Origin: Saccharopolyspora soli
GTDB taxonomy: Bacteria > Actinomycetota > Actinomycetes > Mycobacteriales > Pseudonocardiaceae
Assembly: GCF_022678645.1 (NCBI RefSeq)
Contig: NZ_JALBWV010000015.1
Span: 1-64,000 of the forward strand
DNA: 64,000 nt
Direction: 5' to 3'
Shown: piece after piece, positions 1-64,000 of the stretch
How positions within the stretch are numbered: the stretch's first letter is position 1
How the letters are laid out: each line of letters begins with the position of its first letter
Translations under genes and position numbers: made by a program
Notes under the pieces: generated by a model
What the model was told of the DNA's origin: nothing
What the model saw: the letters and a program-made list of their open reading frames with translations, nothing else
Databases searched by the model: none

Positions 1-77
<77 letters not shown>

Positions 78-949
78 ACGACGGCAAGCGCCGCGGGCAC
101 ACACCGCATGCTCAGCGGGAGCCTGGCTTGCGGCTCGCCGTCCGCGTAGGCCAGCCAGCCGTTCTCGCCGCCCAACCGCACCCGCTGCGCCCGCAGCGTG
201 CAAACCGCTGGGTGCTCGACGTGCCTACCGGCCCGCAGCGTCGGCAGCATCCGCGCCAGATCGCGCCGGGACACCTCGCCGACCACGGTCAGGTCGAAGA
301 AACCGTCGCCCGCGTCCGCGTCCGGGCAGATCGGAATGCCGCCGCCGTAGCAGGCCGTGTTGCCGACCGCGACCAGCGTGGCGTCCAGCTCGGTGGTGCC
401 CGACTCGGTCTCCACCCGCAACGGCATCGCGCGCAACCCCACCAGCTCGCGCACCACCGCCAGGTCGTACCTGCGCTTCCCGCGCGGCCACCACATCCGG
501 TTCGCCCGCGCGTTGACCCGCGAATCGAACCCGGCGCACAGGACCGTCGCGAACCACCCCGCACCGGCGACCTTGCCGAGATCGATGCGGCGGCGCTGGT
601 CCGTGCGCAGCGCCCGCGCCACGGCGCGCGACGCGGCGATCGGGTCTAGCGGAACACCGAGCCCGCGGGCGAGGTCGTTACCGGTCCCCGCTGGGATCAG
701 GGCCAGCGCCGTCTCCGACTCCGCGCACGCCTGCACCGCCAGATGCGCGGCCCCGTCACCGCCGACCACCGCGAGCACGTCAGCTCCGTCGGCCACCGCG
801 CGCTTCGCCGCGTCGGAGGTGCCGCCGGAATCCGTGGCGACCACCGTTCGCACGTCGCAGGCAGCACGGAGCTGGCCGACGAGTTCGCCAGCGAACTTCG
901 CGGAGAGCCCACCACCGGCCGCGGGATTGATCACCAGGACACAGCGCAC
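78..949 (-). CDS. Diacylglycerol kinase family lipid kinase (3' truncated)
   Basis: About 290 codons are visible from a GTG start preceded by GAGGA nine bases upstream; the end runs into the poly-C tract, so the C-terminus is missing. The N-terminus reads VRCVLVINPAAGGG, followed by the nucleotide-binding motif VGGDGAAH near residue 58 (family consensus GGDGT, here Ala for Thr) and PAGTGNDLARGLGV, a family signature. Such enzymes phosphorylate diacylglycerol or related lipids at the cytoplasmic face of the membrane. It lies 43 bases downstream of tatC on the same strand and may be co-transcribed with it. Exact lipid substrate is unknown. Confidence 0.85.
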
Positions 950-992
950 GACGCAGCATCCTCGTCCACCCGACCCCGGATTGGCCAGCGGA

Positions 993-1949
993 TCAGGTGA
1001 CGTCGTCGTGCTGCTTCGGACTCGGCGAAGGCGTCGGGTCCAGTTCGGAGGCCCGGTAGTCGATCTTCGACGCCTCGTCCAGCCCCAGACCGTCCAGACC
1101 CTGGTCCGCGAGCTTCTTGGCCTTGCGCTTGTCGTTGGCCCGGCAAATGGCCAACGCGATGCCGAACAGCACCGACAGCGCCGCGGCCAGCGCCAGCATC
1201 GAGAACGGGTCCTGCCCCGGCGTGGCGACCGCGGCGAACACGAACAGCGCGAACACCAGGCCCCGCCACCAGCTCTTCAGCTTGGCGTAGCTGACGATCC
1301 CGGCCAGGTTGAGCATCACCAGGACCAACGGCAGCTCGAAGCTGACGCCGAAGATCAGCAGCAGGAGCAGCATGAAGTTGATGTACTTGCCACCGGTGAA
1401 CGCGGAGAAGAAGGCATCCCCGCCGAACCCGGACATGAAGGTCAACGCCTCCGGCAGCACGAAGTACGCCAGCACGGCGCCCGCGATGAACAGGATGGTC
1501 GCGAAGAACACGAACGTCCGGGCGAACTTGCGTTCCTTGTCGTACAGCCCCGGCGTGATGAACGCCCACAGCTGGTACAGCCACACCGGGCTGAACAGCA
1601 CCGCGCCAACCGACAGACCGACCTTCAGCGTCAGCATGAAGATCTCGAACGGCTCGGTCTGCAACAGCTGGCAACGGCCGTTCGGGCTCAGCCGCTGTTC
1701 AACGGGCAACTGGCAGTACGGCCCCAGCAGGAGGTCGCTGAGGGTGGGCAGCCCGAAGGGAGCGTAGGTGAACCAAATGAACCCGAAGATGCCGCCGATG
1801 ACCACCGCCGTGATCGCCACGCCCAACCGGTACCGCAACTCGTAGAGGTGGTCGACGAGCGTCATCGTGCCGTCTGGGTTGTGCCTGCGTCCCCACCGGC
1901 GACGGCCCTTGCGGAACGGGTTCAGGCGACGCAGTGCGCTGGCACCCAC
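993..1949 (-). CDS. tatC: Sec-independent protein translocase TatC
   Basis: 318 aa polytopic membrane protein, the receptor subunit of the twin-arginine translocase that exports folded proteins. Six hydrophobic segments are visible. Family landmarks include MTLVDHLYELRYRL near residue 29 (conserved N-terminal cytoplasmic signature with the HLxELR core), FTPGLYxxER-like AFITPGLYDKERKF, and the FELPLVLVML segment. The basic N-terminal 28 residues precede the usual start of the family, so translation could also begin at the internal Met of MTLVDHL. The C-terminus is a charged, proline-rich tail. It lies 19 bases downstream of tatA and is likely in one transcript with it. Confidence 0.96.
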   Translation of the reverse strand: MGASALRRLNPFRKGRRRWGRRHNPDGTMTLVDHLYELRYRLGVAITAVVIGGIFGFIWFTYAPFGLPTLSDLLLGPYCQLPVEQRLSPNGRCQLLQTEPFEIFMLTLKVGLSVGAVLFSPVWLYQLWAFITPGLYDKERKFARTFVFFATILFIAGAVLAYFVLPEALTFMSGFGGDAFFSAFTGGKYINFMLLLLLIFGVSFELPLVLVMLNLAGIVSYAKLKSWWRGLVFALFVFAAVATPGQDPFSMLALAAALSVLFGIALAICRANDKRKAKKLADQGLDGLGLDEASKIDYRASELDPTPSPSPKQHDDVT

Positions 1950-1968
1950 CGTGTTGTCCCGTCCTCAG

Positions 1969-2241
1969 TCAGTTCTTGGACTCGTTGCGCTGCTTGTCCT
2001 CGACCGGCGACGTGACCGGGGGCGGGCTCGGCTCGCCAGCAGTCAGCTCCGGCTTCTGCTCCTTCTCGGAGTGCGCCTTCTTCGCCGCTTCCTCGTCGGC
2101 CTTCATGCCGCGCGCCTCGGCCTTGAACACGCGTGCGGACTGGCCGAGCGAGCGGGCCATCTGCGGAAGCTTGGTGGCACCGAAGAGCAGCACCAAGACC
2201 AAGACGATGAGAATTAGCTCCCAGCCACCTGGCAAACCCAT
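1969..2241 (-). CDS. tatA: Twin-arginine translocase subunit TatA
   Basis: 90 aa. One N-terminal transmembrane helix (WELILIVLVLVLLFGATKLP) is followed by the conserved FGATKLPQMARSLG hinge and an amphipathic helix, then an acidic/charged, disordered tail. This is the pore-forming TatA/E type subunit. The tail is rich in Glu, Lys and Pro as in actinobacterial TatA. Gene order pafC - small membrane protein - tatA - tatC matches the conserved actinobacterial arrangement. Confidence 0.96.
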   Translation of the reverse strand: MGLPGGWELILIVLVLVLLFGATKLPQMARSLGQSARVFKAEARGMKADEEAAKKAHSEKEQKPELTAGEPSPPPVTSPVEDKQRNESKN

Positions 2242-2319
2242 CCGTGCACAACCTTTCGTGATGTTCCTGCAGGCGCAATGGTACGCGCGGCAGGGGTCGA
2301 CAAATAGGGCCGTTGCGCG

Positions 2320-2529
2320 TCACCGGTGGCGACGTTCGGAGAACGCCACCTTCAAACCGGCCACCCGCGCCTTCACCAGGCCGCTGCGGTCGCCGAGGTC
2401 GTGGGCGACCTGTCGCTGCACGGCTTTGAACCGGCGGAGTTCCCGGAACAGTCGCAACAGCAGCAGCGCGAGCAGGACCAAGCCCACGGCCAGCAGCACA
2501 AGACTCCACACGTACGGCACGTCGATCAC
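2320..2529 (-). CDS. Small single-pass membrane protein of unknown function
   Basis: I choose the GTG start that gives VIDVPYVWSLVLLAVG, 10 bases after the pafC stop codon; a longer reading frame with an upstream ATG would overlap pafC and adds non-membrane sequence. The resulting protein is about 69 aa: one N-terminal transmembrane helix (VWSLVLLAVGLVLLALLLLRL) then a very basic amphipathic region with many Arg/Lys (LFRELRRFKAVQRQVAHDL). I do not recognise a named family; small membrane proteins at this pafC-tatA position are usual in actinobacteria. Tight spacing suggests a pafBC-tatAC transcript. Confidence 0.75.
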   Translation of the reverse strand: MIDVPYVWSLVLLAVGLVLLALLLLRLFRELRRFKAVQRQVAHDLGDRSGLVKARVAGLKVAFSERRHR

Positions 2530-2539
2530 CGTATCCCGC

Positions 2540-3511
2540 TCAGGTGGACGGCAGGTGACGCGCCCGTGCCAATGCGTCTTCTGCTCGTTGACGCACGTCA
2601 CAGGCCAGCTCCGGCGGGCTGATCACCCGAACCTGGCCGCCCAGCCCCAGCAGCAGCCGGGTCATCCAGGACTGGTCCGAATACCGCATCCGCACCCTGG
2701 CCCGTCCCTGCGGCAACTCGACCAGCTCGTCCACCTGGTAGTACTCGGCAACCCAGCGCACGTCCGGTGCCAGCTCCAGCTCCGCGACGGACTGGTCGGG
2801 CGTCGGCTGGAACAGCCCGGCCGAGACATCGGTGGGTTCGGCTTCCGAAGGCGGTTGCGCGGCCTCGTCCAGCACCGCGACGTCGTCGATGCGGTCCAGC
2901 CGGAACAGCCGCACCCCGGACGCGCTGCGGCACCACGCCTCCAGGTAGCTGCGCCCGTCGATGAGCAGCAACCGCATCGGATCCACGATCCGCTCGCTGA
3001 TCTCGTCGCGGGACGGGGTGTAGTACCGCATCCGCAGCGCCTTGCGGCGGGTCGTCGCGTCCTGCACCGCCGAGCGCACCCCGGATGGCACCCCGCCTTC
3101 CCGGCCTTCCAAGCCGACGACCACGCCCGCCGGGCGGGCCTGCCCGACCGCGTCCTCCACCTTCGCCAGCGTGCGCTGCACCGCGTCGGTGTCGGCGATC
3201 CCCGGCGTGTCGGCCAGCGCCCGCAGGGCCACCAGCAGCGCGGTCGCCTCGGACGCGGTCAGCCGCAGCGGTCGGCGCATGCCCGCGTCGTAGGTGACGG
3301 TGATCGAATCGCTCTCGAAGGACAGGTCGATCAGGTCACCGGGTCCGTAGCCCGGCAGCCCGCACATCCACAGCAGTTCGAGGTCCTTGCGCAGCTGCTG
3401 CTCGCCGACCCCGAAATCCGCCGCCGCGTCGGCGATCGGGATCCCGGGACGGCTCAGCAGGTACGGCACCAGCGCCAGCAACCTGGGCAGCCGTTCGGTA
3501 GCGCTCGTCAT
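2540..3511 (-). CDS. pafC: Helix-turn-helix WYL-domain transcriptional regulator PafC
   Basis: 323 aa. The N-terminus (MTSATERLPRLLALVPYLLS) leads into a winged helix-turn-helix, followed by a WYL domain (GRSYLEAWCRSASGVRLFRLDRI) and a C-terminal WCX-type region. PafB and PafC together form the PafBC activator of the mycobacterial LexA-independent DNA damage response; the WYL domain is thought to sense ligand, probably single-stranded DNA. The start ATG overlaps the pafB stop (ATGA), indicating translational coupling and a 1:1 product ratio. Despite the name it is a transcription factor, not part of the proteasome. Confidence 0.93.
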   Translation of the reverse strand: MTSATERLPRLLALVPYLLSRPGIPIADAAADFGVGEQQLRKDLELLWMCGLPGYGPGDLIDLSFESDSITVTYDAGMRRPLRLTASEATALLVALRALADTPGIADTDAVQRTLAKVEDAVGQARPAGVVVGLEGREGGVPSGVRSAVQDATTRRKALRMRYYTPSRDEISERIVDPMRLLLIDGRSYLEAWCRSASGVRLFRLDRIDDVAVLDEAAQPPSEAEPTDVSAGLFQPTPDQSVAELELAPDVRWVAEYYQVDELVELPQGRARVRMRYSDQSWMTRLLLGLGGQVRVISPPELACDVRQRAEDALARARHLPST

Positions 3512-4485
3512 GAGGCCCCCCGGTCGACGACGTCCAGGTGGAGCTCGTGCACCGTCTTGCGCAGCGTGTCCGGCTCCAGCACCACGACGTCCGGCCCGTA
3601 CCCGGCGATCCAGCTCGCCGCCGACTCCGGGTAGATCAGCTCCAGTTCCAGCACGTCGCCCGGATCGCCGCCCAGCTGCATGGTGTCCACGACGGTCGCC
3701 TTGCGCCGCAGGCCCTGCGCCCGACCGGCCGCCACCCACACCCTGGCGGGCGTGCGGGGCGGGGGCTCGCGCTGCTCGCCCGCCACGAACCGCAGCAGGT
3801 CGGTGTCCGGCGGTCGCTGCACCTGCCCGGCGGCTCCCACCGTCCGAACCTGCCCCAGGATCCGGGACAGCCGGAAGCAGCGGGGCGCCTGCCGGTCGCG
3901 GTCGTGCCCGACCACGTACCACCGGCCCCGCCAGGACACCACGCCCCACGGTTCGACGGTGCGGCGATGCACTTCCGGGCTGCTCGGGCGCCGGTAGTCG
4001 AACTCCACCACGCGACCGGACTGCACCGCTGCCAGCAGCGGCGCGAACGCGGGCTCGCTGGTGCGCACCTTGGGTTCGACGGCAGCCGAGGAGCGTTCGT
4101 CGACGTCCACCCCCGCGGCACGCAGCTTCAGCAGCGCCCCGCGGGCAGCCGCGGTGAACTCCGGCGAATCCCACAGCCGCACCGCCAAGGCGACCGCGGC
4201 GGCTTCGTCGGGTTCCAGGTCGATGTCGCCGAGTTCGTAGTCGCGGCGGGCGATGCGGTATCCGTCGGCCGCGTCGAACGCCGAGTTCCGCCCGGTCTCC
4301 AGCGGGATCCCCAGATCGCGCAGCTCGGCCTTGTCGCGTTCGAAGGTTCGGAAGAACGCCTCGCTGGTGGGCGCGTCGGCATAGCCCGGCACGATCGCCC
4401 GGATCCGCTCCGCGGTGAGGTACTGGCGCGTCGACAGCAGGCACAGCACCAGGTTCACCAAGCGTTCAGCACGCACAGTGGCCAC
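3508..4485 (-). CDS. pafB: Helix-turn-helix WYL-domain transcriptional regulator PafB
   Basis: 325 aa, paralogous to PafC. N-terminal HTH segment MATVRAERLVNLVLCLLSTR and ERIRAIVPGYADAPTSEAFF, then WYL domain with VSWRGRWYVVGHDRDR and FRLSRILGQVRT, and a C-terminal WCX region. It acts with PafC to activate DNA-damage genes. Transcription starts in the 305-base gap shared with a divergently oriented SDR gene. In mycobacteria pafA lies directly upstream in the same operon; here the SDR gene breaks that linkage, so pafBC must use their own promoter. Confidence 0.93.
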   Translation of the reverse strand: MATVRAERLVNLVLCLLSTRQYLTAERIRAIVPGYADAPTSEAFFRTFERDKAELRDLGIPLETGRNSAFDAADGYRIARRDYELGDIDLEPDEAAAVALAVRLWDSPEFTAAARGALLKLRAAGVDVDERSSAAVEPKVRTSEPAFAPLLAAVQSGRVVEFDYRRPSSPEVHRRTVEPWGVVSWRGRWYVVGHDRDRQAPRCFRLSRILGQVRTVGAAGQVQRPPDTDLLRFVAGEQREPPPRTPARVWVAAGRAQGLRRKATVVDTMQLGGDPGDVLELELIYPESAASWIAGYGPDVVVLEPDTLRKTVHELHLDVVDRGAS

Positions 4486-4790
4486 TTCGAAACTCTAGCT
4501 CCGCAGTATTCGATCATGTGTTTGGGTCGGGACCCATCATCCCTAGTGGTGCGGGGTGAGACCACTGTGGCGCGCCGAGCGCGGCCAAATCCGACCGAAA
4601 CCTGGTGTTCGAATCCCGCGAGGATCGGACTCGGCTCCGGCGCTTCGCGCTCCGACACACCGAAGCGAGCCGGATTTCCCGGCCGATCCAGCCGAATGCC
4701 CTTGTCGCGGCATGTATTTTGATCGGCACTGAAGATATCGCGGAGATGAAGAATGTTCATGTGCCGCCCGCGCCTTCCTAGGCTGGCGGC
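4486..4790. promoter_or_regulatory. Divergent promoter region between pafB and SDR gene
   Basis: 305 bases without a gene. It contains two short inverted repeats, AGTGGT/ACCACT separated by 10 bases at about 4554-4575 and GGGT/ACCC at about 4526-4537. Either could be an operator, but no known consensus is matched. The pafB leader and the SDR leader both lie here. No conserved RNA or small gene is evident. Confidence 0.4.
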
Positions 4791-5492
4791 ATGTCCGATC
4801 CCGTCATGTTGATCACCGGCGCATCGCGCGGCATCGGCGCGGCCACCGCGCGGGTCGCCGCCGCGGCCGGTTACCGCCTGGCCCTGCTGGCCCGTTCCGC
4901 CGATGCCCTGACCGCTCTGGTCGACGAAATAGGCGCCGCGAAGGCGCTCGCCCTGCCCTGCGACATCACCAGCTGGCCCGACCTCACCGCCATCGTCCAG
5001 CAGGTCGAAGACCACTTCGGACGCCTGGACGTGGCCTTCGCCAACGCCGCGATGAGCGTGCCGTCGTCGTTCCTCGGCACCAGCGGCGCGGAACCCGAGA
5101 AGTGGCGCGACATGGTCCTGACCAATGTCTACGGCGCCGCCATCACCGCCCGAGCGGTGCTACCGGCGCTGACCCGCACCAAGGGCCACCTGCTGCTGAC
5201 CGGCTCGAACGCCGGGCGCGGCATCCGCCCCGGAAACCTCTACTCGGCGACCAAGTGGGCGGTGACCGGCATGGCGCAGAACATCCGCGCGGAGTGCGTC
5301 GGCACCGGCGTCCGAGTGACCCTGATCCAACCGGGCATGGTCGAAACCGAAATGACCGCAGCCACCCTGGATGTCCCCAAACTCCACCCGGAAGACATCG
5401 CCAACGCAGTCCTCTACGCCGTCAACCAACCCCCCACGGTCGACGTCAACGAACTGACCATCCGCCCCACCGGCCAACACCCGAACCGCTGA
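4791..5492 (+). CDS. Short-chain dehydrogenase/reductase
   Basis: 233 aa, a classical SDR of usual length. The cofactor motif TGASRGIG is at residues 9-16, the structural NAG motif appears as NAA near residue 83, and the catalytic Ser-Tyr-Lys set is seen as LTGSNAG and YSATK. The residues after the second beta-strand (LLARSADAL, Arg) favour NADPH. Substrate cannot be read from sequence. It stands alone on the plus strand between pafB and pafA, which are otherwise adjacent in relatives, so it is an inserted gene. A family-2 hairpin follows its stop codon. Confidence 0.9.
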   Translation: MSDPVMLITGASRGIGAATARVAAAAGYRLALLARSADALTALVDEIGAAKALALPCDITSWPDLTAIVQQVEDHFGRLDVAFANAAMSVPSSFLGTSGAEPEKWRDMVLTNVYGAAITARAVLPALTRTKGHLLLTGSNAGRGIRPGNLYSATKWAVTGMAQNIRAECVGTGVRVTLIQPGMVETEMTAATLDVPKLHPEDIANAVLYAVNQPPTVDVNELTIRPTGQHPNR

Positions 5493-5504
5493 TTCGTTCG
5501 AGGC

Positions 5505-5547
5505 GAGGGGCACCTGTGACCCAGTAAGTTGGTCACAGGTGCCCCTC
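5505..5547. terminator. RF2 hairpin copy 1, between convergent SDR and pafA
   Basis: A perfect 17-bp inverted repeat with arms GAGGGGCACCTGTGACC and its complement flanks the nine-base loop CAGTAAGTT. It lies between two genes that converge, with only short T content after it on the plus strand. It is one of four related hairpins in the window, all at convergent junctions, so I infer a bidirectional terminator or mRNA 3'-end element. Confidence 0.75.
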
Positions 5548-5575
5548 ACTTTTCACTCGATCGAGTGATTTGCGG

Positions 5576-6934
5576 TCAGAGGGAGCTGATCAGGCGCTCC
5601 ACCCGCTCGTCCACCGCTCGGAACGGGTCCTTGCACAGCACCGTGCGCTGGGCCTGGTCGTTGAGCTTGAGGTGCACCCAGTCGACCGTGAAGTCCCGGC
5701 CCGCGGCCTGCGCGGCGGCGATGAAGTCACCGCGCAGCTTGGCCCGGGTGCTCTGCGGCGGGGTGTCCTTGGCCGCCTCGATCTCGCCGTCCTCGGTGGC
5801 CCGGTCCACCAGGTCCTTGCGCTGCAGCATGTCGAACAGCCCGCGACCCCGGCGGATGTCGTGGTAGGCGAGGTCGAGCTGGGCGATGCGCGGGCTGGAC
5901 AGCTCCAGGCCGTGCTTGTTGCGGTAGCGCTCCAGCAGCCGGTGCTTGATCGCCCAGTCGATCTCCCGGTCGATCAGCGAGTACTCCTGCTGCTCGATCG
6001 CCTCCAGCGTCCGGCCCCACAGCTCCAGGATGCGTTCGGTCATCGGGTCCGAACCGCGCCGCGCCACGTGGTCGACCGCCCTGCCGTAGTACTCCCGCTG
6101 GATGTCCAGCGCGGACGCCTCCCGGCCACCGGCCAACCGGACCGTGCGCCGCCCGGTGAGGTCGTGGCTGATCTCCCGGATGGCGCGGATCGGGTTGTCC
6201 AGGCTGAAGTCCCGGAACTGCACGCCCTGCTCGACCATCTCCAGCACCAGGTTCGCCGAGCCGACTTTGAGCAGCGTGGTGACCTCGGACATGTTGGAGT
6301 CGCCGACGATGACGTGCAGTCGGCGGTACCGCTCGGCGTCGGCGTGCGGTTCGTCGCGGGTGTTGATGATCGGCCGCGACCGCGTCGTCGCGCTGGAGAC
6401 GCCTTCCCAGATGTGCTCGGCGCGCTGCGACAGGCAGTACACCGCGCCGCGCGGCGTCTGCAACACCTTCCCGGCACCGCAGATGAGCTGGCGGGTCACC
6501 AGGAACGGCAGCAGGACGTCCGCGATCCGGGAGAACTCCCCGGACCGGCCGACCAAGTAGTTCTCGTGGCAGCCGTAGGAGTTGCCCGCCGAGTCGGTGT
6601 TGTTCTTGAACAGGAAGATGTCGCCACCGATGCCCTCGTCGGACAGTCGGCGTTCAGCGTCGATGAGCAGGTCCTCCAGGATCCGCTCGCCTGCTTTGTC
6701 GTGGGTGACGAGCTGGACGAGGTCGTCGCATTCGGCCGTGGCGTACTCGGGGTGCGAGCCCACGTCGAGGTAGAGCCGGGCCCCGTTGCGCAGGAAGACG
6801 TTCGACGACCTTCCCCACGACACGACCCGCCGGAACAGGTACCTGGCCACCTCGTCCGGGGACAGTCGACGCTGCCCGTGGAACGTGCAGGTGACCCCGA
6901 ACTCGGTTTCGATGCCGAAGATCCGCCGCTGCAT
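5576..6934 (-). CDS. pafA: Pup--protein ligase PafA
   Basis: 452 aa, the usual length. PafA phosphorylates the C-terminal Glu of Pup with ATP and joins it to lysine side chains of target proteins, marking them for the proteasome. The N-terminal [13 protein letters not shown] carries the metal-binding Glu of the glutamine-synthetase-like fold; [17 protein letters not shown] contains the catalytic Asp at residue 57; further conserved stretches are [20 protein letters not shown] and [20 protein letters not shown]. It lacks the extra loop seen in Dop before the catalytic Asp, which separates ligase from deamidase. Its promoter region (about 60 bases) is shared with a divergent lipid phosphatase-kinase gene. 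Confidence 0.97.
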
Positions 6935-6993
6935 GCCTCCACACTAGGCGCAAACACCGGTCCTCGGCGGTCCGCCGTTCGGGCACCGGTAGC

Positions 6994-8484
6994 GTGTTCC
7001 ACGTGCTGGACCGGTTGCACCGCGTCATCAGCGGCGTCGGCAAGACCGACCGCGACCTGGCCATGCGCAGCGCGCGAATGCCGCGAACGACCGCCGACGT
7101 GGCACTGAGGGTGCTCGGCAACGCGGCCAACCACAGCATGTTGTGGCTGACCGCTGCGGCGGTCCTGGGCTTGCGCAGCGGCAGCACCCGTCGTGCAGCC
7201 ATCCGGGGAATCGCGGCCATCGCCTGCGCCAGCGCGGTCACGAATTTGCTGGGCAAACCGTTGCTGCCGCGCCGCCGACCGCCCGCCGAACTCGTCGCCT
7301 CGCACCGCAGGTTGACCGAGCCTCCGATGTCGTCGTCGTTCCCGTCCGGGCACGCCGCGTCGGCCGCAGCGTTCGCCACTGCCGTAACCATGGAATCTCC
7401 GGTCACCGGTGCGATCATCGCGCCGATCGCCGCCGCGGTCGCTTATTCGCGGGTGCACACGGGCGTGCACTGGCCCAGCGATGTGGTGTGCGGCGCCGCG
7501 TTGGGCGCCGGGATGGCCTGGGCGACCCGGCGGTGGTGGCCGGTGCGCCCGGCCGAGCAGGCCGCCTACGCCAGCCCGGCGCAGCTCCCGGCGCTGCCCG
7601 ACGGGGCGGGGCTCGCGGTGCTGGTCAACCCGGAGGCCGGGGACGGCACGCTGGTTCCGGAGAAGTGGATCACCCAGCACTGGCCCGCAGCGAAGGTCGT
7701 CTACCCCGCCTCGACCGGTGATCTCGCCACCGAGATCGACCGGCTGGCGACTGCGAACTCGGTGCGTGCCCTCGGGGTGGCCGGTGGTGACGGCACGGTC
7801 GCGACGGTCGCCGCGGTCGCCGCCCGGCACCGCATTCCGCTGGCGGTGCTACCCACCGGCACGTTGAACCACTTCGCCACGGACCTGGGCATTCCGGGGG
7901 CGACGCCGGTGATCGACGCGGTGCGCCACGGCCGGGGGTGCACGGTGGACCTCGGCACCGCACGCGTCGACGGCCACCCGATCCGCTGGTTCCTCAACAC
8001 CGCCAGCCTCGGCGGTTACCCGGACATGGTGCGGTTCCGGGAGAAGTGGGCGCCGCGCTGGGGCAAGTGGCCCGCTGCCGCGGCGGCCTCGGTCCGGGTG
8101 CTCTACGACTCGACACCGCTGGACCTGGAGATCGCGGGTGTGCGGCACCGGGTGTGGGTGCTGTTCATCGGCAACGGCGCCTACGCGCCGCGCGGATTCG
8201 CCCCGACCTGGCGGCCAAACCTGGACAACGGCCTGCTGGACGTCCGCTACGTCCGCGCCGACACCCGCTTCTCCCGGTTGCGCTTCGTCCTAGCGGCGAT
8301 GGCCGGTGCCCTGAAGCACAGCCGAACCTATGTGGAGCGTTCCTGCCCCGAACTGGAAGTGGTGGTGCACGGCCGCCCGGTCACGGTAGCCACCGACGGC
8401 GAAATCGGCCTCACCGGCAACAAATTCACCTTCGCCGCCCACCAAGACGCCCTACAGGTCTACCGACCATCCACAACGGATTGA
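6994..8484 (+). CDS. PAP2 phosphatase - diacylglycerol kinase fusion protein
   Basis: 496 aa with two enzymes in one chain. Residues about 1-190 form a membrane PAP2 phosphatase with all three motifs: KPLLPRRRPP, SFPSGHA and SRVHTGVHWPSDV. Residues about 205-490 form a lipid-kinase domain with VAGGDGTVATVAA and LPTGTLNHFATDLG. The fusion could dephosphorylate and rephosphorylate lipids, but direction and substrate are not known; bifunctional proteins of this layout occur widely in actinobacteria. The start is GTG, with a second in-frame GTG three codons later. It is divergent from pafA. Downstream lies RF1 copy A and then the convergent prcA. Confidence 0.9.
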   Translation: MFHVLDRLHRVISGVGKTDRDLAMRSARMPRTTADVALRVLGNAANHSMLWLTAAAVLGLRSGSTRRAAIRGIAAIACASAVTNLLGKPLLPRRRPPAELVASHRRLTEPPMSSSFPSGHAASAAAFATAVTMESPVTGAIIAPIAAAVAYSRVHTGVHWPSDVVCGAALGAGMAWATRRWWPVRPAEQAAYASPAQLPALPDGAGLAVLVNPEAGDGTLVPEKWITQHWPAAKVVYPASTGDLATEIDRLATANSVRALGVAGGDGTVATVAAVAARHRIPLAVLPTGTLNHFATDLGIPGATPVIDAVRHGRGCTVDLGTARVDGHPIRWFLNTASLGGYPDMVRFREKWAPRWGKWPAAAAASVRVLYDSTPLDLEIAGVRHRVWVLFIGNGAYAPRGFAPTWRPNLDNGLLDVRYVRADTRFSRLRFVLAAMAGALKHSRTYVERSCPELEVVVHGRPVTVATDGEIGLTGNKFTFAAHQDALQVYRPSTTD

Positions 8485-8497
8485 GGAAGATGCCCGA

Positions 8498-8765
8498 CTC
8501 GTTTTGCGTGGCGGTGCGAGTAGCGGAACCTCAGAGGCATTCTCGACTCCGGGATCCCCGACTTACGTATGACCAATACGCGGCGTCGGGGCTGTCCTCG
8601 CGGGGAGAACCCCAGAAGGGTGGGCACCGTGAACCCGCGGCCGTGCAAGTTGCATAGGTGGGCCAAGCGGCTTCGCCGCTTGCGACGGGACAGGTGCGGG
8701 TCAGTTGCTTGTCGCGGTAGCGGTTCACCGCCGAAAGCGGCTACGCCGCTTGCCTGACGGGACTC
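8498..8765 (+). repeat. RF1 interspersed element, copy A (diverged, compound)
   Basis: Begins with the terminal motif CTCGTTTTGC, then GCGAGTAGCGGAACCTCAGA, the GGGATCCCCGAC core, GTCGGGGCTGTCCTCGCGGG, GCGGCCGTGCAAGTTGCA and the hairpin AAGCGGCTTCGCCGCTT at 8665-8681. A second terminal-type hairpin (AAGCGGC-TAC-GCCGCTT) follows at 8735-8751, as if two copies or a duplicated end are joined. Its variable stem is more eroded than in other copies. It lies between convergent genes. Confidence 0.8.
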
Positions 8766-8798
8766 ACATTGAGCGCACCAACCCGCCGAACTATCCAG

Positions 8799-9548
8799 TC
8801 ACTCGCCGGTTTCCGTCGTGCCTTCGGTGTCTTCCTTGGACTCTTCTTCCGCGTCCGACGACTCCTCTTCTGGGAGCAGGGCTTTGAGGGCTGCTCCCTG
8901 GATTCGGCGGAAGGTGCGGTGCGGGCGGGCTCGGTCGAGGACTGCCACTTCCAACTGGCCCATGCCCAGCTCTCGGGTGCTGTCCCCTCCGGAGGACAGC
9001 GCCTCGATCGCCAGCTTCGCCGCGTCGGCGAGTTCCAGCCCGTCGCTGAAGGAGTCCTTTAGCGTGCTCGCGATCGCGTCGGCTTGGCCGCCCATCACGA
9101 CGTACTGCGGTTCGTCCACGATGGACCCGTCGTAGGTCAGCCGGTACAGCTGGTCGGTTTCAGCCGTGAACCCGACCTCGGCCACGCAGATCTCCACCTC
9201 GAACGGTTTGATCTGCTCGGTGAAGATCGCCCCCAGGTGCTGGGCGTAGGTGTTGGCCAGCGACCGGCCGGTGACGTCCCGGCGGTCGTAGGAATAACCG
9301 CGGACGTCGGCGATGCGCACCCCGGCCACCCGCAGCGCCTCGAACTCGCTGTAGCGGCCGACCGCCGCGAATCCGATGCGGTCGTAGATCTCGGCGACCT
9401 TGTGCAGCGTCGGCGACGGGTTCTCGGCGACGAACAGCACGCCACCGGCGTATTTCAGCACCACCACGCTGCGGCCCCGCGCGATGCCCTTGCGGGCCAA
9501 CTCGGAGCGCTCCCGCATCAACTGCTCGGGAGAGGTGTAGAAGGGCAT
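8799..9548 (-). CDS. prcA: Proteasome alpha subunit PrcA
   Basis: About 249 aa from the ATG giving [18 protein letters not shown], which matches the usual PrcA N-terminus; a GTG two codons upstream is also possible. The alpha subunit builds the outer gating rings of the 20S core. Conserved stretches include [51 protein letters not shown] and [20 protein letters not shown]. The acidic, Glu-rich C-terminus (after [17 protein letters not shown]) is typical. It follows prcB by 63 bases on the same strand. Confidence 0.97.
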
Positions 9549-9611
9549 CGTCACGGCTGTGCACTCCTGGTTCGAATCTGCTCGCTCGGGCAGGCGGGAT
9601 CGGGCGCGGCG

Positions 9612-10466
9612 TCAGCCGCCGGGGTTCTCCAGTCGACCGTTGACCACCTCGGTGGCGATCTCGGCCGCCCGGTCCTCGGACACCCGCACGGCGCCGTCCG
9701 CACCGGTGATCGTGATGATCGACGGGTAGATGCGCCGGGACACGTCGGGACCACCGGTCGCGGTGTCGTCATCGGCGGCGTCGTAGAGCGCCTCGACCGC
9801 GGTGTGCGCGGCCTCGTCGACGTCGGCGTCCGGGTCGTAGCGCTTCTTCAACGCCGATTTCGCGTACGGCGAACCCGACCCGACCGCGTGGTAGCCGCTC
9901 ACCTCGTTGTACCGGCCGCCGACGACGTCGTAGGAGACGATCCGACCGGCCCGGTCCGGGTCGTCGGCTTCGGTGTCGTAGCCGACGAACAGCGGCACCA
10001 CCGCGAGGCCCTGCATCGCGGCTGGGAGGTTGCCGCGCAGCTGGGTGGCCAGCTTGTTCGACTTGCCGTCCAACGAGAGCGGGACACCTTCGAGTTTCTC
10101 GTAGTGCTCCAGCTCCACCGCGTACAGCCGAACGATCTCCTGCGCGACCCCGGCGGTACCGGCGACGCCGACCGCCGAGTAGGCGTCGGTGACGAACAGC
10201 TTTTCCATGTCCCGCTGGGCGATCAGGTTGCCCATGGTGGCCCGGCGGTCACCCGCCAGCAGCACGCCGCCGCGGAAGGTCACCGCGACGATCGTCGTGC
10301 CGTGCGGGGCCTGCACAGCACCCTCCGGTACCTGCCGACCGCCGGGCAGCAGTTCGGGCGCGGCGGCGCGGAGGAAGTCGGTGAACGAAGAAGATCCCGG
10401 CGTGAGGTAGGCGGCGGGCAGGGCCTGACCCGGAAACTGGGCCGAGCTCGGTTCCATCAGCGACAT
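9612..10466 (-). CDS. prcB: Proteasome beta subunit PrcB
   Basis: 284 aa precursor. The catalytic inner-ring subunit; autocleavage after VQAPHG exposes Thr57 of [20 protein letters not shown] as N-terminal nucleophile, leaving a 56-residue propeptide. The active-site Asp ([10 protein letters not shown]) and Lys (MEKLFVTD) motifs and the GTAG turn ([10 protein letters not shown]) are present. GGGAGA lies seven bases upstream of the ATG. It sits between pup and prcA in the usual order, but a strong hairpin separates it from pup, which may set the ratio of Pup to core particle. Confidence 0.97.
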
Positions 10467-10532
10467 CGTCTCCCGATCGAAGGCTTGCGTCAGAGTGCAC
10501 TTTAGTCATGACCCGACACGCAGCGAACGCTG

Positions 10533-10556
10533 CCGGGCCGGTCGACACCGGCCCGG
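10533..10556. terminator. GC-rich hairpin between pup and prcB (possible attenuator)
   Basis: A perfect 10-bp inverted repeat CCGGGCCGGT/ACCGGCCCGG with a CGAC tetraloop lies in the 131-base gap between pup and prcB. No T-run follows on the minus strand, so it may act as a partial terminator, a 3'-end stabiliser for pup mRNA, or an RNase stop. Function is inferred from position only. Confidence 0.6.
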
Positions 10557-10597
10557 ACTCGGCACGCGCGGACAGCGTCGGACTCCGGGCCCGCTGG

Positions 10598-10789
10598 CTA
10601 CTGCCCGCCCTTCTGCACGTAGGCGCGGACGAAGTCCTCGGCGTTCTCCTCCAGGACGTCGTCGATCTCGTCCAGGATGGCGTCGACGTCCTCGCCGAGC
10701 TTTTCGCGACGTTCCTGACCGGCAGCCTCTGGGCCCTGCTCTTCGTCCCCGTCGCCGCCGCCGTGCCGCTGAACCTTTTCCTGGGACAT
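10598..10789 (-). CDS. pup: Prokaryotic ubiquitin-like protein Pup
   Basis: 63 aa from MSQEKVQRHGGGDGDEE, with GGGAGG eight bases upstream; an in-frame upstream ATG would add 21 unsupported residues. Pup is a disordered tag. The middle helix (LGEDVDAILDEIDDVLEENA) is the Mpa/Arc-binding coiled-coil region and the C-terminus ends YVQKGGQ. The final Gln means the product must be deamidated to Glu by Dop before PafA can ligate it. Short for callers' defaults but unmistakable. Gene order dop-pup-prcB-prcA matches other actinobacteria. Confidence 0.97.
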   Translation of the reverse strand: MSQEKVQRHGGGDGDEEQGPEAAGQERREKLGEDVDAILDEIDDVLEENAEDFVRAYVQKGGQ

Positions 10790-10950
10790 CTTGCCTCCCG
10801 GTGGTTTCCCGTCGGGTGTCCCCTGGCCGTGGGGACATCCTGCTGTGAACACTACCTATCCGACCACCCGTTCGCCCACAGCCAGCCGGGCGTCATTTCG
10901 ATCTTCGCGCACAGCTGACATGCGCGAAACGTGGTTTTCGGACCGCTAGG

Positions 10951-12450
10951 TCACCCTTTTGTCAGCGAGTCGACCAGTTCCTCCGCACTGGCCGCGGCCT
11001 CCAGCAGCGCGCCCACGTGGGCACGTGTGCCGCGCAGCGGTTCCAACGTCGGGATGCGCACCAGCGATTCCCGGCCCAGGTCGAAGATCACCGAGTCCCA
11101 GGACGCCGCGGCCACCTCGGCCGGGTAGCGCTCCAGGCAGCGGCCGCGGAAGTAGGCGCGGGTGTCCTCCGGCGGCGTCGTGACCGCGGTCCGCACCTCG
11201 TCCTCGCTGACCAGGCGTTTCATCGAGCCGCGGGCGACCAGCCGGTTGTACAGGCCCTTGTCCAGCCGCACGTCGGAGTACTGCAGGTCGATCATGTGCA
11301 GCCGCGGCGACGCCCAGCCCAGGCTGTCCCGGGTCCGGTAGCTCTCCAGCAGCCGCAGCTTGGCGGGCCAGTCGAGCCGGTCGGCGCAGTCCATCGGGTC
11401 GCCGCCGAGCAGGTCCAGCACCTCGCCCCAGGTCTCCAGCACGTCCCGGGCGGCGCGCTCGCCGCCGTGCTCGTCGAGGTGCTGCGCGGCACGTTCGTGG
11501 TAGGCGCGCTGCAGGTCCAGGCCGGTGAACCGGCGCCCGTCGGTGAGCTCGACGGTCTGCTTGAGGGTGGGGTCGTGGCTGATCAGGTGCACCGCCTGCA
11601 CCGGATCGGCCAGCTTCAGGTCGTCGAAGCGCAGCCCGGCCTCGATCATGTCCAGCACCAGCGCGGCGGTGCCCAGTTTGAGGAACGTCGAGGTCTCCGC
11701 GAGGTTGGCATCGCCGATGATGACGTGCAGTCGGCGGTACTTGTCCGCATCGGCGTGCGGTTCGTCGCGGGTGTTGATGATGCCGCGCTTGAGGGTGGTC
11801 TCCAGGCCGACTTCGACCTCGATGTAGTCGGATCGCTGCGAGAGCTGGAAACCGGCCTTCTCCCCGGCCTGGCCGATGCCGACCCGACCCGATCCGCAGA
11901 TCACCTGGCGGGACGCGAAGAACGGGGTGAGGCCACCGATCACCGAGGTGAACGGGGTGCTGCGAGCCATCAGGTAGTTCTCGTGGGTGCCGTAGCTGGC
12001 GCCCTTGCCGTCGACGTTGTTCTTGTACAGCTGGATCGGCGCGGTGCCGGGCACGCTGGCCGCCCGGATGGCCGCCTCTTCCATGACGCGTTCGCCCGCT
12101 TTGTCCCAGATGACCGCATCGCGCGGATTGGTCACCTCCGGTGCCGAGTACTCCGGGTGCGCGTGGTCGACGTACAACCGCGCGCCGTTGGTGAGGATGA
12201 CGTTGGCTGCCCCGAGGTCGTCACCGTCCGAGCCGTTGGTCTGCTGCGCCGCAGTGCTGAGGTCGAAGCCGCGGGCGTCGCGCAGCGGCGACTCGACCTC
12301 GTAGTCCCAGCGCGCGCGCCGCGCCCGCGGGATGTCGGCCGCCGCCGCGTAGGCCAGCACGATGTGCGTGGAGGTCAGCACCGGGTTGGCGCTGGAGTCG
12401 CCCGGCACGACGATGCCGTACTCCACCTCGGTTCCCATGATCCGCCGCAT
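10951..12450 (-). CDS. dop: Pup deamidase/depupylase Dop
   Basis: 499 aa from [18 protein letters not shown]; upstream in-frame codons are not supported by homology. Dop deamidates the C-terminal Gln of Pup and removes Pup from substrates. The N-terminal Glu (GTEVEYG) binds metal-ATP, and [12 protein letters not shown] carries the nucleophilic Asp at residue 95. A 30-40 residue insertion between about 50 and 85 ([19 protein letters not shown]) is the Dop loop that distinguishes it from the paralogous Paf[21 protein letters not shown] and [20 protein letters not shown] are shared with PafA. Confidence 0.97.
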
Positions 12451-12603
12451 ACCTCGCAGCGTACGGGGTATCGCCGACCAAGCGGAGTGCCGCACGCCAC
12501 AGGCACCCGACTCGTTCGAACTCATTTCCCGGTTCGGCGCAACACGTGTGCTTCGGCGGGCAGGTGCGACGATCGGGATGTGGGTTCAGAACGTGTCTTC
12601 GAA
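12451..12603. promoter_or_regulatory. dop upstream region
   Basis: 153 bases between the dop start and RF1 copy B. This must contain the dop promoter. No convincing -35/-10 pair with normal spacing or known operator could be assigned by eye. Confidence 0.4.
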
Positions 12604-12783
12604 CTCGTTTTGCATGGCGGCGCGGGTAGCGGAACCTCGGGGGCCGTCTCGGTCCGGGTCCCCGACATCATGTATGCCAAATACACCACGTCGAGGCTGT
12701 CCTTCCGAGACGGCCCTTGAGAACCCGGGGCGGTGCAAGTTGCAAGGGTGGGCTAGGCGGCTTCGCCGCTTCAAAAAACAAGA
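12604..12783 (+). repeat. RF1 interspersed element, copy B
   Basis: Starts CTCGTTTTGC and ends with GGCGGCTTCGCCGCTT then CAAAAAACAAG, so both terminal inverted repeats are intact. Stem arms are GGGCCGTCTCGG on the left and CCGAGACGGCCC on the right, a perfect 12-bp match that differs from the arms of other copies. It lies between the divergent dop and NUDIX genes and ends 28 bases before the NUDIX start, so it is part of that gene's leader or promoter region. It happens to be open in one reading frame, which could mislead gene callers. Confidence 0.85.
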
Positions 12784-12811
12784 ACAAGACAGCCACTCAG
12801 ACGAGGAATCG

Positions 12812-13300
12812 GTGGCCGTGTACGACGCGGCCGGGCGTGTCGTGGGCAGCGCGTCGCGGCGGCGGATGCGCGCCGAAGGTCTTTGGCACGCGGCGTCGTC
12901 GGTGTTGGTGCTCTCCCCCGACGGCAGCGAGGTCTACGTGCACCGCCGCACTGACACCAAGGACATCTATCCCGGCATGCACGACTGCTGGGCAGGCGGC
13001 GTGGTCGCCGCCGGGGAGGACCCGGACGTCACCGCGCGGCGCGAACTCGCCGAGGAACTGGGGGTGCGCGAGGTGCCGGTGCGCTTCCTGTTCCGAACCG
13101 TCCACGAGCTGGGCAGTGTGCGGTTCCACGGATACCTCTACGAAACCCGTTGGGGCGGCTCAATCGTCCACCAGCCCGAAGAAGTCGCCGAGGGCTGGTG
13201 GATGCCGCTGAGCGAGCTCCGCGAGCGCCTGAGCGACCCGCACTGGCCATTCGTACCCGACGGACGCCAGTTCATCGAAGAATGGTTCGCCCGGTCCTAG
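12812..13300 (+). CDS. NUDIX hydrolase (YfcD-like)
   Basis: 162 aa from a GTG with GAGGAA five bases upstream; the frame is open much further 5' but only because it crosses an RF1 repeat. The NUDIX box is complete: GGVVAAGEDPDVTARRELAE followed by ELGV (GX5EX7REXXEEXG). The N-terminal pattern VAVYDAAGRVVGSASRRRMR and WHAASSVLVLSPDG plus YVHRRTDTKDIYPGMHD resemble YfcD-type proteins related to isopentenyl-diphosphate isomerase. Likely cleaves a nucleoside-diphosphate-linked substrate; the substrate is unknown. Flanked on both sides by RF1 copies. Confidence 0.9.
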   Translation: MAVYDAAGRVVGSASRRRMRAEGLWHAASSVLVLSPDGSEVYVHRRTDTKDIYPGMHDCWAGGVVAAGEDPDVTARRELAEELGVREVPVRFLFRTVHELGSVRFHGYLYETRWGGSIVHQPEEVAEGWWMPLSELRERLSDPHWPFVPDGRQFIEEWFARS

Positions 13301-13312
13301 CCTGCATCTGGA

Positions 13313-13502
13313 CCCGTTTTGCGTGGCGGTGCGGGTAGCGGAACCTCAGAAGCCATCTCGCTGTGGGATCCCCGACATCATGTACTTCCAATTCGCAGTT
13401 TCACTGCGCTGTCGGGGCTGTCCTCGCGAGAAGACTTCTGAGAACCTGCGGCGGTGCAAGTGCCGTACGTGAGCTAAGCGGCTTCGCCGCTTCAAAACAA
13501 GA
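13313..13502 (+). repeat. RF1 interspersed element, copy C (alternative loop)
   Basis: Full-length, from CCCGTTTTGCG to GCTTCAAAACAAGAG. Variable stem reads AAGCCATCTCGC against GCGAGAAGACTT. The central loop differs from most copies: after CATCATGTACTTCCAATT it has the small hairpin CGCAGTTTCACTGCG instead of the CAATACACCACG form. It lies between the convergent NUDIX and aldo/keto reductase genes. Confidence 0.88.
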
Positions 13503-13532
13503 GCAAAAACACATTCAGAACGCCTTCAAACC

Positions 13533-14483
13533 TCAGTGCCAGGGGAGTTCGGCGCGTTGGCCCCAGTAGGTCGCCGCATCTCGCGCTAGTGGTTGGAGCG
13601 CGTTGATGTCCTGGTCGGTCAGTTCCACTCGGCAGGCCGCCAGGTTCGACTCCAGCTGGGCCACGCTGGCCGCGCCGAGCAGCACCACGTCGGCCCACGG
13701 CTGCCGCAGGACGTGCGCGAGTGCGATGGCATCGGTTCCCACCCCGTGCCGATCCGCGACCTTGACCAGTTCCGGTGGCGGGTCCACCACCAGCCGCCCG
13801 TTCGCCAGGGTTTCCTTCACCAGCACCCGCCAGCCCCCGGTGTGCACCTCGGCGAGCGTCCGGCCCACGGACGGCTCCAGCGAGTTCCAAGTGGACTGCA
13901 CTGCGCCGAACAGCTGCCGCCCGCCCACCTCGATCTCCCAAGCGCGCTCGATGGTTTCGCCCTGCGCGGCGCCGCTGGTGGAGAACCCGAGCTGCACTCC
14001 GGCGTCCCGGATCCGGGCCAACTCGTGCTGCAGCGCCAGATCCTCGAACAGCGGGCTGCTGGTGGTCAGCGAATGCACCTGGTACAGGTCGATCCGGTCG
14101 CCGAGCAGGGTCCGGGTCTCCGCCCACTGGCTGCGCAGCCGTTCCACCGAGTGCTCCTTGACCTCGTGCACCTCGGTCTCGATGCGCCATTGCGCGACGT
14201 AGGCGTAGCCCCACTTGCTGGACACCGCGACGTCCTGGTGGCCGCGTTCGCGCAGCCAGTCGGCCAGGAACTGCTCGGCGCTGCCGTAGGAGCGGGCCGT
14301 GTCCACCCAACGGATCCCGTTGGCGTACGCGGCGTCGAGCACCGTGCGGGTGCGCTCCCGCATCGCCGCCGCGGTGCGCTGGGCGGGCAGCACATCGACG
14401 CGACCGACGTTGATGTAGGCCGGTCTGCCGAGCGCGGCGAGTCCGACTCCGAGCCGCTGCACCGGTTGTTGCGCTGGGATCAT
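13533..14483 (-). CDS. Aldo/keto reductase
   Basis: 316 aa, normal length for the superfamily. The (beta/alpha)8 catalytic residues are visible: Asp and Tyr in WVDTARSYGSAEQFL (about 60-66), Lys in VSSKWGYAY, and His in DLYQVHSL. A C-terminal NADPH-binding region is suggested by VLLGAASVAQLESNL. NADPH-dependent reduction of a carbonyl is expected, substrate unknown. It interrupts the dop-arc neighbourhood together with the NUDIX gene and RF1 copies, so it looks like part of an insertion. Confidence 0.88.
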   Translation of the reverse strand: MIPAQQPVQRLGVGLAALGRPAYINVGRVDVLPAQRTAAAMRERTRTVLDAAYANGIRWVDTARSYGSAEQFLADWLRERGHQDVAVSSKWGYAYVAQWRIETEVHEVKEHSVERLRSQWAETRTLLGDRIDLYQVHSLTTSSPLFEDLALQHELARIRDAGVQLGFSTSGAAQGETIERAWEIEVGGRQLFGAVQSTWNSLEPSVGRTLAEVHTGGWRVLVKETLANGRLVVDPPPELVKVADRHGVGTDAIALAHVLRQPWADVVLLGAASVAQLESNLAACRVELTDQDINALQPLARDAATYWGQRAELPWH

Positions 14484-14519
14484 GCCTCGAAACCTAACCG
14501 CTGTCGGTCCTCAGCACAG

Positions 14520-14557
14520 CTCGGGACCGCCACCCCGCAAGGGATGGCGGTCCCGAG
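14520..14557. terminator. Strong hairpin upstream of the aldo/keto reductase, downstream of arc
   Basis: Perfect 13-bp inverted repeat CTCGGGACCGCCA/TGGCGGTCCCGAG; with one mismatch the stem extends another three pairs to a GCAA tetraloop. TTT follows on the plus strand. It is between arc (ending upstream on the minus strand, beyond RF1 copy D) and the reductase, so it may terminate arc transcripts or fold in the reductase leader. Confidence 0.65.
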
Positions 14558-14575
14558 TTTCGGCCTTAGCTCTCT

Positions 14576-14753
14576 TTCTTTGTAAGCGGCGCCAGCCGCT
14601 TGCGGTGAGGCAAGCAACTGGCACCGCCGCGGGTTCTCAGACGTCGTCTCGCGAGGACAGCCCCGACGTGGTGAATTGGACATTCATGATGTCGGGGATC
14701 CCACAGCGAGACGGCGTCTGAGGTTCCGCTACCCACACCGCAACGCAAACCAG
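14576..14753 (-). repeat. RF1 interspersed element, copy D
   Basis: Inverted relative to copies A-C. Read on the minus strand it has GGTAGCGGAACCTCAGACG, the stem GACGCCGTCTCGC pairing with GCGAGACGACGTC, the GGGATCCCCGAC core and a terminal hairpin AAGCGGC-TGGC-GCCGCTT. The terminal repeats are weaker (CTGGTTTGCG and CTTACAAAG). It lies just downstream of the arc stop codon. Confidence 0.87.
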
Positions 14754-14770
14754 CCCTGGAACAACTCTTG

Positions 14771-16564
14771 TTACAGGTACTGGCCGGTGTTGGTTGCTGT
14801 GTCGATCGCTCGGCCGGATTCCTGGTTCTTCCCGCTCACCAGGGTGCGGATGTAGACGATCCGCTCGCCCTTCTTGCCGGAGATGCGGGCCCAGTCGTCC
14901 GGGTTCGTGGTGTTCGGCAGGTCCTCGTTCTCCGCGAACTCGTCGATGATGGCGTCCTGCAGGTGCTGCACCCGCAGGCCCGGCTGGCGGGTTTCCAGCA
15001 CCGACTTGATCGCCGCCTTCTTCGCCCGGTCCACGATGTTCTGGATCATCGCGCCCGAGTTGAAGTCCTTGAAGTACAGGACCTCCTTGTCACCGTTGGC
15101 GTAGGTGACCTCCAGGAACCGGTTCTCCTCGGTCTCGGCGTACATCCGCTCGACCGTGGTCTGGATCATCGCCTCCACGCACGCGCCCTTGTCGCCGCCG
15201 AACTCCTTGAGGTCCTCCTCGTGGATCGGCAGTTCCTTGGTCAGGTACTTGGAGAAGATGTCCTTGGCCGACTCGGCGTCCGGACGCTCGATCTTGATCT
15301 TCACGTCCAGTCGACCGGGCCGCAGGATCGCCGGGTCGATCATGTCCTCCCGGTTGGAGGCGCCGATGACGATGACGTTCTCCAGCCCTTCGACGCCGTC
15401 GATCTCGCTGAGCAGCTGCGGCACGATGGTGGTTTCCACGTCGGAGGACACCCCGCTGCCGCGGGTCCGGAAGATCGAGTCCATCTCGTCGAAGAACACG
15501 ATCACCGGAGTGCCCTCGGATGCCTTCTCCCGCGCCCGCTGGAAGATCAGGCGGATGTGCCGCTCGGTCTCCCCGACGAACTTGTTGAGCAGTTCGGGGC
15601 CCTTGATGTTCAGGAAGTAGGACTTGGCCTGACCATCGTCGTCCCCGCGGGCGGCGGCGACCTGCTTCGCCAGCGAGTTGGCGACCGCCTTGGCGATCAG
15701 CGTCTTGCCGCAGCCCGGCGGGCCGTAGAGCAACACGCCCTTGGGCGGCCGCAACTGGTACTCGATGTACAGGTCGGAGTGCAGGAACGGCAGCTCCACG
15801 GCGTCCCGGATCTGCTCGATCTGGCCAGCGAGCCCACCGATGTCCTGGTATCCGACGTCGGGGACCTCCTCCAGCACGAGGTCTTCGACCTCGGCCTTGG
15901 GCACGACGTCGTAGGCGTAGCCCGCCTTGCTGTCGACCAGCACCGAGTCGCCAGCCTTCAGCCCGGACGTGGCCAGCGGTTCGGTCACCCACACCACGCG
16001 TTCCTCGTCGGTGTGGCCCAGCACCAGCGCACGCGGACTTTCCCCGGCGCCGCTGGACAGGAGCTCCCGGAAGGTGCAGACCTCACCGGTTTGCTCGAAC
16101 GCACCAGCCTCTACCACCGTCAGGGCCTCGTTGAGGCGCACTGACTGGCCCAGTCTCAGTTCCTCCGTCTCGACGTTGGGTGACACCGCCACCCGCATCT
16201 TGCGACCAGACGTGAACACGTCGACCGTGCTGTCCTCGTAGCGGTGCAGGAACACTCCGTAGCCGCTCGGCGGTTGGGCTAGTCGGTCGACTTCCTCGCG
16301 CAGGGCCATCAGCTGGCTCCGCGCTTCCTTGAGGGTCTCGGTGAGTTTGGCGTTCCGTTCGGTGAGCTGGCTCACTCTCTCGGATGCCTCGGCCAGCCGC
16401 TTTTCCAGCAACCGGACCTGTTGGGGAGACTCGTTGAGCCTGCGGCGAAGCAGAGCGACCTCGTCTTCCAGGAGACGAATCTGGCTGCGAAGTTCTGCGG
16501 AGCCACCGCTGTACTGCTCGCCGCCCTCCTCATTCGGTCGGCTGCCGGGACGGTCGTGCTGCAT
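14771..16564 (-). CDS. arc: Proteasome-associated AAA ATPase Arc/Mpa
   Basis: 597 aa from [15 protein letters not shown], with GGAGG about ten bases upstream; the open frame extends further but without family similarity. An N-terminal coiled coil (about 20-85) binds Pup; two OB domains follow (about 95-230); then the AAA module with Walker A GPPGCGKT and Walker [10 protein letters not shown]. The C-terminus ends TGQYL, the HbYX-like tail that docks into the alpha ring and opens the gate. The hexamer unfolds pupylated proteins and feeds them to PrcBA. The presence of this ending indicates a functional pair with the core particle encoded about 5 kb away. Confidence 0.97.
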
Positions 16565-17094
16565 GTCGGCACCCTCCTCCCGTGCTCGTACCACCACGGT
16601 ACCGGCGATCACCGACGACGGCGGCGTCGTGAATGCCCGCCGGATCGCCCAGCGTGCCACAAAAATCCGCGAATACCCATGAGGTAGGCCAGGTTGGTAC
16701 CGACGGGTCTGAATACGACCTGGTCGAGCGGACACGTTGCGTTGACGATCATGGTCCGTTCGATACGTTCCGCATCGGACCCCGCGGCTCACCGGACGCC
16801 TGGCGAACACCGGTTTTCCGTTGCGCCACACGGATCGCGGCGAATGGCGGACATCCGGGTTAACCGATCCGGCAACCGGGTGGCGTTACCGCTGAACGGC
16901 TGCCGACCCACCCGGCACTTCTCCCATCATTTGGAACAACTGCATTCCGGGACAACCGGTGGGAGGCGAACTCCCCGTGACGATTCGATGCCGAAAAGTC
17001 CACTCCGTGCACCTCGCGCCGCGGGCTCTGATCTACTTACGGCCGCCGCGCGCACACCGCGGCCGCAAGCCGCACACCACTCCGGGAGGAGTTC
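16565..17094. promoter_or_regulatory. Intergenic region upstream of arc and of a membrane-protein gene
   Basis: 530 bases, divergent. It must hold the promoters for arc (minus) and the Pro/Gln-rich membrane protein (plus). The plus-strand gene has GGGAGGAG just before its ATG. No small gene, repeat copy or RNA motif is recognised; short open frames here lack coding character. Confidence 0.4.
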
Positions 17095-17748
17095 ATGACC
17101 TATCCGCCACAGCAGCCTGGACCGGGCGGGTGGGGCCAGCAGCCCACGGGCAACGGATTTCCGTCGCAGCAGGGTCCGCAGGATACCCCGCAGCAGCAGC
17201 CCGCCTGGTACGGCAACCAGCACACGGGCTGGGGCCAGCCGGGGCAGGAGCAGCCGCAGCAGGCGCCCATGGCACCCCAGTGGGGCAGCGAGTTCGGCCC
17301 CGGTTCCTGGATCCAGGAGCCCAATGGCTTCGCCGACGTCGAGCCGCCGGTGAAGAAGAAGTCCAAGCTTCCGTTGATCCTGGGGCTGGTCGGGGCGCTG
17401 GTCGTCCTCGCCGGAATCGGTGTCGGAGTGTACTTCTGGCTGGGCAGCGGGCCGGGCGAGGCCCGACCGGTGGCCCAGCAGGTCGTCGACAACGTCAACG
17501 CACACGACTTCAACAGCGTCCGCGGCCTCTTCTGCCAGGCCAACAGGGCGGAACTGCAGAGCCAACTCCAGCAACTGGAGTCGGGCCGGTTCAACATCCG
17601 GCTCGGCCAGGTCACCGAGCGTGGCGAGCAGGCCACCGCACAGTTGCTCGGAACCTACGAAATGGGCGGCGCGTCCCAACCTGTCGACCAGACCATGGCC
17701 CTGACGGTCGAGAACGGCGAGTGGAAGGTCTGCCAGCTCGACCAGTGA
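17095..17748 (+). CDS. Single-pass membrane protein with Pro/Gln/Gly-rich N-terminus (tandem paralogue 1)
   Basis: 217 aa. The first 80 residues are low-complexity (MTYPPQQPGPGGWGQQP), cytoplasmic and probably disordered; a KKKSK stop-transfer patch precedes one transmembrane helix (LPLILGLVGALVVLAGIGVG); the outer domain (about 120-217) resembles DUF4878/NTF2-like extracytoplasmic folds with two Cys (LFCQANRA and KVCQLDQ) that could form a disulphide. Function unknown. Followed 37 bases later by a paralogue with the same plan. Confidence 0.85.
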   Translation: MTYPPQQPGPGGWGQQPTGNGFPSQQGPQDTPQQQPAWYGNQHTGWGQPGQEQPQQAPMAPQWGSEFGPGSWIQEPNGFADVEPPVKKKSKLPLILGLVGALVVLAGIGVGVYFWLGSGPGEARPVAQQVVDNVNAHDFNSVRGLFCQANRAELQSQLQQLESGRFNIRLGQVTERGEQATAQLLGTYEMGGASQPVDQTMALTVENGEWKVCQLDQ

Positions 17749-17785
17749 GCCAGCAGTTCGAGAATCCCATCTAGGGGGAGGACCA

Positions 17786-18547
17786 GTGACTTACCCACCG
17801 CAACAGCCGCCCGGCCAGGGCGGCTGGGGGCAGCAGCCGGGCGGGCATTACCCGCCCAGCGGCCCGCAGCAGCCAGGCGGCGCCTACCCACCCAGCGGCG
17901 GCCAGCCCCAGCCGGGCTACGGCCAGCAGGGCTACCCCCAGCCCGGCGGCGGATACCCGCAGAGCGGCCCGCAGCCGCAGCAGGGCTACGGCCAGCAGCC
18001 GCCGTACCCGCCGCAGGGCGGCGGCTACGGCCAGCCGGGCTTCGGCGCGGAGCCGCCGAAGAAGAAGTCCCCGCTGCCGTGGATCCTCGGCGGTGTGGGC
18101 GGCCTGGTCGTGATCGGCGTGGTGATCGCCCTGATCGTGGTCTTCACCGGCGGCCCCGGCGACCCCCGCAACACCGCGCAGGACTTGGTGGACAAGATGA
18201 ACTCCAAGGACTTCGCCGGGCTCGCCACGCTGAGCTGCGAGAAGGAGAAGGCGAAGCTGCAGGAGTCGCTCGACCAACTGCAGGGCAAGGGCAACCTGGA
18301 AGAGCTCAAGGAAATCGGCTTGACCGAGGCCGACATTCAGAAGCTCCTCGAAGGGGTCAAGTTCAACGTCAAGTTGGGGGAGGTCAAGGACAACGGCGAC
18401 GAAACGGCCACGGCCAAGATCTCCGGCGAATTGACCATGACCGGTGAGATCATGGGCCAGCAGCTCAACGAATCCCAGCCGCTCGACGAAGAGTTCAAGA
18501 TGATCGTCGAGAACGGCGATTGGAAGTTCTGCGACGGCTTCGCCTGA
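17786..18547 (+). CDS. Single-pass membrane protein with Pro/Gly/Gln-rich N-terminus (tandem paralogue 2)
   Basis: 253 aa. Same layout as the preceding gene: MTYPPQQPPGQGGWGQQPGG, then about 85 residues rich in GYGQQ/PQPGG repeats, a KKKS patch, one transmembrane helix (ILGGVGGLVVIGVVIALIVV) and an extracytoplasmic domain with two Cys (TLSCEKEK and WKFCDGFA). The outer domain is longer and Lys/Glu-rich. Probably arose by tandem duplication; GGGGGAGG precedes its GTG start. Function unknown; DUF4878-like fold is inferred from pattern only. Confidence 0.85.
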   Translation: MTYPPQQPPGQGGWGQQPGGHYPPSGPQQPGGAYPPSGGQPQPGYGQQGYPQPGGGYPQSGPQPQQGYGQQPPYPPQGGGYGQPGFGAEPPKKKSPLPWILGGVGGLVVIGVVIALIVVFTGGPGDPRNTAQDLVDKMNSKDFAGLATLSCEKEKAKLQESLDQLQGKGNLEELKEIGLTEADIQKLLEGVKFNVKLGEVKDNGDETATAKISGELTMTGEIMGQQLNESQPLDEEFKMIVENGDWKFCDGFA

Positions 18548-18560
18548 TCTAGACCACCAG

Positions 18561-18593
18561 AACGGCCCGCCCCAGTGATCGGGGCGGGCTGTT
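18561..18593. terminator. Bidirectional terminator between paralogue 2 and trmI
   Basis: GCCCGCCCC-agtgatc-GGGGCGGGC, extendable by four more pairs (AACG with TGTT, one G-T wobble), followed by TTTC. Lies between two convergent genes, consistent with termination from both sides. Confidence 0.75.
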
Positions 18594-18600
18594 TCAGCTT

Positions 18601-19539
<939 letters not shown>

Positions 19540-19564
19540 TCACCTGAGCGCCTGTTCCAGCGCC

Positions 19565-20704
19565 TCACTCGCGGCTGGAGCGGAGGGCGCCGCGCAGGTC
19601 CTCGCGGCGCAGCACGCCGCTCGGCCTCCCCTCCTGGTCCACCACCAGGAACTGCCAGGCCAGCACCGACTGCACCCGTTCCAGGATCGCGTCCGGCGGC
19701 TCGCTGTCGAGCAGGATGGTGTCCGGGTCGACCGGTTCGGCGGCTCGTTCGGCCGGTTCGTTCGGCGCGTGGGTGGCCAGCCGCTCCGCGGCGGTCTGGT
19801 CGAGCAGCCCCACCGCGATGCCGTCGGCGCGCACCAGCACCACACCCCGACCCGCCGCGGCCAGCAGTGCGTCGCCCACCGGACTTTCCGCCGGGAGTTG
19901 CAGGACCGGCCGCACCAGGTCTTGCAGCTTCAGCCCGGTCGGCCAGCGTCTGCGCTGCTCAGCGGCGTGCTCCGCGCTCGCACCGGCCACCACGAACCAG
20001 GCCATCAGCACGCACACGCCCAGCCGCAGCCACTGGTCCTGGGCGTTGTTCAGCAGGCCGATGAGAGCCCAGGCGATCAGGGCCGCTGCGACGACGCCCG
20101 CGCCGATCACACCGGCCGTGGTGCCTGCGCCGCGCTTCCCGGTGAGCCGCCAGGTCAGCGCGCGCAGCATCCGGCCGCCGTCCAGCGGCAGTCCCGGCAG
20201 CAGGTTGAACACCGCCACCGCGAGGTTCGCCACGCAGGTCTGCGCGACCAGCAGCCAGATCGCGCCGCCGGGCACCAGCGCCAGCCAGCCGATCCCGGTG
20301 ACCACCGCGAGCACCAGCGAGACCGCCGGTCCGGCGGCGGCGATCAGCCCTTCCTGGGTGGGTTTCGGCGGTGTTCGGGAAATCTCGGAGAGCCCGCCGA
20401 GCAGGAACAGCCGGACACGGCGCACCGGCAGGCCCAACCGCAGCGCGACGATGCAGTGCCCGAGCTCGTGCAGCAGCACCGAAGCCGCCAGCAGCACGGT
20501 GAACACGGCCGCCAGGACCGCGCTCTCCCAGATGCCCGCGCTCGGCAAGATGCGACCCACCAGCGGCGTGTAGAGCAGCACGATCAGCGCCGCTCCCACC
20601 CACCACGACGGGGACAGCAGCACCGGCACCCCGGCGACGCGGCACAGCAGCAGGCCGCCGTCGTTGAGCTTGGGCCGGGCAGGCGGCGTCGCGGTCGGCG
20701 GCAT
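19565..20704 (-). CDS. Site-2 protease family intramembrane metalloprotease with C-terminal CBS-type region
   Basis: 379 aa from MPPTATPPARPKLNDGG. The zinc motif HELGH is at about residue 91 in LLHELGHCIVALRLGL and the second motif NLLPGLPLDGGRM carries the Asp ligand; five to six transmembrane helices are visible. Residues about 255-379 form a soluble cytoplasmic region resembling a CBS pair (VVLVRADGIAVGLLDQ and FLVVDQEGRPSGVLRREDL), which may bind adenosine nucleotides. Members cleave membrane-bound regulators such as anti-sigma factors; no such target gene is adjacent. Divergent from the RecB-like gene, with 88 bases between starts. Confidence 0.9.
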   Translation of the reverse strand: MPPTATPPARPKLNDGGLLLCRVAGVPVLLSPSWWVGAALIVLLYTPLVGRILPSAGIWESAVLAAVFTVLLAASVLLHELGHCIVALRLGLPVRRVRLFLLGGLSEISRTPPKPTQEGLIAAAGPAVSLVLAVVTGIGWLALVPGGAIWLLVAQTCVANLAVAVFNLLPGLPLDGGRMLRALTWRLTGKRGAGTTAGVIGAGVVAAALIAWALIGLLNNAQDQWLRLGVCVLMAWFVVAGASAEHAAEQRRRWPTGLKLQDLVRPVLQLPAESPVGDALLAAAGRGVVLVRADGIAVGLLDQTAAERLATHAPNEPAERAAEPVDPDTILLDSEPPDAILERVQSVLAWQFLVVDQEGRPSGVLRREDLRGALRSSRE

Positions 20705-20792
20705 GCGCGAAGGGTAGTCCCCCACTTGTGAGGCAGTTGTGATCCGCACATGGATGATCGCGTGTCGGACAGCTCGATTAGGGTTTCGGGGC

Positions 20793-21683
20793 ATGACGGA
20801 ACCGGCGCGAGCAGCAGCAGGCGGGACACTCCGGAACAGCGGGACCAGGCGCCCCGCGCTGTCCCCGTCCCGCGCGAGCGACTTCAAGCAGTGCCCGCTG
20901 CTGTACCGGTTCCGCGCCGTGGACCGGCTGCCGGAGACACCGACCAAGGCGCAGGTGCGCGGCACGGTGGTGCACTCGGTGCTGGAGCGGCTGTTCGGAC
21001 TGCCGACGGGCGAGCGCGATCCAGCCCAGGCGCGGGCGCTGCTGAACCCCGCGTGGCAGGACCTGCTCGCGCAGCAGCCCGAGCTCGGCGAGCTGTTCGA
21101 CGGGCCCGACGACCCCGAGCTGGCGGGCTGGCTGGAATCGGCGAACACGCTGCTGGACGCCTACTTCGAGCTGGAGGATCCGCGGCGGCTGGAGCCGGAG
21201 GCATGCGAGCTGCGGGTGGAGACCGAGCTGGCTTCCGGGGTGCTGCTGCGCGGGTTCATCGACCGGGTCGACGTGGCGCCGACCGGCGAGATCCGGCTGG
21301 TCGACTACAAGACCGGCGCCGCGCCTCGGGAGATCGGCGAGGCCAAGGCGATGTTCCAGATGAAGTTCTACGCGCTGGTGCTGTGGCGCACCCGCGGCGA
21401 GATCCCGCGCCAGCTGCTGCTGATGTACCTGGCCAGCAAGCAGTCGTTGGCCTACACGCCGGACGAGACCGAACTGCGCCGCTTCGAGCGCACCCTGGAA
21501 GCGATCTGGCAGGCCATCCTGCGGGCCGGGAAGACCGGCGACTTCCGCCCGAACCCCAGCCGCCTGTGCGACTACTGCGACCACAAGGCGCTGTGCCCGG
21601 CCTTCGGCGGGACGCCCCCGCCCTATCCGGGCTGGCCGGAACCCGACCCGGGCCCGGAGTCAGTCCTCGACCGCACCGACTGA
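20793..21683 (+). CDS. RecB family exonuclease (PD-(D/E)XK nuclease, Fe-S type)
   Basis: 296 aa from MTEPARAAAGGT. Stand-alone RecB-like nuclease domain: SPSRASDFKQCPLLYRF at the N-terminus, VRGTVVHSVLERLF, then the catalytic core RGFIDRVDVAPTGEIRLVDY followed by KTG. One Cys near the N-terminus and three near the C-terminus (LCDYCDHKALCPAF) form the pattern that binds a 4Fe-4S cluster in AddB/Cas4-type nucleases. Single-strand DNA repair role is likely by family. Conserved next to trmI in mycobacteria (Rv2119). No cas genes nearby, so a CRISPR role is not suggested. Confidence 0.92.
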   Translation: MTEPARAAAGGTLRNSGTRRPALSPSRASDFKQCPLLYRFRAVDRLPETPTKAQVRGTVVHSVLERLFGLPTGERDPAQARALLNPAWQDLLAQQPELGELFDGPDDPELAGWLESANTLLDAYFELEDPRRLEPEACELRVETELASGVLLRGFIDRVDVAPTGEIRLVDYKTGAAPREIGEAKAMFQMKFYALVLWRTRGEIPRQLLLMYLASKQSLAYTPDETELRRFERTLEAIWQAILRAGKTGDFRPNPSRLCDYCDHKALCPAFGGTPPPYPGWPEPDPGPESVLDRTD

Positions 21684-21721
21684 CCGGGAACCCCGGGCGG
21701 GGTTCGGGGCCTGTCGTGGTT

Positions 21722-21902
21722 CTTGTTTTTGAAGCGGCGCCAGCCGCTCAGCCCACCTACGGCGCTGGCACCGCCGCGGGTTCTCAGAAGTCTTCTCGGG
21801 AGGACAGCCTCGACGTGGTGTATTGGACATATATGATGTCGGGGATCCCGGACCGAGAAGGCTTCTGAGGTTCCGCCACCCGCACCGCGGAGCAAAACGA
21901 GC
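21722..21902 (-). repeat. RF1 interspersed element, copy E
   Basis: Inverted orientation, full length. On the minus strand the ends are CTCGTTTTGC and CAAAAACAAG; stem GAAGCCTTCTCGG pairs with CCGAGAAGACTTC with one mismatch; the core is GGGATCCCCGACATCATATA. The terminal hairpin arm is partly decayed. Between the convergent RecB-like and VOC genes. Confidence 0.88.
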
Positions 21903-21914
21903 TTGGAAACAGAT

Positions 21915-22760
21915 TCAATCCTCGTAGGGGTCGTAGTTGGCGGCTGTGCCGAAGTCACCGGCTTGGGTCGGGTCGATGACCGCGAAGCGGCCTCCGGTGG
22001 GGTCCCGCAGCACCGCGACTCGGCCGATGCTTGAGTCGTACGGATCCACCCGGACCCGGCCGCCGAGGGCGATCGCGTTGTGCACCAGGTCGTCGGTGCC
22101 GATCGCCGCGTCCACACCCAGGTACAGCAGCCAGTGCGGGTGGGTGTTCTCGCTGATGAACTCGCGGATCATGCTGACCCGCGCGAACACCGACTCGTCG
22201 CCGAGGTACCAGACCGAGTAGTCCGAGCGGTGTTCGGTGCCGAACTGCTCGGCGGTGTAGCCGAACAGCTCCTGGAAGAAGTGGTCCGCGGTCTGCGCCT
22301 TGATGGTGACCAGCTCGGCCCACATCAGGGTGCCCGGCAACCCGACGTCGAACTGCCAGGACTCCTCGGGTTCCAGCAGTCCGAACTCGGCGTCGGCCGG
22401 ACCCATCAGCACGGCCTTGGCGCCCACCCGCGGCACGTGGTTGCGCGGCACGGTCAGCGCGGCGCCGAGCGACTCGGCCTGCGCGATGGACGCCGCGCAG
22501 TCCGATGTCGCGAGGTAGAGCCGCCAACCTGACTGGTCGCCGGAGGCGGCACGCAGGCTCGCCACCGGGAATCCCTCGCGCAACGCGATCACGTGCTCTC
22601 CGGAGACCGGGTCGCGATGTGTCTCGTACTCCCAGTCGAAAAGCCCCGCGTAGAACTCGCAAGCCCGTTCCAGATCCGTGCTGATCAGCTCTATCCAGCA
22701 GGGCATCCCCGCGTAGAGCTCCCACCGCGGCGGGGTCGTTCCCGGTACCACGACGGCCAT
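21915..22760 (-). CDS. VOC family protein, two glyoxalase-like domains
   Basis: About 281 aa from MAVVVPGTTPPRWELYAGMP, preceded by GTGAGGAA; a longer start adds nine residues. Two vicinal-oxygen-chelate halves: CWIELISTDLERACEFYAGL (about 20-125) and MWAELVTIKAQTADHFFQEL (about 145-270). The second half ends with VAVLRDPTGGRFAVIDP, a common VOC ending. Members range from glyoxalases to antibiotic-binding and hydroxylase-like proteins; metal ligands are not clearly assignable, so function is open. Similar two-domain proteins are widespread in Streptomyces and relatives. Confidence 0.85.
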   Translation of the reverse strand: MAVVVPGTTPPRWELYAGMPCWIELISTDLERACEFYAGLFDWEYETHRDPVSGEHVIALREGFPVASLRAASGDQSGWRLYLATSDCAASIAQAESLGAALTVPRNHVPRVGAKAVLMGPADAEFGLLEPEESWQFDVGLPGTLMWAELVTIKAQTADHFFQELFGYTAEQFGTEHRSDYSVWYLGDESVFARVSMIREFISENTHPHWLLYLGVDAAIGTDDLVHNAIALGGRVRVDPYDSSIGRVAVLRDPTGGRFAVIDPTQAGDFGTAANYDPYED

Positions 22761-23030
22761 TTCCTCACCCCCACCGGCTCGTTTCAAGATCGTCCAGGCA
22801 CCCCATTATCCGCAGTGGGCGCGGCTCGGTGGGCCAGTCTGGTCACATTCCGATGGAGCAACCCGACGTTTCGGACAACATCACGAAGATTGCGGCGTTC
22901 GTCGGAAGACCGAACGAGAACGCCACGTCCAGCCTCGCGCGATGCGAGCGGCGTGAACATCACATTCGCCCGAACAGCCCAACGCCTGCGCCAAAACGGG
23001 CTTGGTAGCCCTTGGAGCCCGTCTTTGGTC
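22761..23030. other. Gene-free stretch upstream of the VOC gene
   Basis: 270 bases between the VOC start and RF1 copy F. I see no coding frame with family character, no strong hairpin and no known RNA motif; it is expected to hold the VOC promoter. Confidence 0.4.
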
Positions 23031-23174
23031 CTTTTTTGAAGCGGCGAGCCGCTTAGCCCACCTACGCAACTGGCACCGCCGCGGGTTCTCAGACGTCGTC
23101 TCGCGGTGATGTCGGGGATCCCACAGCGAGACGGCGTCTGAGGTTCCGCTACCCACACCGCAACGCAAAACAAG
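23031..23174 (-). repeat. RF1 interspersed element, copy F (internal deletion)
   Basis: Inverted copy. Both ends and both arms of the variable stem (GACGCCGTCTCGC with GCGAGACGACGTC) are present, but about 35 bases of the central loop, including the GTCGGGGCTGTCC strand and the loop half next to it, are missing. It lies just after the hisG stop codon. Confidence 0.85.
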
Positions 23175-23188
23175 CTTGGAAGACAGGC

Positions 23189-24037
23189 TTAGAGGCGGCA
23201 GGCGCGGATGTCCGAGGACAGGATGGCCTTGGCCCCCACCGTGACCAGGCGGTCCATGATCGCTGGCGCTTCCTTGCGGGAGACCATCGCGCGCACCGCC
23301 ACCCACCGTTCGTCGGCCAGCGGCGACATCGTCGGCGACTCCAGGCCGGGGGTCATCTTCGTGGCGTCGTCCAGCAGCTCGCGCGGGCAGTTGTAGTCCA
23401 GCATCACGTACTGCTGCGCGAACACCACCCCCTGCAGCCGGGCGACGAGCTGGTTCTTGGCCGACTCCGCGTCCGAACCGCGCCGTTGGATCACCACCGC
23501 CTCGGATTCGCAGATCGGGTCGCCGAAGGCGACCAGGCCGTGCTGGCGCAGGGTGCGGCCGGAGCCGACCACGTCCGCGATGGCGTCGGCGACACCGAGC
23601 TGGATGGAGATCTCCACCGCGCCGTCGAGTCGGATGACCTCGGCGGTCACGCCGTGCCGGGCCAGATCGTCGGCGACCAGCTTCGGGTAGGAGGTGGCGA
23701 TCCGCTTGCCCTGCAGGTCGGCGACGGTCCACTCGTGCGGACCGGCGGGTGCGGCGTAGCGGAAGGTGGAGTTGCCGAAGCCCAGCCCGAGCCGCTCCTC
23801 CACCGGGGCGCCGGAGTCCAGGGCCAAGTCGCGGCCGGTGAGCCCCAGGTCGAGCTCGCCGGAGCCGACGTAGATCGCGATGTCCTTGGGGCGCAGGAAG
23901 AAGAACTCGACGTCGTTGGTGGTGTCGAGCACCGTCAGGTCCCGCTGCTCATGGCGCTGCCGGTACCCGGCTTCCGCGAGCATCTCGGATGCGGGACCGG
24001 CCAGCGTGCCCTTGTTGGGCACAGCCACACGCAACAT
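23189..24037 (-). CDS. hisG: ATP phosphoribosyltransferase (long form)
   Basis: 282 aa, first step of histidine synthesis: ATP + PRPP to phosphoribosyl-ATP. The long form carries a C-terminal ACT-like regulatory domain (about 210-282), here with [20 protein letters not shown], that mediates histidine feedback. The catalytic part begins [20 protein letters not shown] and contains the PRPP loop [17 protein letters not shown]. In relatives hisE lies immediately upstream; here an RF1 copy of about 180 bases sits between hisE and hisG. Confidence 0.97.
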
Positions 24038-24069
24038 GGGACTCGATCTCCTTCTTTTTGTATTACACG

Positions 24070-24253
24070 GGTCGTCTTGGATAGCGGTGCGGGTAGCGGA
24101 ACCTCAGACGCCCTCTCGGTCCGGGATCCCCGACATCATGTATGTCCAATACACCACGTCGAGGCAGGTCCTCCCAGAGAACGCCAGTGGGCACAGTCTG
24201 AGAACCCGCGGCCGTGCAAGTCGTGGAGGTGGCAGGAAGCGGCTTCGCCGCTT
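24070..24253 (+). repeat. RF1 interspersed element, copy G (partly diverged right arm)
   Basis: Left half is standard (GCGGGTAGCGGAACCTCAGA, GGGATCCCCGACATCATGTA). The right stem arm is diverged: CCCAGAGAACGCCAGTGGGC stands before TCTGAGAACCCGCGGCCGTG, so pairing survives only in CTCTC/GAGAG-type and TCAGAC/GTCTGA segments. Ends in AAGCGGCTTCGCCGCTT. It lies within the hisE-hisG gap and is oriented opposite to those genes. Confidence 0.83.
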
Positions 24254-24315
24254 GCCTGACGACACGCCCACTTGCGCACATCCCTACTCCGATCCGTGCG
24301 CTCTCGTAAGAGGGT

Positions 24316-24585
24316 TCACAGGTGGCGGTAGACGTCCTCAAGGGACAGTCCCCGCCCCAGCATGATGACCTGCAGCCGGTACAGCAGCTGCGAGATCTCC
24401 TCGGCGAGCTGGTCGTCGGATTCGTGCTCGGCCGCGATCCACACCTCGCCAGCTTCTTCGAGGACCTTCTTGCCCTGGGCATGCACCCCGGCATCGAGCG
24501 CGGCCACCGTCGCCGAGTCCGCTGGGCGGGTGCGGGCTCGTTCCTGCAGTTCGGCGAACAGCTCGTCGAAGGTCTTCACACGCAC
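24316..24585 (-). CDS. hisE: Phosphoribosyl-ATP pyrophosphatase
   Basis: 89 aa, second step of histidine synthesis. An all-alpha MazG-type protein with the metal-binding pattern [20 protein letters not shown] and [21 protein letters not shown] start. Same order as in mycobacteria (hisE then hisG), but co-transcription must pass through RF1 copy G. Confidence 0.95.
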
Positions 24586-24668
24586 GATCCTTGCATCTCG
24601 CCTCGCCGAGGTTGACGGCGGATCGGTTCGTTGCGGGCTGCATCACGGCACGTCACCGCGAATCCACG

Positions 24669-25646
24669 TCACCGAAATCCGGTCGTCGCTTCCAGCGCCG
24701 CACCCAGCGTGTCCTTGACCATCGCCAGCGCGGCACCCCGCGGGCTCGATCGTCCGCCGGACACGGTGACCGCACCAGCGTCACCGCAGTCGTATCGCAC
24801 CGCCTTCTCCGGGCCGACCAGCGCTCCCAGCGGGCTCGCCACCGGCTCGGCCCGCAGCTCGACGCGCACCAGGCCGGGCTCGTCGCGGCGGGCGCTGGCG
24901 ACCTGCCGGAGCCGATGTCCGGGCTCGGTCGGCGGCAGCGGTTCGCGGATCGGCTCGGCCTCGACCGTGGCACCGGTCACGTCCCAGTCCCACAGCAGCC
25001 CGGTGACCAGCCGCAACTTGGTGGCGGCGTCCTGGCCGGAGAGGTCCGCGGTGGGGTCGGCTTCGGCGATGCCGCGCCGCTGCGCCTCGGCGACGGCCGC
25101 GGCGATGCCCTGCCCAGCGGCGAGCTGGTCGAGGACGAACGTCGCGGTGCCGTTCAGGCAGCCCTGCACGTCGCGGACGTCGAACCCGCGCAGCACCGAT
25201 CGGGCCAGGTCACCGGCGGGCATCGCAGCCCCGGTCGCCCCGGAGATGCGCACCGACCGCCCAGCCTCCCGCGCGGTCTCGTCGAGCTGGCGCCAATGCG
25301 TGAGCAGGTGCGATTTGGTCGCTGTCACGACGTGCGCGCCCAACTGGAGAGCTCGCAGGGCGTCCAGACCGGGCTGATCGCCGCCGTCGGAAGGCACCGC
25401 CTGCGCCAGCACGCGGGCTGCGGTGCCCACGAGCAGTTCGGTCAGATCGCCTGCCGGATCCCACTGCTCGCGGGGTGGCACGAGCCCGTCGACCTCGGTC
25501 TGGGTGCTCCGGCCGCGCACCGCGACGATGCGCAGGTCAACGCCGTACCGATCACGCCACTGCGCGCGGTGCTGCCGGACGAGTTCGACGTACTCCTGCC
25601 CGACCGGGCCGTACCCGACCAGGACGATCGGCACGTCGATCATCAT
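24669..25646 (-). CDS. Homoserine dehydrogenase-like oxidoreductase
   Basis: 325 aa from MMIDVPIVLVGYGPVGQEY. Rossmann fold (VGYGPVG), then VVTATKSHLLTHW with the Lys found in homoserine dehydrogenases, SGATGAAMPAGDLARSVL, and the catalytic-domain signature GCLNGTATFVLDQLAAGQG and ADPTADLSGQDAATKLRL. It is about 100 residues shorter than the canonical enzyme and has no ACT domain, so no feedback site. Overlaps the upstream HAD phosphatase gene (ATGA). A canonical hom gene may lie elsewhere; this could act in another pathway using a similar aldehyde or alcohol. Confidence 0.85.
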   Translation of the reverse strand: MMIDVPIVLVGYGPVGQEYVELVRQHRAQWRDRYGVDLRIVAVRGRSTQTEVDGLVPPREQWDPAGDLTELLVGTAARVLAQAVPSDGGDQPGLDALRALQLGAHVVTATKSHLLTHWRQLDETAREAGRSVRISGATGAAMPAGDLARSVLRGFDVRDVQGCLNGTATFVLDQLAAGQGIAAAVAEAQRRGIAEADPTADLSGQDAATKLRLVTGLLWDWDVTGATVEAEPIREPLPPTEPGHRLRQVASARRDEPGLVRVELRAEPVASPLGALVGPEKAVRYDCGDAGAVTVSGGRSSPRGAALAMVKDTLGAALEATTGFR

Positions 25647-26338
25647 GCGACCTGGCGGAACAGCTCTCCGAGCCCGGCGAAGTCCACGTCCGCCAGCGAA
25701 TCGCGCAGCACCCGGTTCGGGCCTGGTTGCAACGGGACCTCGCACGGGATGGCGATCACCACGCAGCCAGCGGCTTCGGCCGCGGCCACCCCCGTCGGCG
25801 AATCCTCGATGGCGACGCATTCCGCCGGGTCCACGTCGAGCAGCCGAGCGGCCTTCAGGTAGGGCTCGGGGTCGGGCTTGTTCTTGCCGCCCACCTCGTC
25901 GCCGCAGACCGTCACGTCGAACGAGTCCCGGCCGAGGGTCTCCAGCGCCAGATCGGTCAGGGAACGGATCGTCGAGGTCACCAGTGCGGTGGGAATGTCC
26001 AGGGCACGGGCTTCGCGCAGCGCCTCCGGCGCGCCCGGCCGCCACGGCAGGCCCCGGTGGAACAGCTCGACCATCCGGACGGTGACCCACTCCGCCGCCG
26101 CGTCGACCTCCGCATCACCGTCGGCGACGCCGATGTCGGTCAGCAACATCCGCATGCTGCGGTTCATGTTGGAGCCGACCATCGCTTCCCTGGTGGCGTC
26201 GGTGAGCGCGCCCCCGCGATGCGCCGCGTAGTCGTCCAGCGCGATGGTCCACAGCTTCTCGGAGTCCACGAGCGTGCCATCCATGTCGAACAGCACGGCG
26301 GCGGGTCCGACCGAGTTCCGACCAGCATCGCGGGTCAT
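25643..26338 (-). CDS. HAD-superfamily phosphatase
   Basis: 231 aa. HAD motifs are complete: I VLFDMDGTLVDSEKLW with the nucleophilic Asp; II TALVTSTIRSL; III/IV GGKNKPDPEPYLKAA with the Lys and CVAIEDSPTGVAAAEAAGC with the metal-binding acids. Helical cap between motifs I and II, as in beta-phosphoglucomutase-like phosphatases. Translationally coupled to the homoserine-dehydrogenase-like gene and downstream of metH. Substrate unknown. Confidence 0.9.
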   Translation of the reverse strand: MTRDAGRNSVGPAAVLFDMDGTLVDSEKLWTIALDDYAAHRGGALTDATREAMVGSNMNRSMRMLLTDIGVADGDAEVDAAAEWVTVRMVELFHRGLPWRPGAPEALREARALDIPTALVTSTIRSLTDLALETLGRDSFDVTVCGDEVGGKNKPDPEPYLKAARLLDVDPAECVAIEDSPTGVAAAEAAGCVVIAIPCEVPLQPGPNRVLRDSLADVDFAGLGELFRQVA

Positions 26339-26455
26339 CAGGCAGCGATCTCCGTATCAGTTGGGGTTGAACCAGTGCCGCACCCAAGTACAGCACCCGA
26401 ACCGCGAATACCCCACCAAACGTGTCCAATCCCTCGCCCAACACTCTTCACCCGA

Positions 26456-29400
26456 TCAAGTGTTGAAGTACTTGGCTTCGGGGTGGTGGGCGACGATCGC
26501 GTCGGTGGATTGCTCGGGGTGGAGCTGGAACTCCTCGGACAGCGCCACGCCGATGCGCTCCGGCTGCAGCAGGTCGACGATCTTCGCCCGGTCCGCCAGG
26601 TCCGGGCAAGCGCCGTAACCCAGCGAGAAGCGGGCGCCCCGGTAGCCGAGCTTGAAGAACTCCTCCACAGTGGACGGATCTTCCGCGGCGACCGCAACGC
26701 CCGGTGCGAACAGCAGTTCCTGCCGGACGCGGCGGTGCCAGTACTCGGCCAGTGCTTCGGTGAGCTGCACGCCGAGACCGTGCACCTCCAGGTAGTCCCG
26801 GTAGGCGTTGCGGGCGAACAACTCGCCTGCGTAGTCGGCGATCGGCTGGCCCATCGTCACCAGTTGCAGCGGCAGCACGTCCAGCTGACCGGATGCCTCG
26901 GCGTGCTCCCGCGAGCGGAAGAAGTCCGCCAGGCACAGCCGTCGGTCGCGGTTCTGCCTGGGGAACGTGAAGCGGCAACGCTCCGGCGCGTCCACTTCGT
27001 CCTTGTCCAGCACCACCAGATCGTCGCCTTCGGACACGCACGGGAAGTAGCCGTAGACCACCGCCGCGTGTTGCAGAATCCCTTCGGTGGCAAGCTGATC
27101 CATCCAGTAGCGCAGCCTCGGCCGCCCCTCGGACTCCACCAGGTCCTGGTAGGACGGCCCCTGCTTCGCACCGCGCAACCCCCACTGCCCGAAGAAGGTG
27201 GCGCGCTCGTCCAGGTACGCCGCGTACTCGCCGATCGGCACGCCGCGCACTGCGCGGGCACCCCAGAACGGCGGTGCGGGCAGCGGCACGTCGGTGGCCA
27301 CATCGGACCGGCCCACCGGGGCCGGTTCCGCTGCCACCTTGCGCTTCTCGGCGATGCGCAGCGAACGTTCCCGACGCGCCTTGCGTTCCGCCTTCTTCGC
27401 CTCCTCGGCCGGGTCCGGGACCACCACGCCGCCGCGCTTGCGGGCCATGATGGAATCCATCAGCCGCAGGCCCTCGAAGGCGTCCCGCGCATAACGCACC
27501 TCGCCCTGGTAGAGCGCGTCGAGGTCGTTCTCCACATAGGACCGCGTGAGGGCCGCACCGCCCAGCAGCACCGGGAACCGGTCGGCCACTCCCCTGGCGT
27601 TGAGCTCCGCCAGGTTCTCCTTCATGATCACCGTCGACTTGACCAGCAGGCCGGACATGCCGATCGCGTCCGCACCGTGCTGCTGCGCGTTTTCCAGGAT
27701 CGTGCCGATCGGCTGCTTGATGCCGAGGTTGATCACCTGGTAGCCGTTGTTGGACACGATGATGTCGACCAGGTTCTTGCCGATGTCGTGCACATCGCCC
27801 TTGACGGTGGCCAGCACCAGGGTGCCCTTGCCGTCTGCGGAGTCCTTCTCCAGGTGCGGTTCCAGGTGGGCGACCGCTGCCTTCATCACCTCGGCGGACT
27901 GGAGCACGAACGGCAACTGCATCTGCCCGGAACCGAACAGCTCGCCGACGACCTTCATGCCCGCCAACAGGTTCTCGTTGATGATCTCCAGCGGCGGCTT
28001 CTCGGTCATCGCCGCGTCCAAGTCGGCTTCCAACCCGTTGCGCTCGCCGTCGACGATCCGCCGCTCCAAGCGCTCGAACAGGGGGAGCGCCGCCAGTTCC
28101 TCGGCGCGCGACGCCCGGCTGGATTTCGCGGTCTGGCCCTCGAAGAGCTCCATCAACTTCTGCAACGGGTCGTAGTCCGCACGACGCCGGTCGTGAACCA
28201 GATCGAGCGCGACCTGCCGCTGCTCGTCAGGAATCTTGTTCATCGGCAGGATCTTCGAGGCGTGCACGATCGCGGTGTCCAACCCGGCCTGTCGGCACTC
28301 GTTGAGGAACACCGAGTTGAGCACCTGCCGCGCCGCCGCGTTCAACCCGAACGAGACGTTCGAAACACCAAGCGTGGTGCGGACTTCCGGATGCGTTCGC
28401 TTGAGCTCCCGGATCGCTTCGATGGTTTCGATGCCGTCCCGGCGCACCTCCTCCTGACCGGTGGAGATCGGGAAGGTCAGGCAGTCGATGATGATGTCGG
28501 ATTCGACCAGCCCCCAGTTGGTGGTGAGGTCGTGGATCATCCGGTTGGCGACCCGCAGCTTCCAGTCCTTGGTGCGGGCCTGTCCGTCCTCGTCGATGCA
28601 CATCACCACGACCGCCGCGCCGTGCTCGCGGACCAGCTCCATGACCCGCCGGTAGCGGGAATCCGGGCCGTCGCCGTCCTCGTAGTTCACCGAGTTGACC
28701 ACGCACCGACCGCCGAGCCGTTCCAGTCCAGCGCGCAGCACCGGTGGTTCGGTGGAGTCCAGCATCACCGGCAGCGTCGATGCGGTGGCCAGCCGGGACG
28801 CCAGCTCGGCCATGTCGGCGGCACCGTCCCGGCCCACGTAATCCACGCAGAGGTCGATCAGGTGCGCGCCCTCGCGGGTCTGGGTCTTGGCGATCTCGAC
28901 GCAGTCGTCGTGGCGGCCCGCCAACATCGCCTCGCGGAACGCCTTGGAACCGTTGGCATTGGTGCGCTCGCCGATCACCAGCACCGACGCGTCCTGGTCG
29001 AACGGCACCGCCTGGTACAACGAGCTGACGCCCGGTTCGGGCCGTGGCTCGCGCCGCGGCGGCGTCAGGTCGCGCACCGCCGCGACGACCTGCCGGATGT
29101 GCTCCGCGGTCGTACCGCAACAGCCGCCCACCAGGCGTGCGCCGAAGTGCGTGACGAACTCGGCGAGCGCTTCGGCCAGTTCTTCCGGGGTCAGCGGGTA
29201 CACCGCGCCGCTGGGGCCGAGTTCGGGCAACCCGGCGTTCGGCATCACCGACAGCGGCACGCGCGAGTACTTGGCCAACTGCCGCAGGTGTTCGCTCATC
29301 TCCGCCGGGCCGGTCGCGCAGTTCATCCCGATCAGGTCGATGCCCAGCGGCTCCAGCGCGGTCAGCGCGGCCGTGATTTCGGTGCCCAGCAGCATCGTGC

Positions 29401-29998
29401 CGGTGGTCTCGACCGTCACCTGCGCGATGATCGGCACCCGCCGCCCGGCTCGCGCCATGCCCCGCTTGGCGGCCAGCACCGACGCCTTGGTCTGGAGCAG
29501 GTCCTGGGAGGTCTCCACCAGCACCGCGTCGACCCCGCCGTCTAGCATGCCGACGGTCTGCTGCTCGTAGGCGTCGCGCAGCGCCTCGAAGCCCACGTGC
29601 CCCAGCGTCGGCAGCTTGGTGCCCGGCCCCATCGCACCCAGCACGAACCGCGGCTGCTCGGCGGTGCTGAACTCGTCGGCGCAGCTGCGGGCCAGCTGCG
29701 CGCCGCGCTCGGCGAGCTCGCGGATGCGGTCGGCGATGCCGTACTCGCCGAGGTTGGCCAGGTTCGCGCCGAAGGTGTTGGTTTCGATGGCGTCCGCGCC
29801 CGCCGTCAGGTAGCCGCGGTGCACGCCGCGCACCACATCCGGCCGGGTGGCGTTGAGGATCTCGTTGCAGCCCTCCAGCCCCGCGAAGTCGTCCAGGCTC
29901 AGCGGCACCTCCTGCAGCATGGTGCCCATCGCCCCGTCGGCGACCAGGACCCGGCGCTGAAGCGCCTCCAGCAGGGGCGACCAGGAGGAATGCGGCAT
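26456..29998 (-). CDS. metH: Cobalamin-dependent methionine synthase
   Basis: 1180 aa from MPHSSWSPLLEALQRRVLVA. Domains in order: homocysteine-binding barrel (about 10-320, zinc Cys in IGMNCATGP and GGCCGTTAEH), methyltetrahydrofolate (pterin) domain (about 330-600, VIGERTNANGSKAFR), cobalamin cap and binding domain with DVHDIGKNLVDIIVSNNGY near residue 733, whose His coordinates cobalt, and the SAM-dependent reactivation domain (about 900-1180, RGARFSLGYGACPDLADR). Transfers methyl from methyl-THF to homocysteine. No cobalamin riboswitch is seen in the roughly 110-base leader. Full length, intact. Confidence 0.97.
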   Translation of the reverse strand: MPHSSWSPLLEALQRRVLVADGAMGTMLQEVPLSLDDFAGLEGCNEILNATRPDVVRGVHRGYLTAGADAIETNTFGANLANLGEYGIADRIRELAERGAQLARSCADEFSTAEQPRFVLGAMGPGTKLPTLGHVGFEALRDAYEQQTVGMLDGGVDAVLVETSQDLLQTKASVLAAKRGMARAGRRVPIIAQVTVETTGTMLLGTEITAALTALEPLGIDLIGMNCATGPAEMSEHLRQLAKYSRVPLSVMPNAGLPELGPSGAVYPLTPEELAEALAEFVTHFGARLVGGCCGTTAEHIRQVVAAVRDLTPPRREPRPEPGVSSLYQAVPFDQDASVLVIGERTNANGSKAFREAMLAGRHDDCVEIAKTQTREGAHLIDLCVDYVGRDGAADMAELASRLATASTLPVMLDSTEPPVLRAGLERLGGRCVVNSVNYEDGDGPDSRYRRVMELVREHGAAVVVMCIDEDGQARTKDWKLRVANRMIHDLTTNWGLVESDIIIDCLTFPISTGQEEVRRDGIETIEAIRELKRTHPEVRTTLGVSNVSFGLNAAARQVLNSVFLNECRQAGLDTAIVHASKILPMNKIPDEQRQVALDLVHDRRRADYDPLQKLMELFEGQTAKSSRASRAEELAALPLFERLERRIVDGERNGLEADLDAAMTEKPPLEIINENLLAGMKVVGELFGSGQMQLPFVLQSAEVMKAAVAHLEPHLEKDSADGKGTLVLATVKGDVHDIGKNLVDIIVSNNGYQVINLGIKQPIGTILENAQQHGADAIGMSGLLVKSTVIMKENLAELNARGVADRFPVLLGGAALTRSYVENDLDALYQGEVRYARDAFEGLRLMDSIMARKRGGVVVPDPAEEAKKAERKARRERSLRIAEKRKVAAEPAPVGRSDVATDVPLPAPPFWGARAVRGVPIGEYAAYLDERATFFGQWGLRGAKQGPSYQDLVESEGRPRLRYWMDQLATEGILQHAAVVYGYFPCVSEGDDLVVLDKDEVDAPERCRFTFPRQNRDRRLCLADFFRSREHAEASGQLDVLPLQLVTMGQPIADYAGELFARNAYRDYLEVHGLGVQLTEALAEYWHRRVRQELLFAPGVAVAAEDPSTVEEFFKLGYRGARFSLGYGACPDLADRAKIVDLLQPERIGVALSEEFQLHPEQSTDAIVAHHPEAKYFNT

Positions 29999-30106
29999 AG
30001 CACCCAGCGTACGAGCGGTTACCAACCCGATTCCCAGAGTGTGGTAGCCGACCGCGCCACCGCTTAACAGGGGCGCGCGGATTGGGCAAAACGAGCCGCG
30101 CACCCT

Positions 30107-32464
30107 CTAGATGACGTCGTGGTGTTGCAGGTAGCGGAACACCGCGATGCCGGGGAGGACCGGGAGCCAGTAGGTCAGCAGCCGGGAGACCAGCACCGCG
30201 GTCACCGCCGCCGTCGCGGGCACGCCCATCGCGCCGAGCCCGGCCAGCAGCGCGGCTTCCACCGCGCCAAGTCCGCCGGGCGAGGGCACGAGGTGGCCGA
30301 GCGTGCTGCCGACGATGAACACGACCGTCACGGCCGTCCAGGAGAAGTCCGGGTGGAAGGCGGCCAGGGTCGCGGCCAAGCCCAGGCCCGACACCACGAG
30401 GTAGCCGAACGCACCGCCGAAGAGCTGGACGGCGCGGACCGGATGCCGCAGCGTGTCGAGCAACTCGCGGCTGACCTCCAGCGCCGGGCGGACGACCTTC
30501 CGGCGACCGAACGGCGAGCCGACCACAACACCGGCGACCGCCAGCACCGCTGCGACGGCCGCGAGCACCGGCCAGCCGGTCGGGATGGACAGGTGGCCGA
30601 ACGTCCCCGCCATTCCCGCGCCGAACGCCCCGACAACGGCCACGACGAACGCCACCGCCCCGGTGCCCGCCTGGTTCAGCAACGTCACCCCGACCGCCAG
30701 CGGCCGACGCAGCCCCAGTCGTTCCATGTAGACCACGTTGATGCCGAAGAACCCGGCACCGCCCGGCGTGGTGCGCCCGGTGAACGCGGCGGCCATCTGC
30801 ACCGCGAAGGTGCGCCAGAACGGCAGCGGGATCCGGCTGGAGCCCTGCACGGAGATCGACGACAGCAGGATCGCCGCGAACCCGGTCAGCACGGCCACCA
30901 CCAGCCAACCCCAATTGGCCTGCCGCACCGCCGCTAGCACATCGCCCATGCTGGACAGCTCCGGCAGCAGCAGGTACACCGCAGCACCGATGAGCAGCAG
31001 GCCAACCACGGTGATCGGGCGAACCGGGGAGCGGAACCCCGGAATCGGGCGGCCGAGGCCGTCCGCGAGCGTCTCGCGCAGCTCGGCCATCAGATAGCGC
31101 CTGCGCTCCGCTTGGGCCTGGATCCGCCTCGGCAGCGCCAGCGGGTTCAAGTTCCGCAGCGCCGCGGCCAGTTGCTCGCTCGGCAGCGCGCGCATCGCGG
31201 TGGACACTGCCCGATCAGTGCCGACCACCGAGGCCAGCGACACCAGGGCCTCGGCCAGGTCCTGGGCGCAGCGCGCGGCGTCCGCGCCCGCGTGGCTGAA
31301 CGTGAAGCTGAGCAGCCAGGGCCGGTTCTCGGTGTCGACCAAGATGTTCTTCGCGCGCAGGTCGTGGTGGGCGATGCGGGCTCCGGCCAGGGCGGCGAGC
31401 TGGCCCCAGATCGCCGCCAGCAGCTCGTCGTCGATCTCGTCGGGTCGCATTTCCGGCAACCTGCGCCCCGCCACCTGGCACACCACCAGCAGCGCCGGGG
31501 CGTGCTTGACGTCGCAGGCCAGGACGACCTCCGGGGTGCGCACCCCGGCCCGTTCGGCGAGCAGCGTCACGTACGCCTCGTGCTCGACCTCGTGGTGCGG
31601 GGTGGACAGCCGCGGCTCGTCCTGGACGTCGAGCAGGGCGAGCAGCCGCTTGATCTTGTACCAGGGCCCAGCGCGGCGGCTCAACCGCCGCACCACCTTG
31701 ACCCGCAACGTCCGCTCGTCCTCGGTGCGGACCGCGAACTCGCGCGGTTCCAGCAGCCGTTGCCGCAGCGCGACGATCGAAGTCGGTTTCAGCCCCGCCA
31801 ACTCCAGTTCGCCGTAGATCACCTGATCGGAGATCTTGCGGCCCGGCGCACCCCAGACGACGTGGGACAGCGTCCCGACACCCCAGCCCAGCAGCGCGCC
31901 ACCCACCGCGTCCAACGGCAGATGACCGCCGAGGTGCACCACCGCCACCCCGACCAGCACGGTCAGCCCCCACCCGGCGTACCGCGCCAAGCCGCCCAGG
32001 TACGGCGCGGCGACCACCACCAGCACCGCCGTGATGGCCACTTCCTCGGCGGGGAAGGGAAACAGCCCCGGCATTGGCGCGAACACCGAACGGGCGCCCA
32101 GCAAGTGGTGCATGAGCTGGGCCAACCCCCAGGTCAACGCGCCCGAAACCGCGCACAGCAGCGCCACCCGGATCCAACCGAAGTACAACGCCACCGCGGT
32201 GACGCCCGCGATCCCGACCCACGAGCCGAGCCAGGTCAGCGCCACCCAGAGCGGGTCCGAGATCGCCGGAATGCGGTCGAGCTGCAGGTAGATGGCGATC
32301 TCGACCGGGTTGGCTGGCACCAGCACCAGCAGCACGCTGAGCACCAGCAGCCCGCCGACCAGGCCGAGCTGGGCGAAGTCCCGTGGGCGTCGGCCAATCG
32401 ACAACCGCAACCGGGATCGCGGCGAGATCCCGATCTCCTCGCTCGATGACCTGGTGCTGTCCAC
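30107..32464 (-). CDS. Large membrane protein: PAP2-like, kinase-like and LPG-synthase/flippase-like (UPF0104) domains
   Basis: About 785 aa if translation begins at the GTG giving VDSTRSSSEEIGISPRSR; an upstream ATG (position 32530) is also possible. Residues about 35-220: multi-helix region resembling PAP2 with HLGGHLPLDAVGGALLG but a degenerate SGH motif. Residues about 240-440: protein-kinase-like fold with catalytic-loop pattern HHDLRAKNILVD; the expected DFG Asp is Ser (LLSFTF). Residues about 490-785: seven to eight helices of the lysylphosphatidylglycerol-synthase transmembrane (UPF0104) type, with PGGAGFFGINVVYMERLG and LVPSPGGLGAVEAALLAGLG. A role in envelope lipid or glycan transport is inferred, not shown. 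Confidence 0.8.
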   Translation of the reverse strand: MDSTRSSSEEIGISPRSRLRLSIGRRPRDFAQLGLVGGLLVLSVLLVLVPANPVEIAIYLQLDRIPAISDPLWVALTWLGSWVGIAGVTAVALYFGWIRVALLCAVSGALTWGLAQLMHHLLGARSVFAPMPGLFPFPAEEVAITAVLVVVAAPYLGGLARYAGWGLTVLVGVAVVHLGGHLPLDAVGGALLGWGVGTLSHVVWGAPGRKISDQVIYGELELAGLKPTSIVALRQRLLEPREFAVRTEDERTLRVKVVRRLSRRAGPWYKIKRLLALLDVQDEPRLSTPHHEVEHEAYVTLLAERAGVRTPEVVLACDVKHAPALLVVCQVAGRRLPEMRPDEIDDELLAAIWGQLAALAGARIAHHDLRAKNILVDTENRPWLLSFTFSHAGADAARCAQDLAEALVSLASVVGTDRAVSTAMRALPSEQLAAALRNLNPLALPRRIQAQAERRRYLMAELRETLADGLGRPIPGFRSPVRPITVVGLLLIGAAVYLLLPELSSMGDVLAAVRQANWGWLVVAVLTGFAAILLSSISVQGSSRIPLPFWRTFAVQMAAAFTGRTTPGGAGFFGINVVYMERLGLRRPLAVGVTLLNQAGTGAVAFVVAVVGAFGAGMAGTFGHLSIPTGWPVLAAVAAVLAVAGVVVGSPFGRRKVVRPALEVSRELLDTLRHPVRAVQLFGGAFGYLVVSGLGLAATLAAFHPDFSWTAVTVVFIVGSTLGHLVPSPGGLGAVEAALLAGLGAMGVPATAAVTAVLVSRLLTYWLPVLPGIAVFRYLQHHDVI

Positions 32465-32542
32465 TGCCCGGATCGGACTTCCTCTCCCGCTGACCCACGC
32501 CGCCCAGCGCGGCGATCCGAGAAAGAGCATTCGTTGCACTTG
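32465..32542. other. Leader between flippase-like gene and RF1 copy H
   Basis: Contains the alternative ATG start at 32530 for the membrane protein gene and a GAGAGGAAG ribosome-binding-like stretch. The start choice cannot be settled by eye. Confidence 0.35.
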
Positions 32543-32709
32543 ATTCGCGGGGCGGGGCGGGTGGCGGAACCGCAGGGGCCGTCTCGCTCTGGGATCCCCG
32601 ACATCATGTACGCCCAATACACCACGTCGGGGCTGTCCTCGCGAGATGGCCCCGGACAACCCGCGGCGGCAAGTCGCACGGGTGGGCCAAGCGGCTTCGC
32701 CGCTTCAAA
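32543..32709 (+). repeat. RF1 interspersed element, copy H
   Basis: Stem arms are GGGGCCGTCTCGC and GCGAGATGGCCCC, fully paired if one G-T wobble is allowed, and different in sequence from the GACG-type copies. Core GGGATCCCCGACATCATGTA and terminal AAGCGGCTTCGCCGCTT are intact. It lies between the divergent membrane-protein and PAC2 genes, about 135 bases before the PAC2 start. Confidence 0.87.
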
Positions 32710-32845
32710 GACCGGGCGATGGATCTTGCCCACGCACCCCGCGTCAGACCGGCATCCGGCAACCCGACCAGGGCACATCCGGCCAGCCGGGACGAGCTGC
32801 GGGATGTCGGGAGCTGGCGTCGGCGCGGCGTCGTAGGCTGACGCA

Positions 32846-33751
32846 GTGACCGATCGCGACGCACACACCACCGAACAATCGCGCGCCGAACTCCCCCAGC
32901 TGACCGATCCGATCGTGGTCAGCGCATTCGAAGGCTGGAACGATGCGGGTGACGCCGCCAGCTCCGCGATCGAGCACCTGCAGCTCATCTGGGACGCGAC
33001 GCCGTTGAGCGAGGTCGACCCGGACCCGTACTACGACTTCCAGGTCACCCGCCCGACGGTCAAACTGGTCGACGGCATCACCCGCCAGGTCACCTGGCCC
33101 ACCACGCGGCTGACGGTCTGCCGCCCGCCCGGCTGCGACCACGACGTGGTCCTGGTGCACGGCATCGAGCCGAACATGCGCTGGCGGGCGTTCTGCGCTG
33201 AGCTCGTCCAGCAGATCGAGCAGCTCGGCGCTCGCACCGTGGTCACGTTGGGCGCGCTGCTCGCGGACGCGCCGCACACCCGGCCGGTGCCGGTCAGCGG
33301 CGCCGCCTACGACGCCGACTCGGCGGCCCGCTACGGCCTGGAGCGCTCCCGCTACGAGGGGCCGACCGGCATCGTCGGGATCTTCCAGGACGCCTGCGTG
33401 CAGGCCGGGATCCCGGCGATCTCGTTCTGGGCGGCGGTGCCGCACTACGTGTCGCAACCGCCGTCGCCGAAGGCGACGCTGGCGTTGCTGCACCGGGTGG
33501 AGGACGCGCTCGACGTCGAGGTCCCGCTGGGCAACCTGCCCGAGCAGGCCGAGGAGTGGGAGCAGACCGTCAGCGAGATGGCCGAGGAGGACGAGGACGT
33601 CCGCAACTACGTCCGGGCGCTGGAGGAGCGCGGGGACGCGGAGGTCAGGTTGACCGAGGCCAGCGGCGACGCCATCGCTGCCGAGTTCGAGCGCTACCTG
33701 CGCCGTCGCGGCCCCGGTGGCAAGGGCCCGCTGGGCCCCGGACCGGGCTGA
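32846..33751 (+). CDS. PAC2 family protein
   Basis: 301 aa, GTG start. The N-terminal two thirds form a PAC2 (proteasome assembly chaperone 2-like) fold: VSAFEGWNDAGDAASSAIEH, VLVHGIEPNMRWRAFCAELV, and FQDACVQAGIPAISFWAAVP followed by HYV. The C-terminus is acidic and helical, ending GGKGPLGPGPG. Its function in actinobacteria is unknown; occurrence in the same neighbourhood as the proteasome genes, also in mycobacteria (Rv2125), is suggestive but bacterial PAC2 proteins have not been shown to assemble the 20S core. Confidence 0.9.
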   Translation: MTDRDAHTTEQSRAELPQLTDPIVVSAFEGWNDAGDAASSAIEHLQLIWDATPLSEVDPDPYYDFQVTRPTVKLVDGITRQVTWPTTRLTVCRPPGCDHDVVLVHGIEPNMRWRAFCAELVQQIEQLGARTVVTLGALLADAPHTRPVPVSGAAYDADSAARYGLERSRYEGPTGIVGIFQDACVQAGIPAISFWAAVPHYVSQPPSPKATLALLHRVEDALDVEVPLGNLPEQAEEWEQTVSEMAEEDEDVRNYVRALEERGDAEVRLTEASGDAIAAEFERYLRRRGPGGKGPLGPGPG

Positions 33752-33795
33752 TCCGCGAGCGCGTGGCGACAAATGGACGCGGGCTTGACGCGAGC

Positions 33796-33811
33796 AGTGG
33801 TCTAGTCCACT
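33796..33811. promoter_or_regulatory. Probable DasR operator (dre) upstream of GH18 chitinase gene
   Basis: AGTGGTCTAGTCCACT, 42 bases before the chitinase start, differs at one position from the palindrome AGTGGTCTAGACCACT expected for DasR, the GntR-family N-acetylglucosamine regulator of chitin genes. A TTGACG hexamer lies just upstream at 33785-33790, so bound repressor would cover the promoter. The match is to the dre consensus as I remember it. Confidence 0.7.
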
Positions 33812-33853
33812 TTCCGGGGTGCCCAGATCGTTTCCCCCGGATCGGAGCACCGC

Positions 33854-34963
33854 ATGTCCCGCCCCCGTTTGCGCACCGCGCTCGCCGTCCTGATCGGGCT
33901 GCTGCTGCCCGCCGTCCCCGCATCAGCCGCACCGCAATCCGCCGCCATCCCGAGCCACGCCCTGGTCGGGTACCTGCACGCCAGCTTCGCCAACGGCTCC
34001 GGCTACCTGCGCATCGCCGATGTGCCCGCCGAATGGGACGTCATCGACCTGGCCTTCGCCGAACCCACCTCGCCGACCTCCGGGCAGCTGGAGTTCAACC
34101 GCTGCCCCGCCCAGGAATGCCCGAACGTCGAGCCGGAAGCGGAGTTCATCGCCGGGATCAGGGCGAAGCAGGCCGAAGGCAAGAAGGTGCTGCTGTCGGT
34201 CGGCGGCGCGAACGGGCAGGTGCGGTTGGAAACCGCGGCCGCGCGGGACGCGTTCGTCGAGTCCGCCGCCGCGATCATCGACCGCTACGGCCTGGACGGC
34301 ATCGACATCGACTTCGAAGGCCACTCGCTGGAACTCGCGCCCGGTGACACCGACCTGAAGAACCCGACGACCCCCGTGGTGGTCAACCTGATCGACGCCC
34401 TCCGGGCGTTGGCCGACCGCTACGGCGAGGCGTTCGTGCTGACCATGGCGCCGGAGACGTTCTTCGTCCAGGTCGGCTACGAGCACTACGGCGGCGGTAC
34501 CGGCGCCGACCCGCGCGCGGGCGCCTACCTACCGGTGATCGAGGCGCTGCGGGCGGATCTGGACCTGTTGCACGTGCAGAACTACAACTCGGGTCCGGTG
34601 CTGGGGCTGGACGACCAGTACCACACGATGGGCACCGCCGACTTCCACGTGGCGATGATCGACATGCTGCTGACCGGGTTCCCGCTGGCGAAGAACCCGG
34701 ACAACTTCTTCGCCCCGCTGAGCCCGGAACAGGTAGCCATCGGCCTGCCCGCGGCCAACCCGGCGGGCAACGGCTTCACCCCGGTGCCGGAAGTCCACAA
34801 AGCGCTCGACTGCCTGCGCGCGGGCACCAACTGCGGCCCGTACCAACCGCACGGCACCTACCCCGCGCTGCGCGGCCTGATGGCGTGGTCGATCAACTGG
34901 GACGCCTTCCACAACAACGAGTTCGCCCGAAGCCACGACGCCTACCAGTCCTCGATCAGCTGA
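33854..34963 (+). CDS. Secreted GH18 family chitinase
   Basis: 369 aa. Signal peptide MSRPRLRTALAVLIGLLLPA with cleavage predicted after PASA. The mature enzyme is one GH18 barrel: KVLLSVGGANGQV (strand 3) and LDGIDIDFEGHSLEL, the DxxDxDxE catalytic motif with the acid Glu near residue 154. Substrate-assisted hydrolysis of chitin beta-1,4 bonds is expected. No carbohydrate-binding module is present. A DasR-type operator in the promoter supports N-acetylglucosamine control, and an RF2 hairpin follows the stop. Confidence 0.93.
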   Translation: MSRPRLRTALAVLIGLLLPAVPASAAPQSAAIPSHALVGYLHASFANGSGYLRIADVPAEWDVIDLAFAEPTSPTSGQLEFNRCPAQECPNVEPEAEFIAGIRAKQAEGKKVLLSVGGANGQVRLETAAARDAFVESAAAIIDRYGLDGIDIDFEGHSLELAPGDTDLKNPTTPVVVNLIDALRALADRYGEAFVLTMAPETFFVQVGYEHYGGGTGADPRAGAYLPVIEALRADLDLLHVQNYNSGPVLGLDDQYHTMGTADFHVAMIDMLLTGFPLAKNPDNFFAPLSPEQVAIGLPAANPAGNGFTPVPEVHKALDCLRAGTNCGPYQPHGTYPALRGLMAWSINWDAFHNNEFARSHDAYQSSIS

Positions 34964-34964
34964 T

Positions 34965-35015
34965 GGGTGAGGGGCACCCGTGACCAAGTAACTGGGGCAC
35001 GGGTGCCCCTCACCC
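34965..35015. terminator. RF2 hairpin copy 2, between convergent chitinase and peptidase genes
   Basis: Arms GGGTGAGGGGCACCCGTG and its complement pair over 18 bases, with one mismatch next to the loop. The loop region CCAAGTAACTGG is the reverse complement of that in copy 4 (CCAGTTACTTGG), so the element is present in both orientations in the window. Confidence 0.75.
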
Positions 35016-35037
35016 AGCTCCAATCGACCGGATCGGG

Positions 35038-36843
35038 TCAGGTGGCGCGGCGGCGGAGGAACAGCGTTGCCGCGGCGCCGAGGAGTAGGCCGAGTGCGGC
35101 CGCGAGCGTTACCGGTAGCCAGGGGAAGGGTTCGTCGGTGCGGGTGGGTGCGCGGTAGTCGGGGACCGCGTTCGGGTCGCCTAGTTGGCCCTTTCGGTCC
35201 ACTGTGGTCCCTTCCGCCCAGCCGTTGCCGAGGTCGCAGTTGAGCCGGTCACGCGCCGAGATCGAGCCCTCCGGCAGCGACATGTCCAGGCTCTCGGCCT
35301 TGGCGGTCACCCCCGGCGGCGGTTCGACCCCGGGCGGGCGGATGCCGAACTGCTCCTTGGTGCGCGCCTCCACGTCTTCGACCAGGTACTCGGTGAGATC
35401 CAGGCCGTCCATCGCCCACTTGCTGCTCCAGTCGGTCAACAACGCTCGGGCCCGCTGGGCGTCGCCGGTGCGGTAGGCGTCGGCCGCCTGCTGCTCGACA
35501 TCGCCGATCTCGCTGAGCATCTGCGCCTCGAAGCCTTCCAACGCCCTGGTGACCTCGCCGAGGAACACCTCCGGGCGGTCGCAGGTGTAGTACAGCAACC
35601 GCTTCGACACGTACGTTGCCGAGCGGGTCGCCTCCTGGGCCGCATATGCCGGGTTCAGGTAGTTGGCCGCCGCCCCGGAGGTCAGGTAGCGGTGCTGGCT
35701 GTACTCCGGCGGCACGGTTTCGGCGCCGATGTGCAACGGGATGTACGGCGCGGTCACCGCACCGGTGGTGGCCACCCACAGCGTCGCCAGTTCCGGGTGC
35801 GCCAGGTTCGACTTCAGCTCGGCGACCTGCCCGTAACCGGAGCGGTCGTCGGACCAGCGCGGGTCGCGGACCATCCGCTGCATGTCGACCAGCGACACCC
35901 TGCCGAGCTGCCGCAACTCGGCCTCCAGCGTCGGCGGATGCCGCCAGGGCGCCTCGTCGTCCGGGGTGGACTTGCCGGGGTGGCCGGGAAATGGCGTGCC
36001 GTAGACCTGCTGGATGTTGAACGGCTGGCCGCTGCCGGGATTCCACCAGCCCTGCCCGATCGCGAAGTCGACCAGGTTCGGCGACCCCATGAAGTCGGGA
36101 TTCCGCTGGTAGTCCAACGGAAAATCGCCGATGTAGCCGGGGTAGGACACCCGCACGTCGTCCGGCCCGAGCCGCTGCGCGGCCCACAAGCCCTTGCCTC
36201 CGGCGAACTCGATGAACACCCAGCCCTCGTTGGCATCGGCGAACAGGTGCGAATTGCCGCCGTAGGTGGTGTAGCCGTACTGGTTGATCAGGTCGCCGAG
36301 GATCTGCACGGCTTCCCGCGCGGTGTGCGCGCGTTCCATCGCGATCCGGGACAGATCGCTGTAGTTCGGACCGGTCTGGCCAGGTGGGGTCATCGCGACC
36401 AGTTCGGGCCGCGAATCCGACCACACGTCGCGCGCCGCCACCTGGTGCTCGTTGAGCCCGCCGTTGGTCAGCGGTGCCGGGAATCCGGCGAACTCCGAGT
36501 AGTTCGAGGTGATGTACTTGGCGGTCTCCGGCACCTGCGGGATCTGGGTCAACCGGCCCGGCAGGTCCGCCTCTTCGGTAGCCCCCACCGTGATCGTCGA
36601 ACCGGGCTCGTGCCGCTGCCGGGGCACGATCTCCAACCAGTGGCTGGAGGGCTCGTGTCCGAAGCCACCGAGCAGCGTCGCGCCGCTTTCGGTGCGGTTC
36701 TTGCCGACGTAGAAGGCGATGCTCTTGTCCGGCATCGGCCGGGGATGCTGCGGAGGCGGGCTGGCGACAGCGGCCGGTGCGGTGAGCACCGACACCGCCA
36801 CCGCCAGTCCGAGCGCGCCGAAGCGGTATCGGAGCCGGGACAC
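35038..36843 (-). CDS. Membrane-anchored C69 (dipeptidase A)-like protein, Ser at the nucleophile position
   Basis: 601 aa from a GTG (VSRLRYRFGALGLAVAVSVL) with GGAGGAGG upstream. Signal peptide cleaved near APAAVA; one C-terminal transmembrane helix (LPVTLAAALGLLLGAAATLF) followed by LRRRAT anchors it outward. The N-terminal-nucleophile domain matches peptidase family C69 (FVVGK-like AFYVGKNRTESGATLLGG; NEHQVAARDVWS; GNSHLFADANEGWVFIEFAG), but where the family has Cys five residues before VGK this protein has Ser (KSIAFYVGK). Activity as amidohydrolase or dipeptidase is therefore uncertain. Confidence 0.82.
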   Translation of the reverse strand: MSRLRYRFGALGLAVAVSVLTAPAAVASPPPQHPRPMPDKSIAFYVGKNRTESGATLLGGFGHEPSSHWLEIVPRQRHEPGSTITVGATEEADLPGRLTQIPQVPETAKYITSNYSEFAGFPAPLTNGGLNEHQVAARDVWSDSRPELVAMTPPGQTGPNYSDLSRIAMERAHTAREAVQILGDLINQYGYTTYGGNSHLFADANEGWVFIEFAGGKGLWAAQRLGPDDVRVSYPGYIGDFPLDYQRNPDFMGSPNLVDFAIGQGWWNPGSGQPFNIQQVYGTPFPGHPGKSTPDDEAPWRHPPTLEAELRQLGRVSLVDMQRMVRDPRWSDDRSGYGQVAELKSNLAHPELATLWVATTGAVTAPYIPLHIGAETVPPEYSQHRYLTSGAAANYLNPAYAAQEATRSATYVSKRLLYYTCDRPEVFLGEVTRALEGFEAQMLSEIGDVEQQAADAYRTGDAQRARALLTDWSSKWAMDGLDLTEYLVEDVEARTKEQFGIRPPGVEPPPGVTAKAESLDMSLPEGSISARDRLNCDLGNGWAEGTTVDRKGQLGDPNAVPDYRAPTRTDEPFPWLPVTLAAALGLLLGAAATLFLRRRAT

Positions 36844-36904
36844 GACGACCTCCTCCGTCGAGATGATCAACCGTGTCCTTCTTAAACCAATTGGGCGAAT
36901 ATTC

Positions 36905-37018
36905 TCAACTCGCGCGATCGAGGTATTCGGCGGCACCGGCCAGGTCGAGGAACCAGTCCTGGAAGTCCGCGGGGTTGCCGAACCCGTCCGGACGCCGTGG
37001 GGAGCGGGCGATCGGCAC
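36905..37018 (-). CDS. Small protein (37 aa) directly downstream of mshC
   Basis: GTG start with GAGG three to four bases upstream, overlapping the end of the mshC stop region by context (TGAGGACCGTG). The product VPIARSPRRPDGFGNPADFQ continues DWFLDLAGAAEYLDRAS. About 83 percent of third codon positions are G or C, and the peptide has a helical, amphipathic end with aromatic/acid pairs that look selected. Same strand as mshC, six bases after it, so likely co-translated. No family known to me. Could be a coding remnant. Confidence 0.55.
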   Translation of the reverse strand: MPIARSPRRPDGFGNPADFQDWFLDLAGAAEYLDRAS

Positions 37019-37023
37019 GGTCC

Positions 37024-38259
37024 TCAGAGTTCGACACCCAACAAGCCGTCCACGGCGGTGCGAATCAGCTGCGGGGCATCTCGATCGGAGCCGCCGCTGA
37101 CCAGCGCCTCGTCGACCCAGGCGTCGATCGCGCGCAAGGCCTGCTCGGTGTCCAGGTCGTCGGCCAGCCGCTCGCGCAACCGCGCGACCGTCGCCTCCGC
37201 CGCTGGCGCGGCCTCCAGCGCGACGGCCTCCCGCCAGCGCGCCAGCCGGGCGGTGCCCCTGGTCAGCGCATCCGTCGTCCAGGACCGGTCGGTGCGGTAG
37301 TGGCCGTCCAGCAGCGCCAGCCGGATGGCCATCGGGTCCACCCGGTCACCGCGCAACCGGGACACGAAGACCAGGTTTCCCTTGGACTTCGACATCTTCT
37401 CGCCATCCAGCCCGATCATCCCGGCGTGCACGTAGTGCTTGGCGAACGGGAACTCGCCGGTGAGCGACTCGGCGTGCGCGGCGCTGAACTCGTGGTGCGG
37501 GAAGATCAGGTCCGAGCCACCGCCCTGCACGTCGAAGCCGAGCCCGAGCCGGTTCAGCGCGATGACCGAGCACTCCAGGTGCCAGCCCGGCCGCCCCGCG
37601 CCGAGTTCGGACTCCCAGGACGGCTCGCCGTCCCGCGCCATCCGCCACAGCAGCGCGTCCAGCGGGTGCTCCTTGCCGGACCGGTCCGGGTCGCCGCCGC
37701 GTTCGGCGAAGAACCCGATCATCGTCGCCTCGTCGTAGTTGGACTCGTAGCCGAAGTTGCCGGTGAAGCCGTGCCGGAAGTAGATGTCCGGGTACTCGTC
37801 GTCGACTCGGTAGGCCGCGCCGGAGGACAGCAGCTTGCCGACCGCCTCGACGATCTCCGGGATGGATTCGACCGCGCCGACGAAGTCGACCGGCGGCACC
37901 ACCCGCAGGGCCTCCATGTCCTCGCGGAACAACGCTGTCTCGCGCATCGCGAGCACGATCCAGTCCTCGTGGTCGCGCTCGGCGCGCTCCAGCAGGGGGT
38001 CGTCGATGTCGGTGACGTTCTGCACGTAATGCACCTGGTGACCGTTGTCCAACCAAACCCGGTGGACCAGGTCGAACGCCAGGTACGTCGCGGCGTGGCC
38101 GAGGTGCGTCGCGTCGTACGGCGTGATGCCGCAGACGTACATCCGCGCGACGGGCCCAGGTTCGGTGGGCCTGATCTCACCGGCGGCGGTGTCGAAGAGG
38201 TGCAGGGGCGCAGGCGTGCCGGGCACCTGTGGCACGGGAACCGATGACCAGGGTTGCAT
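37024..38259 (-). CDS. mshC: L-cysteine:1D-myo-inositol 2-amino-2-deoxy-alpha-D-glucopyranoside ligase MshC
   Basis: 411 aa. ATP-dependent ligase that joins cysteine to GlcN-Ins in mycothiol synthesis; it evolved from cysteinyl-tRNA synthetase. HIGH-type motif is [16 protein letters not shown], the zinc/cysteine site includes [10 protein letters not shown] and [14 protein letters not shown], and the KMSKS motif is [18 protein letters not shown]. It lacks the tRNA anticodon-binding C-terminal region of CysS, as expected. Mycothiol marks the organism as an actinomycete. Confidence 0.96.
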
Positions 38260-38801
38260 GCATCCGACCTTAAACGTGCCCGCCAGGTGAGCTCCCCCGT
38301 CCGGGCCATCGCCGGTATCACATGGTGGGACACCTGGCCGCTTCCACGGCCCGCCGAGTTGCTAAAAAGATCTTGTCGAAAAAGCATCAATTCCGGCCAG
38401 CAATTCACCGAACCGATCCGGCAAGATCATTTCAACGCCTGGAAATTTCGGGCAAAACAGCCCAGAACGACCCTTTGTGATCCATTGCATCCAACGCATC
38501 GCAACGCCTGTCGCGAAGTGGGATCATTTTGGTTAGAAAATGCGATAACCGCACCTCACAGGCACACAATGGGCTTGCACAAAAGGATCTGAACAACCAA
38601 AACGGACACCGGTATCGCAATCAGATCTTCACCCGAATGGCTGGACACAGCCGTACCGCTAAGTATGATCTAGGGCCTCGTGAAAGGACTCGAACAAAAA
38701 TACGGAACATGGCGATTCGATCGGCGAGATCCGATTATTCGCACAGCCACCGGCGACCCGGGTGAACCACCCGGCACCGGTAGAGCAGGTGGAGGCGATC
38801 G
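38260..38801. promoter_or_regulatory. Long AT-richer leader of the betaine transporter operon
   Basis: 542 bases with clearly lower GC than the rest, notably 38340-38700. A hairpin CCGGGTG-AAC-CACCCGG at 38758-38774 lies about 28 bases before the start codon. The sequence was scanned by eye for a ydaO-type (c-di-AMP) riboswitch and no match was seen. No coding frame has typical composition. Confidence 0.45.
38641..38669 (+). promoter_or_regulatory. Candidate promoter of the betaine transporter operon
   Basis: CTGGAC (-35) and TATGAT (-10) separated by 17 bases, the best vegetative-type promoter in this leader; transcription would begin near 38676 and leave about 125 bases of untranslated leader containing the CCGGGTG hairpin. 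Confidence 0.4.
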
Positions 38802-40016
38802 GTGACATCGGTACGTGTGGAGCGGCTCTACAAGATCTTCGGGCCACAGCCGAGTGAGCTGGTCCGCCGTCTGCAGGAGGGAGCCGACCAGGAGGAGATC
38901 CGGTCGGCCGGTGCGACCGCCGCGGTCGTGGACGCGTCGTTCACCGTGTCCGAGGGCGAGACGTTCGTCGTCATGGGCCTGTCCGGCTCCGGCAAGTCGA
39001 CCCTGATCCGCATGCTCAACGGGCTGCTCACGCCCAGCTCGGGCCGGGTGTTGGTGGACGACGAGGACGTCACCGCGATGTCCGGCAAGGCGCTGCGCAC
39101 GATGCGCCAGCAGCGGATGAGCATGGTGTTCCAGCACTTCGCGCTGTTCCCGCACCGCTCCGTGCTGGACAACGCCGGGTACGGACTGCGCATCAAGGGC
39201 GCCAGCAAGTCCGAGATAACCGAACGGGCCCGCGAGGCGCTGAGCATGGTGGGCCTGGAGGGCTGGGAGGAGCGCTACCCGCAGCAACTCTCCGGCGGCA
39301 TGCGGCAACGCGTCGGCCTCGCCCGCGCGCTGGCCGCGCAGACCGACGTCCTGCTGATGGACGAGGCGTTCAGCGCGCTGGACCCGCTGATCAAACGCGA
39401 GATGCAGGACCAGCTGCTCAACCTGAACGCCAAGCTGGGCAAGACGATCATCTTCATCACCCACGACCTCAACGAGGCGATGCGGCTGGGTGACCGCATC
39501 GCGATGATGCGGGCCGGGCGCATCGTGCAGATCGGCACCGCCGAGCAGATCCTCAACGAACCGGCCGACGACTACGTCGCCAAGTTCGTCCAGGACGTCG
39601 ACCGCAGCCGGGTGCTCACCGCGGCATCGATCGCCGAACCGCAGGCCACCCCGCTGGTGGCCGGGGCCAGCCCGGACGAGGCGCTCGCCCTGATGCACCG
39701 GCAGCACGCCGACCTGCTGTTCGTCACCAACGGCAACCGGCGCCTGCTCGGCGAACTGAGTTCCACCGCCGCCGAACTGGCTCGCCGGGACGGCCGCGGC
39801 GACGTCGCCTCGGCGCTGACCCCGGTCGCGGATCCGGTGACCGACAACACGCCGATGAAGGAGCTCTTGAACCGGATGAGCGTCCGCTCGGCCCCGTTGC
39901 CCGTGGTCGACAAGCAGCACCGATTGCTCGGCGTGGTCACACCCACCGCGCTGTTCCAGGCGTTGAGCCAGGAGCCAGCGTCGGCCGCCGAGATCGAGGA
40001 GGCATCCGATGGCTAG
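38802..40016 (+). CDS. proV: Glycine betaine/proline ABC transporter ATP-binding protein
   Basis: 404 aa. ProV/OpuAA type ATPase: Walker A GLSGSGKST near residue 60, QQLSGGMRQRVGLARAL signature and Walker B VLLMDEAFSALDP, then HDLNEAM. Residues about 270-395 form a CBS pair that in OpuA senses ionic strength. GTG start with GGAGG. It overlaps the permease gene by eight bases. The operon proV-proW-proX imports osmoprotectant betaines; osmotic induction is likely by family. Confidence 0.93.
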   Translation: MTSVRVERLYKIFGPQPSELVRRLQEGADQEEIRSAGATAAVVDASFTVSEGETFVVMGLSGSGKSTLIRMLNGLLTPSSGRVLVDDEDVTAMSGKALRTMRQQRMSMVFQHFALFPHRSVLDNAGYGLRIKGASKSEITERAREALSMVGLEGWEERYPQQLSGGMRQRVGLARALAAQTDVLLMDEAFSALDPLIKREMQDQLLNLNAKLGKTIIFITHDLNEAMRLGDRIAMMRAGRIVQIGTAEQILNEPADDYVAKFVQDVDRSRVLTAASIAEPQATPLVAGASPDEALALMHRQHADLLFVTNGNRRLLGELSSTAAELARRDGRGDVASALTPVADPVTDNTPMKELLNRMSVRSAPLPVVDKQHRLLGVVTPTALFQALSQEPASAAEIEEASDG

Positions 40017-40914
40017 TGGCACCCTCTACCTGGCCGCCCAGTTCGAACTGCCCAGATTGCCGGTAGGGACGTGGTTCGCGGCCCTGGTGGACTGGCTGAA
40101 CAACAACATCGGCCCGGTTTTCGACTTCATCTACCTGGTGCTGAACTCGGCGGTCAGCGGGCTGAGCTACGCGCTCACCTGGCTTCCCGATCTGGTCATG
40201 GTGCTGTTGTTCACCGCGCTGGCGCTGTGGCTGCGCAGTTGGCGGTTCGCGTTGTTCAGCCTGATCGGATTCAGTCTGGTCGCGAGCATGCAGGAATTCG
40301 AAGCGGCGATGCAGACCCTGTCGCTGGTGCTGATCGCGGCCGTCATCGCGGTGGCCATCGGGATTCCGGTGGGGATCCTCGCGGCGCGCAACGCGCGGGT
40401 CAGCATGGTCGTGCACCCGGTGATGGACCTGATGCAGACCATGCCCGCGTTCGTCTACCTGATCCCGGTGATCTTCTTCTTCAACATCGGAGTGGTGCCG
40501 GGCGTGGTCGCCACGGTGATCTTCGCGTTGCCGCCGGGGGTCCGGCTCACCGAACTGGGCATCCGGCAGGTCGACGCCGAGGTCGTCGAGGCCGGTGAGG
40601 CGTTCGGCGCACCCAACCGCCAGATCCTCACCGGGATCCAGCTCCCGCTGGCGATGCCGTCGATCATGGCGGGCATCAACCAGGTGATCATGCTCTCGCT
40701 GTCGATGGTGGTCATCGCGGGCATGGTCGGCGCCACCGGACTGGGCTCCGAGATCTACCAGGCGGTTACCCGCGTCCAACTGGACCTGGGTTTCGAAGCC
40801 GGACTTTCGGTGGTGATCCTCGCGGTTTACCTGGACCGCATCACCGCCGTGCTGTCCGATCGCGCGCCGGTGGCGCGAGCGGCGCGCAGGGCTGCCCCAA
40901 TGGGGATCCAATGA
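40009..40914 (+). CDS. proW: Glycine betaine/proline ABC transporter permease
   Basis: 301 aa. Six to seven transmembrane helices with the binding-protein-dependent transport signature EAGEAFGAPNRQILTGIQLP (EAA loop). N-terminal region before the first core helix is short, as in OpuAB/ProW. The start codon lies inside the end of proV. Confidence 0.93.
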   Translation: MASGTLYLAAQFELPRLPVGTWFAALVDWLNNNIGPVFDFIYLVLNSAVSGLSYALTWLPDLVMVLLFTALALWLRSWRFALFSLIGFSLVASMQEFEAAMQTLSLVLIAAVIAVAIGIPVGILAARNARVSMVVHPVMDLMQTMPAFVYLIPVIFFFNIGVVPGVVATVIFALPPGVRLTELGIRQVDAEVVEAGEAFGAPNRQILTGIQLPLAMPSIMAGINQVIMLSLSMVVIAGMVGATGLGSEIYQAVTRVQLDLGFEAGLSVVILAVYLDRITAVLSDRAPVARAARRAAPMGIQ

Positions 40915-40951
40915 GCCGATTGAGCGATCACCACGGAAAGGCAGGACAGGA

Positions 40952-41851
40952 ATGTTGACCGGAAGAAGATCACGCAGACTCTTCGCTCTCCTCGCCGCGC
41001 TGGCCGCGCTGGTGCTGGTGGCAGCCGGGTGCGGCGGTCGCGAGGCCCAGACCGGGCAGGAGCAGAAGACGATCAACATCGGGTTCATCGCCTGGGACGA
41101 GGACATCGCGGTCACCCACCTCTACAAGGTGTTGCTGGAGCAGAAGGGCTACCACGTCAACACCCAGGAGTTGGAAGCTGGCCCGATGTACGCCGGGCTC
41201 TCGCAGGGCAACGTCGACCTGTTCCTGGACGGTTGGCTGCCAGCGACCCACTCCGACTACTGGCGGCAGTACGGGCCGCAACTGGAGGACCTGACGGTCT
41301 GGTACGACCAGGCGACGTTGAACCTCGCGGTGCCGAAGTACATGACCGACGTCAACAGCATCGCCGACCTCAAGGGCAAGGCGGTCCAGTTCGGCGGGGT
41401 GATCACCGGTATCGACCCGGGCGCCGGGGAGACCCGCATCGTGAAGGACAACGTGATCCCGGCCTACGGTCTCAACGGTGAGTACACCCTGCAGACCTCG
41501 TCGACCACCGCCATGCTGGCCGCGCTGCAGAAGGCGACCGACGAGCAGAAGCCGATCGTGGTCACGCTGTGGCACCCGCACTGGGCCTACGCGCGGTACC
41601 CGATCAAGGACTTGCAGGACCCGCAGGGCGCGATGGGCCAGCCCGAGCAAATCCACGCGATCGGGCGCAAGGGCTTCAGCCAGGACTTCCCCGAGGTCAC
41701 CGACATGGTCAAGAAGTTCAAGCTGGACGACCAGCAGCTCGCTTCGCTGGAGAACGCGATCAACAATGCCGGGAAGGGCAAGGAGGACGACGCCGCCAGG
41801 CAGTGGGCGGCGCAGAATCCGGCCGTGGTGAACACGTTCTTCACGCCGTGA
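40952..41851 (+). CDS. proX: Glycine betaine ABC transporter substrate-binding lipoprotein
   Basis: 299 aa lipoprotein: MLTGRRSRRLFALLAALAAL is followed by VLVAAGCGG with lipobox Cys. Family OpuAC/ProX features: NIGFIAWDEDIAVTHLYKVL, DLFLDGWLPATHSDYW, and a Trp-rich ligand cage including VVTLWHPHWAYARYP. Predicted to bind betaine-type quaternary amines outside the membrane. Ends at a strong terminator hairpin. Confidence 0.93.
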   Translation: MLTGRRSRRLFALLAALAALVLVAAGCGGREAQTGQEQKTINIGFIAWDEDIAVTHLYKVLLEQKGYHVNTQELEAGPMYAGLSQGNVDLFLDGWLPATHSDYWRQYGPQLEDLTVWYDQATLNLAVPKYMTDVNSIADLKGKAVQFGGVITGIDPGAGETRIVKDNVIPAYGLNGEYTLQTSSTTAMLAALQKATDEQKPIVVTLWHPHWAYARYPIKDLQDPQGAMGQPEQIHAIGRKGFSQDFPEVTDMVKKFKLDDQQLASLENAINNAGKGKEDDAARQWAAQNPAVVNTFFTP

Positions 41852-41865
41852 GCTGACGAGCCGCC

Positions 41866-41896
41866 AGCGGCCGGTGGGTGCTGCCCACCGGCCGCT
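41866..41896. terminator. Bidirectional terminator after proX
   Basis: Perfect 13-bp inverted repeat AGCGGCCGGTGGG/CCCACCGGCCGCT with loop TGCTG, between the convergent proX and an imine-reductase-like gene. Confidence 0.75.
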
Positions 41897-41900
41897 CGCG

Positions 41901-42764
41901 TCATCGGGGTTCGCGGATGCCGTCGATCAGCCGGGTCCAGTTGTCCGCGCCCCTGCCCGCGGCGATGGCCCGGTCGTAGTGCGCCTTGATCGCGCGCGGC
42001 AGTTCGACGTCGATGCCCGCGGTCTGGCTGGCCGCCAGGATGTGCGCCGCCGTCGCACCCATCATGGTCGCGGTGCTCAGGTCACCGGGGTGCTCGTCGT
42101 TGTCGATCTGCTGCGCCGCCTGCGGCAGGTAGTGCGCGATCATGTTGAAGTTGTCCACGGCCCAGGGCAGGAACTCCTGCGCGGACACGCCCGCCGAGCC
42201 GACCAGCGCGGTCGCGTGCAGGAACGCGGACAGACTGGTCAGGAAGATGTCGAGCTGCGCCTGGTAGTACAGCTGCGCCATGCCCGGATCCGCGCCGACG
42301 TAGTTCGGCTTCCCGATGAGCCGCAGGGTTTTCGCGTGCGCTTCGAAGGTCTCCCGCGGTCCGCTGTAGAAGACGTAGGCGGATTCCTGGCCGACCAGCG
42401 GAGCCGGGACCATGACGCCGCCGGTGATGAACTCGGCGCCGCGCTGGGCCGCCCACTTCGCCGCTTCGCGGGTCTGCTCCGGGGTGTCGGAGCTGAGGTT
42501 GACGATTACCCGGCCGCTGAGGTCTTCGACCGGGCCCAGGATGTCGTGCATGGCCTGGTAGTCGGTGAGGCTGAGGATGACCAGTTCGCTGGCCCGCACC
42601 GCCTCCGCCGGGGTGGCGGCCCGGACCGCGCCGCGGGCGACCACGCCGTCGGCGCGGCTGGCGGTCCGGTTCCACACGGTCACCGGGTGGCCGCCGGTCA
42701 GCAGGGCGTCGACCATGGCCTGCCCCATCGGACCGAGGCCGATCAGGGTGACTGGTTGATTCAT
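41901..42764 (-). CDS. NAD(P)-binding imine-reductase/beta-hydroxyacid-dehydrogenase-like protein (copy 1)
   Basis: 287 aa from MNQPVTLIGLGPMGQAMVDA. Rossmann domain with VTVWNRTASRADG (NRT, an NADPH-type motif of imine reductases); a helical C-terminal dimerisation domain follows. In the active-site helix it has QLYYQAQLDIFLTSL, with Asp at the position where R-type imine reductases use Asp. No Lys as in classical beta-hydroxyacid dehydrogenases is obvious, which favours imine reductase. Tandem with a paralogue (48 bases upstream) and controlled from the intergenic region shared with the AfsR-like gene. Confidence 0.87.
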   Translation of the reverse strand: MNQPVTLIGLGPMGQAMVDALLTGGHPVTVWNRTASRADGVVARGAVRAATPAEAVRASELVILSLTDYQAMHDILGPVEDLSGRVIVNLSSDTPEQTREAAKWAAQRGAEFITGGVMVPAPLVGQESAYVFYSGPRETFEAHAKTLRLIGKPNYVGADPGMAQLYYQAQLDIFLTSLSAFLHATALVGSAGVSAQEFLPWAVDNFNMIAHYLPQAAQQIDNDEHPGDLSTATMMGATAAHILAASQTAGIDVELPRAIKAHYDRAIAAGRGADNWTRLIDGIREPR

Positions 42765-42811
42765 TGCGTTGTCCTCCAAGGGATTCCACGGGCAAATCTG
42801 ACAATTCGCCG

Positions 42812-43681
42812 CTATTTCTCCAACAATTCGATGACGCCGGTGAGGTCTTCGTGGCCGTGGCCGTCGGCGACCCGGCGTCGCATCAGCGACTCCAGCGGGG
42901 CGAGCAGTTCGAAGCTGATGCCCAACTCTTCGGCGGCCGTTGCGAAGTTCGGGTAGGCGGCGGCCTGCATCGCGAGGTTGGAGACCACGCCGCTGCCGTA
43001 GTCGCCCTTGTCGATCTGCTCGGCTGCGGCGGCGGGCCAGCCGCTCATGTTGCCCAGCCAGCGGCTCAGCAGCGGCGCGAACTCGGTGGTCGGCACTCCC
43101 GCGGCGCGGACCAGCGCAAACGCCTGCAACGTGCCGATGATCATGCCGTACATGCCGCTGAGCAGGGCCAGGTCGTGCAGCGCTGCTAAGCCGGGGGCGT
43201 TGCCGAGGTAGATGCTCTCGCCGAAGACGTCCAGCACCGGCCGCGAACTTTCGAAGGCACCGCTGGGACCGCTGTAGAGCAGGAACGCCGCCGGTGTCGC
43301 GATCATCGGTGGGACGGCCATGATGCCGCCGTCCAGGTAGTCGGCGCCGTGGTCGGCCGCCCACTCGGCCATTTCCTCTGCTTGGCCCGGAGTTCCGTTG
43401 GTCAGGTTGATCAGCGTGCGCCCGGCCAGCACGTCGGTGTGCGGGGCGAGCACCTGGCGGACCGAGTCGTAGTCGAGCAGGCAGACGACCACCAGCCGAT
43501 TCGCGATGATTGCGTCGGCGGGCGTGTTCGCACCGTTCGCACCTTTTGCCAGCAGCGGATCCGCCTTCGCGCCGGTGCGGTTCCACACAGTGGTCGGATG
43601 GCCCGCCGCCAGCAGCGCTTCGGCCAGCGCCGTGCCCATCGCGCCGAGGCCGAGCACGCTCACCGGTTCGTGGTCGGACAT
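42812..43681 (-). CDS. NAD(P)-binding imine-reductase-like protein (copy 2)
   Basis: 289 aa from MSDHEPVSVLGLGAMGTALA, with GGAAGGAG upstream. Same fold as its neighbour: GLGAMG, TTVWNRTGAKADPLL. The active-site helix reads ALHDLALLSGMYGMII; it has no Asp where copy 1 does and carries MYG nearby, a pattern I associate with S-type (Tyr) imine reductases. The two genes could reduce the same imine with opposite facial selectivity; this is inference. Divergent from the AfsR-like regulator by about 105 bases. Confidence 0.87.
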   Translation of the reverse strand: MSDHEPVSVLGLGAMGTALAEALLAAGHPTTVWNRTGAKADPLLAKGANGANTPADAIIANRLVVVCLLDYDSVRQVLAPHTDVLAGRTLINLTNGTPGQAEEMAEWAADHGADYLDGGIMAVPPMIATPAAFLLYSGPSGAFESSRPVLDVFGESIYLGNAPGLAALHDLALLSGMYGMIIGTLQAFALVRAAGVPTTEFAPLLSRWLGNMSGWPAAAAEQIDKGDYGSGVVSNLAMQAAAYPNFATAAEELGISFELLAPLESLMRRRVADGHGHEDLTGVIELLEK

Positions 43682-43786
43682 TTCGCTCCTTCCGTCGCTT
43701 TCCACGTCCACCCTGCTGACCGCCGCGCACGATTCGCGCATGATCGACTGGGGGTGCTTGCACAATCACGGGCTAACGTGGCGGTT
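43682..43786. promoter_or_regulatory. Divergent promoter region, imine reductases / AfsR-like regulator
   Basis: 105 bases between the two start codons. Too short for two long leaders, so both promoters overlap here and are likely co-regulated. No clear heptad direct repeats of SARP type were seen. Confidence 0.4.
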
Positions 43787-46700
43787 GTGCGTTTCGGAGT
43801 GCTCGGCCCGCTGGTGGTGTGGACATCCGACGGCAGCCCTGTTCAGGTGCCGGAGGCGAAGGTGCGCGCCCTGCTCGCGGTCCTGCTCGCCCACGACGGA
43901 CCGCTGTCCGCGGACCGGTTGATCGACGTCCTGTGGGGCGACCAGCCACCCGGCAACCCGACGAACACCTTGCAGACGAAGGTGTCCCAGCTGCGCCGGG
44001 CGCTGGGCGAGAGCGGCTTGATCAGCTACCGGGCATCCGGGTATGTGCTGAACATCGCCCCGGCCGCCGTCGACGCGCACCAGTTCCGCAGCCTCGTCGC
44101 GCAGGCGCGCGAAACCGGCGCGCCCGCGATGCGAAAAACCCTGCTGGCCGACGCGTTGGCACTGTGGCGGGGTCCCGCGTTCGCCGACGTCGCCGACGAA
44201 CCGTTCGCCCAGCCCGCCGTCCAACGGCTCACCGAGGAACGCCTCGGCGCACTGGAAGAGCTCGCCGAAACCCGACTGGAACTGGGCGAACACGCTGCGC
44301 TCAGCAGTGAGCTCGGCGAACTGGTGGCCCAGCACCCGTTGCGCGAGCGGCTGCGTGCGGTGCAGGTGCGCGCGCTCTACCGCACCGGGCGGCAGAGCGA
44401 AGCGTTGGCGAGCTTGGCGGATCTGCGGGAGCGGTTGGCCGACGAACTCGGCATCGATCCGAGCCCGGAGCTGGTCGAGTTGCAGCAGGCGATCCTGACG
44501 CAGGACGTCGCGCTCACCGCTCCGCCGCCACCCGCGCACAACCTTCCGGTGTCGGTGACCGAGCTGATCGGCCGGGATGGGGAAGTCGAGCGGGTCGCGT
44601 CGCTGCTGGGCACGTCGCGGCTGGTCACCCTGACCGGGCCGGGCGGGGTGGGCAAGACGCGGCTGGCCGTCGAGGCCGCGCGCAACTCGGCGTTCCGGGA
44701 CGGCACGTGGCTGATCGAGCTCGCCGGAATCCGCGCCGATGGCAACGAAACCTGCTCGTTGGAGCATGCGGTGCTGGGGGCGTTGGGGATTCGCGAGAAC
44801 GCCTTCGCAGTGCCCATTTCACCCGTTGATCCGCTCGTCGAGGCGTTGCGCACCAAAGAAGTCCTGTTGCTGCTGGACAACTGCGAGCACTTGATCACCA
44901 GTGCTGCCGGGATGGCCGCGCGGCTGCTGCGAGCGGTGCCGGGACTTCGGGTCCTCGCCACCAGCCGGGAGGCGCTGGGCATTTCCGGCGAAACGCTGCT
45001 CCAGGTATCGCCGCTCGAAGTTCCCGCACCCGGTGCCGAGCTCGCCGACGTGCGGGCCTCCGGCGCGGTGCGGCTGTTCACCGCGCGGGCCACCGCCACG
45101 TCGCCGGGCTTCGACATCGACGCTGACAACGCCGCGGCGGTGGCCGCGATCTGCCGCCGGTTGGACGGCATCCCGCTGGCGCTGGAACTGGCCGCCACCC
45201 GCGTGCGGGCGCTCGGCACGAGCACACTCGAGTCCAGATTGGACGATCGGTTCGCACTGCTGACGTTCGGCACCCGGGATGCCCCTGAACGGCAACGAAC
45301 GTTGCACGCGGTGATCGACTGGAGCTGGCGACTGCTGCCGACGGCCGAGCGGATCGTGTTGCGCCGCCTGGCAATTCACCGCGACGGCTGCACCCTGGAG
45401 AGCGCCGAAGCGGTGTGCTCCGGAGACGGTGTCCGGCCCGCCGAAGTGCTGGACCTGCTGTCCCGGCTGGTGGACCGGTCGCTGGTCGTCGCGACCGAAA
45501 CGGCCGCCGGTGGCCGCCGGTACCGGCTGCTGGAGTCCGTCGCGGCGTACTGCCTGGAACGGCTCGGCAAGGCCGAGGAATACGAAGCGCTGCGTCAACG
45601 GCACAACGCCCACTACCTGGCGCTGGCCGAGCAAGCCGAGACGCGGCTGCGCGGCCGGGACCAGCAGCGCTGGCTGGAACGGCTCGACGCGGAGACTGCG
45701 AACCTGCGCGCGGCACTGGACGACAGCCTCCGGCACGCCCCCAAGACGGCGCTGCGGCTGGTCAGCGCGTTGACCTGGTACTGGTTCCTGCGCGGCAGGC
45801 TCAGCGAGGCCCGGCTGTCGCTGGCCGCGGCGCTGGGCGTGGGCGGTGGACAGGCGTGGGCCAAGGCGGCGAGTTGGTACGCCGGGATCGCACTGCTGAC
45901 CGGTGCGCCCGTCGACCGGCTGGATGCCTGGCGGAGCATCGAGGACCGCGCCGATCGGGCGCGGGCCAGGTGGTTCCTCAACCACGCGAAGGCGACCATC
46001 GGCGACATGTCCAGCACCGAACGCGAGATGGACGAACTGGTCGCGGAGTTCGAGGAACTGGGCGATCAGTGGGGGTTGGGCGCCACGCTCAGCGACCGGA
46101 TGACGCACGGCATGGCGCGCGGCGATCTGGCCGGGGCGAACCGGGATGCCGCGCGCGGCGCAGAACTCTTCCAGGAAATCGGCGACAGCTGGGGTCTGGC
46201 GCAGGCATCGTACGGCCTCGGCACGATCGCGCAGATCACCGGCGATTACGCCAGCGCCGAGCGGCACCACGCCGAGGGCCTGCGCAGGGCCGAAGCCCTC
46301 GGGCTGTGGGCGGAGGTCTCGTACCAGACGTCCTGGCTGGGCCGGGTCGCGCTGCTCGTCCACGACTACCCGCGGGCACGCGAACTGCACACCCGCGCGA
46401 TGCGGATGGCCACCGAGCGCGGTTTCACCCCGGCGGAGATGTACGCGGAAATCGGGCTGGCGCTGGGTGCGCGCCGCGAAGGTCTGTTCGCCGAGGCGGA
46501 GCAGCGGCTGCGCCGGGTGCTCGAATGGCACCGTCGCGTGGAGTTCGAGCCGGGAAACGCGCTGATCCTGGCCGAATTGGGCTTCCTCGCCGAACAGCGC
46601 GGCAACGCCGAGGCAGCCCACGACCTCCACCTGTCGGCCTACGCCATAGCCCGACGCGGCATGGACCCCCGAGCGATGGCACTGACCCTGGAGGGCCTGG

Positions 46701-46969
46701 CAGGAGCCGAAACCCTGGCAGGCCGACCAGAGCAAGCCGCCCGGCTGCTCGGCGCGGCCACGGCGGCGCGGAATTCCATCGGCGCTCCACTACCCCGGCC
46801 GGAACGCCAAGACGTCGACCGAATCACCGCGGCAGCCAACAAAGCCTTGGGCAGCAAGGCTTTTGACGAAGAGTTCCACCGAGGCACCGCCGTGCCGCTC
46901 GCCGAACTCGACGCGCTGACCACCGACCGCGGATCGGAGCAGCGCCACGAGTACGGCACGTCCAGCTGA
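43787..46969 (+). CDS. AfsR/SARP-family transcriptional regulator with BTAD, NB-ARC and TPR-type regions
   Basis: 1060 aa. OmpR-type winged helix (VRFGVLGPLVVWTSDGSPVQ; about 1-90), BTAD (about 95-250), NB-ARC ATPase with P-loop LTGPGGVGKTRLAVEA near 284 and LLLLDNCEHL, then about 500 residues of helical, TPR-like repeats. An in-frame GTG three codons upstream is also possible. Such regulators activate secondary-metabolite or stress operons from ATP-gated oligomers. The nearest targets are the divergent imine-reductase genes and the molybdenum hydroxylase operon downstream. Confidence 0.9.
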   Translation: MRFGVLGPLVVWTSDGSPVQVPEAKVRALLAVLLAHDGPLSADRLIDVLWGDQPPGNPTNTLQTKVSQLRRALGESGLISYRASGYVLNIAPAAVDAHQFRSLVAQARETGAPAMRKTLLADALALWRGPAFADVADEPFAQPAVQRLTEERLGALEELAETRLELGEHAALSSELGELVAQHPLRERLRAVQVRALYRTGRQSEALASLADLRERLADELGIDPSPELVELQQAILTQDVALTAPPPPAHNLPVSVTELIGRDGEVERVASLLGTSRLVTLTGPGGVGKTRLAVEAARNSAFRDGTWLIELAGIRADGNETCSLEHAVLGALGIRENAFAVPISPVDPLVEALRTKEVLLLLDNCEHLITSAAGMAARLLRAVPGLRVLATSREALGISGETLLQVSPLEVPAPGAELADVRASGAVRLFTARATATSPGFDIDADNAAAVAAICRRLDGIPLALELAATRVRALGTSTLESRLDDRFALLTFGTRDAPERQRTLHAVIDWSWRLLPTAERIVLRRLAIHRDGCTLESAEAVCSGDGVRPAEVLDLLSRLVDRSLVVATETAAGGRRYRLLESVAAYCLERLGKAEEYEALRQRHNAHYLALAEQAETRLRGRDQQRWLERLDAETANLRAALDDSLRHAPKTALRLVSALTWYWFLRGRLSEARLSLAAALGVGGGQAWAKAASWYAGIALLTGAPVDRLDAWRSIEDRADRARARWFLNHAKATIGDMSSTEREMDELVAEFEELGDQWGLGATLSDRMTHGMARGDLAGANRDAARGAELFQEIGDSWGLAQASYGLGTIAQITGDYASAERHHAEGLRRAEALGLWAEVSYQTSWLGRVALLVHDYPRARELHTRAMRMATERGFTPAEMYAEIGLALGARREGLFAEAEQRLRRVLEWHRRVEFEPGNALILAELGFLAEQRGNAEAAHDLHLSAYAIARRGMDPRAMALTLEGLAGAETLAGRPEQAARLLGAATAARNSIGAPLPRPERQDVDRITAAANKALGSKAFDEEFHRGTAVPLAELDALTTDRGSEQRHEYGTSS

Positions 46970-47271
46970 AGGTTTGCTGGACCCGACCGTTCTTGAGGTT
47001 GCTCAACACCATTTCCGGCGATTCGCTCCGATTCCGCAGCAGTACTCGCGTGGACGTTTCTCGCTGGAACGGCCCAACTCCCGTTGCGCATGAGGCGCAT
47101 GCGGCTGGGGTGGCTCGCTCTTGCCGAGGTCCGGCGCGCTGACGTCCGTGCTGGCCAGCGGGGGGCCGGACTTTGCGAGACCCTGAGCTGGTGGTGAGCG
47201 CTCCCACCAGCGGCGGACGCGCAAGCGCACCCAATCGAGGGGATGGCCTCAGCACATGGAGGGGGATTTCG
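46970..47271. promoter_or_regulatory. Leader of molybdenum hydroxylase operon
   Basis: 302 bases. Two small stems are visible, TTGAG-gttg-CTCAA near 46993 and CTGGTGG paired with CCCACCAG near 47190-47210. No recognised riboswitch (for example for molybdenum cofactor) can be drawn. The start of the first subunit gene is preceded by GGAGGGGG. Confidence 0.4.
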
Positions 47272-47871
47272 ATGAGCAAGTCGAACACCGGCGCGTCATC
47301 CGGGTTGGCCAGTGGTAGGGCCGTTGAGCGCGGCGCGGACGAGGCGGGGCAACTGCTGACGATCACGTTGCGCGTCAACGGCCGCGAGCAGCGCCTCGTC
47401 GACCTGGATCCCCGCACCTCGCTGCTCGACGCGCTGCGCGAACACCTGCGCCTGTCCGGGACCAAGAAGGGATGCGACCACGGGCAGTGCGGCGCGTGCA
47501 CGGTGCTGGTCAACGGCCGCCGCATCAACTCCTGCATGACGCTGGCCGTCATGCGCACCGACGACGACATCGTCACGATCGAAGGTCTGGGCACGCCCGA
47601 CGCCCTGCACCCCGTGCAGGCAGCGTTCGTCGAGCGGGACGGTTTCCAGTGCGGCTACTGCACCCCCGGCCAGGTCTGCTCGGCGGTCGGCATGCTCGCC
47701 GAAGCGCAGGCCGGTTGGCCGAGCCACGCCACCGCCGATGTGGCGTCGGCGCAGGTCGCGCTGACCGACGAGGAGATCCGCGAGCGCATGAGCGGCAACA
47801 TCTGCCGGTGCGCCGCCTATCCGAACATCGTCGCGGCCATCCGCGATGTCGCCCGAGGAGGCCCGGAATGA
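47272..47871 (+). CDS. Molybdenum hydroxylase, 2Fe-2S subunit (PaoA/YagT-like)
   Basis: 199 aa. Two 2Fe-2S clusters: plant-ferredoxin-type KKGCDHGQCGACTVLVNGR with further Cys in INSCMT, and helical-bundle type GFQCGYCTPGQVC and NICRCAAYPN. It transfers electrons from the molybdenum centre to FAD. The N-terminal 25 residues (MSKSNTGASSGLASGRAV) lack a twin-arginine signal, unlike E. coli PaoA, so a cytoplasmic enzyme is likely. ATGA overlap with the next gene shows tight coupling. Confidence 0.92.
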   Translation: MSKSNTGASSGLASGRAVERGADEAGQLLTITLRVNGREQRLVDLDPRTSLLDALREHLRLSGTKKGCDHGQCGACTVLVNGRRINSCMTLAVMRTDDDIVTIEGLGTPDALHPVQAAFVERDGFQCGYCTPGQVCSAVGMLAEAQAGWPSHATADVASAQVALTDEEIRERMSGNICRCAAYPNIVAAIRDVARGGPE

Positions 47872-48851
47872 GGTCCTTCAGCTACGAGCGAGCGGCGGAC
47901 GCGCGGTCCGCGGTCACGGCGGCATCCAGACCGGGCGCGAAGTTCATCAGCGGCGGCACCAACCTGCTAGATCTGATGAAGCTTGAGGTCGAACACCCGA
48001 GCCACTTGGTCGACATCAGCCGATTGCCCTTGCAGGACGTCGAAGAACTGCCCGACGGCCGACTGCGGATCGGCGCCCAGGCGACGAATTCCGACGTCGC
48101 AGCCGACAACCGGGTGCGCACCCGCTACCCGGTCCTGTCCCAGGCGCTGCTCGCGGGTGCCTCCGGCCAGTTGCGCAACATGGCATCCGTGGGCGGCAAC
48201 CTGCTGCAGCGCACTCGCTGCCCCTACTTCTACGACCCGGCAGCGGGCTGCAACAAGCGGAACCCCGGCTCCGGCTGTTCGGCGATCGGCGGTTTCAACC
48301 GGATCCACGCGATCCTCGGCGCCAGCAGCTCCTGCATCGCCACCCACCCCTCGGACATGGCCGTCGCGATGACGGTGTTGGAGGCGCAGATCGAGCTGCT
48401 CGACGCCGAGGAGCGGGTGCGCCACGTGGCGATCGCGGATTTCCACCGACTACCGCACGACACGCCGCACATCGAGACCGTGCTGCGTCCCGGCGAGATG
48501 ATCACGAGCGTGATCCTGCCGCCGCCCCCACCGGGCCGACAGGTGTACCGCAAGGTGCGCGACCGGGCGTCCTACGAATTCGCGCTGGTGTCCGTGGCGG
48601 CGATCGTCTCGGTGGACGGGGCAACGATCAGCGCGGCGCGGGTGGCGTTCGGCGGTGTGGCGCACAAGCCCTGGCGGTCCGTCGAGGCCGAGGCCGCGTT
48701 GACCGGCAGTCCCGCCACGATGGCCACCTACCGCACCGCCGCCGACGTGGCGATGCGGGGCGCGGTGGGGCAGGGGCACAACAACTTCAAGATCGACCTG
48801 GCCAAGCGCACGCTCTGCCGCACGTTGGCGCAAGCGGCCCAGGCGAGTTGA
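47868..48851 (+). CDS. Molybdenum hydroxylase, FAD-binding subunit (PaoB/YagS-like)
   Basis: 327 aa. FAD-binding PCMH fold: KFISGGTNLLDLMKLE, GQLRNMASVGGNLLQRTRC. Between residues about 120 and 165 it carries four Cys (RCPYFYDPAAGCNKRNPGSG, then CSAI and SSCIATHPSD) matching the extra 4Fe-4S cluster described for E. coli PaoB and related aldehyde oxidoreductases. This points to an aldehyde oxidoreductase rather than xanthine dehydrogenase. Confidence 0.92.
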   Translation: MRSFSYERAADARSAVTAASRPGAKFISGGTNLLDLMKLEVEHPSHLVDISRLPLQDVEELPDGRLRIGAQATNSDVAADNRVRTRYPVLSQALLAGASGQLRNMASVGGNLLQRTRCPYFYDPAAGCNKRNPGSGCSAIGGFNRIHAILGASSSCIATHPSDMAVAMTVLEAQIELLDAEERVRHVAIADFHRLPHDTPHIETVLRPGEMITSVILPPPPPGRQVYRKVRDRASYEFALVSVAAIVSVDGATISAARVAFGGVAHKPWRSVEAEAALTGSPATMATYRTAADVAMRGAVGQGHNNFKIDLAKRTLCRTLAQAAQAS

Positions 48852-48860
48852 GGAGATGCC

Positions 48861-51092
48861 ATGATGATCGGGGAAGCGCTCAACCGCGTCGACGGCCCGT
48901 TGAAGGTCGCGGGCCAGGCCACCTACGCGTACGAGCAGTGGGCGGCGGACCAACCGCTCTACGGGTTCATCGCGGGCGCGACGATCGGCAAGGGCCGCAT
49001 CACGCGCATCGACACCTCGCTGGCCGAACGCTCGCCCGGCGTGCGCATGGTCATGACCCACCGGAACGCACCGGCGCAAGGCACCCCCGACTTGTCCACC
49101 GCCTGGGAGTACTGGCGGGCCTATCCGGCGCTCAGCGGTCCGGACGTCAACCACTACGGCGAGCCGGTGGCGTTCGTCGTGGCCACCACCTTCGAGCAGG
49201 CGCGAGCGGCGGCGAACCTCGTCCAAGTCGATTACACCCAGGAGTCGGGGCACTACGACATCACCGCGCACCGAGATCAGGCGTACGCCCCGGAAGCGGT
49301 GAACGCCGGACTCCAAACCGACACCGCGGTGGGCGATTTCGACACCGCGTTCAGCACCGCCGCGGTCCGGGTTGATCAGCGCTACACGACGCCGTACGAG
49401 CTCTCCCAACCGATGGAACCGCATGCGTGCCTCGTGGTACCCAGCGGTGCTGACCTGACGGTCTACGTCAGCTGCCAGATCGTCGACTCGGCCCGCTCCT
49501 CGATCGCCAGCACCTTGCAGCTCGACGAGCAGCGGATCCACATCGTCACCCCGTACACCGGCGGGGGTTTCGGCTCCAAGCTCCGGGTCCACCACGAAAC
49601 GATCCTGGCGGCGCTGGCCGCGCGCGCCCTGGGCCAGCCGATCAAGGTCGCGTTGACCCGGCAGCAGATCTTCCACCTCGTCGGCCTGCGCCCCACCTCG
49701 GACCAGCGGGTTCGACTGGGCGCCGAACGGGACGGGCGGCTGGTCGCGATCGCCCACGAAGTCACGATGAACACGAGCCCGCTCAAGGAGTACGCCGAGC
49801 AGACCGCAGCCACCACCCGCAGCCTCTACGCCGCGCCCAACCGGCTGACGCGACACCGGTTGATACCGCTCGACCTGCCGCGCGGCGAAGACGTCCGCGC
49901 GCCGGGCGAAGCGCCGGGAATGCTGGCGGTCGAGTCGGCGATGGACGAGCTGGCCGATGCGCTCGGAATGGATCCGGTCGAGTTGCGGATCCGCAACGAG
50001 CCCGAGTACGACCCCGAGCGAGATGTGCCGTTCAGCGACCGGCACACGATCGACTGCCTGCGCGAAGGGGCGCGCCGGTTCGGCTGGGAGCACCGCCCCA
50101 CCAAGCCCGCGAGTCGGCGCGACGGGCGGTGGCTGGTCGGCTACGGCATGTCCGCCGCCATCCGGGGGCACTTCCAGATGCCGACCAGGATGCGGGTCCG
50201 GTTGACGCCGGAGGGGACTGCCGTCGTCCAGTCGGACATGACCGACATCGGCACCGGGACCTACACGATCCTCACCCAGGTCGCGGCTGATGCCCTGGGA
50301 CTTCCGCCGGATCGCGTGCGGGTCGAGCTCGGGATCTCCGAGTACCCCGTCAGCTCGGGCTCAGGCGGCTCGTGGGGTTCTGGCAACACGAGCACGGCGG
50401 TGCATCGCGCGTGTGCGGTGCTGCGCGAGAAGCTGCTGGCCGAGGCGTGCACCGACGCACACTCCCCGCTGCACGGGCTGGATCCCGCGGAAGCGGTGTT
50501 CTCGGACGGCAACGTGCGCATCGGTCGCGCTTCCGAGGCGCTGCGCGAGATCGTCGTGCGCGGCCATCCCGAAGGCGTTGATGCGGAGGGCGAAACCGCT
50601 GGCATGGCGGATGATCCGAACTACAAGTCCTACTCGATCAACACCTACGGTGCGCATTTCGCCGAGGTCGGCGTTGATGCGGACACGGCGGAGATCCGCC
50701 TCCGGCGGATGCTCGGGGTGTTCTCGGTGGGGCGCGTCCTCAACGCCAAGACGGCGCGTTCGCAGCTGATCGGCGGCATGATCTGGGGGCTGAGCGCGGC
50801 CTTGGACGAGGACGCGGTCGTCGACACGCGCTCCGGCGCCTTCGTAACCCGCGATCTCGCGAACTACCTGGTGCCGGTGCACGCCGACGTCCCCGAAATC
50901 GACGCGGTGATGCTCGAAGGATACGACGAGAAGGCCAACGTCCTCGGCGCGAAGGGGGTCGGCGAACTGGGCATCTGCGGATCCGGCGCAGCGGTGGCCA
51001 ACGCGGTGTTCAACGCCACGGGGATCCGAGTACGAGACTTCCCCATCACGCTCGACAAACTGCTACCCCACCTACCCCTGGTAGCCACCTGA
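48861..51092 (+). CDS. Molybdenum hydroxylase, molybdopterin-binding subunit (PaoC/YagR-like)
   Basis: 743 aa. Molybdopterin cofactor-binding domains with DVNHYGEPVAFVVATTFEQA, TPYTGGGFGSKLRVHHETIL (loop near the Mo site), LPRGEDVRAPGEAPGMLAVE and the catalytic Glu in GAKGVGELGICGSGAAVANA near residue 702. Family members oxidise aldehydes or N-heterocycles with water as oxygen source. The sulfurtransferase/insertion chaperone (XdhC/PaoD-like) gene is not in the window. Convergent MoxR and VWA genes lie downstream; such pairs help mature Mo enzymes in the CO dehydrogenase system, but a link here is only possible. Confidence 0.93.
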   Translation: MMIGEALNRVDGPLKVAGQATYAYEQWAADQPLYGFIAGATIGKGRITRIDTSLAERSPGVRMVMTHRNAPAQGTPDLSTAWEYWRAYPALSGPDVNHYGEPVAFVVATTFEQARAAANLVQVDYTQESGHYDITAHRDQAYAPEAVNAGLQTDTAVGDFDTAFSTAAVRVDQRYTTPYELSQPMEPHACLVVPSGADLTVYVSCQIVDSARSSIASTLQLDEQRIHIVTPYTGGGFGSKLRVHHETILAALAARALGQPIKVALTRQQIFHLVGLRPTSDQRVRLGAERDGRLVAIAHEVTMNTSPLKEYAEQTAATTRSLYAAPNRLTRHRLIPLDLPRGEDVRAPGEAPGMLAVESAMDELADALGMDPVELRIRNEPEYDPERDVPFSDRHTIDCLREGARRFGWEHRPTKPASRRDGRWLVGYGMSAAIRGHFQMPTRMRVRLTPEGTAVVQSDMTDIGTGTYTILTQVAADALGLPPDRVRVELGISEYPVSSGSGGSWGSGNTSTAVHRACAVLREKLLAEACTDAHSPLHGLDPAEAVFSDGNVRIGRASEALREIVVRGHPEGVDAEGETAGMADDPNYKSYSINTYGAHFAEVGVDADTAEIRLRRMLGVFSVGRVLNAKTARSQLIGGMIWGLSAALDEDAVVDTRSGAFVTRDLANYLVPVHADVPEIDAVMLEGYDEKANVLGAKGVGELGICGSGAAVANAVFNATGIRVRDFPITLDKLLPHLPLVAT

Positions 51093-51102
51093 TCGATATC
51101 GA

Positions 51103-51152
51103 GGTGAGGGGCACCCGTGACCCAGTTACGTGGTCACGGGTGCCCCTCACCC
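51103..51152. terminator. RF2 hairpin copy 3, between convergent Mo-hydroxylase and VWA genes
   Basis: Perfect 20-bp inverted repeat with arms GGTGAGGGGCACCCGTGACC and loop near CAGTTACGT. Same skeleton as the other three RF2 copies. Confidence 0.78.
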
Positions 51153-51166
51153 ATGCCCTGATCGGT

Positions 51167-53119
51167 TTAGCGGCGGCGTTTGGTGCGGAGGTAGTCGCCG
51201 ACGACCGCTGCTCCCAGGCCGTCCGCTGTTGGCGACAAGACCCGGCCGCCGCCTCGGCGGGCGACGATGTCCACGAACGCCGCCAGGCTCGGGTCTTCGC
51301 CGAGCATGAACACGCTCAGCGTGGTGCCCAGGCGCTGCAGGGCGTCCACTTCGGACAGCGTCACGCTGAGGGTGTGCGGGCTCGGCGGGTACTGGAACAC
51401 CGCTTCGCCGTCCGGTTCCAGGTGGGCGGTGGGTTCGCCGTCGGTCACCACCAGCACAACCGGTTGCGCGTCCGGGTGGCGGCGCAGGTGCCGACCGGCG
51501 AGCAGCAGGGCGTGGTGCAGGTTCGTGCCCTGCTCCCAAACCCCTTCCAGCGCAGCCAGCTCACCTACGTCCACAGTGGATGCATAACGCCCGAAGGTCA
51601 CCAGCTGCAACGCATCCGAGCGGAACCGGGTCGCCACCAGGTGGTGCAGCGCGAGCGCGGTGCGCTTCATCGGCACCCAGCGGCCGTCCTGGACCATCGA
51701 CCACGACGTGTCCACGCACAGCACCACCGCCGCACGGGAGCGCTGCTCGGTCTCGGCCACTTCGAGGTCCGAAATGTCCAGTCGCGCGGCATCCGGCCCC
51801 TCCGCGGCCCGCCGCAGCACCGCGTTGCGCACCGTGCGAACCGCGTCCCACGGCTCCGCGTCGCCGTAGCTCCACGGCCGCGTCGTACCGGTCAGCTCCC
51901 CTGCCGCGCCCGCGCGGTCGGTATCGCGCTCGCCGCGCCGCGAGCGCAGCTGGGAGATCACCGATCGCAGCGCGGTCTCACCGAGCCGACGCATCGCCCG
52001 CGGGCTGAGCCGCAGGCTGCCATCCGGCGCCCGCTGCAACAAACCCTGCTGCCGCAACTGCTTCTCGATGTCCGACAACCGCTGCGCGTCGACGACGGCC
52101 TGCCGGCCGAGCTGCCGCTCCAGCGCCTCCAGGTCGATGTCGTCCAGACTCGCGCCGGGATAGGACTGCCCGAGCTGTTCCGCCAGCCGGTCGAGCTCGC
52201 CGAGCTCCGCCATCGCCGCCGTCGCCTCGGACAGGCCCATCGGCTGGTCGCCGCGGAACCGCGCTCGCCCCGTCCAGTCCTCGCCGGGCCGCAACCCCTG
52301 CAACTGCTGGTCGAGCCGCTGCAACGCCTGCCCGATGCGCGGGTCGCCGAAAGCCTGCTGCGACAACGACATCAGCTCGGCCCGCTGCTGCTCGCTCATG
52401 GAGTTCAGCAACCGCTGCGCAGCCGCCGAGCGGGCCGCCAGGGCATCGATCAGCTCGTCGACGTTGCGCGGGTTCTCCGGGAAGAACTCGCCGTGCTGGG
52501 CCATGAACTGCTCGAACTTCTGCTGGATGTCGGCGTCCCCGCGGGCGTGCGCGGCCAGCAGCATCGACAGGTCGTCGAGCATCTGCCGCACCCGCTCGAC
52601 GTCTTCGGGCGAGACCTGCTGCATGGCCTGCTTCATGCCCTGGAAGCGCTGTTCGAGGAACTCGGTGCCCAGCATCTGCTGGATCTCCTCGAAGGTCTCC
52701 CGCGCATCCGACGAACGCCAGTCGTAGTTGGCCAGCTCCGCGACCTGACCCGCGACATCCGGCGGCAGCGCGTCCAGTTGCAGCTCGCGGAACCGCGCGT
52801 CCTCGCTGGTGTCGGCGGCCAACGCCAGGCGTTCCTGCTCCAGCGCCCGATCCAGCAGCCGCCGGACCTCGTTGATCGTGCCGTCCAGCCGGTGCCTGCG
52901 CTGCAGTTCGCTGCGCCGCTGCCACAGCCGCCGGGTGAGCTCGTCCAGGCCGGAGACATCGCGCGTGCCGGTGCGCAGCAGTTCCTCAAGCGCGGAGCGC
53001 GGTGACCCGCCTTCCATGACGTCGCGGCCGATCTGGTCCAGCGCCGCGCGCAGATCCACCGGCGGTTCCAGGGGATCGGCCCCGCCGTGCCACGCGTTGT
53101 ACCGAAACCGGCGGCTCAT
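51167..53119 (-). CDS. VWA domain-containing protein (CoxE/Mg-chelatase BchD-like)
   Basis: 650 aa. Long helical region (about 1-440) with many Gln/Arg/Glu; a von Willebrand A domain at the C-terminal end with MIDAS motif VLCVDTSWSMVQDG near residue 469 and further TDGEPTAHLEPD. Paired one base from the MoxR-type ATPase upstream (TGATG). In mycobacteria a similar pair is Rv0958-Rv0959. Likely an ATPase-adaptor chaperone pair acting on a protein or metal cofactor target; the target is not known. Confidence 0.88.
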   Translation of the reverse strand: MSRRFRYNAWHGGADPLEPPVDLRAALDQIGRDVMEGGSPRSALEELLRTGTRDVSGLDELTRRLWQRRSELQRRHRLDGTINEVRRLLDRALEQERLALAADTSEDARFRELQLDALPPDVAGQVAELANYDWRSSDARETFEEIQQMLGTEFLEQRFQGMKQAMQQVSPEDVERVRQMLDDLSMLLAAHARGDADIQQKFEQFMAQHGEFFPENPRNVDELIDALAARSAAAQRLLNSMSEQQRAELMSLSQQAFGDPRIGQALQRLDQQLQGLRPGEDWTGRARFRGDQPMGLSEATAAMAELGELDRLAEQLGQSYPGASLDDIDLEALERQLGRQAVVDAQRLSDIEKQLRQQGLLQRAPDGSLRLSPRAMRRLGETALRSVISQLRSRRGERDTDRAGAAGELTGTTRPWSYGDAEPWDAVRTVRNAVLRRAAEGPDAARLDISDLEVAETEQRSRAAVVLCVDTSWSMVQDGRWVPMKRTALALHHLVATRFRSDALQLVTFGRYASTVDVGELAALEGVWEQGTNLHHALLLAGRHLRRHPDAQPVVLVVTDGEPTAHLEPDGEAVFQYPPSPHTLSVTLSEVDALQRLGTTLSVFMLGEDPSLAAFVDIVARRGGGRVLSPTADGLGAAVVGDYLRTKRRR

Positions 53120-54519
53120 CAGCTGTACACCGACCGATCGTCCTCGGCGTCCTTGCCGAGCCGCTTCGCCAGGTACAGCGACTCCAGCGCCAGCTCCACC
53201 GCGCTGGCGATCCGGCCCGGCGGTTCTCCGGACCGCACCCCGGCCCGCTCGGCGACCTGGTGCAGCACCGGCAGTTCCGGCAGCGCGGTGAGCACATCGC
53301 GGGCGGCGACGCGCTCCCCGGTGGCCACCGGGTGGCCGTCGATGACGGCCTGGGCCAGCGATTGCAGGTCCAGCCCGGCGAACAGGCCCCGCGCGGTGTC
53401 GGCCACCGAGCGCCGCAGCAGGTAGCCGAGCAGTTCGTCTTCGCGGCCCTCTTCACCGGCCTCGAACTCGATCTTGCCGCGCAGCACGGCGGGCACCGCA
53501 GCCAGGTCGACCGGCCGGGCCACTGCCGGATTCTCGCCGGTAACCGCGGAGCGGTGCAGCGCGGCGGCCGAGACGGTTTCGGCGGCGGCGATGGCGAACC
53601 GGGCCGACACTCCGGAGCGCTGGTCGACCGCGGTGGACTCGCGCAGGTGGCCGACGAACCGGGCGAGCACCTCCAGCAGGTGGTCGCCGACCTCCGCTGG
53701 CAGGTCGGCTTCCTGGCGCACCAGGGACACCTCGTCGTCGATGTCCAGCGGGTAGTGGGTGCGGATCTCCGCGCCGAAGCGGTCCTTCAGCGGCGTGATG
53801 ATCCGGCCCCGGTTGGTGTAGTCCTCGGGGTTGGCGGTGGCGACCAGCAGCACGTCCAGCGGCAACCGCAGGCTGTAGCCGCGGATCTGGATGTCGCGCT
53901 CCTCCATCACGTTCAGCAGCGCCACCTGGATTCTCTCGGCCAGGTCGGGCAGTTCGTTGACGGTGACGATGCCGCGGTGCGCGCGGGGCACGAGTCCGAA
54001 GTGGATGGTCTCCGGATCGCCCAGCGAGCGGCCTTCGGCGACCTTCACCGGGTCCACGTCGCCGACCAGGTCGCCGACCGAGGTGTCCGGGGTGGCCAGC
54101 TTCTCCACGTAGCGTTCGCTGCGGTGCCGCCAGTCCACCGGCAGGTCGTCGCCCAACTCGGCGGCGCGCCGCCGGGACGCCGGGGTGATCGGCTGCAACG
54201 GATGTTCACCGAGCTCGGAGCCCTCGATCACCGGGGTCCATTCGTCCATCAGCTCGGTGAGGCTGCGCAGCAGCCGCGTCTTGCCCTGGCCTCGTTCGCC
54301 GAGCAGCACGACGTCGTGCCCGGCGATCAGAGCGCGTTCCAGCTGGGGCAGCACGGTCTGGTCGAAGCCGACGATGCCGGGCCACAGCGCCCGGCCGGAG
54401 CGCAGCGCGGTCAGCAGGTTGGCGCGCAGCTCGGCCTTCACGCTGCGCGGTGCGTGGCCGCTGGTGCGCAGCTCCCCCGCGGTGCGGGGCAGCCCTTGGG
54501 GTGGAGTCGGGATCGTCAC
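53119..54519 (-). CDS. MoxR-type AAA+ ATPase (magnesium chelatase BchI-like)
   Basis: 466 aa from GTG (VTIPTPPQGLPRTAGELR). Walker A LLGERGQGKTRLLRSL near residue 73, then GIVTVNELPDLAERIQVALL (Walker B region) and VLLVATANPEDYTNRGRI (sensor I). C-terminal helical lid domain. MoxR-VWA pairs remodel target complexes, often inserting metals. Longer frame upstream is not supported by homology. Confidence 0.9.
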   Translation of the reverse strand: MTIPTPPQGLPRTAGELRTSGHAPRSVKAELRANLLTALRSGRALWPGIVGFDQTVLPQLERALIAGHDVVLLGERGQGKTRLLRSLTELMDEWTPVIEGSELGEHPLQPITPASRRRAAELGDDLPVDWRHRSERYVEKLATPDTSVGDLVGDVDPVKVAEGRSLGDPETIHFGLVPRAHRGIVTVNELPDLAERIQVALLNVMEERDIQIRGYSLRLPLDVLLVATANPEDYTNRGRIITPLKDRFGAEIRTHYPLDIDDEVSLVRQEADLPAEVGDHLLEVLARFVGHLRESTAVDQRSGVSARFAIAAAETVSAAALHRSAVTGENPAVARPVDLAAVPAVLRGKIEFEAGEEGREDELLGYLLRRSVADTARGLFAGLDLQSLAQAVIDGHPVATGERVAARDVLTALPELPVLHQVAERAGVRSGEPPGRIASAVELALESLYLAKRLGKDAEDDRSVYS

Positions 54520-54541
54520 CCCTTCGACGCTACCGCCCGGA

Positions 54542-54584
54542 GCCGACATGTGCCGCCGTACCAGAAAGGATTTCGCATGTCGGC
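54542..54584. promoter_or_regulatory. Inverted repeat GCCGACATG upstream of beta-lactamase-like gene
   Basis: Arms GCCGACATG and CATGTCGGC, perfect 9-bp pair, separated by 25 bases, in the 115-base divergent space between the MoxR and beta-lactamase-like genes. Could be part of a leader hairpin or two operator half-sites; unknown. Confidence 0.4.
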
Positions 54585-54602
54585 ACACCGGAGTAGAAAC
54601 GA

Positions 54603-54616
54603 CGTAACCCGTTACG
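54603..54616. promoter_or_regulatory. Palindromic operator candidate CGTAACCCGTTACG
   Basis: Perfect 14-bp palindrome-like inverted repeat (CGTAAC-CC-GTTACG) 18 bases before the beta-lactamase-like start codon. Length and symmetry fit a TetR- or MarR-family dimer site; no TetR gene is adjacent, so a trans regulator would be needed. Confidence 0.45.
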
Positions 54617-54634
54617 CATGCGCAGGAGGACCAA

Positions 54635-55873
54635 GTGGGCTTGGAAATCGAGGTCGACCCCGCAGAAGTCGGTTTCGACGCGGAACGATTGGGACGAATC
54701 GACCGACACTTCGCGCAATACGTGGAATCCGGCAAACTGCCCGGCTGGCTGGTGCTGGTCGCCCGGCACGGCAAGATCGCGCACCTGTCGACGTACGGCA
54801 TGCGGGACGTCGACAGCGGCGCACCGATGCAGTCGGACACCTTGTTCCGGATCTATTCGATGACCAAGCCGATCACCTCGGTGGCGATCATGATGCTGCA
54901 CGAGGAGGGCGCCTTCGAACTCACCGATCCGGTCAGCGACTTCATCCCGTCCTTCGCCGACGTGCGGGTGTACACCGGCGGCACCGCGCAGGCGCCGCAG
55001 ACCCGCCCGGCCACCGAGCCGATGCGCATCTGGCACCTGCTGACGCACACCTCCGGGCTCACCTACGCCTTCCACTACCTGAATCCGGTGGACGAGCTCT
55101 ACCGCCGCGCCGGTTTCGAGTACGGCATGGCCGACGACCTGGACCTGGCGGGCTGCTGCGACGAGTGGGCCGGCATGCCGCTGCTGTTCGACCCCGGCCA
55201 GTCCTGGAACTACTCGGTGGCCACCGACGTGCTGGGCCGGATCGTCGAGGTCGCGTCCGGGCAGACGTTGGACGAGTTCTTCCGCACCCGGATCTTCGAA
55301 CCGTTGGGCATGACCGACACCGGCTTCGCGGTCGACCGCGCCAACGCCGACCGACTGGCCACCCTCTACGCCGCCGACCCGCAGGGCAAGGCCCGCGTGC
55401 ACCCGCGACAGGCGCAGATGCACGCGGCGGCCTTCGAGCTGCCCAAAGCGCTCTCCGGCGGTGGCGGGCTGTTCTCCTCGGCGCACGACTACCACCGGTT
55501 CACGCAGATGTTGCTGCGCGGCGGCGAACTCGACGGAACGCGCCTGCTCGGCAGCCGGACCGTGCGGTACATGACCCGCAACCACCTGCCCGGCGGCGCG
55601 GACCTGGAAACGCTGGCGCTCGGGTCCTTTTCGGAGGTCGCCAACGCGGGCAAGGGCTTCGGGCTGGGCTTCGCGGTGATCGACGACCCGTTGGCGGCGA
55701 AGGTGATCAGCTCACCGGGCGAGTTCTCCTGGGGCGGCCTGGCCAGCACGGCGTTCTGGGTCGATCCGGCCGAGGACCTGACGGTGGTGTTCCTGACCCA
55801 GCTGATCCCGTCGAGCGCCCATCCGATCCGCCCCCAACTCCACCAACTCGTCTACCAGTCCCTCGTGGACTGA
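54635..55873 (+). CDS. Beta-lactamase-fold serine hydrolase (class C/EstB-like)
   Basis: 412 aa, no signal peptide, so intracellular esterase or amidase is more likely than resistance. Catalytic S-x-x-K is SMTKP in RIYSMTKPITSVAIM near residue 75, and the YxN-type motif appears as NYSVATDVLG near 192. C-terminal triad position near SWGGLASTAFWVDP in the WGG region. Typical of EstB/LovD-like hydrolases. GTG start with GGAGGACC. Regulated perhaps through the palindrome upstream. RF2 copy follows its stop. Confidence 0.88.
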   Translation: MGLEIEVDPAEVGFDAERLGRIDRHFAQYVESGKLPGWLVLVARHGKIAHLSTYGMRDVDSGAPMQSDTLFRIYSMTKPITSVAIMMLHEEGAFELTDPVSDFIPSFADVRVYTGGTAQAPQTRPATEPMRIWHLLTHTSGLTYAFHYLNPVDELYRRAGFEYGMADDLDLAGCCDEWAGMPLLFDPGQSWNYSVATDVLGRIVEVASGQTLDEFFRTRIFEPLGMTDTGFAVDRANADRLATLYAADPQGKARVHPRQAQMHAAAFELPKALSGGGGLFSSAHDYHRFTQMLLRGGELDGTRLLGSRTVRYMTRNHLPGGADLETLALGSFSEVANAGKGFGLGFAVIDDPLAAKVISSPGEFSWGGLASTAFWVDPAEDLTVVFLTQLIPSSAHPIRPQLHQLVYQSLVD

Positions 55874-55898
55874 TGCACTCACGACCCCGTTCAGGTGA

Positions 55899-55951
55899 GG
55901 AGTGAGGGGCACCCTTTACCCAGTTACTTGGTAAAGGGTGCCCCTCACTCC
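55899..55951. terminator. RF2 hairpin copy 4, between convergent hydrolase genes
   Basis: Perfect 22-bp inverted repeat, with arms starting GGAGTGAGGGGCACCCTTTACC and loop CAGTTACTT. Stem bases next to the loop (CTTTACC) differ from the CGTGACC form of copies 2 and 3, and the opposite arm changes to match (GGTAAAG). Confidence 0.8.
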
Positions 55952-55993
55952 GTTCCCGTTGCGCGGTGGGGTGGGTTAGCCCCGGTTTCGGGC

Positions 55994-56938
55994 TCATGAT
56001 CGGAGCGCGCGGGATTCGCCGATCGCCAGGTCCCAGAGGCGCTCCGGGTCGCGACCGGCTTCGCGCCATGCCTTGCGCACCCGGTTCAGCGGCTCCGTGA
56101 CCGGCTCGCGGGTCAGCACGAACGTTCCCCAGTGCATGGTCGCCGCGTGCTCGGCGCCCAGGTCGGCCACCGCCTGCACGGCCTCTTCCGGATCCATGTG
56201 CACCGGCTTCATGAACCACCGCGGTTCGTACGCCCCGATCGGCACCATTGCCACGTCGATGTTCGGGTAGCGCTGCGCGATCGCGGCGAAATGCGGACCG
56301 TAGCCGGTGTCCCCGGCGTGGTAGACCCGGTGTTCCGGGCCGCTGATCACCCAGCTGCCCCACAGGCTGCGGCAGGTGTCGCGCGGTCCGCGTCGGCTCC
56401 AGTGCTGCGCGGGCGCGAAGTCGAACGTCAGTCCGGCCACCTCCGCCGACTGCCACCAGTCCAGCTCGACGACCTCGCTGAACCCGCGGCGGCGGAACCA
56501 TCGCCCCAACCCGGCGGGCACCAGCACTGGAGTCGATCGCGGCAGCCGCAGCACGGTGGGCGAGTCCAGGTGGTCGTAGTGGTTGTGGCTGATCACGACC
56601 GCGTCGATCGGTGGCAGCTCACCGAAGGCGACGCCAGGTGGGGTCAGCCGTCGCGGCACGCCGGGGATCCGCGATGACCACACCGGATCGGTCAGCACCG
56701 CGGCCCCACCGATGCGCACCAGGTAGGTCGCGTGGCCGACCCAGGTGATCGCGGTGTCCTGCGCCGTGACCGGCGCCAGCCCGCGCCGCAGCACCGGGAT
56801 CCGGTCGACGTCCCCCACCCGGCCGCGGTAGTGACCGGTCCACATCAGCCGCATCACATCGCGGAAGTTCGGCAGCGGCGCGTGCAGCCGGTCCGCGTAC
56901 GAGGGCTGGATCAACGGCTGCTGGTACTGGATTCGCAC
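55994..56938 (-). CDS. MBL-fold metallo-hydrolase (UlaG/NAPE-PLD-like)
   Basis: 314 aa from GTG (VRIQYQQPLIQPSYADRLHA). Metal motif HNHYDHLD near residue 117, WVGHATYLVRIGGAAVLTDP at the start of the fold, HAGDTGYG and MVPIGAYEPRWFMKPVHMDP further ligands. Closely resembles NAPE-hydrolysing phospholipase D and UlaG-type lactonases, so phosphodiesterase activity on lipids is plausible. Substrate unknown. An RF1 fragment lies upstream. Confidence 0.88.
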   Translation of the reverse strand: MRIQYQQPLIQPSYADRLHAPLPNFRDVMRLMWTGHYRGRVGDVDRIPVLRRGLAPVTAQDTAITWVGHATYLVRIGGAAVLTDPVWSSRIPGVPRRLTPPGVAFGELPPIDAVVISHNHYDHLDSPTVLRLPRSTPVLVPAGLGRWFRRRGFSEVVELDWWQSAEVAGLTFDFAPAQHWSRRGPRDTCRSLWGSWVISGPEHRVYHAGDTGYGPHFAAIAQRYPNIDVAMVPIGAYEPRWFMKPVHMDPEEAVQAVADLGAEHAATMHWGTFVLTREPVTEPLNRVRKAWREAGRDPERLWDLAIGESRALRS

Positions 56939-57011
56939 CCGACCAGACTGCCTCGCGCGACCAGCGCCCCGCACCCGGAGCAAGACTTGTCCTTGATGTT
57001 GTTTTTTCGGC

Positions 57012-57085
57012 GTACATGATGTCGGGGATCCCGGACCGAGAAGGCTTCTGAGGTTCCGCCACCCGCACCGCAAAGCAAAACGAGC
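57012..57085 (-). repeat. RF1 interspersed element, copy I (truncated)
   Basis: Only the left half is present: on the minus strand CTCGTTTTGC through the GCGGGTGGCGGAACCTCAGA segment, left stem arm and GGGATCCCCGACATCATGTA. The right arm, central loop half and terminal hairpin are lost. It lies between the MBL gene and an SCO1664-type gene. Confidence 0.82.
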
Positions 57086-57099
57086 ACGAATGCAGGCTC

Positions 57100-57894
57100 T
57101 CAGAACGCGGGCCAGGGGATGGCTGGCCAGTCGCCGGACGGCGCGGGGAACACCTCGGCCTCCAGCAGCCGTTCGATGCGCGCGTTGATCGCCTGGACTT
57201 CTTTCGGCGTGATGTGTTCGGCCAGCTGGACGGCGAGATCGCCTTCCATGAGGGCGCGCAGTTCGCCGAGGCGGTCGACGGTGTCGGCCGATAACCGCTG
57301 CCCGACCCAGCCCCACAGCACGGTGCGCAGCTTGTCGTCGGTGTTCAGGCTCACGCCGTGATCGACGCCCAGCACCCGGCCGTCCGGGGCGTGCAGGATG
57401 TGGCCGCCCTTGCGGTCGGCGTTGTTGATCACGATGTCGAGCACCGCGAGCTGCCGCAGCTGCTGGTGGTCGGCGTGCACCAGCACGACCGCGTCGCCGC
57501 GGTGGTCCTGGGCGCGCAGCACCGGGAGCCAGCCGGGCGGAACCTCGTCCGGGGGGACGATGTCGACCAGCTGCGAGTCCTCTTCGACGTCCACCCACAG
57601 CTGCACCATGCCTGGACCGAACGGACCGTCCCGCAACAACGTCGGCGGGATCAGCCCCCACCCGGTGGCCTCGGACAGCAGGTAGGCACCGACCTCGCGA
57701 CCGGCCAGCGTGCCGTCCGGGAAGTCCCACAGCGGACGCTCCCCGCGCACCGGCTTGTAGACGCACTCGGCGGAAGCGCCGTTGACCTCGATCCCGCAGA
57801 ACAGGGTCGCGTTGGACGCCTCCACCAGCCGCCCCTGCACATCCAACCGACCGTGCTGGAGCAGCTCGTGAACCGCGGGGTCACCGGCGCGCAC
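57100..57894 (-). CDS. SCO1664 family protein (phosphatidylinositol-kinase-like fold)
   Basis: 264 aa from GTG (VRAGDPAVHELLQHGRLDV). Family signatures: ASAECVYKPVRGERPLWDFP (Lys of a kinase-like site), GREVGAYLLSEATGWGLIPP, VLDIVINNADRKGGHILHAP, and VDHGVSLNTDD. The INNADRKGGH and VDHG motifs match the catalytic loop and metal-binding residues of PI3/4-kinase-like folds. Function unknown. Paired with DUF3090 five bases upstream, as in many actinobacteria. Confidence 0.9.
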   Translation of the reverse strand: MRAGDPAVHELLQHGRLDVQGRLVEASNATLFCGIEVNGASAECVYKPVRGERPLWDFPDGTLAGREVGAYLLSEATGWGLIPPTLLRDGPFGPGMVQLWVDVEEDSQLVDIVPPDEVPPGWLPVLRAQDHRGDAVVLVHADHQQLRQLAVLDIVINNADRKGGHILHAPDGRVLGVDHGVSLNTDDKLRTVLWGWVGQRLSADTVDRLGELRALMEGDLAVQLAEHITPKEVQAINARIERLLEAEVFPAPSGDWPAIPWPAF

Positions 57895-57899
57895 GCCGG

Positions 57900-58466
57900 T
57901 CAGACCTCTTCCGAACGGCGGTAACCGTTCTGGCGCGGGCAGATGTGCCCGGCGGGATCCAGCGGTTCGGCGCACAGCGGGCACGGCTTGCGGCCCGCGT
58001 TGATGACGCGCTCGGCGCGCTCGGCGAACGCCCGCGCGTGCGCGGGGGTGAGGAACACCCGCAGCGCGTCGGGGCCTTCCTCGGTGTCGTCGAGCACCAC
58101 CGACTCGTCGATCTCCTCGTCTGTGACCGCGAGCAGTTCGACGACCACCGCCTCGGTCTCGGCGTCCCAGCCCAGCCCCATGGTGCCGACCCGGAACTCC
58201 TCGTCGACCGGCACAGCCAGCGGGTCGGTGTCGACGAGATCGTCTGGCGCCTGACCGGGCAGCTCGGTTTTGAACCGGCGCTGCACTTCCTCCAGCAGCG
58301 CGCCAATGCGTTCGGCCAGCACCGACACCTGCTGCTTTTCGAGCTGCACGCTCACCGTGCGGACATCTTCGGACGCCTGCAGGTAGAAAGTTCGGTCGCC
58401 GGGTTCCCCGACCGTTCCGGCGACGAACCGGTCGGGTTGACGGAAGACGTGAATGACACGAGCCAT
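57900..58466 (-). CDS. DUF3090 domain-containing protein
   Basis: 188 aa from MARVIHVFRQPDRFVAGTVG. Conserved DUF3090 features: FVAGTVGEPGDRTFYLQA, long helical/strand body with acidic loops, and a C-terminal treble-clef-like zinc site CPLCAEPLDPAGHICPRQNG. Function unknown. Operon partner of the SCO1664 family protein. Confidence 0.92.
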   Translation of the reverse strand: MARVIHVFRQPDRFVAGTVGEPGDRTFYLQASEDVRTVSVQLEKQQVSVLAERIGALLEEVQRRFKTELPGQAPDDLVDTDPLAVPVDEEFRVGTMGLGWDAETEAVVVELLAVTDEEIDESVVLDDTEEGPDALRVFLTPAHARAFAERAERVINAGRKPCPLCAEPLDPAGHICPRQNGYRRSEEV

Positions 58467-58697
58467 GGCACCTCCGACACTAGGCCACCGGGCAACGGGC
58501 GTGCGCGGCTGGCCCCCGTTTTGTTCATCACCGTTTCGAACCGGCCCGGTTTCCGCCGGGTCACACGCCGGTTTACTCGCTGAGCAGGCGCCCGACCACC
58601 TGTTTCGCCGGTGTTCGCCGACGGCGAACTCCAGCGCGTTGCGCCGAGTGCGGATACCCTCACCGGCGGTGGTCAAGATCGCGGGATGGAGCACGCC

Positions 58698-59630
58698 ATG
58701 AGCATGCGCGAACTACGTCGCCCGCACAGGCTGCACAGCGGGGACACCGTGGCGCTGGTCGCCCCCGCCGGGCCGGTGCCCGAAGACCTGCTCGACGCCG
58801 GGCTGGCGCAACTGCGCTCCTGGGGCCTGCACGCGCGGGTCGGCAAGCACGTCCGGGACAGCCATCCGCGCCTGGACTACCTCGCGGGCACCGACGCCGA
58901 CCGCGCCGCCGACCTGCAGGACGCGTGGTGCGATCCGGACGTCGCAGCGGTGTTCTGCGTGCGCGGCGGTTACGGCAGCATGCGCATCCTCGACCACCTG
59001 GACTGGACCGAGATGGCCGCCGCAGGGCCGAAGATCTTCGCCGGTTCCAGCGACATCACCGCGCTGCACGACGCCTTCGCCACCCAGCTCGGCCTGGTCA
59101 CGGTGTTCGGGCCGATGCTGGCCACGAAGGCGTTCGTCGAGGACGAGGCGGCACGCGAGCACCTGCGCCGCACCCTGTTCCAGCCCGAGTCGGTCACCAT
59201 CCTGACGCGCTCCAACGCGGGCGCGCTGGTGCGCGGGCGGGCGCGGGGCATCACCTACGGCGGCAACCTGAGCATCGTCGCGGGCTCCCTCGGAGCGCCG
59301 GACGCGCCGACCCCGCCGGAGCGCGGCATCGCGATGCTCGAAGACGTCACGGAGGACCCGTACCGGCTGGACCGGTTCGTCACGCAGCTGCTGCGCGCGG
59401 GCTGGTTCGATCACGCGGCCGGAATCGCGCTCGGCTCCTGGACCGACTGCGGGCCGCTGGAAGCTGTTCACGCAGTGATGTCGGACCTGCTGGGCGGCCT
59501 GGGCGTGCCCATCATGTGGGAGCTCGGCTTCGGCCACTGCACGGCCCAGCGCACCATCCCGCTCGGGGTCGCCGCCGAACTCGACACCGACGCACAACGC
59601 CTGTCGATCCTCCAACCCGCACTCCTCTAG
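58698..59630 (+). CDS. LD-carboxypeptidase (S66 family)
   Basis: 310 aa from MSMRELRRPHRLHSGDTVAL, with GGAG six bases upstream; a further ATG four codons upstream is possible. Serine peptidase that trims L,D-linked ends of peptidoglycan peptides. Catalytic set: Ser in IFAGSSDITALHDAF, Glu in IAMLEDVTEDPYRLDR, His in ELGFGHCTAQR. No signal peptide, so the cytosolic form used in cell-wall recycling is likely. Confidence 0.92.
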   Translation: MSMRELRRPHRLHSGDTVALVAPAGPVPEDLLDAGLAQLRSWGLHARVGKHVRDSHPRLDYLAGTDADRAADLQDAWCDPDVAAVFCVRGGYGSMRILDHLDWTEMAAAGPKIFAGSSDITALHDAFATQLGLVTVFGPMLATKAFVEDEAAREHLRRTLFQPESVTILTRSNAGALVRGRARGITYGGNLSIVAGSLGAPDAPTPPERGIAMLEDVTEDPYRLDRFVTQLLRAGWFDHAAGIALGSWTDCGPLEAVHAVMSDLLGGLGVPIMWELGFGHCTAQRTIPLGVAAELDTDAQRLSILQPALL

Positions 59631-59644
59631 AGACTGTTTCAGAA

Positions 59645-59828
59645 GAGGTTTGCGCAGCGGTGCGGGTGGCGGAACCTCAGACGCCGCCTCGACTCCGGGA
59701 TCCCCGACATCATGTACTTCCAATTCGCAGTTTCACTGCGCTGTCGGGGCTGTCCTCGCGAGGCGACGTCTGAGAACCCGCGGCGGTGCCAGTTGAGTCC
59801 CACACCGCAAGCGGCTACGCCGCTTACA
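59645..59828 (+). repeat. RF1 interspersed element, copy J
   Basis: Stem arms GACGCCGCCTCG and CGAGGCGACGTC: here GCC pairs with GGC where other copies have GTC/GAC, a compensatory change. The loop is the CGCAGTTTCACTGCG type of copy C. Terminal hairpin is AAGCGGC-TAC-GCCGCTT. Between two plus-strand genes. Confidence 0.87.
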
Positions 59829-59896
59829 GCACACACCCAGCCCCGGCGGCGCGGTTGGTAGCGTCGGCCGCGTACGCGTTCGGCGAGAGGTGTTGC

Positions 59897-60535
59897 ATGC
59901 GTGTCCGACCCGTCACCCCCGAGCTGCTGGCGTCGGAGGTGGTCGACCGCATCGACGCGCTCCCTCGGCGCTGGGCGCGGGTGGCGGTGGACGGTGCGCC
60001 CGCCGCCGACACCGATGGCTTCGCCGCCAGCCTGGTCGAACCGCTGCGAACCCTCGGGCGCGAGGTGGTCCGGGTGCGGACCGCGGACTACCTGCGCCCG
60101 GCGTCACTGCGCCTGGAGCACGGGCACCACGACCCGGACTCGTTCTACGAGAGCTGGTTCGACCTCAAGGGACTGGCCCGCGAAGTGCTGAACCCGTTGT
60201 CCGACAGCGGAACCGGCCAGGTGCTACCAGCGCTCTGGGACGCCGCGGCGGATCGCTCGCCCCGCCTGCCGCGCGTCACCCTGCCGGACCGAGGTGTGGC
60301 CATTGTGGACGGACCATTGCTGCTCGGCTCGGGCCTGCCGTTCGACTTCGCGGTACACCTGTGGCTGCCCGCAGCCGCGCTCGAACGGCGAACCCCGGAA
60401 CCTGACCGGTGGATGCTGCCCGCGTTCCACCGCTACGCCGACGAAGTCGGCCCGGAGAACGTCGCGGACGTCGCGGACGTCGTGGTCCGCGTCGACCGCC
60501 CAGGCCGCCCAGCCATCATCGACAGCCTGGACTAA
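59897..60535 (+). CDS. Uridine kinase-like protein with degenerate P-loop
   Basis: 212 aa, ATG preceded by GAGAGG. Fold of the uridine kinase family, but the expected Walker A Gly-Lys-Ser/Thr is missing (VAVDGAPAADTDGFAASL). Later motifs remain: RTADYLRPASLRLEHGHHD, SFYESWFDLKGLAREVLNPL and DRGVAIVDGPLLLGSGLP. Enzymes annotated uridine kinase in actinobacteria often share this loop, so ATP binding is uncertain. Confidence 0.83.
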   Translation: MRVRPVTPELLASEVVDRIDALPRRWARVAVDGAPAADTDGFAASLVEPLRTLGREVVRVRTADYLRPASLRLEHGHHDPDSFYESWFDLKGLAREVLNPLSDSGTGQVLPALWDAAADRSPRLPRVTLPDRGVAIVDGPLLLGSGLPFDFAVHLWLPAAALERRTPEPDRWMLPAFHRYADEVGPENVADVADVVVRVDRPGRPAIIDSLD

Positions 60536-60539
60536 ACCC

Positions 60540-60863
60540 TCACGCGTGGTGGCTGGATGCCACGCGGTAGACGACCGGTTCGAACTCGGCCATCGCACCG
60601 GCGGCCCGCATGTGCTCCTGCGCGACCGGATCGGCGAGCATCGCCTTGAAGTCCTCCTCGCTGCGCCACTGGGCGTAGTTGGCGACGTGCGTGCCGTCGA
60701 GGCTGGCGTGGATGTTCGCCGACACGAACCCGGGGCGGTGCCGCATCACTTCCTCGGTGGCGTTGTCCAGCAAATCAACCAGCTCCTGCTGTCGTTCCGG
60801 AGCCACGGTGAAAATGTTGATCAACGTCATGACCGGGGCCCCGGGCTCAATCGTCGTAACCAT
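60540..60863 (-). CDS. Antibiotic biosynthesis monooxygenase (ABM) family protein
   Basis: 107 aa from MVTTIEPGAPVMTLINIF. Dimeric ferredoxin-like alpha+beta fold of the ABM family (INIFTVAPERQQELVDLLDN, NIHASLDGTHVANYAQWRSE). Cofactor-free oxygenase or quinone monooxygenase type; substrate unknown. Convergent with the uridine kinase-like gene by four bases. Confidence 0.85.
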   Translation of the reverse strand: MVTTIEPGAPVMTLINIFTVAPERQQELVDLLDNATEEVMRHRPGFVSANIHASLDGTHVANYAQWRSEEDFKAMLADPVAQEHMRAAGAMAEFEPVVYRVASSHHA

Positions 60864-60911
60864 GCGAAGAATCCTCCCCCACACCCCCGACAACACCGGT
60901 CGCGCAACTGG

Positions 60912-60959
60912 GGTCGTGAGTGCTCAACCGGGTTGGAGCCCGGTTACGCACTCACGACC
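60912..60959. terminator. Nested hairpin between ABC transporter operon and ABM gene
   Basis: Outer arms GGTCGTGAGTGC/GCACTCACGACC (12 bp, perfect) enclose inner arms AACCGGG/CCCGGTT. On the minus strand it follows the transporter operon stop by ten bases and ends before the ABM gene start, consistent with a terminator. Different from RF2. Confidence 0.7.
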
Positions 60960-60969
60960 AACGACAGCC

Positions 60970-62553
60970 CTACGCGACGCGGCGCTCGACGGATGGGACC
61001 GCGGCCAGGAGGGTTTTGGTGTAGTCGTGCCGGGGGTCGAGCAGGACCTGTTCCACCGCACCGACTTCGACCAGTTCTCCTCGGTACATCACCGCCACTC
61101 GATCCGCGATGTTCCAGGCCAGGCCGAGGTCGTGGGTGATCACCAGGGTCGACAGGCCGCGCTCGACGCGCAGCCGCAGCAGCAGCGCCAGGATCTCCCC
61201 GCGCACCGTGGCGTCCAGCGACGCCACCGGCTCGTCGGCGACCAGCACGCGCGGTTGGAGCACCAGCGCCCCGGCGATCACCACGCGCTGCCGCTGGCCA
61301 CCCGACAGCTCCTGCGGCAGGCGGCCGAAGAACTTCTCCGCGGGCCGCAGCTCGGCCGCTTCCAGCGCCGCCGCGACTCGCCCCCGCTCGTCGTCGGTGA
61401 TGCCGTGGATGCGCAAACCCTCAGCCACCGCTTCGTAAACCGTGTGCCGGGGGTTGAGCGCGCCGGTCGGGTCCTGCAGCACCAGCTGCACCTGCTTGCG
61501 GTACTCGCGCAGCCCCGCGCTCCTGGTCGGCAGCGGCACACCGTCGAAGCGCACCGCACCACCGGTCGGTTCCTGCAAGCCCAACAGGGTGCGGGCCAAG
61601 GTCGTCTTGCCGGAGCCGGACTGGCCCACCAGCGCCACGATCTCGTTCTCGTCGACTTCCAGGTCCACCCCACGCACGGCGCGCACGGTCTGCCCGGAAC
61701 GGCTGGTGAAATCGACCGACACGTCCTCGGCGGACAGCAGAGCCGCACCGCTCGATGCGCCCTCGGTGAGCCGGAACCGCGCATCGCCGACCGTCGGGAA
61801 GGCACTGGCCAGCGCTTGGCTGTGCGCGTGCTGCGGTTCGGTCATCACCTGTCGTGCCGGACCGTGCTCGACCACCTGACCCCGGTACATCACCGCCAGC
61901 CGGGCGCAGCTGGCCGACAGCACCGACAGGTCGTGGCTGATCATCATCAGCGCGATGCCGCGCTCGGTGACCAACCGGCCCAGCAATTCCAGGATCTGGG
62001 CCTGCACCACCACATCCAGCGCGGTGGTCGGCTCGTCGGCGATCACCAGTCGCGGCTCGCAGGCCAGCGCCATCGCGATCATGACCCGCTGCTTCTGCCC
62101 ACCGGAGAGCTCGTGCGGATACGCGTCCGCCCGCTGCTCGGGCAGCTCCACCTGCGCCAACAGCTCCGCCACCCGCGCCCGCAGATCGCCGTCCACCCGG
62201 CCGTGCAGCTTGATCGGCTCGGCGATCTGATCGCCGATCGTGCGCACCGGGTTCAACGCGTGCATGGCGCCCTGGAACACCACCGACGCGTCCGCCCAAC
62301 GGGCCGCGCGCAGCTGCCCGAACGACATCTCCCGCACGTTCTTGCCGTCCAGCAGGATTTCCCCGTCGATGCGCGCCGTGCTGGGCAGCAGCCGCAGCAC
62401 CGACATCGCCAGCGTCGTCTTGCCGCAACCGGATTCCCCAGCCAGGCCGAGGGTTTCACCTTCGGCGAGGCTCAGGCTCACGCCCTGCACGGCGGCTTCG
62501 TCGACGCCCCGGTAGGACACCGACACGTCGCGCAGTTGCAGAATCGGACTCAC
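60970..62553 (-). CDS. Peptide/nickel-type ABC transporter, fused double ATPase (DppD-DppF)
   Basis: 527 aa from GTG (VSPILQLRDVSVSYRGVDEA). Two nucleotide-binding domains in one chain: first Walker A LAGESGCGKTTLAM, signature HELSGGQKQRVMIAMALACE, Walker B VIADEPTTALDV; second Walker A VGQSGSGKTTLARTLL, signature ELSGGQRQRVVIAGAL, Walker B VLVADEPVASLDA. Each half ends in a region typical of oligopeptide transporters (HAHSQALASAFP and HDYTKTLLAAVP). Stop of permease overlaps its GTG start. Confidence 0.93.
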   Translation of the reverse strand: MSPILQLRDVSVSYRGVDEAAVQGVSLSLAEGETLGLAGESGCGKTTLAMSVLRLLPSTARIDGEILLDGKNVREMSFGQLRAARWADASVVFQGAMHALNPVRTIGDQIAEPIKLHGRVDGDLRARVAELLAQVELPEQRADAYPHELSGGQKQRVMIAMALACEPRLVIADEPTTALDVVVQAQILELLGRLVTERGIALMMISHDLSVLSASCARLAVMYRGQVVEHGPARQVMTEPQHAHSQALASAFPTVGDARFRLTEGASSGAALLSAEDVSVDFTSRSGQTVRAVRGVDLEVDENEIVALVGQSGSGKTTLARTLLGLQEPTGGAVRFDGVPLPTRSAGLREYRKQVQLVLQDPTGALNPRHTVYEAVAEGLRIHGITDDERGRVAAALEAAELRPAEKFFGRLPQELSGGQRQRVVIAGALVLQPRVLVADEPVASLDATVRGEILALLLRLRVERGLSTLVITHDLGLAWNIADRVAVMYRGELVEVGAVEQVLLDPRHDYTKTLLAAVPSVERRVA

Positions 62554-63446
62554 CGTCGCCCCCGCAGCCTCGGATTGAACACCGTCTCCAGCGCCCGCCC
62601 GCACAACGTGAAGCTGAGCACCACCACCACGATTCCCACGCCTGGCGGCAGCAGGTACCACCACGCGCCACCGGTGACCGCACCGGTGTCCATCGCGGAC
62701 TTGAGCATCGAGCCCCACGACACCCGACCGGGGTCGCCAAGCCCCAGGAACGACAGCGTCGATTCGGCGATGATCGCGCTGGCCACCGACAACGTGGTGT
62801 TGGCGAACACCAGCGGCAGCACGGCGGGCAGCACGTGGCGGCCGATGACGTGGCCGTGCCCGGCCCCCAGCGCCCGCGCCCGCTCGATGTACGGGCGGGC
62901 CTCGATGGTCAGCGTCTGGGCGCGCACCATCCGCGCGGTAGGTGGCCAGGAGGTCACCCCGATGGCCAGCACGATCGTCCACAGCCCGCGGGCGAGCACC
63001 GTGGACAGCGCGATGGCCAGCACCAGTGCGGGCAGCACCAGGAAGAAGTCGGTGAAGCGCAACAGGATTCGGGACGTCCAGCCGCCGAAGTGCGCCGCGA
63101 GCACGCCGACGACGGTGCCGATCAGCACCGACAGCACCGCCGCAGACAGCCCGACGATCAGCGACACCCGCGCGCCCCACCAGGTCAGCAGCAGCACCGA
63201 ACGACCGGATTCGTCGGTGCCGAGCAAGAATTCGCCGCTGGGCGCCTGCAACGGCTGGCCGGTCGCCCGCGTGACGTCGAGGCCGGTGGAGTCGCTGAGC
63301 AGTGGCGCGAGCAGGGCCAGCACAGCGGTCGCGACCAGCAGCACGAGGCCGACCAGCCCGGCCCGGTCGGCGCGGAAGACGCGCCACGCCTCGCCAGCTC
63401 TGGCCTTGCGGCGGGCCCAGGTGATCTGGGCGGCGGTGGCGGTCAT
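62550..63446 (-). CDS. Peptide/nickel-type ABC transporter permease (DppC-like)
   Basis: 298 aa. N-terminal helix and five to six core helices; EAA loop IERARALGAGHGHVIGRHVL. Coupled by GTGA overlap to the ATPase and by ATGA overlap to the second permease. No substrate-binding protein gene is in the window. Confidence 0.93.
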   Translation of the reverse strand: MTATAAQITWARRKARAGEAWRVFRADRAGLVGLVLLVATAVLALLAPLLSDSTGLDVTRATGQPLQAPSGEFLLGTDESGRSVLLLTWWGARVSLIVGLSAAVLSVLIGTVVGVLAAHFGGWTSRILLRFTDFFLVLPALVLAIALSTVLARGLWTIVLAIGVTSWPPTARMVRAQTLTIEARPYIERARALGAGHGHVIGRHVLPAVLPLVFANTTLSVASAIIAESTLSFLGLGDPGRVSWGSMLKSAMDTGAVTGGAWWYLLPPGVGIVVVVLSFTLCGRALETVFNPRLRGRR

Positions 63447-64000
63447 GATTCCCGCACCCTGGGGTCGAGCACCCGGTAGAGCACGTCGGCCAGCACGTTC
63501 ATCACCACCACACTCCCCGCGAGCACGATGAATATGCCTTGCAGCAGCGGCAGATCCGGCACCCGCAACGCTTCGAAGGTCAGCAGCCCCAGACCGGGCC
63601 AGGAGAACACCGTCTCCACCGTGATCGCACCCGACACCACCAGTCCGAGCCGCAGGAAGATCAGCGTGACGGTGGGCAGCAGCGCGTTGGGCACCGCGTG
63701 CCTGCTCCGCACCAGGTCCTCCCGCAGGCCCTTCGCGCGAGCGGTGGTCAGGTAGTCCTCGCCCATCTCCTCCAGCAGCGACGAGCGCATCACCATCAGG
63801 TACTCGGCGTAGATCACCGCGACCATGGTCAGCGCGGGCAGCACCAGGTGGTGGACGACGTCGAGGACCTGCGGCAGCAGTTCCGGCGGGGTGTCCGGGG
63901 AGGAGATGCCGCCGACCGGGAACAGGCCCGGAACCGGGCCAAACCCGACGCCGAAGACCATCAGCACGATCAACCCGAGCCAGAACGTCGGCACCGACCA
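63443..64000 (-). CDS. Peptide/nickel-type ABC transporter permease (DppB-like), 5' end beyond window
   Basis: At least 186 codons of the C-terminal part. WSVPTFWLGLIVLMVFGVGF, then membrane helices and the EAA loop DYLTTARAKGLREDLVRSRH; ending YRVLDPRVRES. The start codon lies beyond the right edge. Its coupling to the next two genes shows one operon DppB-DppC-DppDF. Confidence 0.9.
   Translation of the reverse strand, partial: WSVPTFWLGLIVLMVFGVGFGPVPGLFPVGGISSPDTPPELLPQVLDVVHHLVLPALTMVAVIYAEYLMVMRSSLLEEMGEDYLTTARAKGLREDLVRSRHAVPNALLPTVTLIFLRLGLVVSGAITVETVFSWPGLGLLTFEALRVPDLPLLQGIFIVLAGSVVVMNVLADVLYRVLDPRVRES

Follow-up and report, generated by a model that had tools for sequence, protein, structure and literature searches.

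RF1, a probable IS5-type miniature element with a covarying hairpin core in Saccharopolyspora soli and other Pseudonocardiaceae

Copies of RF1 in the window and their distribution

The window analyzed here is a 64-kb stretch of the Saccharopolyspora soli genome (contig NZ_JALBWV010000015.1, positions 1 to 64,000). A sequence-only reading had described ten copies, A to J, of a short element termed RF1. Copies of RF1 were present at all ten places; a covariance model recovered nine of them, and a profile HMM was needed for copy I. The order of blocks, the occurrence in both orientations, the hairpin near one end, and the linked changes in the two stem arms were as had been described. The outer borders, where they could be placed, lay approximately 7-16 bp outside the starts originally given.

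Copy A, 8485..8700, plus strand: core 8499-8681; directly after a TGA stop (8482-8484); insert in right arm; right border approximate.
Copy B, 12589..12796, plus strand: core 12605-12771; type-1 ends; a TCA triplet on each side (12586-12588 and 12797-12799).
Copy C, 13301..13514, plus strand: core 13314-13492; after a TAG stop (13298-13300); right border approximate.
Copy D, 14569..14770, minus strand: 202 bp; core 14584-14753; abuts the TAA stop (14771-14773) of a gene resembling a proteasomal ATPase.
Copy E, 21710..21914, minus strand: core 21732-21900; at a TGA stop (21915-21917); left border approximate.
Copy F, 23015..23188, minus strand: core 23039-23173; abuts the TAA stop (23189-23191) of a gene resembling hisG; inner hairpin deleted; left border approximate.
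Copy G, core 24072-24253 by the covariance model, plus strand: 5' end not at a stop codon; right arm carries an insert; upstream of the start of the minus-strand ORF 23189-24037.
Copy H, core 32540-32705 by the covariance model, plus strand: no stop anchoring called.
Copy I, 56992..57099, minus strand: truncated, 5' half only; HMM match 56992-57082; at a TGA stop (57100-57102).
Copy J, 59631..59837, plus strand: core 59645-59825; type-2 ends; after a TAG stop (59628-59630); right border approximate.
Probable deletion derivative, 30060..30108, minus strand: only type-3-like ends remain, located where the minus-strand ORF 30107-32659 stops; borders approximate; a full copy is found there in a sister species.

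All copies had been placed in intergenic DNA, which fails for copy B, as it apparently lies at the 5' end, within the first codons, of a gene that relatives carry unbroken. A proxy for gene context put 1 or 11 of 41 elements inside genes depending on its version and, being threshold-dependent, was not used. Nor did a single common type of end hold up: reading by eye distinguished at least three kinds in the window genome, all imperfect inverted repeats, with type-3 ends paired approximately 200-230 bp apart at many places.

RF1 is numerous, with 41 copies in 846 kb of the host genome, and its core was found in 21 of the 22 genomes of the genus. A search of the family located the core in 69 of 249 Pseudonocardiaceae genomes, representing 14 of 46 genera, while a sample of the class (n = 394) yielded it only in the host genome itself and one further family member. 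In genomes with few copies, the copies and their near flanks resembled ordinary ones. Collections of phages and plasmids searched with one copy as the query gave no match. Membership in a larger known RNA family was not indicated, as Rfam returned no match in the window at the gathering cut-off; a relaxed search around copy D gave four sub-threshold matches, three of them to microRNA hairpins. No title found in a literature search of open-licence PMC papers described RF1.

RF1 often lies at the ends of genes. Seven of the ten window copies (A, C, D, E, F, I, and J) start directly at the stop of an ORF, and overall 73 of 134 copies start at a same-strand stop, as compared to 34 of 2160 random positions, the control being drawn genome-wide rather than matched to intergenic DNA and shared insertions being counted individually. 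TAG accounted for 26 of the 73 anchored stops.

Empty sites, target duplications, and a candidate donor

Mobility was most clearly seen with copy D. This copy is bordered by TTA on both sides (14566-14568 and 14771-14773), and the site is empty in seven sister genomes (G004, G009, G010, G014, G019, G020, and G021), five of which carry a single TTA and two TCA. Copy D therefore provides both an empty allele and a target duplication, and it is the only copy whose duplication is fully clean. The TCA triplets flanking copy B match, but the flank in relatives is too diverged for confirmation; copy F has TTG at its far flank, making the duplication imperfect, and in the remaining copies duplications were imperfect or not seen. 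The site of copy I is empty in four sister species. Among 30 copies in syntenic stretches, at least one empty allele was listed for 17, the rest having been filtered out or having none. Automatic calling of duplications by regular expression performed poorly, with most ends not placed and four of seven pairs equal, and the evidence for duplication was consequently taken from empty sites. Recent movement is indicated by RF1 copies at different sites that are approximately 98% identical over 210-220 bp.

The sequence-only reading noted no parent transposase in the window; a likely donor is present elsewhere in the same genome and in sister species. This is an IS5-family element encoding a DUF4096 and DDE transposase (Pfam PF13340 and PF01609; NCBIfam NF033580). 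In one sister species (G018), nine full-length matches are nearly identical, and eight of these have one and the same score. The five copies whose ends were read all end in GTGCCTGTCTTTGATCTTG, and each has the same triplet on both sides, either TCA or TGA, conforming to TNA. The type-1 end motif, which had been taken from RF1 copies read before the comparison with the IS, differs from this IS end at only 1 of 19 positions. A three-base TNA duplication was seen at the five IS copies and at copy D, with a matching candidate at copy B; other RF1 copies have imperfect ones, and those anchored at TAG do not fit the pattern. For the IS copy of the window's own genome, the flanking triplets are TGA and TCA, which do not form a direct repeat. 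Four of the five IS copies read lie inside an RF1 core, at CTCAG/CTGAG.

Ends in common with an autonomous element were found for type 1 only. Searches with PF01609 and scans for ends revealed no donor for type-2 or type-3 ends, and two short type-3 end pairs considered as donors both proved to be deletion derivatives. Readings as a retron, group II intron, attC site, or OMEGA-type element were considered and dropped once the ends and duplication had been found.

RF1 is short, gene-less, present in many copies, and bounded by terminal inverted repeats (TIRs). Because an empty allele with a TTA duplication exists, and because an IS5-family element carries ends close to those of type 1, we consider RF1 to be a MITE, in keeping with the behavior first suspected.

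Covariation and strand preference of the hairpin

Comparison of 34 copies from across the genera revealed that 27 of 44 arm pairs change on both sides, which exceeded both shuffled and slid controls; independent variation of the arms was not observed. Such paired changes had been taken to imply either selection or gene conversion, and signs of both were obtained. Copies C and J have in common a 97-base loop block of 95% identity, which indicates exchange among copies. Within the stem, a CT bulge is kept in 112 of 123 copies and a C.A opposition in 67 of 123, and their persistence amid covarying pairs favors selection.

The arms might instead have been matched by mutational process alone, either template switching in a quasi-palindrome or conversion between copies, with no selection on the fold. 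The C/J block is in keeping with this, as is pair 17 of A6, where 40 CG and 31 GC and no other combinations were counted, such that flips occurred almost without intermediates. Copies lacking the hairpin, F among them, further show the palindrome to be unstable. Correction of one arm by the other should, however, erase the bulge and the C.A opposition, yet both persist while neighboring pairs turn over, and the sequence beside the stems is also conserved across genera. We therefore view a purely mutational origin as unlikely.

We then considered which strand is folded. Top-strand stems contained 79 G.U versus 125 A.C cells (36 versus 39 when counted by pair). The tolerance of G.U over A.C expected for a sense-strand RNA was thus not seen. 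Weighing against a firm strand assignment, A.C led by no more than 34 versus 22 in pairs common to both folds, and two top-strand G.U pairs are nearly invariant. In tRNAs (n = 11) the counts were 18 G.U versus 0 A.C, though the tRNA finder itself prefers G.U. Of the 109 single-nucleotide cases at the C.A position, 106 give a standard pair on the bottom strand and 40 on the top strand. For the hairpin, the bottom-strand fold is more favorable by approximately 9 kcal/mol on average, and the top strand is better in only 7 of 123 copies; when the whole element is folded, neither strand has an advantage. Given the covariation, the kept bulge and C.A opposition, the lack of G.U enrichment, and the better bottom-strand fold, the fold looks selected, and not as a sense mRNA structure, an inference of strand that is based on few variable sites.

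These strand tests bear on the proposal that RF1 is a host-domesticated structured RNA, whose sense transcript would fold after the stop and stabilize, terminate, or process the upstream mRNA, with mobility as a relic. The sense-oriented anchoring at stops and the strong arm covariation would suit such an RNA, as would a copy upstream of an ilvC-like gene, which 5 of 22 genomes have at one common site and in which two of these genomes differ by a paired arm change. PMC3610266 also reports 190 intergenic ncRNAs in S. erythraea, and RF1 transcripts might figure among them. The ilvC-site copy, however, lies between two operon-like co-directional genes, which speaks against a strong terminator, and the empty alleles of syntenic copies, together with the G.U counts and the fold energies, likewise run counter to the proposal. 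We regard it as improbable, and the role at mRNA ends suggested by the sequence-only reading is, in its sense form, not supported by the strand tests.

RF1 among known elements and its significance

RF1 resembles REP/BIME and ERIC/RUP-type repeats, which comprise many palindromic intergenic copies. A palindrome of this kind, with its bottom strand the substrate of an HUH single-strand transposase such as RAYT, would fit the strand asymmetry of the hairpin and the high intergenic copy number, but to our knowledge REP elements have neither TIRs nor target duplications, whereas RF1 has both, as suits a DDE transposase, and an IS5 element with nearly the same ends is available as donor, making this origin very unlikely. 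The MIRU of mycobacteria are likewise small repeats between genes, inserted where a stop codon meets a start codon. RF1 differs from them in its inverted ends, TNA duplication, and covarying hairpin of approximately 100 nt, and among the genomes searched it was found only in Pseudonocardiaceae.

An IS1031-subgroup element described in PMC12016507 uses a TNA target, makes 3-bp repeats, and has ends GAACCTGTCT... The DUF4096/DDE_Tnp_1 transposase of the likely donor, the 3-bp TNA duplication, and ends of the form GA/GT-NCCTGTCT are similar to those in that account (PMC12016507), the IS1031 assignment being made from target and ends rather than from a tree. Unlike IS5-family elements, RF1 is gene-less and joins one core to at least three kinds of ends. 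Bacterial MITEs, as outlined in a review (PMC10969869), have TIRs, direct repeats, and a short core, with transcripts predicted to form stem-loops, and are moved by related ISs. RF1 departs from that outline (PMC10969869) in its conserved, covarying core and its oriented stop anchoring; the terms "stop codon," "actinobacteria," and "Streptomyces" are absent from the main text of the review (PMC10969869). Ordinary decay leaves a core covarying in 14 genera without explanation, an observation that speaks against a plain MITE view.

The above considerations make it probable that RF1 is a non-autonomous IS5-type MITE of approximately 200 bp, in which variable TIRs surround a conserved hairpin core under pairing selection. 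Judging from the ends, an IS5-type transposase would mobilize it in trans. TGA and TAA stops are TNA sites, such that insertion there would recreate the stop and leave the protein intact; TAG is not, and TAG-anchored copies therefore need another target, perhaps CTAG. Later selection may keep mainly those copies having the 5' end against the stop. The core would form a long hairpin, perhaps active as a folded bottom strand, either as single-stranded DNA or as RNA read toward the 3' end of the neighboring gene. The core most likely serves something required for the spread of the element itself, with host effects possible at a few loci. A broader reading, to which we give only tentative and limited credence, would make RF1 a family-wide mobile folded nucleic acid: a bottom-strand-active hairpin module with several IS5-type ends, which offers its own mobilizing IS a place to insert and which the host has retained at certain fixed sites, for instance upstream of the ilvC-like gene, where it would act as an antisense or single-strand signal.

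MITE cores are usually regarded as decaying leftovers. RF1 contrasts with this in its hairpin covarying across genera, its one-orientation sites at gene ends, and its interchangeable ends. The many copies constitute a large natural data set with which to ask what selection acts on, a DNA hairpin or an antisense RNA, and how a mobile element can exploit stop codons as sites where insertion does no harm. RF1 also serves as a warning that the standard covariation evidence for RNA structure can stem from a mobile DNA palindrome.

Copies of RF1 in the window and their distribution

Repeat search and alignment recovered all ten copies (A to J) of the ~200-bp repeat element RF1 that the sequence-only reading had proposed for the window. 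Copy I comprises the 5' half only, copy F is without the inner hairpin, and copies A and G carry an insert within the right arm. Where the outer border could be placed, it lies ~7-16 bp further out than proposed in that reading, and in seven of the ten copies it adjoins a stop codon.

Stop codons at the outer border of RF1 copies
8482-8484, TGA, copy A
13298-13300, TAG, copy C
14771-14773, TAA, copy D
21915-21917, TGA, copy E
23189-23191, TAA, copy F
57100-57102, TGA, copy I
59628-59630, TAG, copy J

Copy B apparently falls within the opening codons of a gene that relatives carry uninterrupted; copy G is upstream of the start of a minus-strand gene, and copy H has no stop anchoring. Copy D (14569-14770) adjoins the final codons of a gene for a proteasomal ATPase-like protein, and the C-terminal residues of that protein (QYL) are unharmed. 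RF1 ends fall by eye into at least three types, and type-3-like ends with the hairpin or almost the whole core deleted were seen at 30060-30108 of the window and at loci L207 (~794-863) and L208 (~658-778).

The window belongs to contig C66 in a draft genome of 9.35 Mb. A search with the DNA of copy D yielded 313 candidates at first look; 40 of them were scored, and 41 copies (5' end present, score > 45) were counted in 846 kb on four contigs including the window, so that the window, with ten copies in 64 kb, is denser than the remainder. A covariance model built from 32 copies gave at least 150 matches in the own genome. Among the genus genomes, with 129 candidates scored in each and often nearly all of these RF1 matches, 21 of 22 were positive, own genome included; one had no match and four had 5 to 37. 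In the family, with 11 candidates scored per genome under stricter filters, 69 of 249 genomes were positive, spread over 14 of 46 genera, the own genus among them. Of 394 genomes sampled across the class, two were positive: the own genome and another member of the family. An exact-pattern match named two carriers, Saccharopolyspora elongata and S. shandongensis, which suggests that the window comes from a Saccharopolyspora and that the family is Pseudonocardiaceae. Phage and plasmid collections gave no match to the one query copy used.

The repeat search also revealed a second, palindromic family in the window, GTGAGGGGCACC...GGTGCCCCTCAC, whose inner arms vary; the loop of one such palindrome has received an RF1 copy (L020).

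Second palindromic repeat in the window
5502-5552
34966-35016
51103-51153
55901-55951

Insertion sites and the likely mover

Copy D is flanked on both sides by TTA and is absent from five genus genomes (G004, G019, G020, G014, and G010), which have a single TTA at the site; it is also absent from G021 and G009, where the site reads TCA. The empty allele was seen again in four sisters in a second syntenic comparison. Copies E, F, and J have empty alleles in relatives at the same stop codon, and copy I has them in G007, G020, G019, and G015. Over the syntenic stretches compared (the window and L131-L150), at least one empty allele is listed for 17 of 30 copies, the other 13 being filtered out or without one. 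Copy B has TCA on either side, and relatives have diverged at that site. Some copies at different sites are ~98% identical across 210-220 bp, indicating recent movement.

The own genome holds five DUF4096 loci. At one, L151, the element starts with GAGCCTGTTCTTGAACTTG directly after a TGA stop; its other flank is TCA, and therefore this copy has no direct repeat. The L151 transposase has relatives in 9 of the 22 genus genomes (E 1e-20), and genome G018 contains nine near-identical full-length matches, eight with one score. Five of these IS copies were read; their ends are GTGCCTGTCTTTGATCTTG, and all five have an equal triplet on both flanks (TCA twice, TGA three times). The type-1 RF1 motif, taken from the copies, agrees with these ends except at 1 of 19 positions. 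The L151 and G018 transposases both hit PF13340, PF01609, and the IS5 model NF033580, and an IS1031-subgroup element described in the literature follows the TNA rule and has similar ends (PMC12016507). No donor for type-2 or type-3 ends was found in the sequences searched.

By eye, four of the five G018 copies lie inside an RF1 core, at CC-TCA-G or C-TGA-GG; the loci with IS5-family copies nested in RF1 cores at CTCAG/CTGAG are L165, L178, L184, and L189, and in L124 one RF1 copy is nested within another. At the stop-codon site where L150 carries RF1, G007 (L145) has another kind of short element, whose ends resemble those of the G001 IS (GTGAGTACTTT).

Stop anchoring was assessed on 134 copies, obtained from 152 matches (alignments A5 and A6) by requiring at least 130 bp and 500 bp of flank and dropping duplicates. 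A copy counted as anchored when an open frame on its own strand (≥100 codons, GC3 ≥0.78) had its stop between positions -26 and -10 relative to the core. This held at the 5' side for 73 of 134 copies versus 34 of 2160 random positions of the own contigs (Fisher test), a control that is genome-wide rather than matched to intergenic sites; orthologous copies were not collapsed, so insertion events are fewer than copies. At the 3' side, opposite-strand stops were found in 21 of 134 with a wider window (-52 to -8; 73 versus 21, binomial p 7e-8). The 73 stops comprise 37 TGA, 26 TAG, and 10 TAA; a TNA target accounts for TGA and TAA but not TAG. The five IS copies, a small number, use TCA as well as TGA and so give no hint that the transposase itself prefers one orientation; we infer that the orientation bias at stops arises from selection after insertion.

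Covariation and strand of the hairpin

Alignment A1 held 41 of 53 full-length own-genome copies, 12 being omitted for length changes or poor fit; A2, made for the model, held 32 of these, with nine omitted, six of them shifted by the aligner. Of the cells in A2, 95.2% are paired, and at 10 pairs both partners vary; the covariation score is 0.128 versus 0.057 shuffled, with further pair types no more frequent than in shuffles (21 versus 21.1). In a set of 34 copies, taken for the most part one from each genome and usually the best-scoring, both partners vary at 27 of 44 pairs (score 0.318 versus 0.084 shuffled and ≤0.069 slid), which bears out the earlier claim that the two stem arms change together. 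That alignment was fitted to the covariance model, which favours pairing; the same pairs were seen in a separate MAFFT alignment. Such controls can be passed by related sequences, although RF1 pairs vary in many combinations.

Arm flips with few intermediates, together with shared loop blocks, point to copying between arms or between copies. Despite the flips, a CT bulge is kept in 112 of 123 copies and a C.A opposition persists. Five of the 22 Saccharopolyspora genomes retain the same old insertion upstream of an ilvC-like gene; the names ilvN and ilvC at this locus are our assumption, based on gene order and on a protein that begins MAVEIFY.

Old RF1 insertion at the ilvC-like locus
1312-1479 (+), L227, L229, and L230
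1313-1480 (+), L232
2233-2400 (-), L228

L229 and L230 differ by one paired A-T to G-C change, which may have come by conversion from another copy, and by one unpaired change creating a C.A. Two more genomes (L233, L240) have other RF1 copies in the same gap.

We saw no sign that RF1 folds as a sense RNA. A G.U pair on one strand corresponds to A.C on its complement, so the ratio of the two tests the strand. The top strand gave 79 G.U versus 125 A.C cells in 123 of the 152 rows, leaving out two conserved wobble pairs; the row filter, requiring 36 of 44 top-strand pairs, favours that strand, and part of the A.C counts are register shifts close to the C.A position. Counted by pairs with at least one case, the values were 36 and 39, and earlier smaller sets gave 17 versus 33 and 15 versus 38. 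Eleven tRNAs gave 18 versus 0, the tRNA finder itself favouring G.U.

Folded alone, the hairpin reached -51.6 and -55.2 kcal/mol as top strand versus -61.3 and -63.9 kcal/mol as bottom strand (two sets), the top being better in just 7 of 123, while the whole element folded about equally on both. The position with C.A in 67 of 123 forms a standard pair in 106 of 109 single-nucleotide cases on the bottom strand versus 40 of 109 on the top. Counting against the bottom strand, two top-strand G.U pairs are almost invariant, and among pairs common to both folds A.C exceeds G.U by 34 to 22 only. The data thus lean toward the bottom strand, which may fold as RNA or as single-stranded DNA.

RF1 accordingly reads as a new, Pseudonocardiaceae-restricted IS5-type MITE, its transposon nature being well supported; its folded core is conserved to an unusual degree, and its anchoring at stop codons is oriented.
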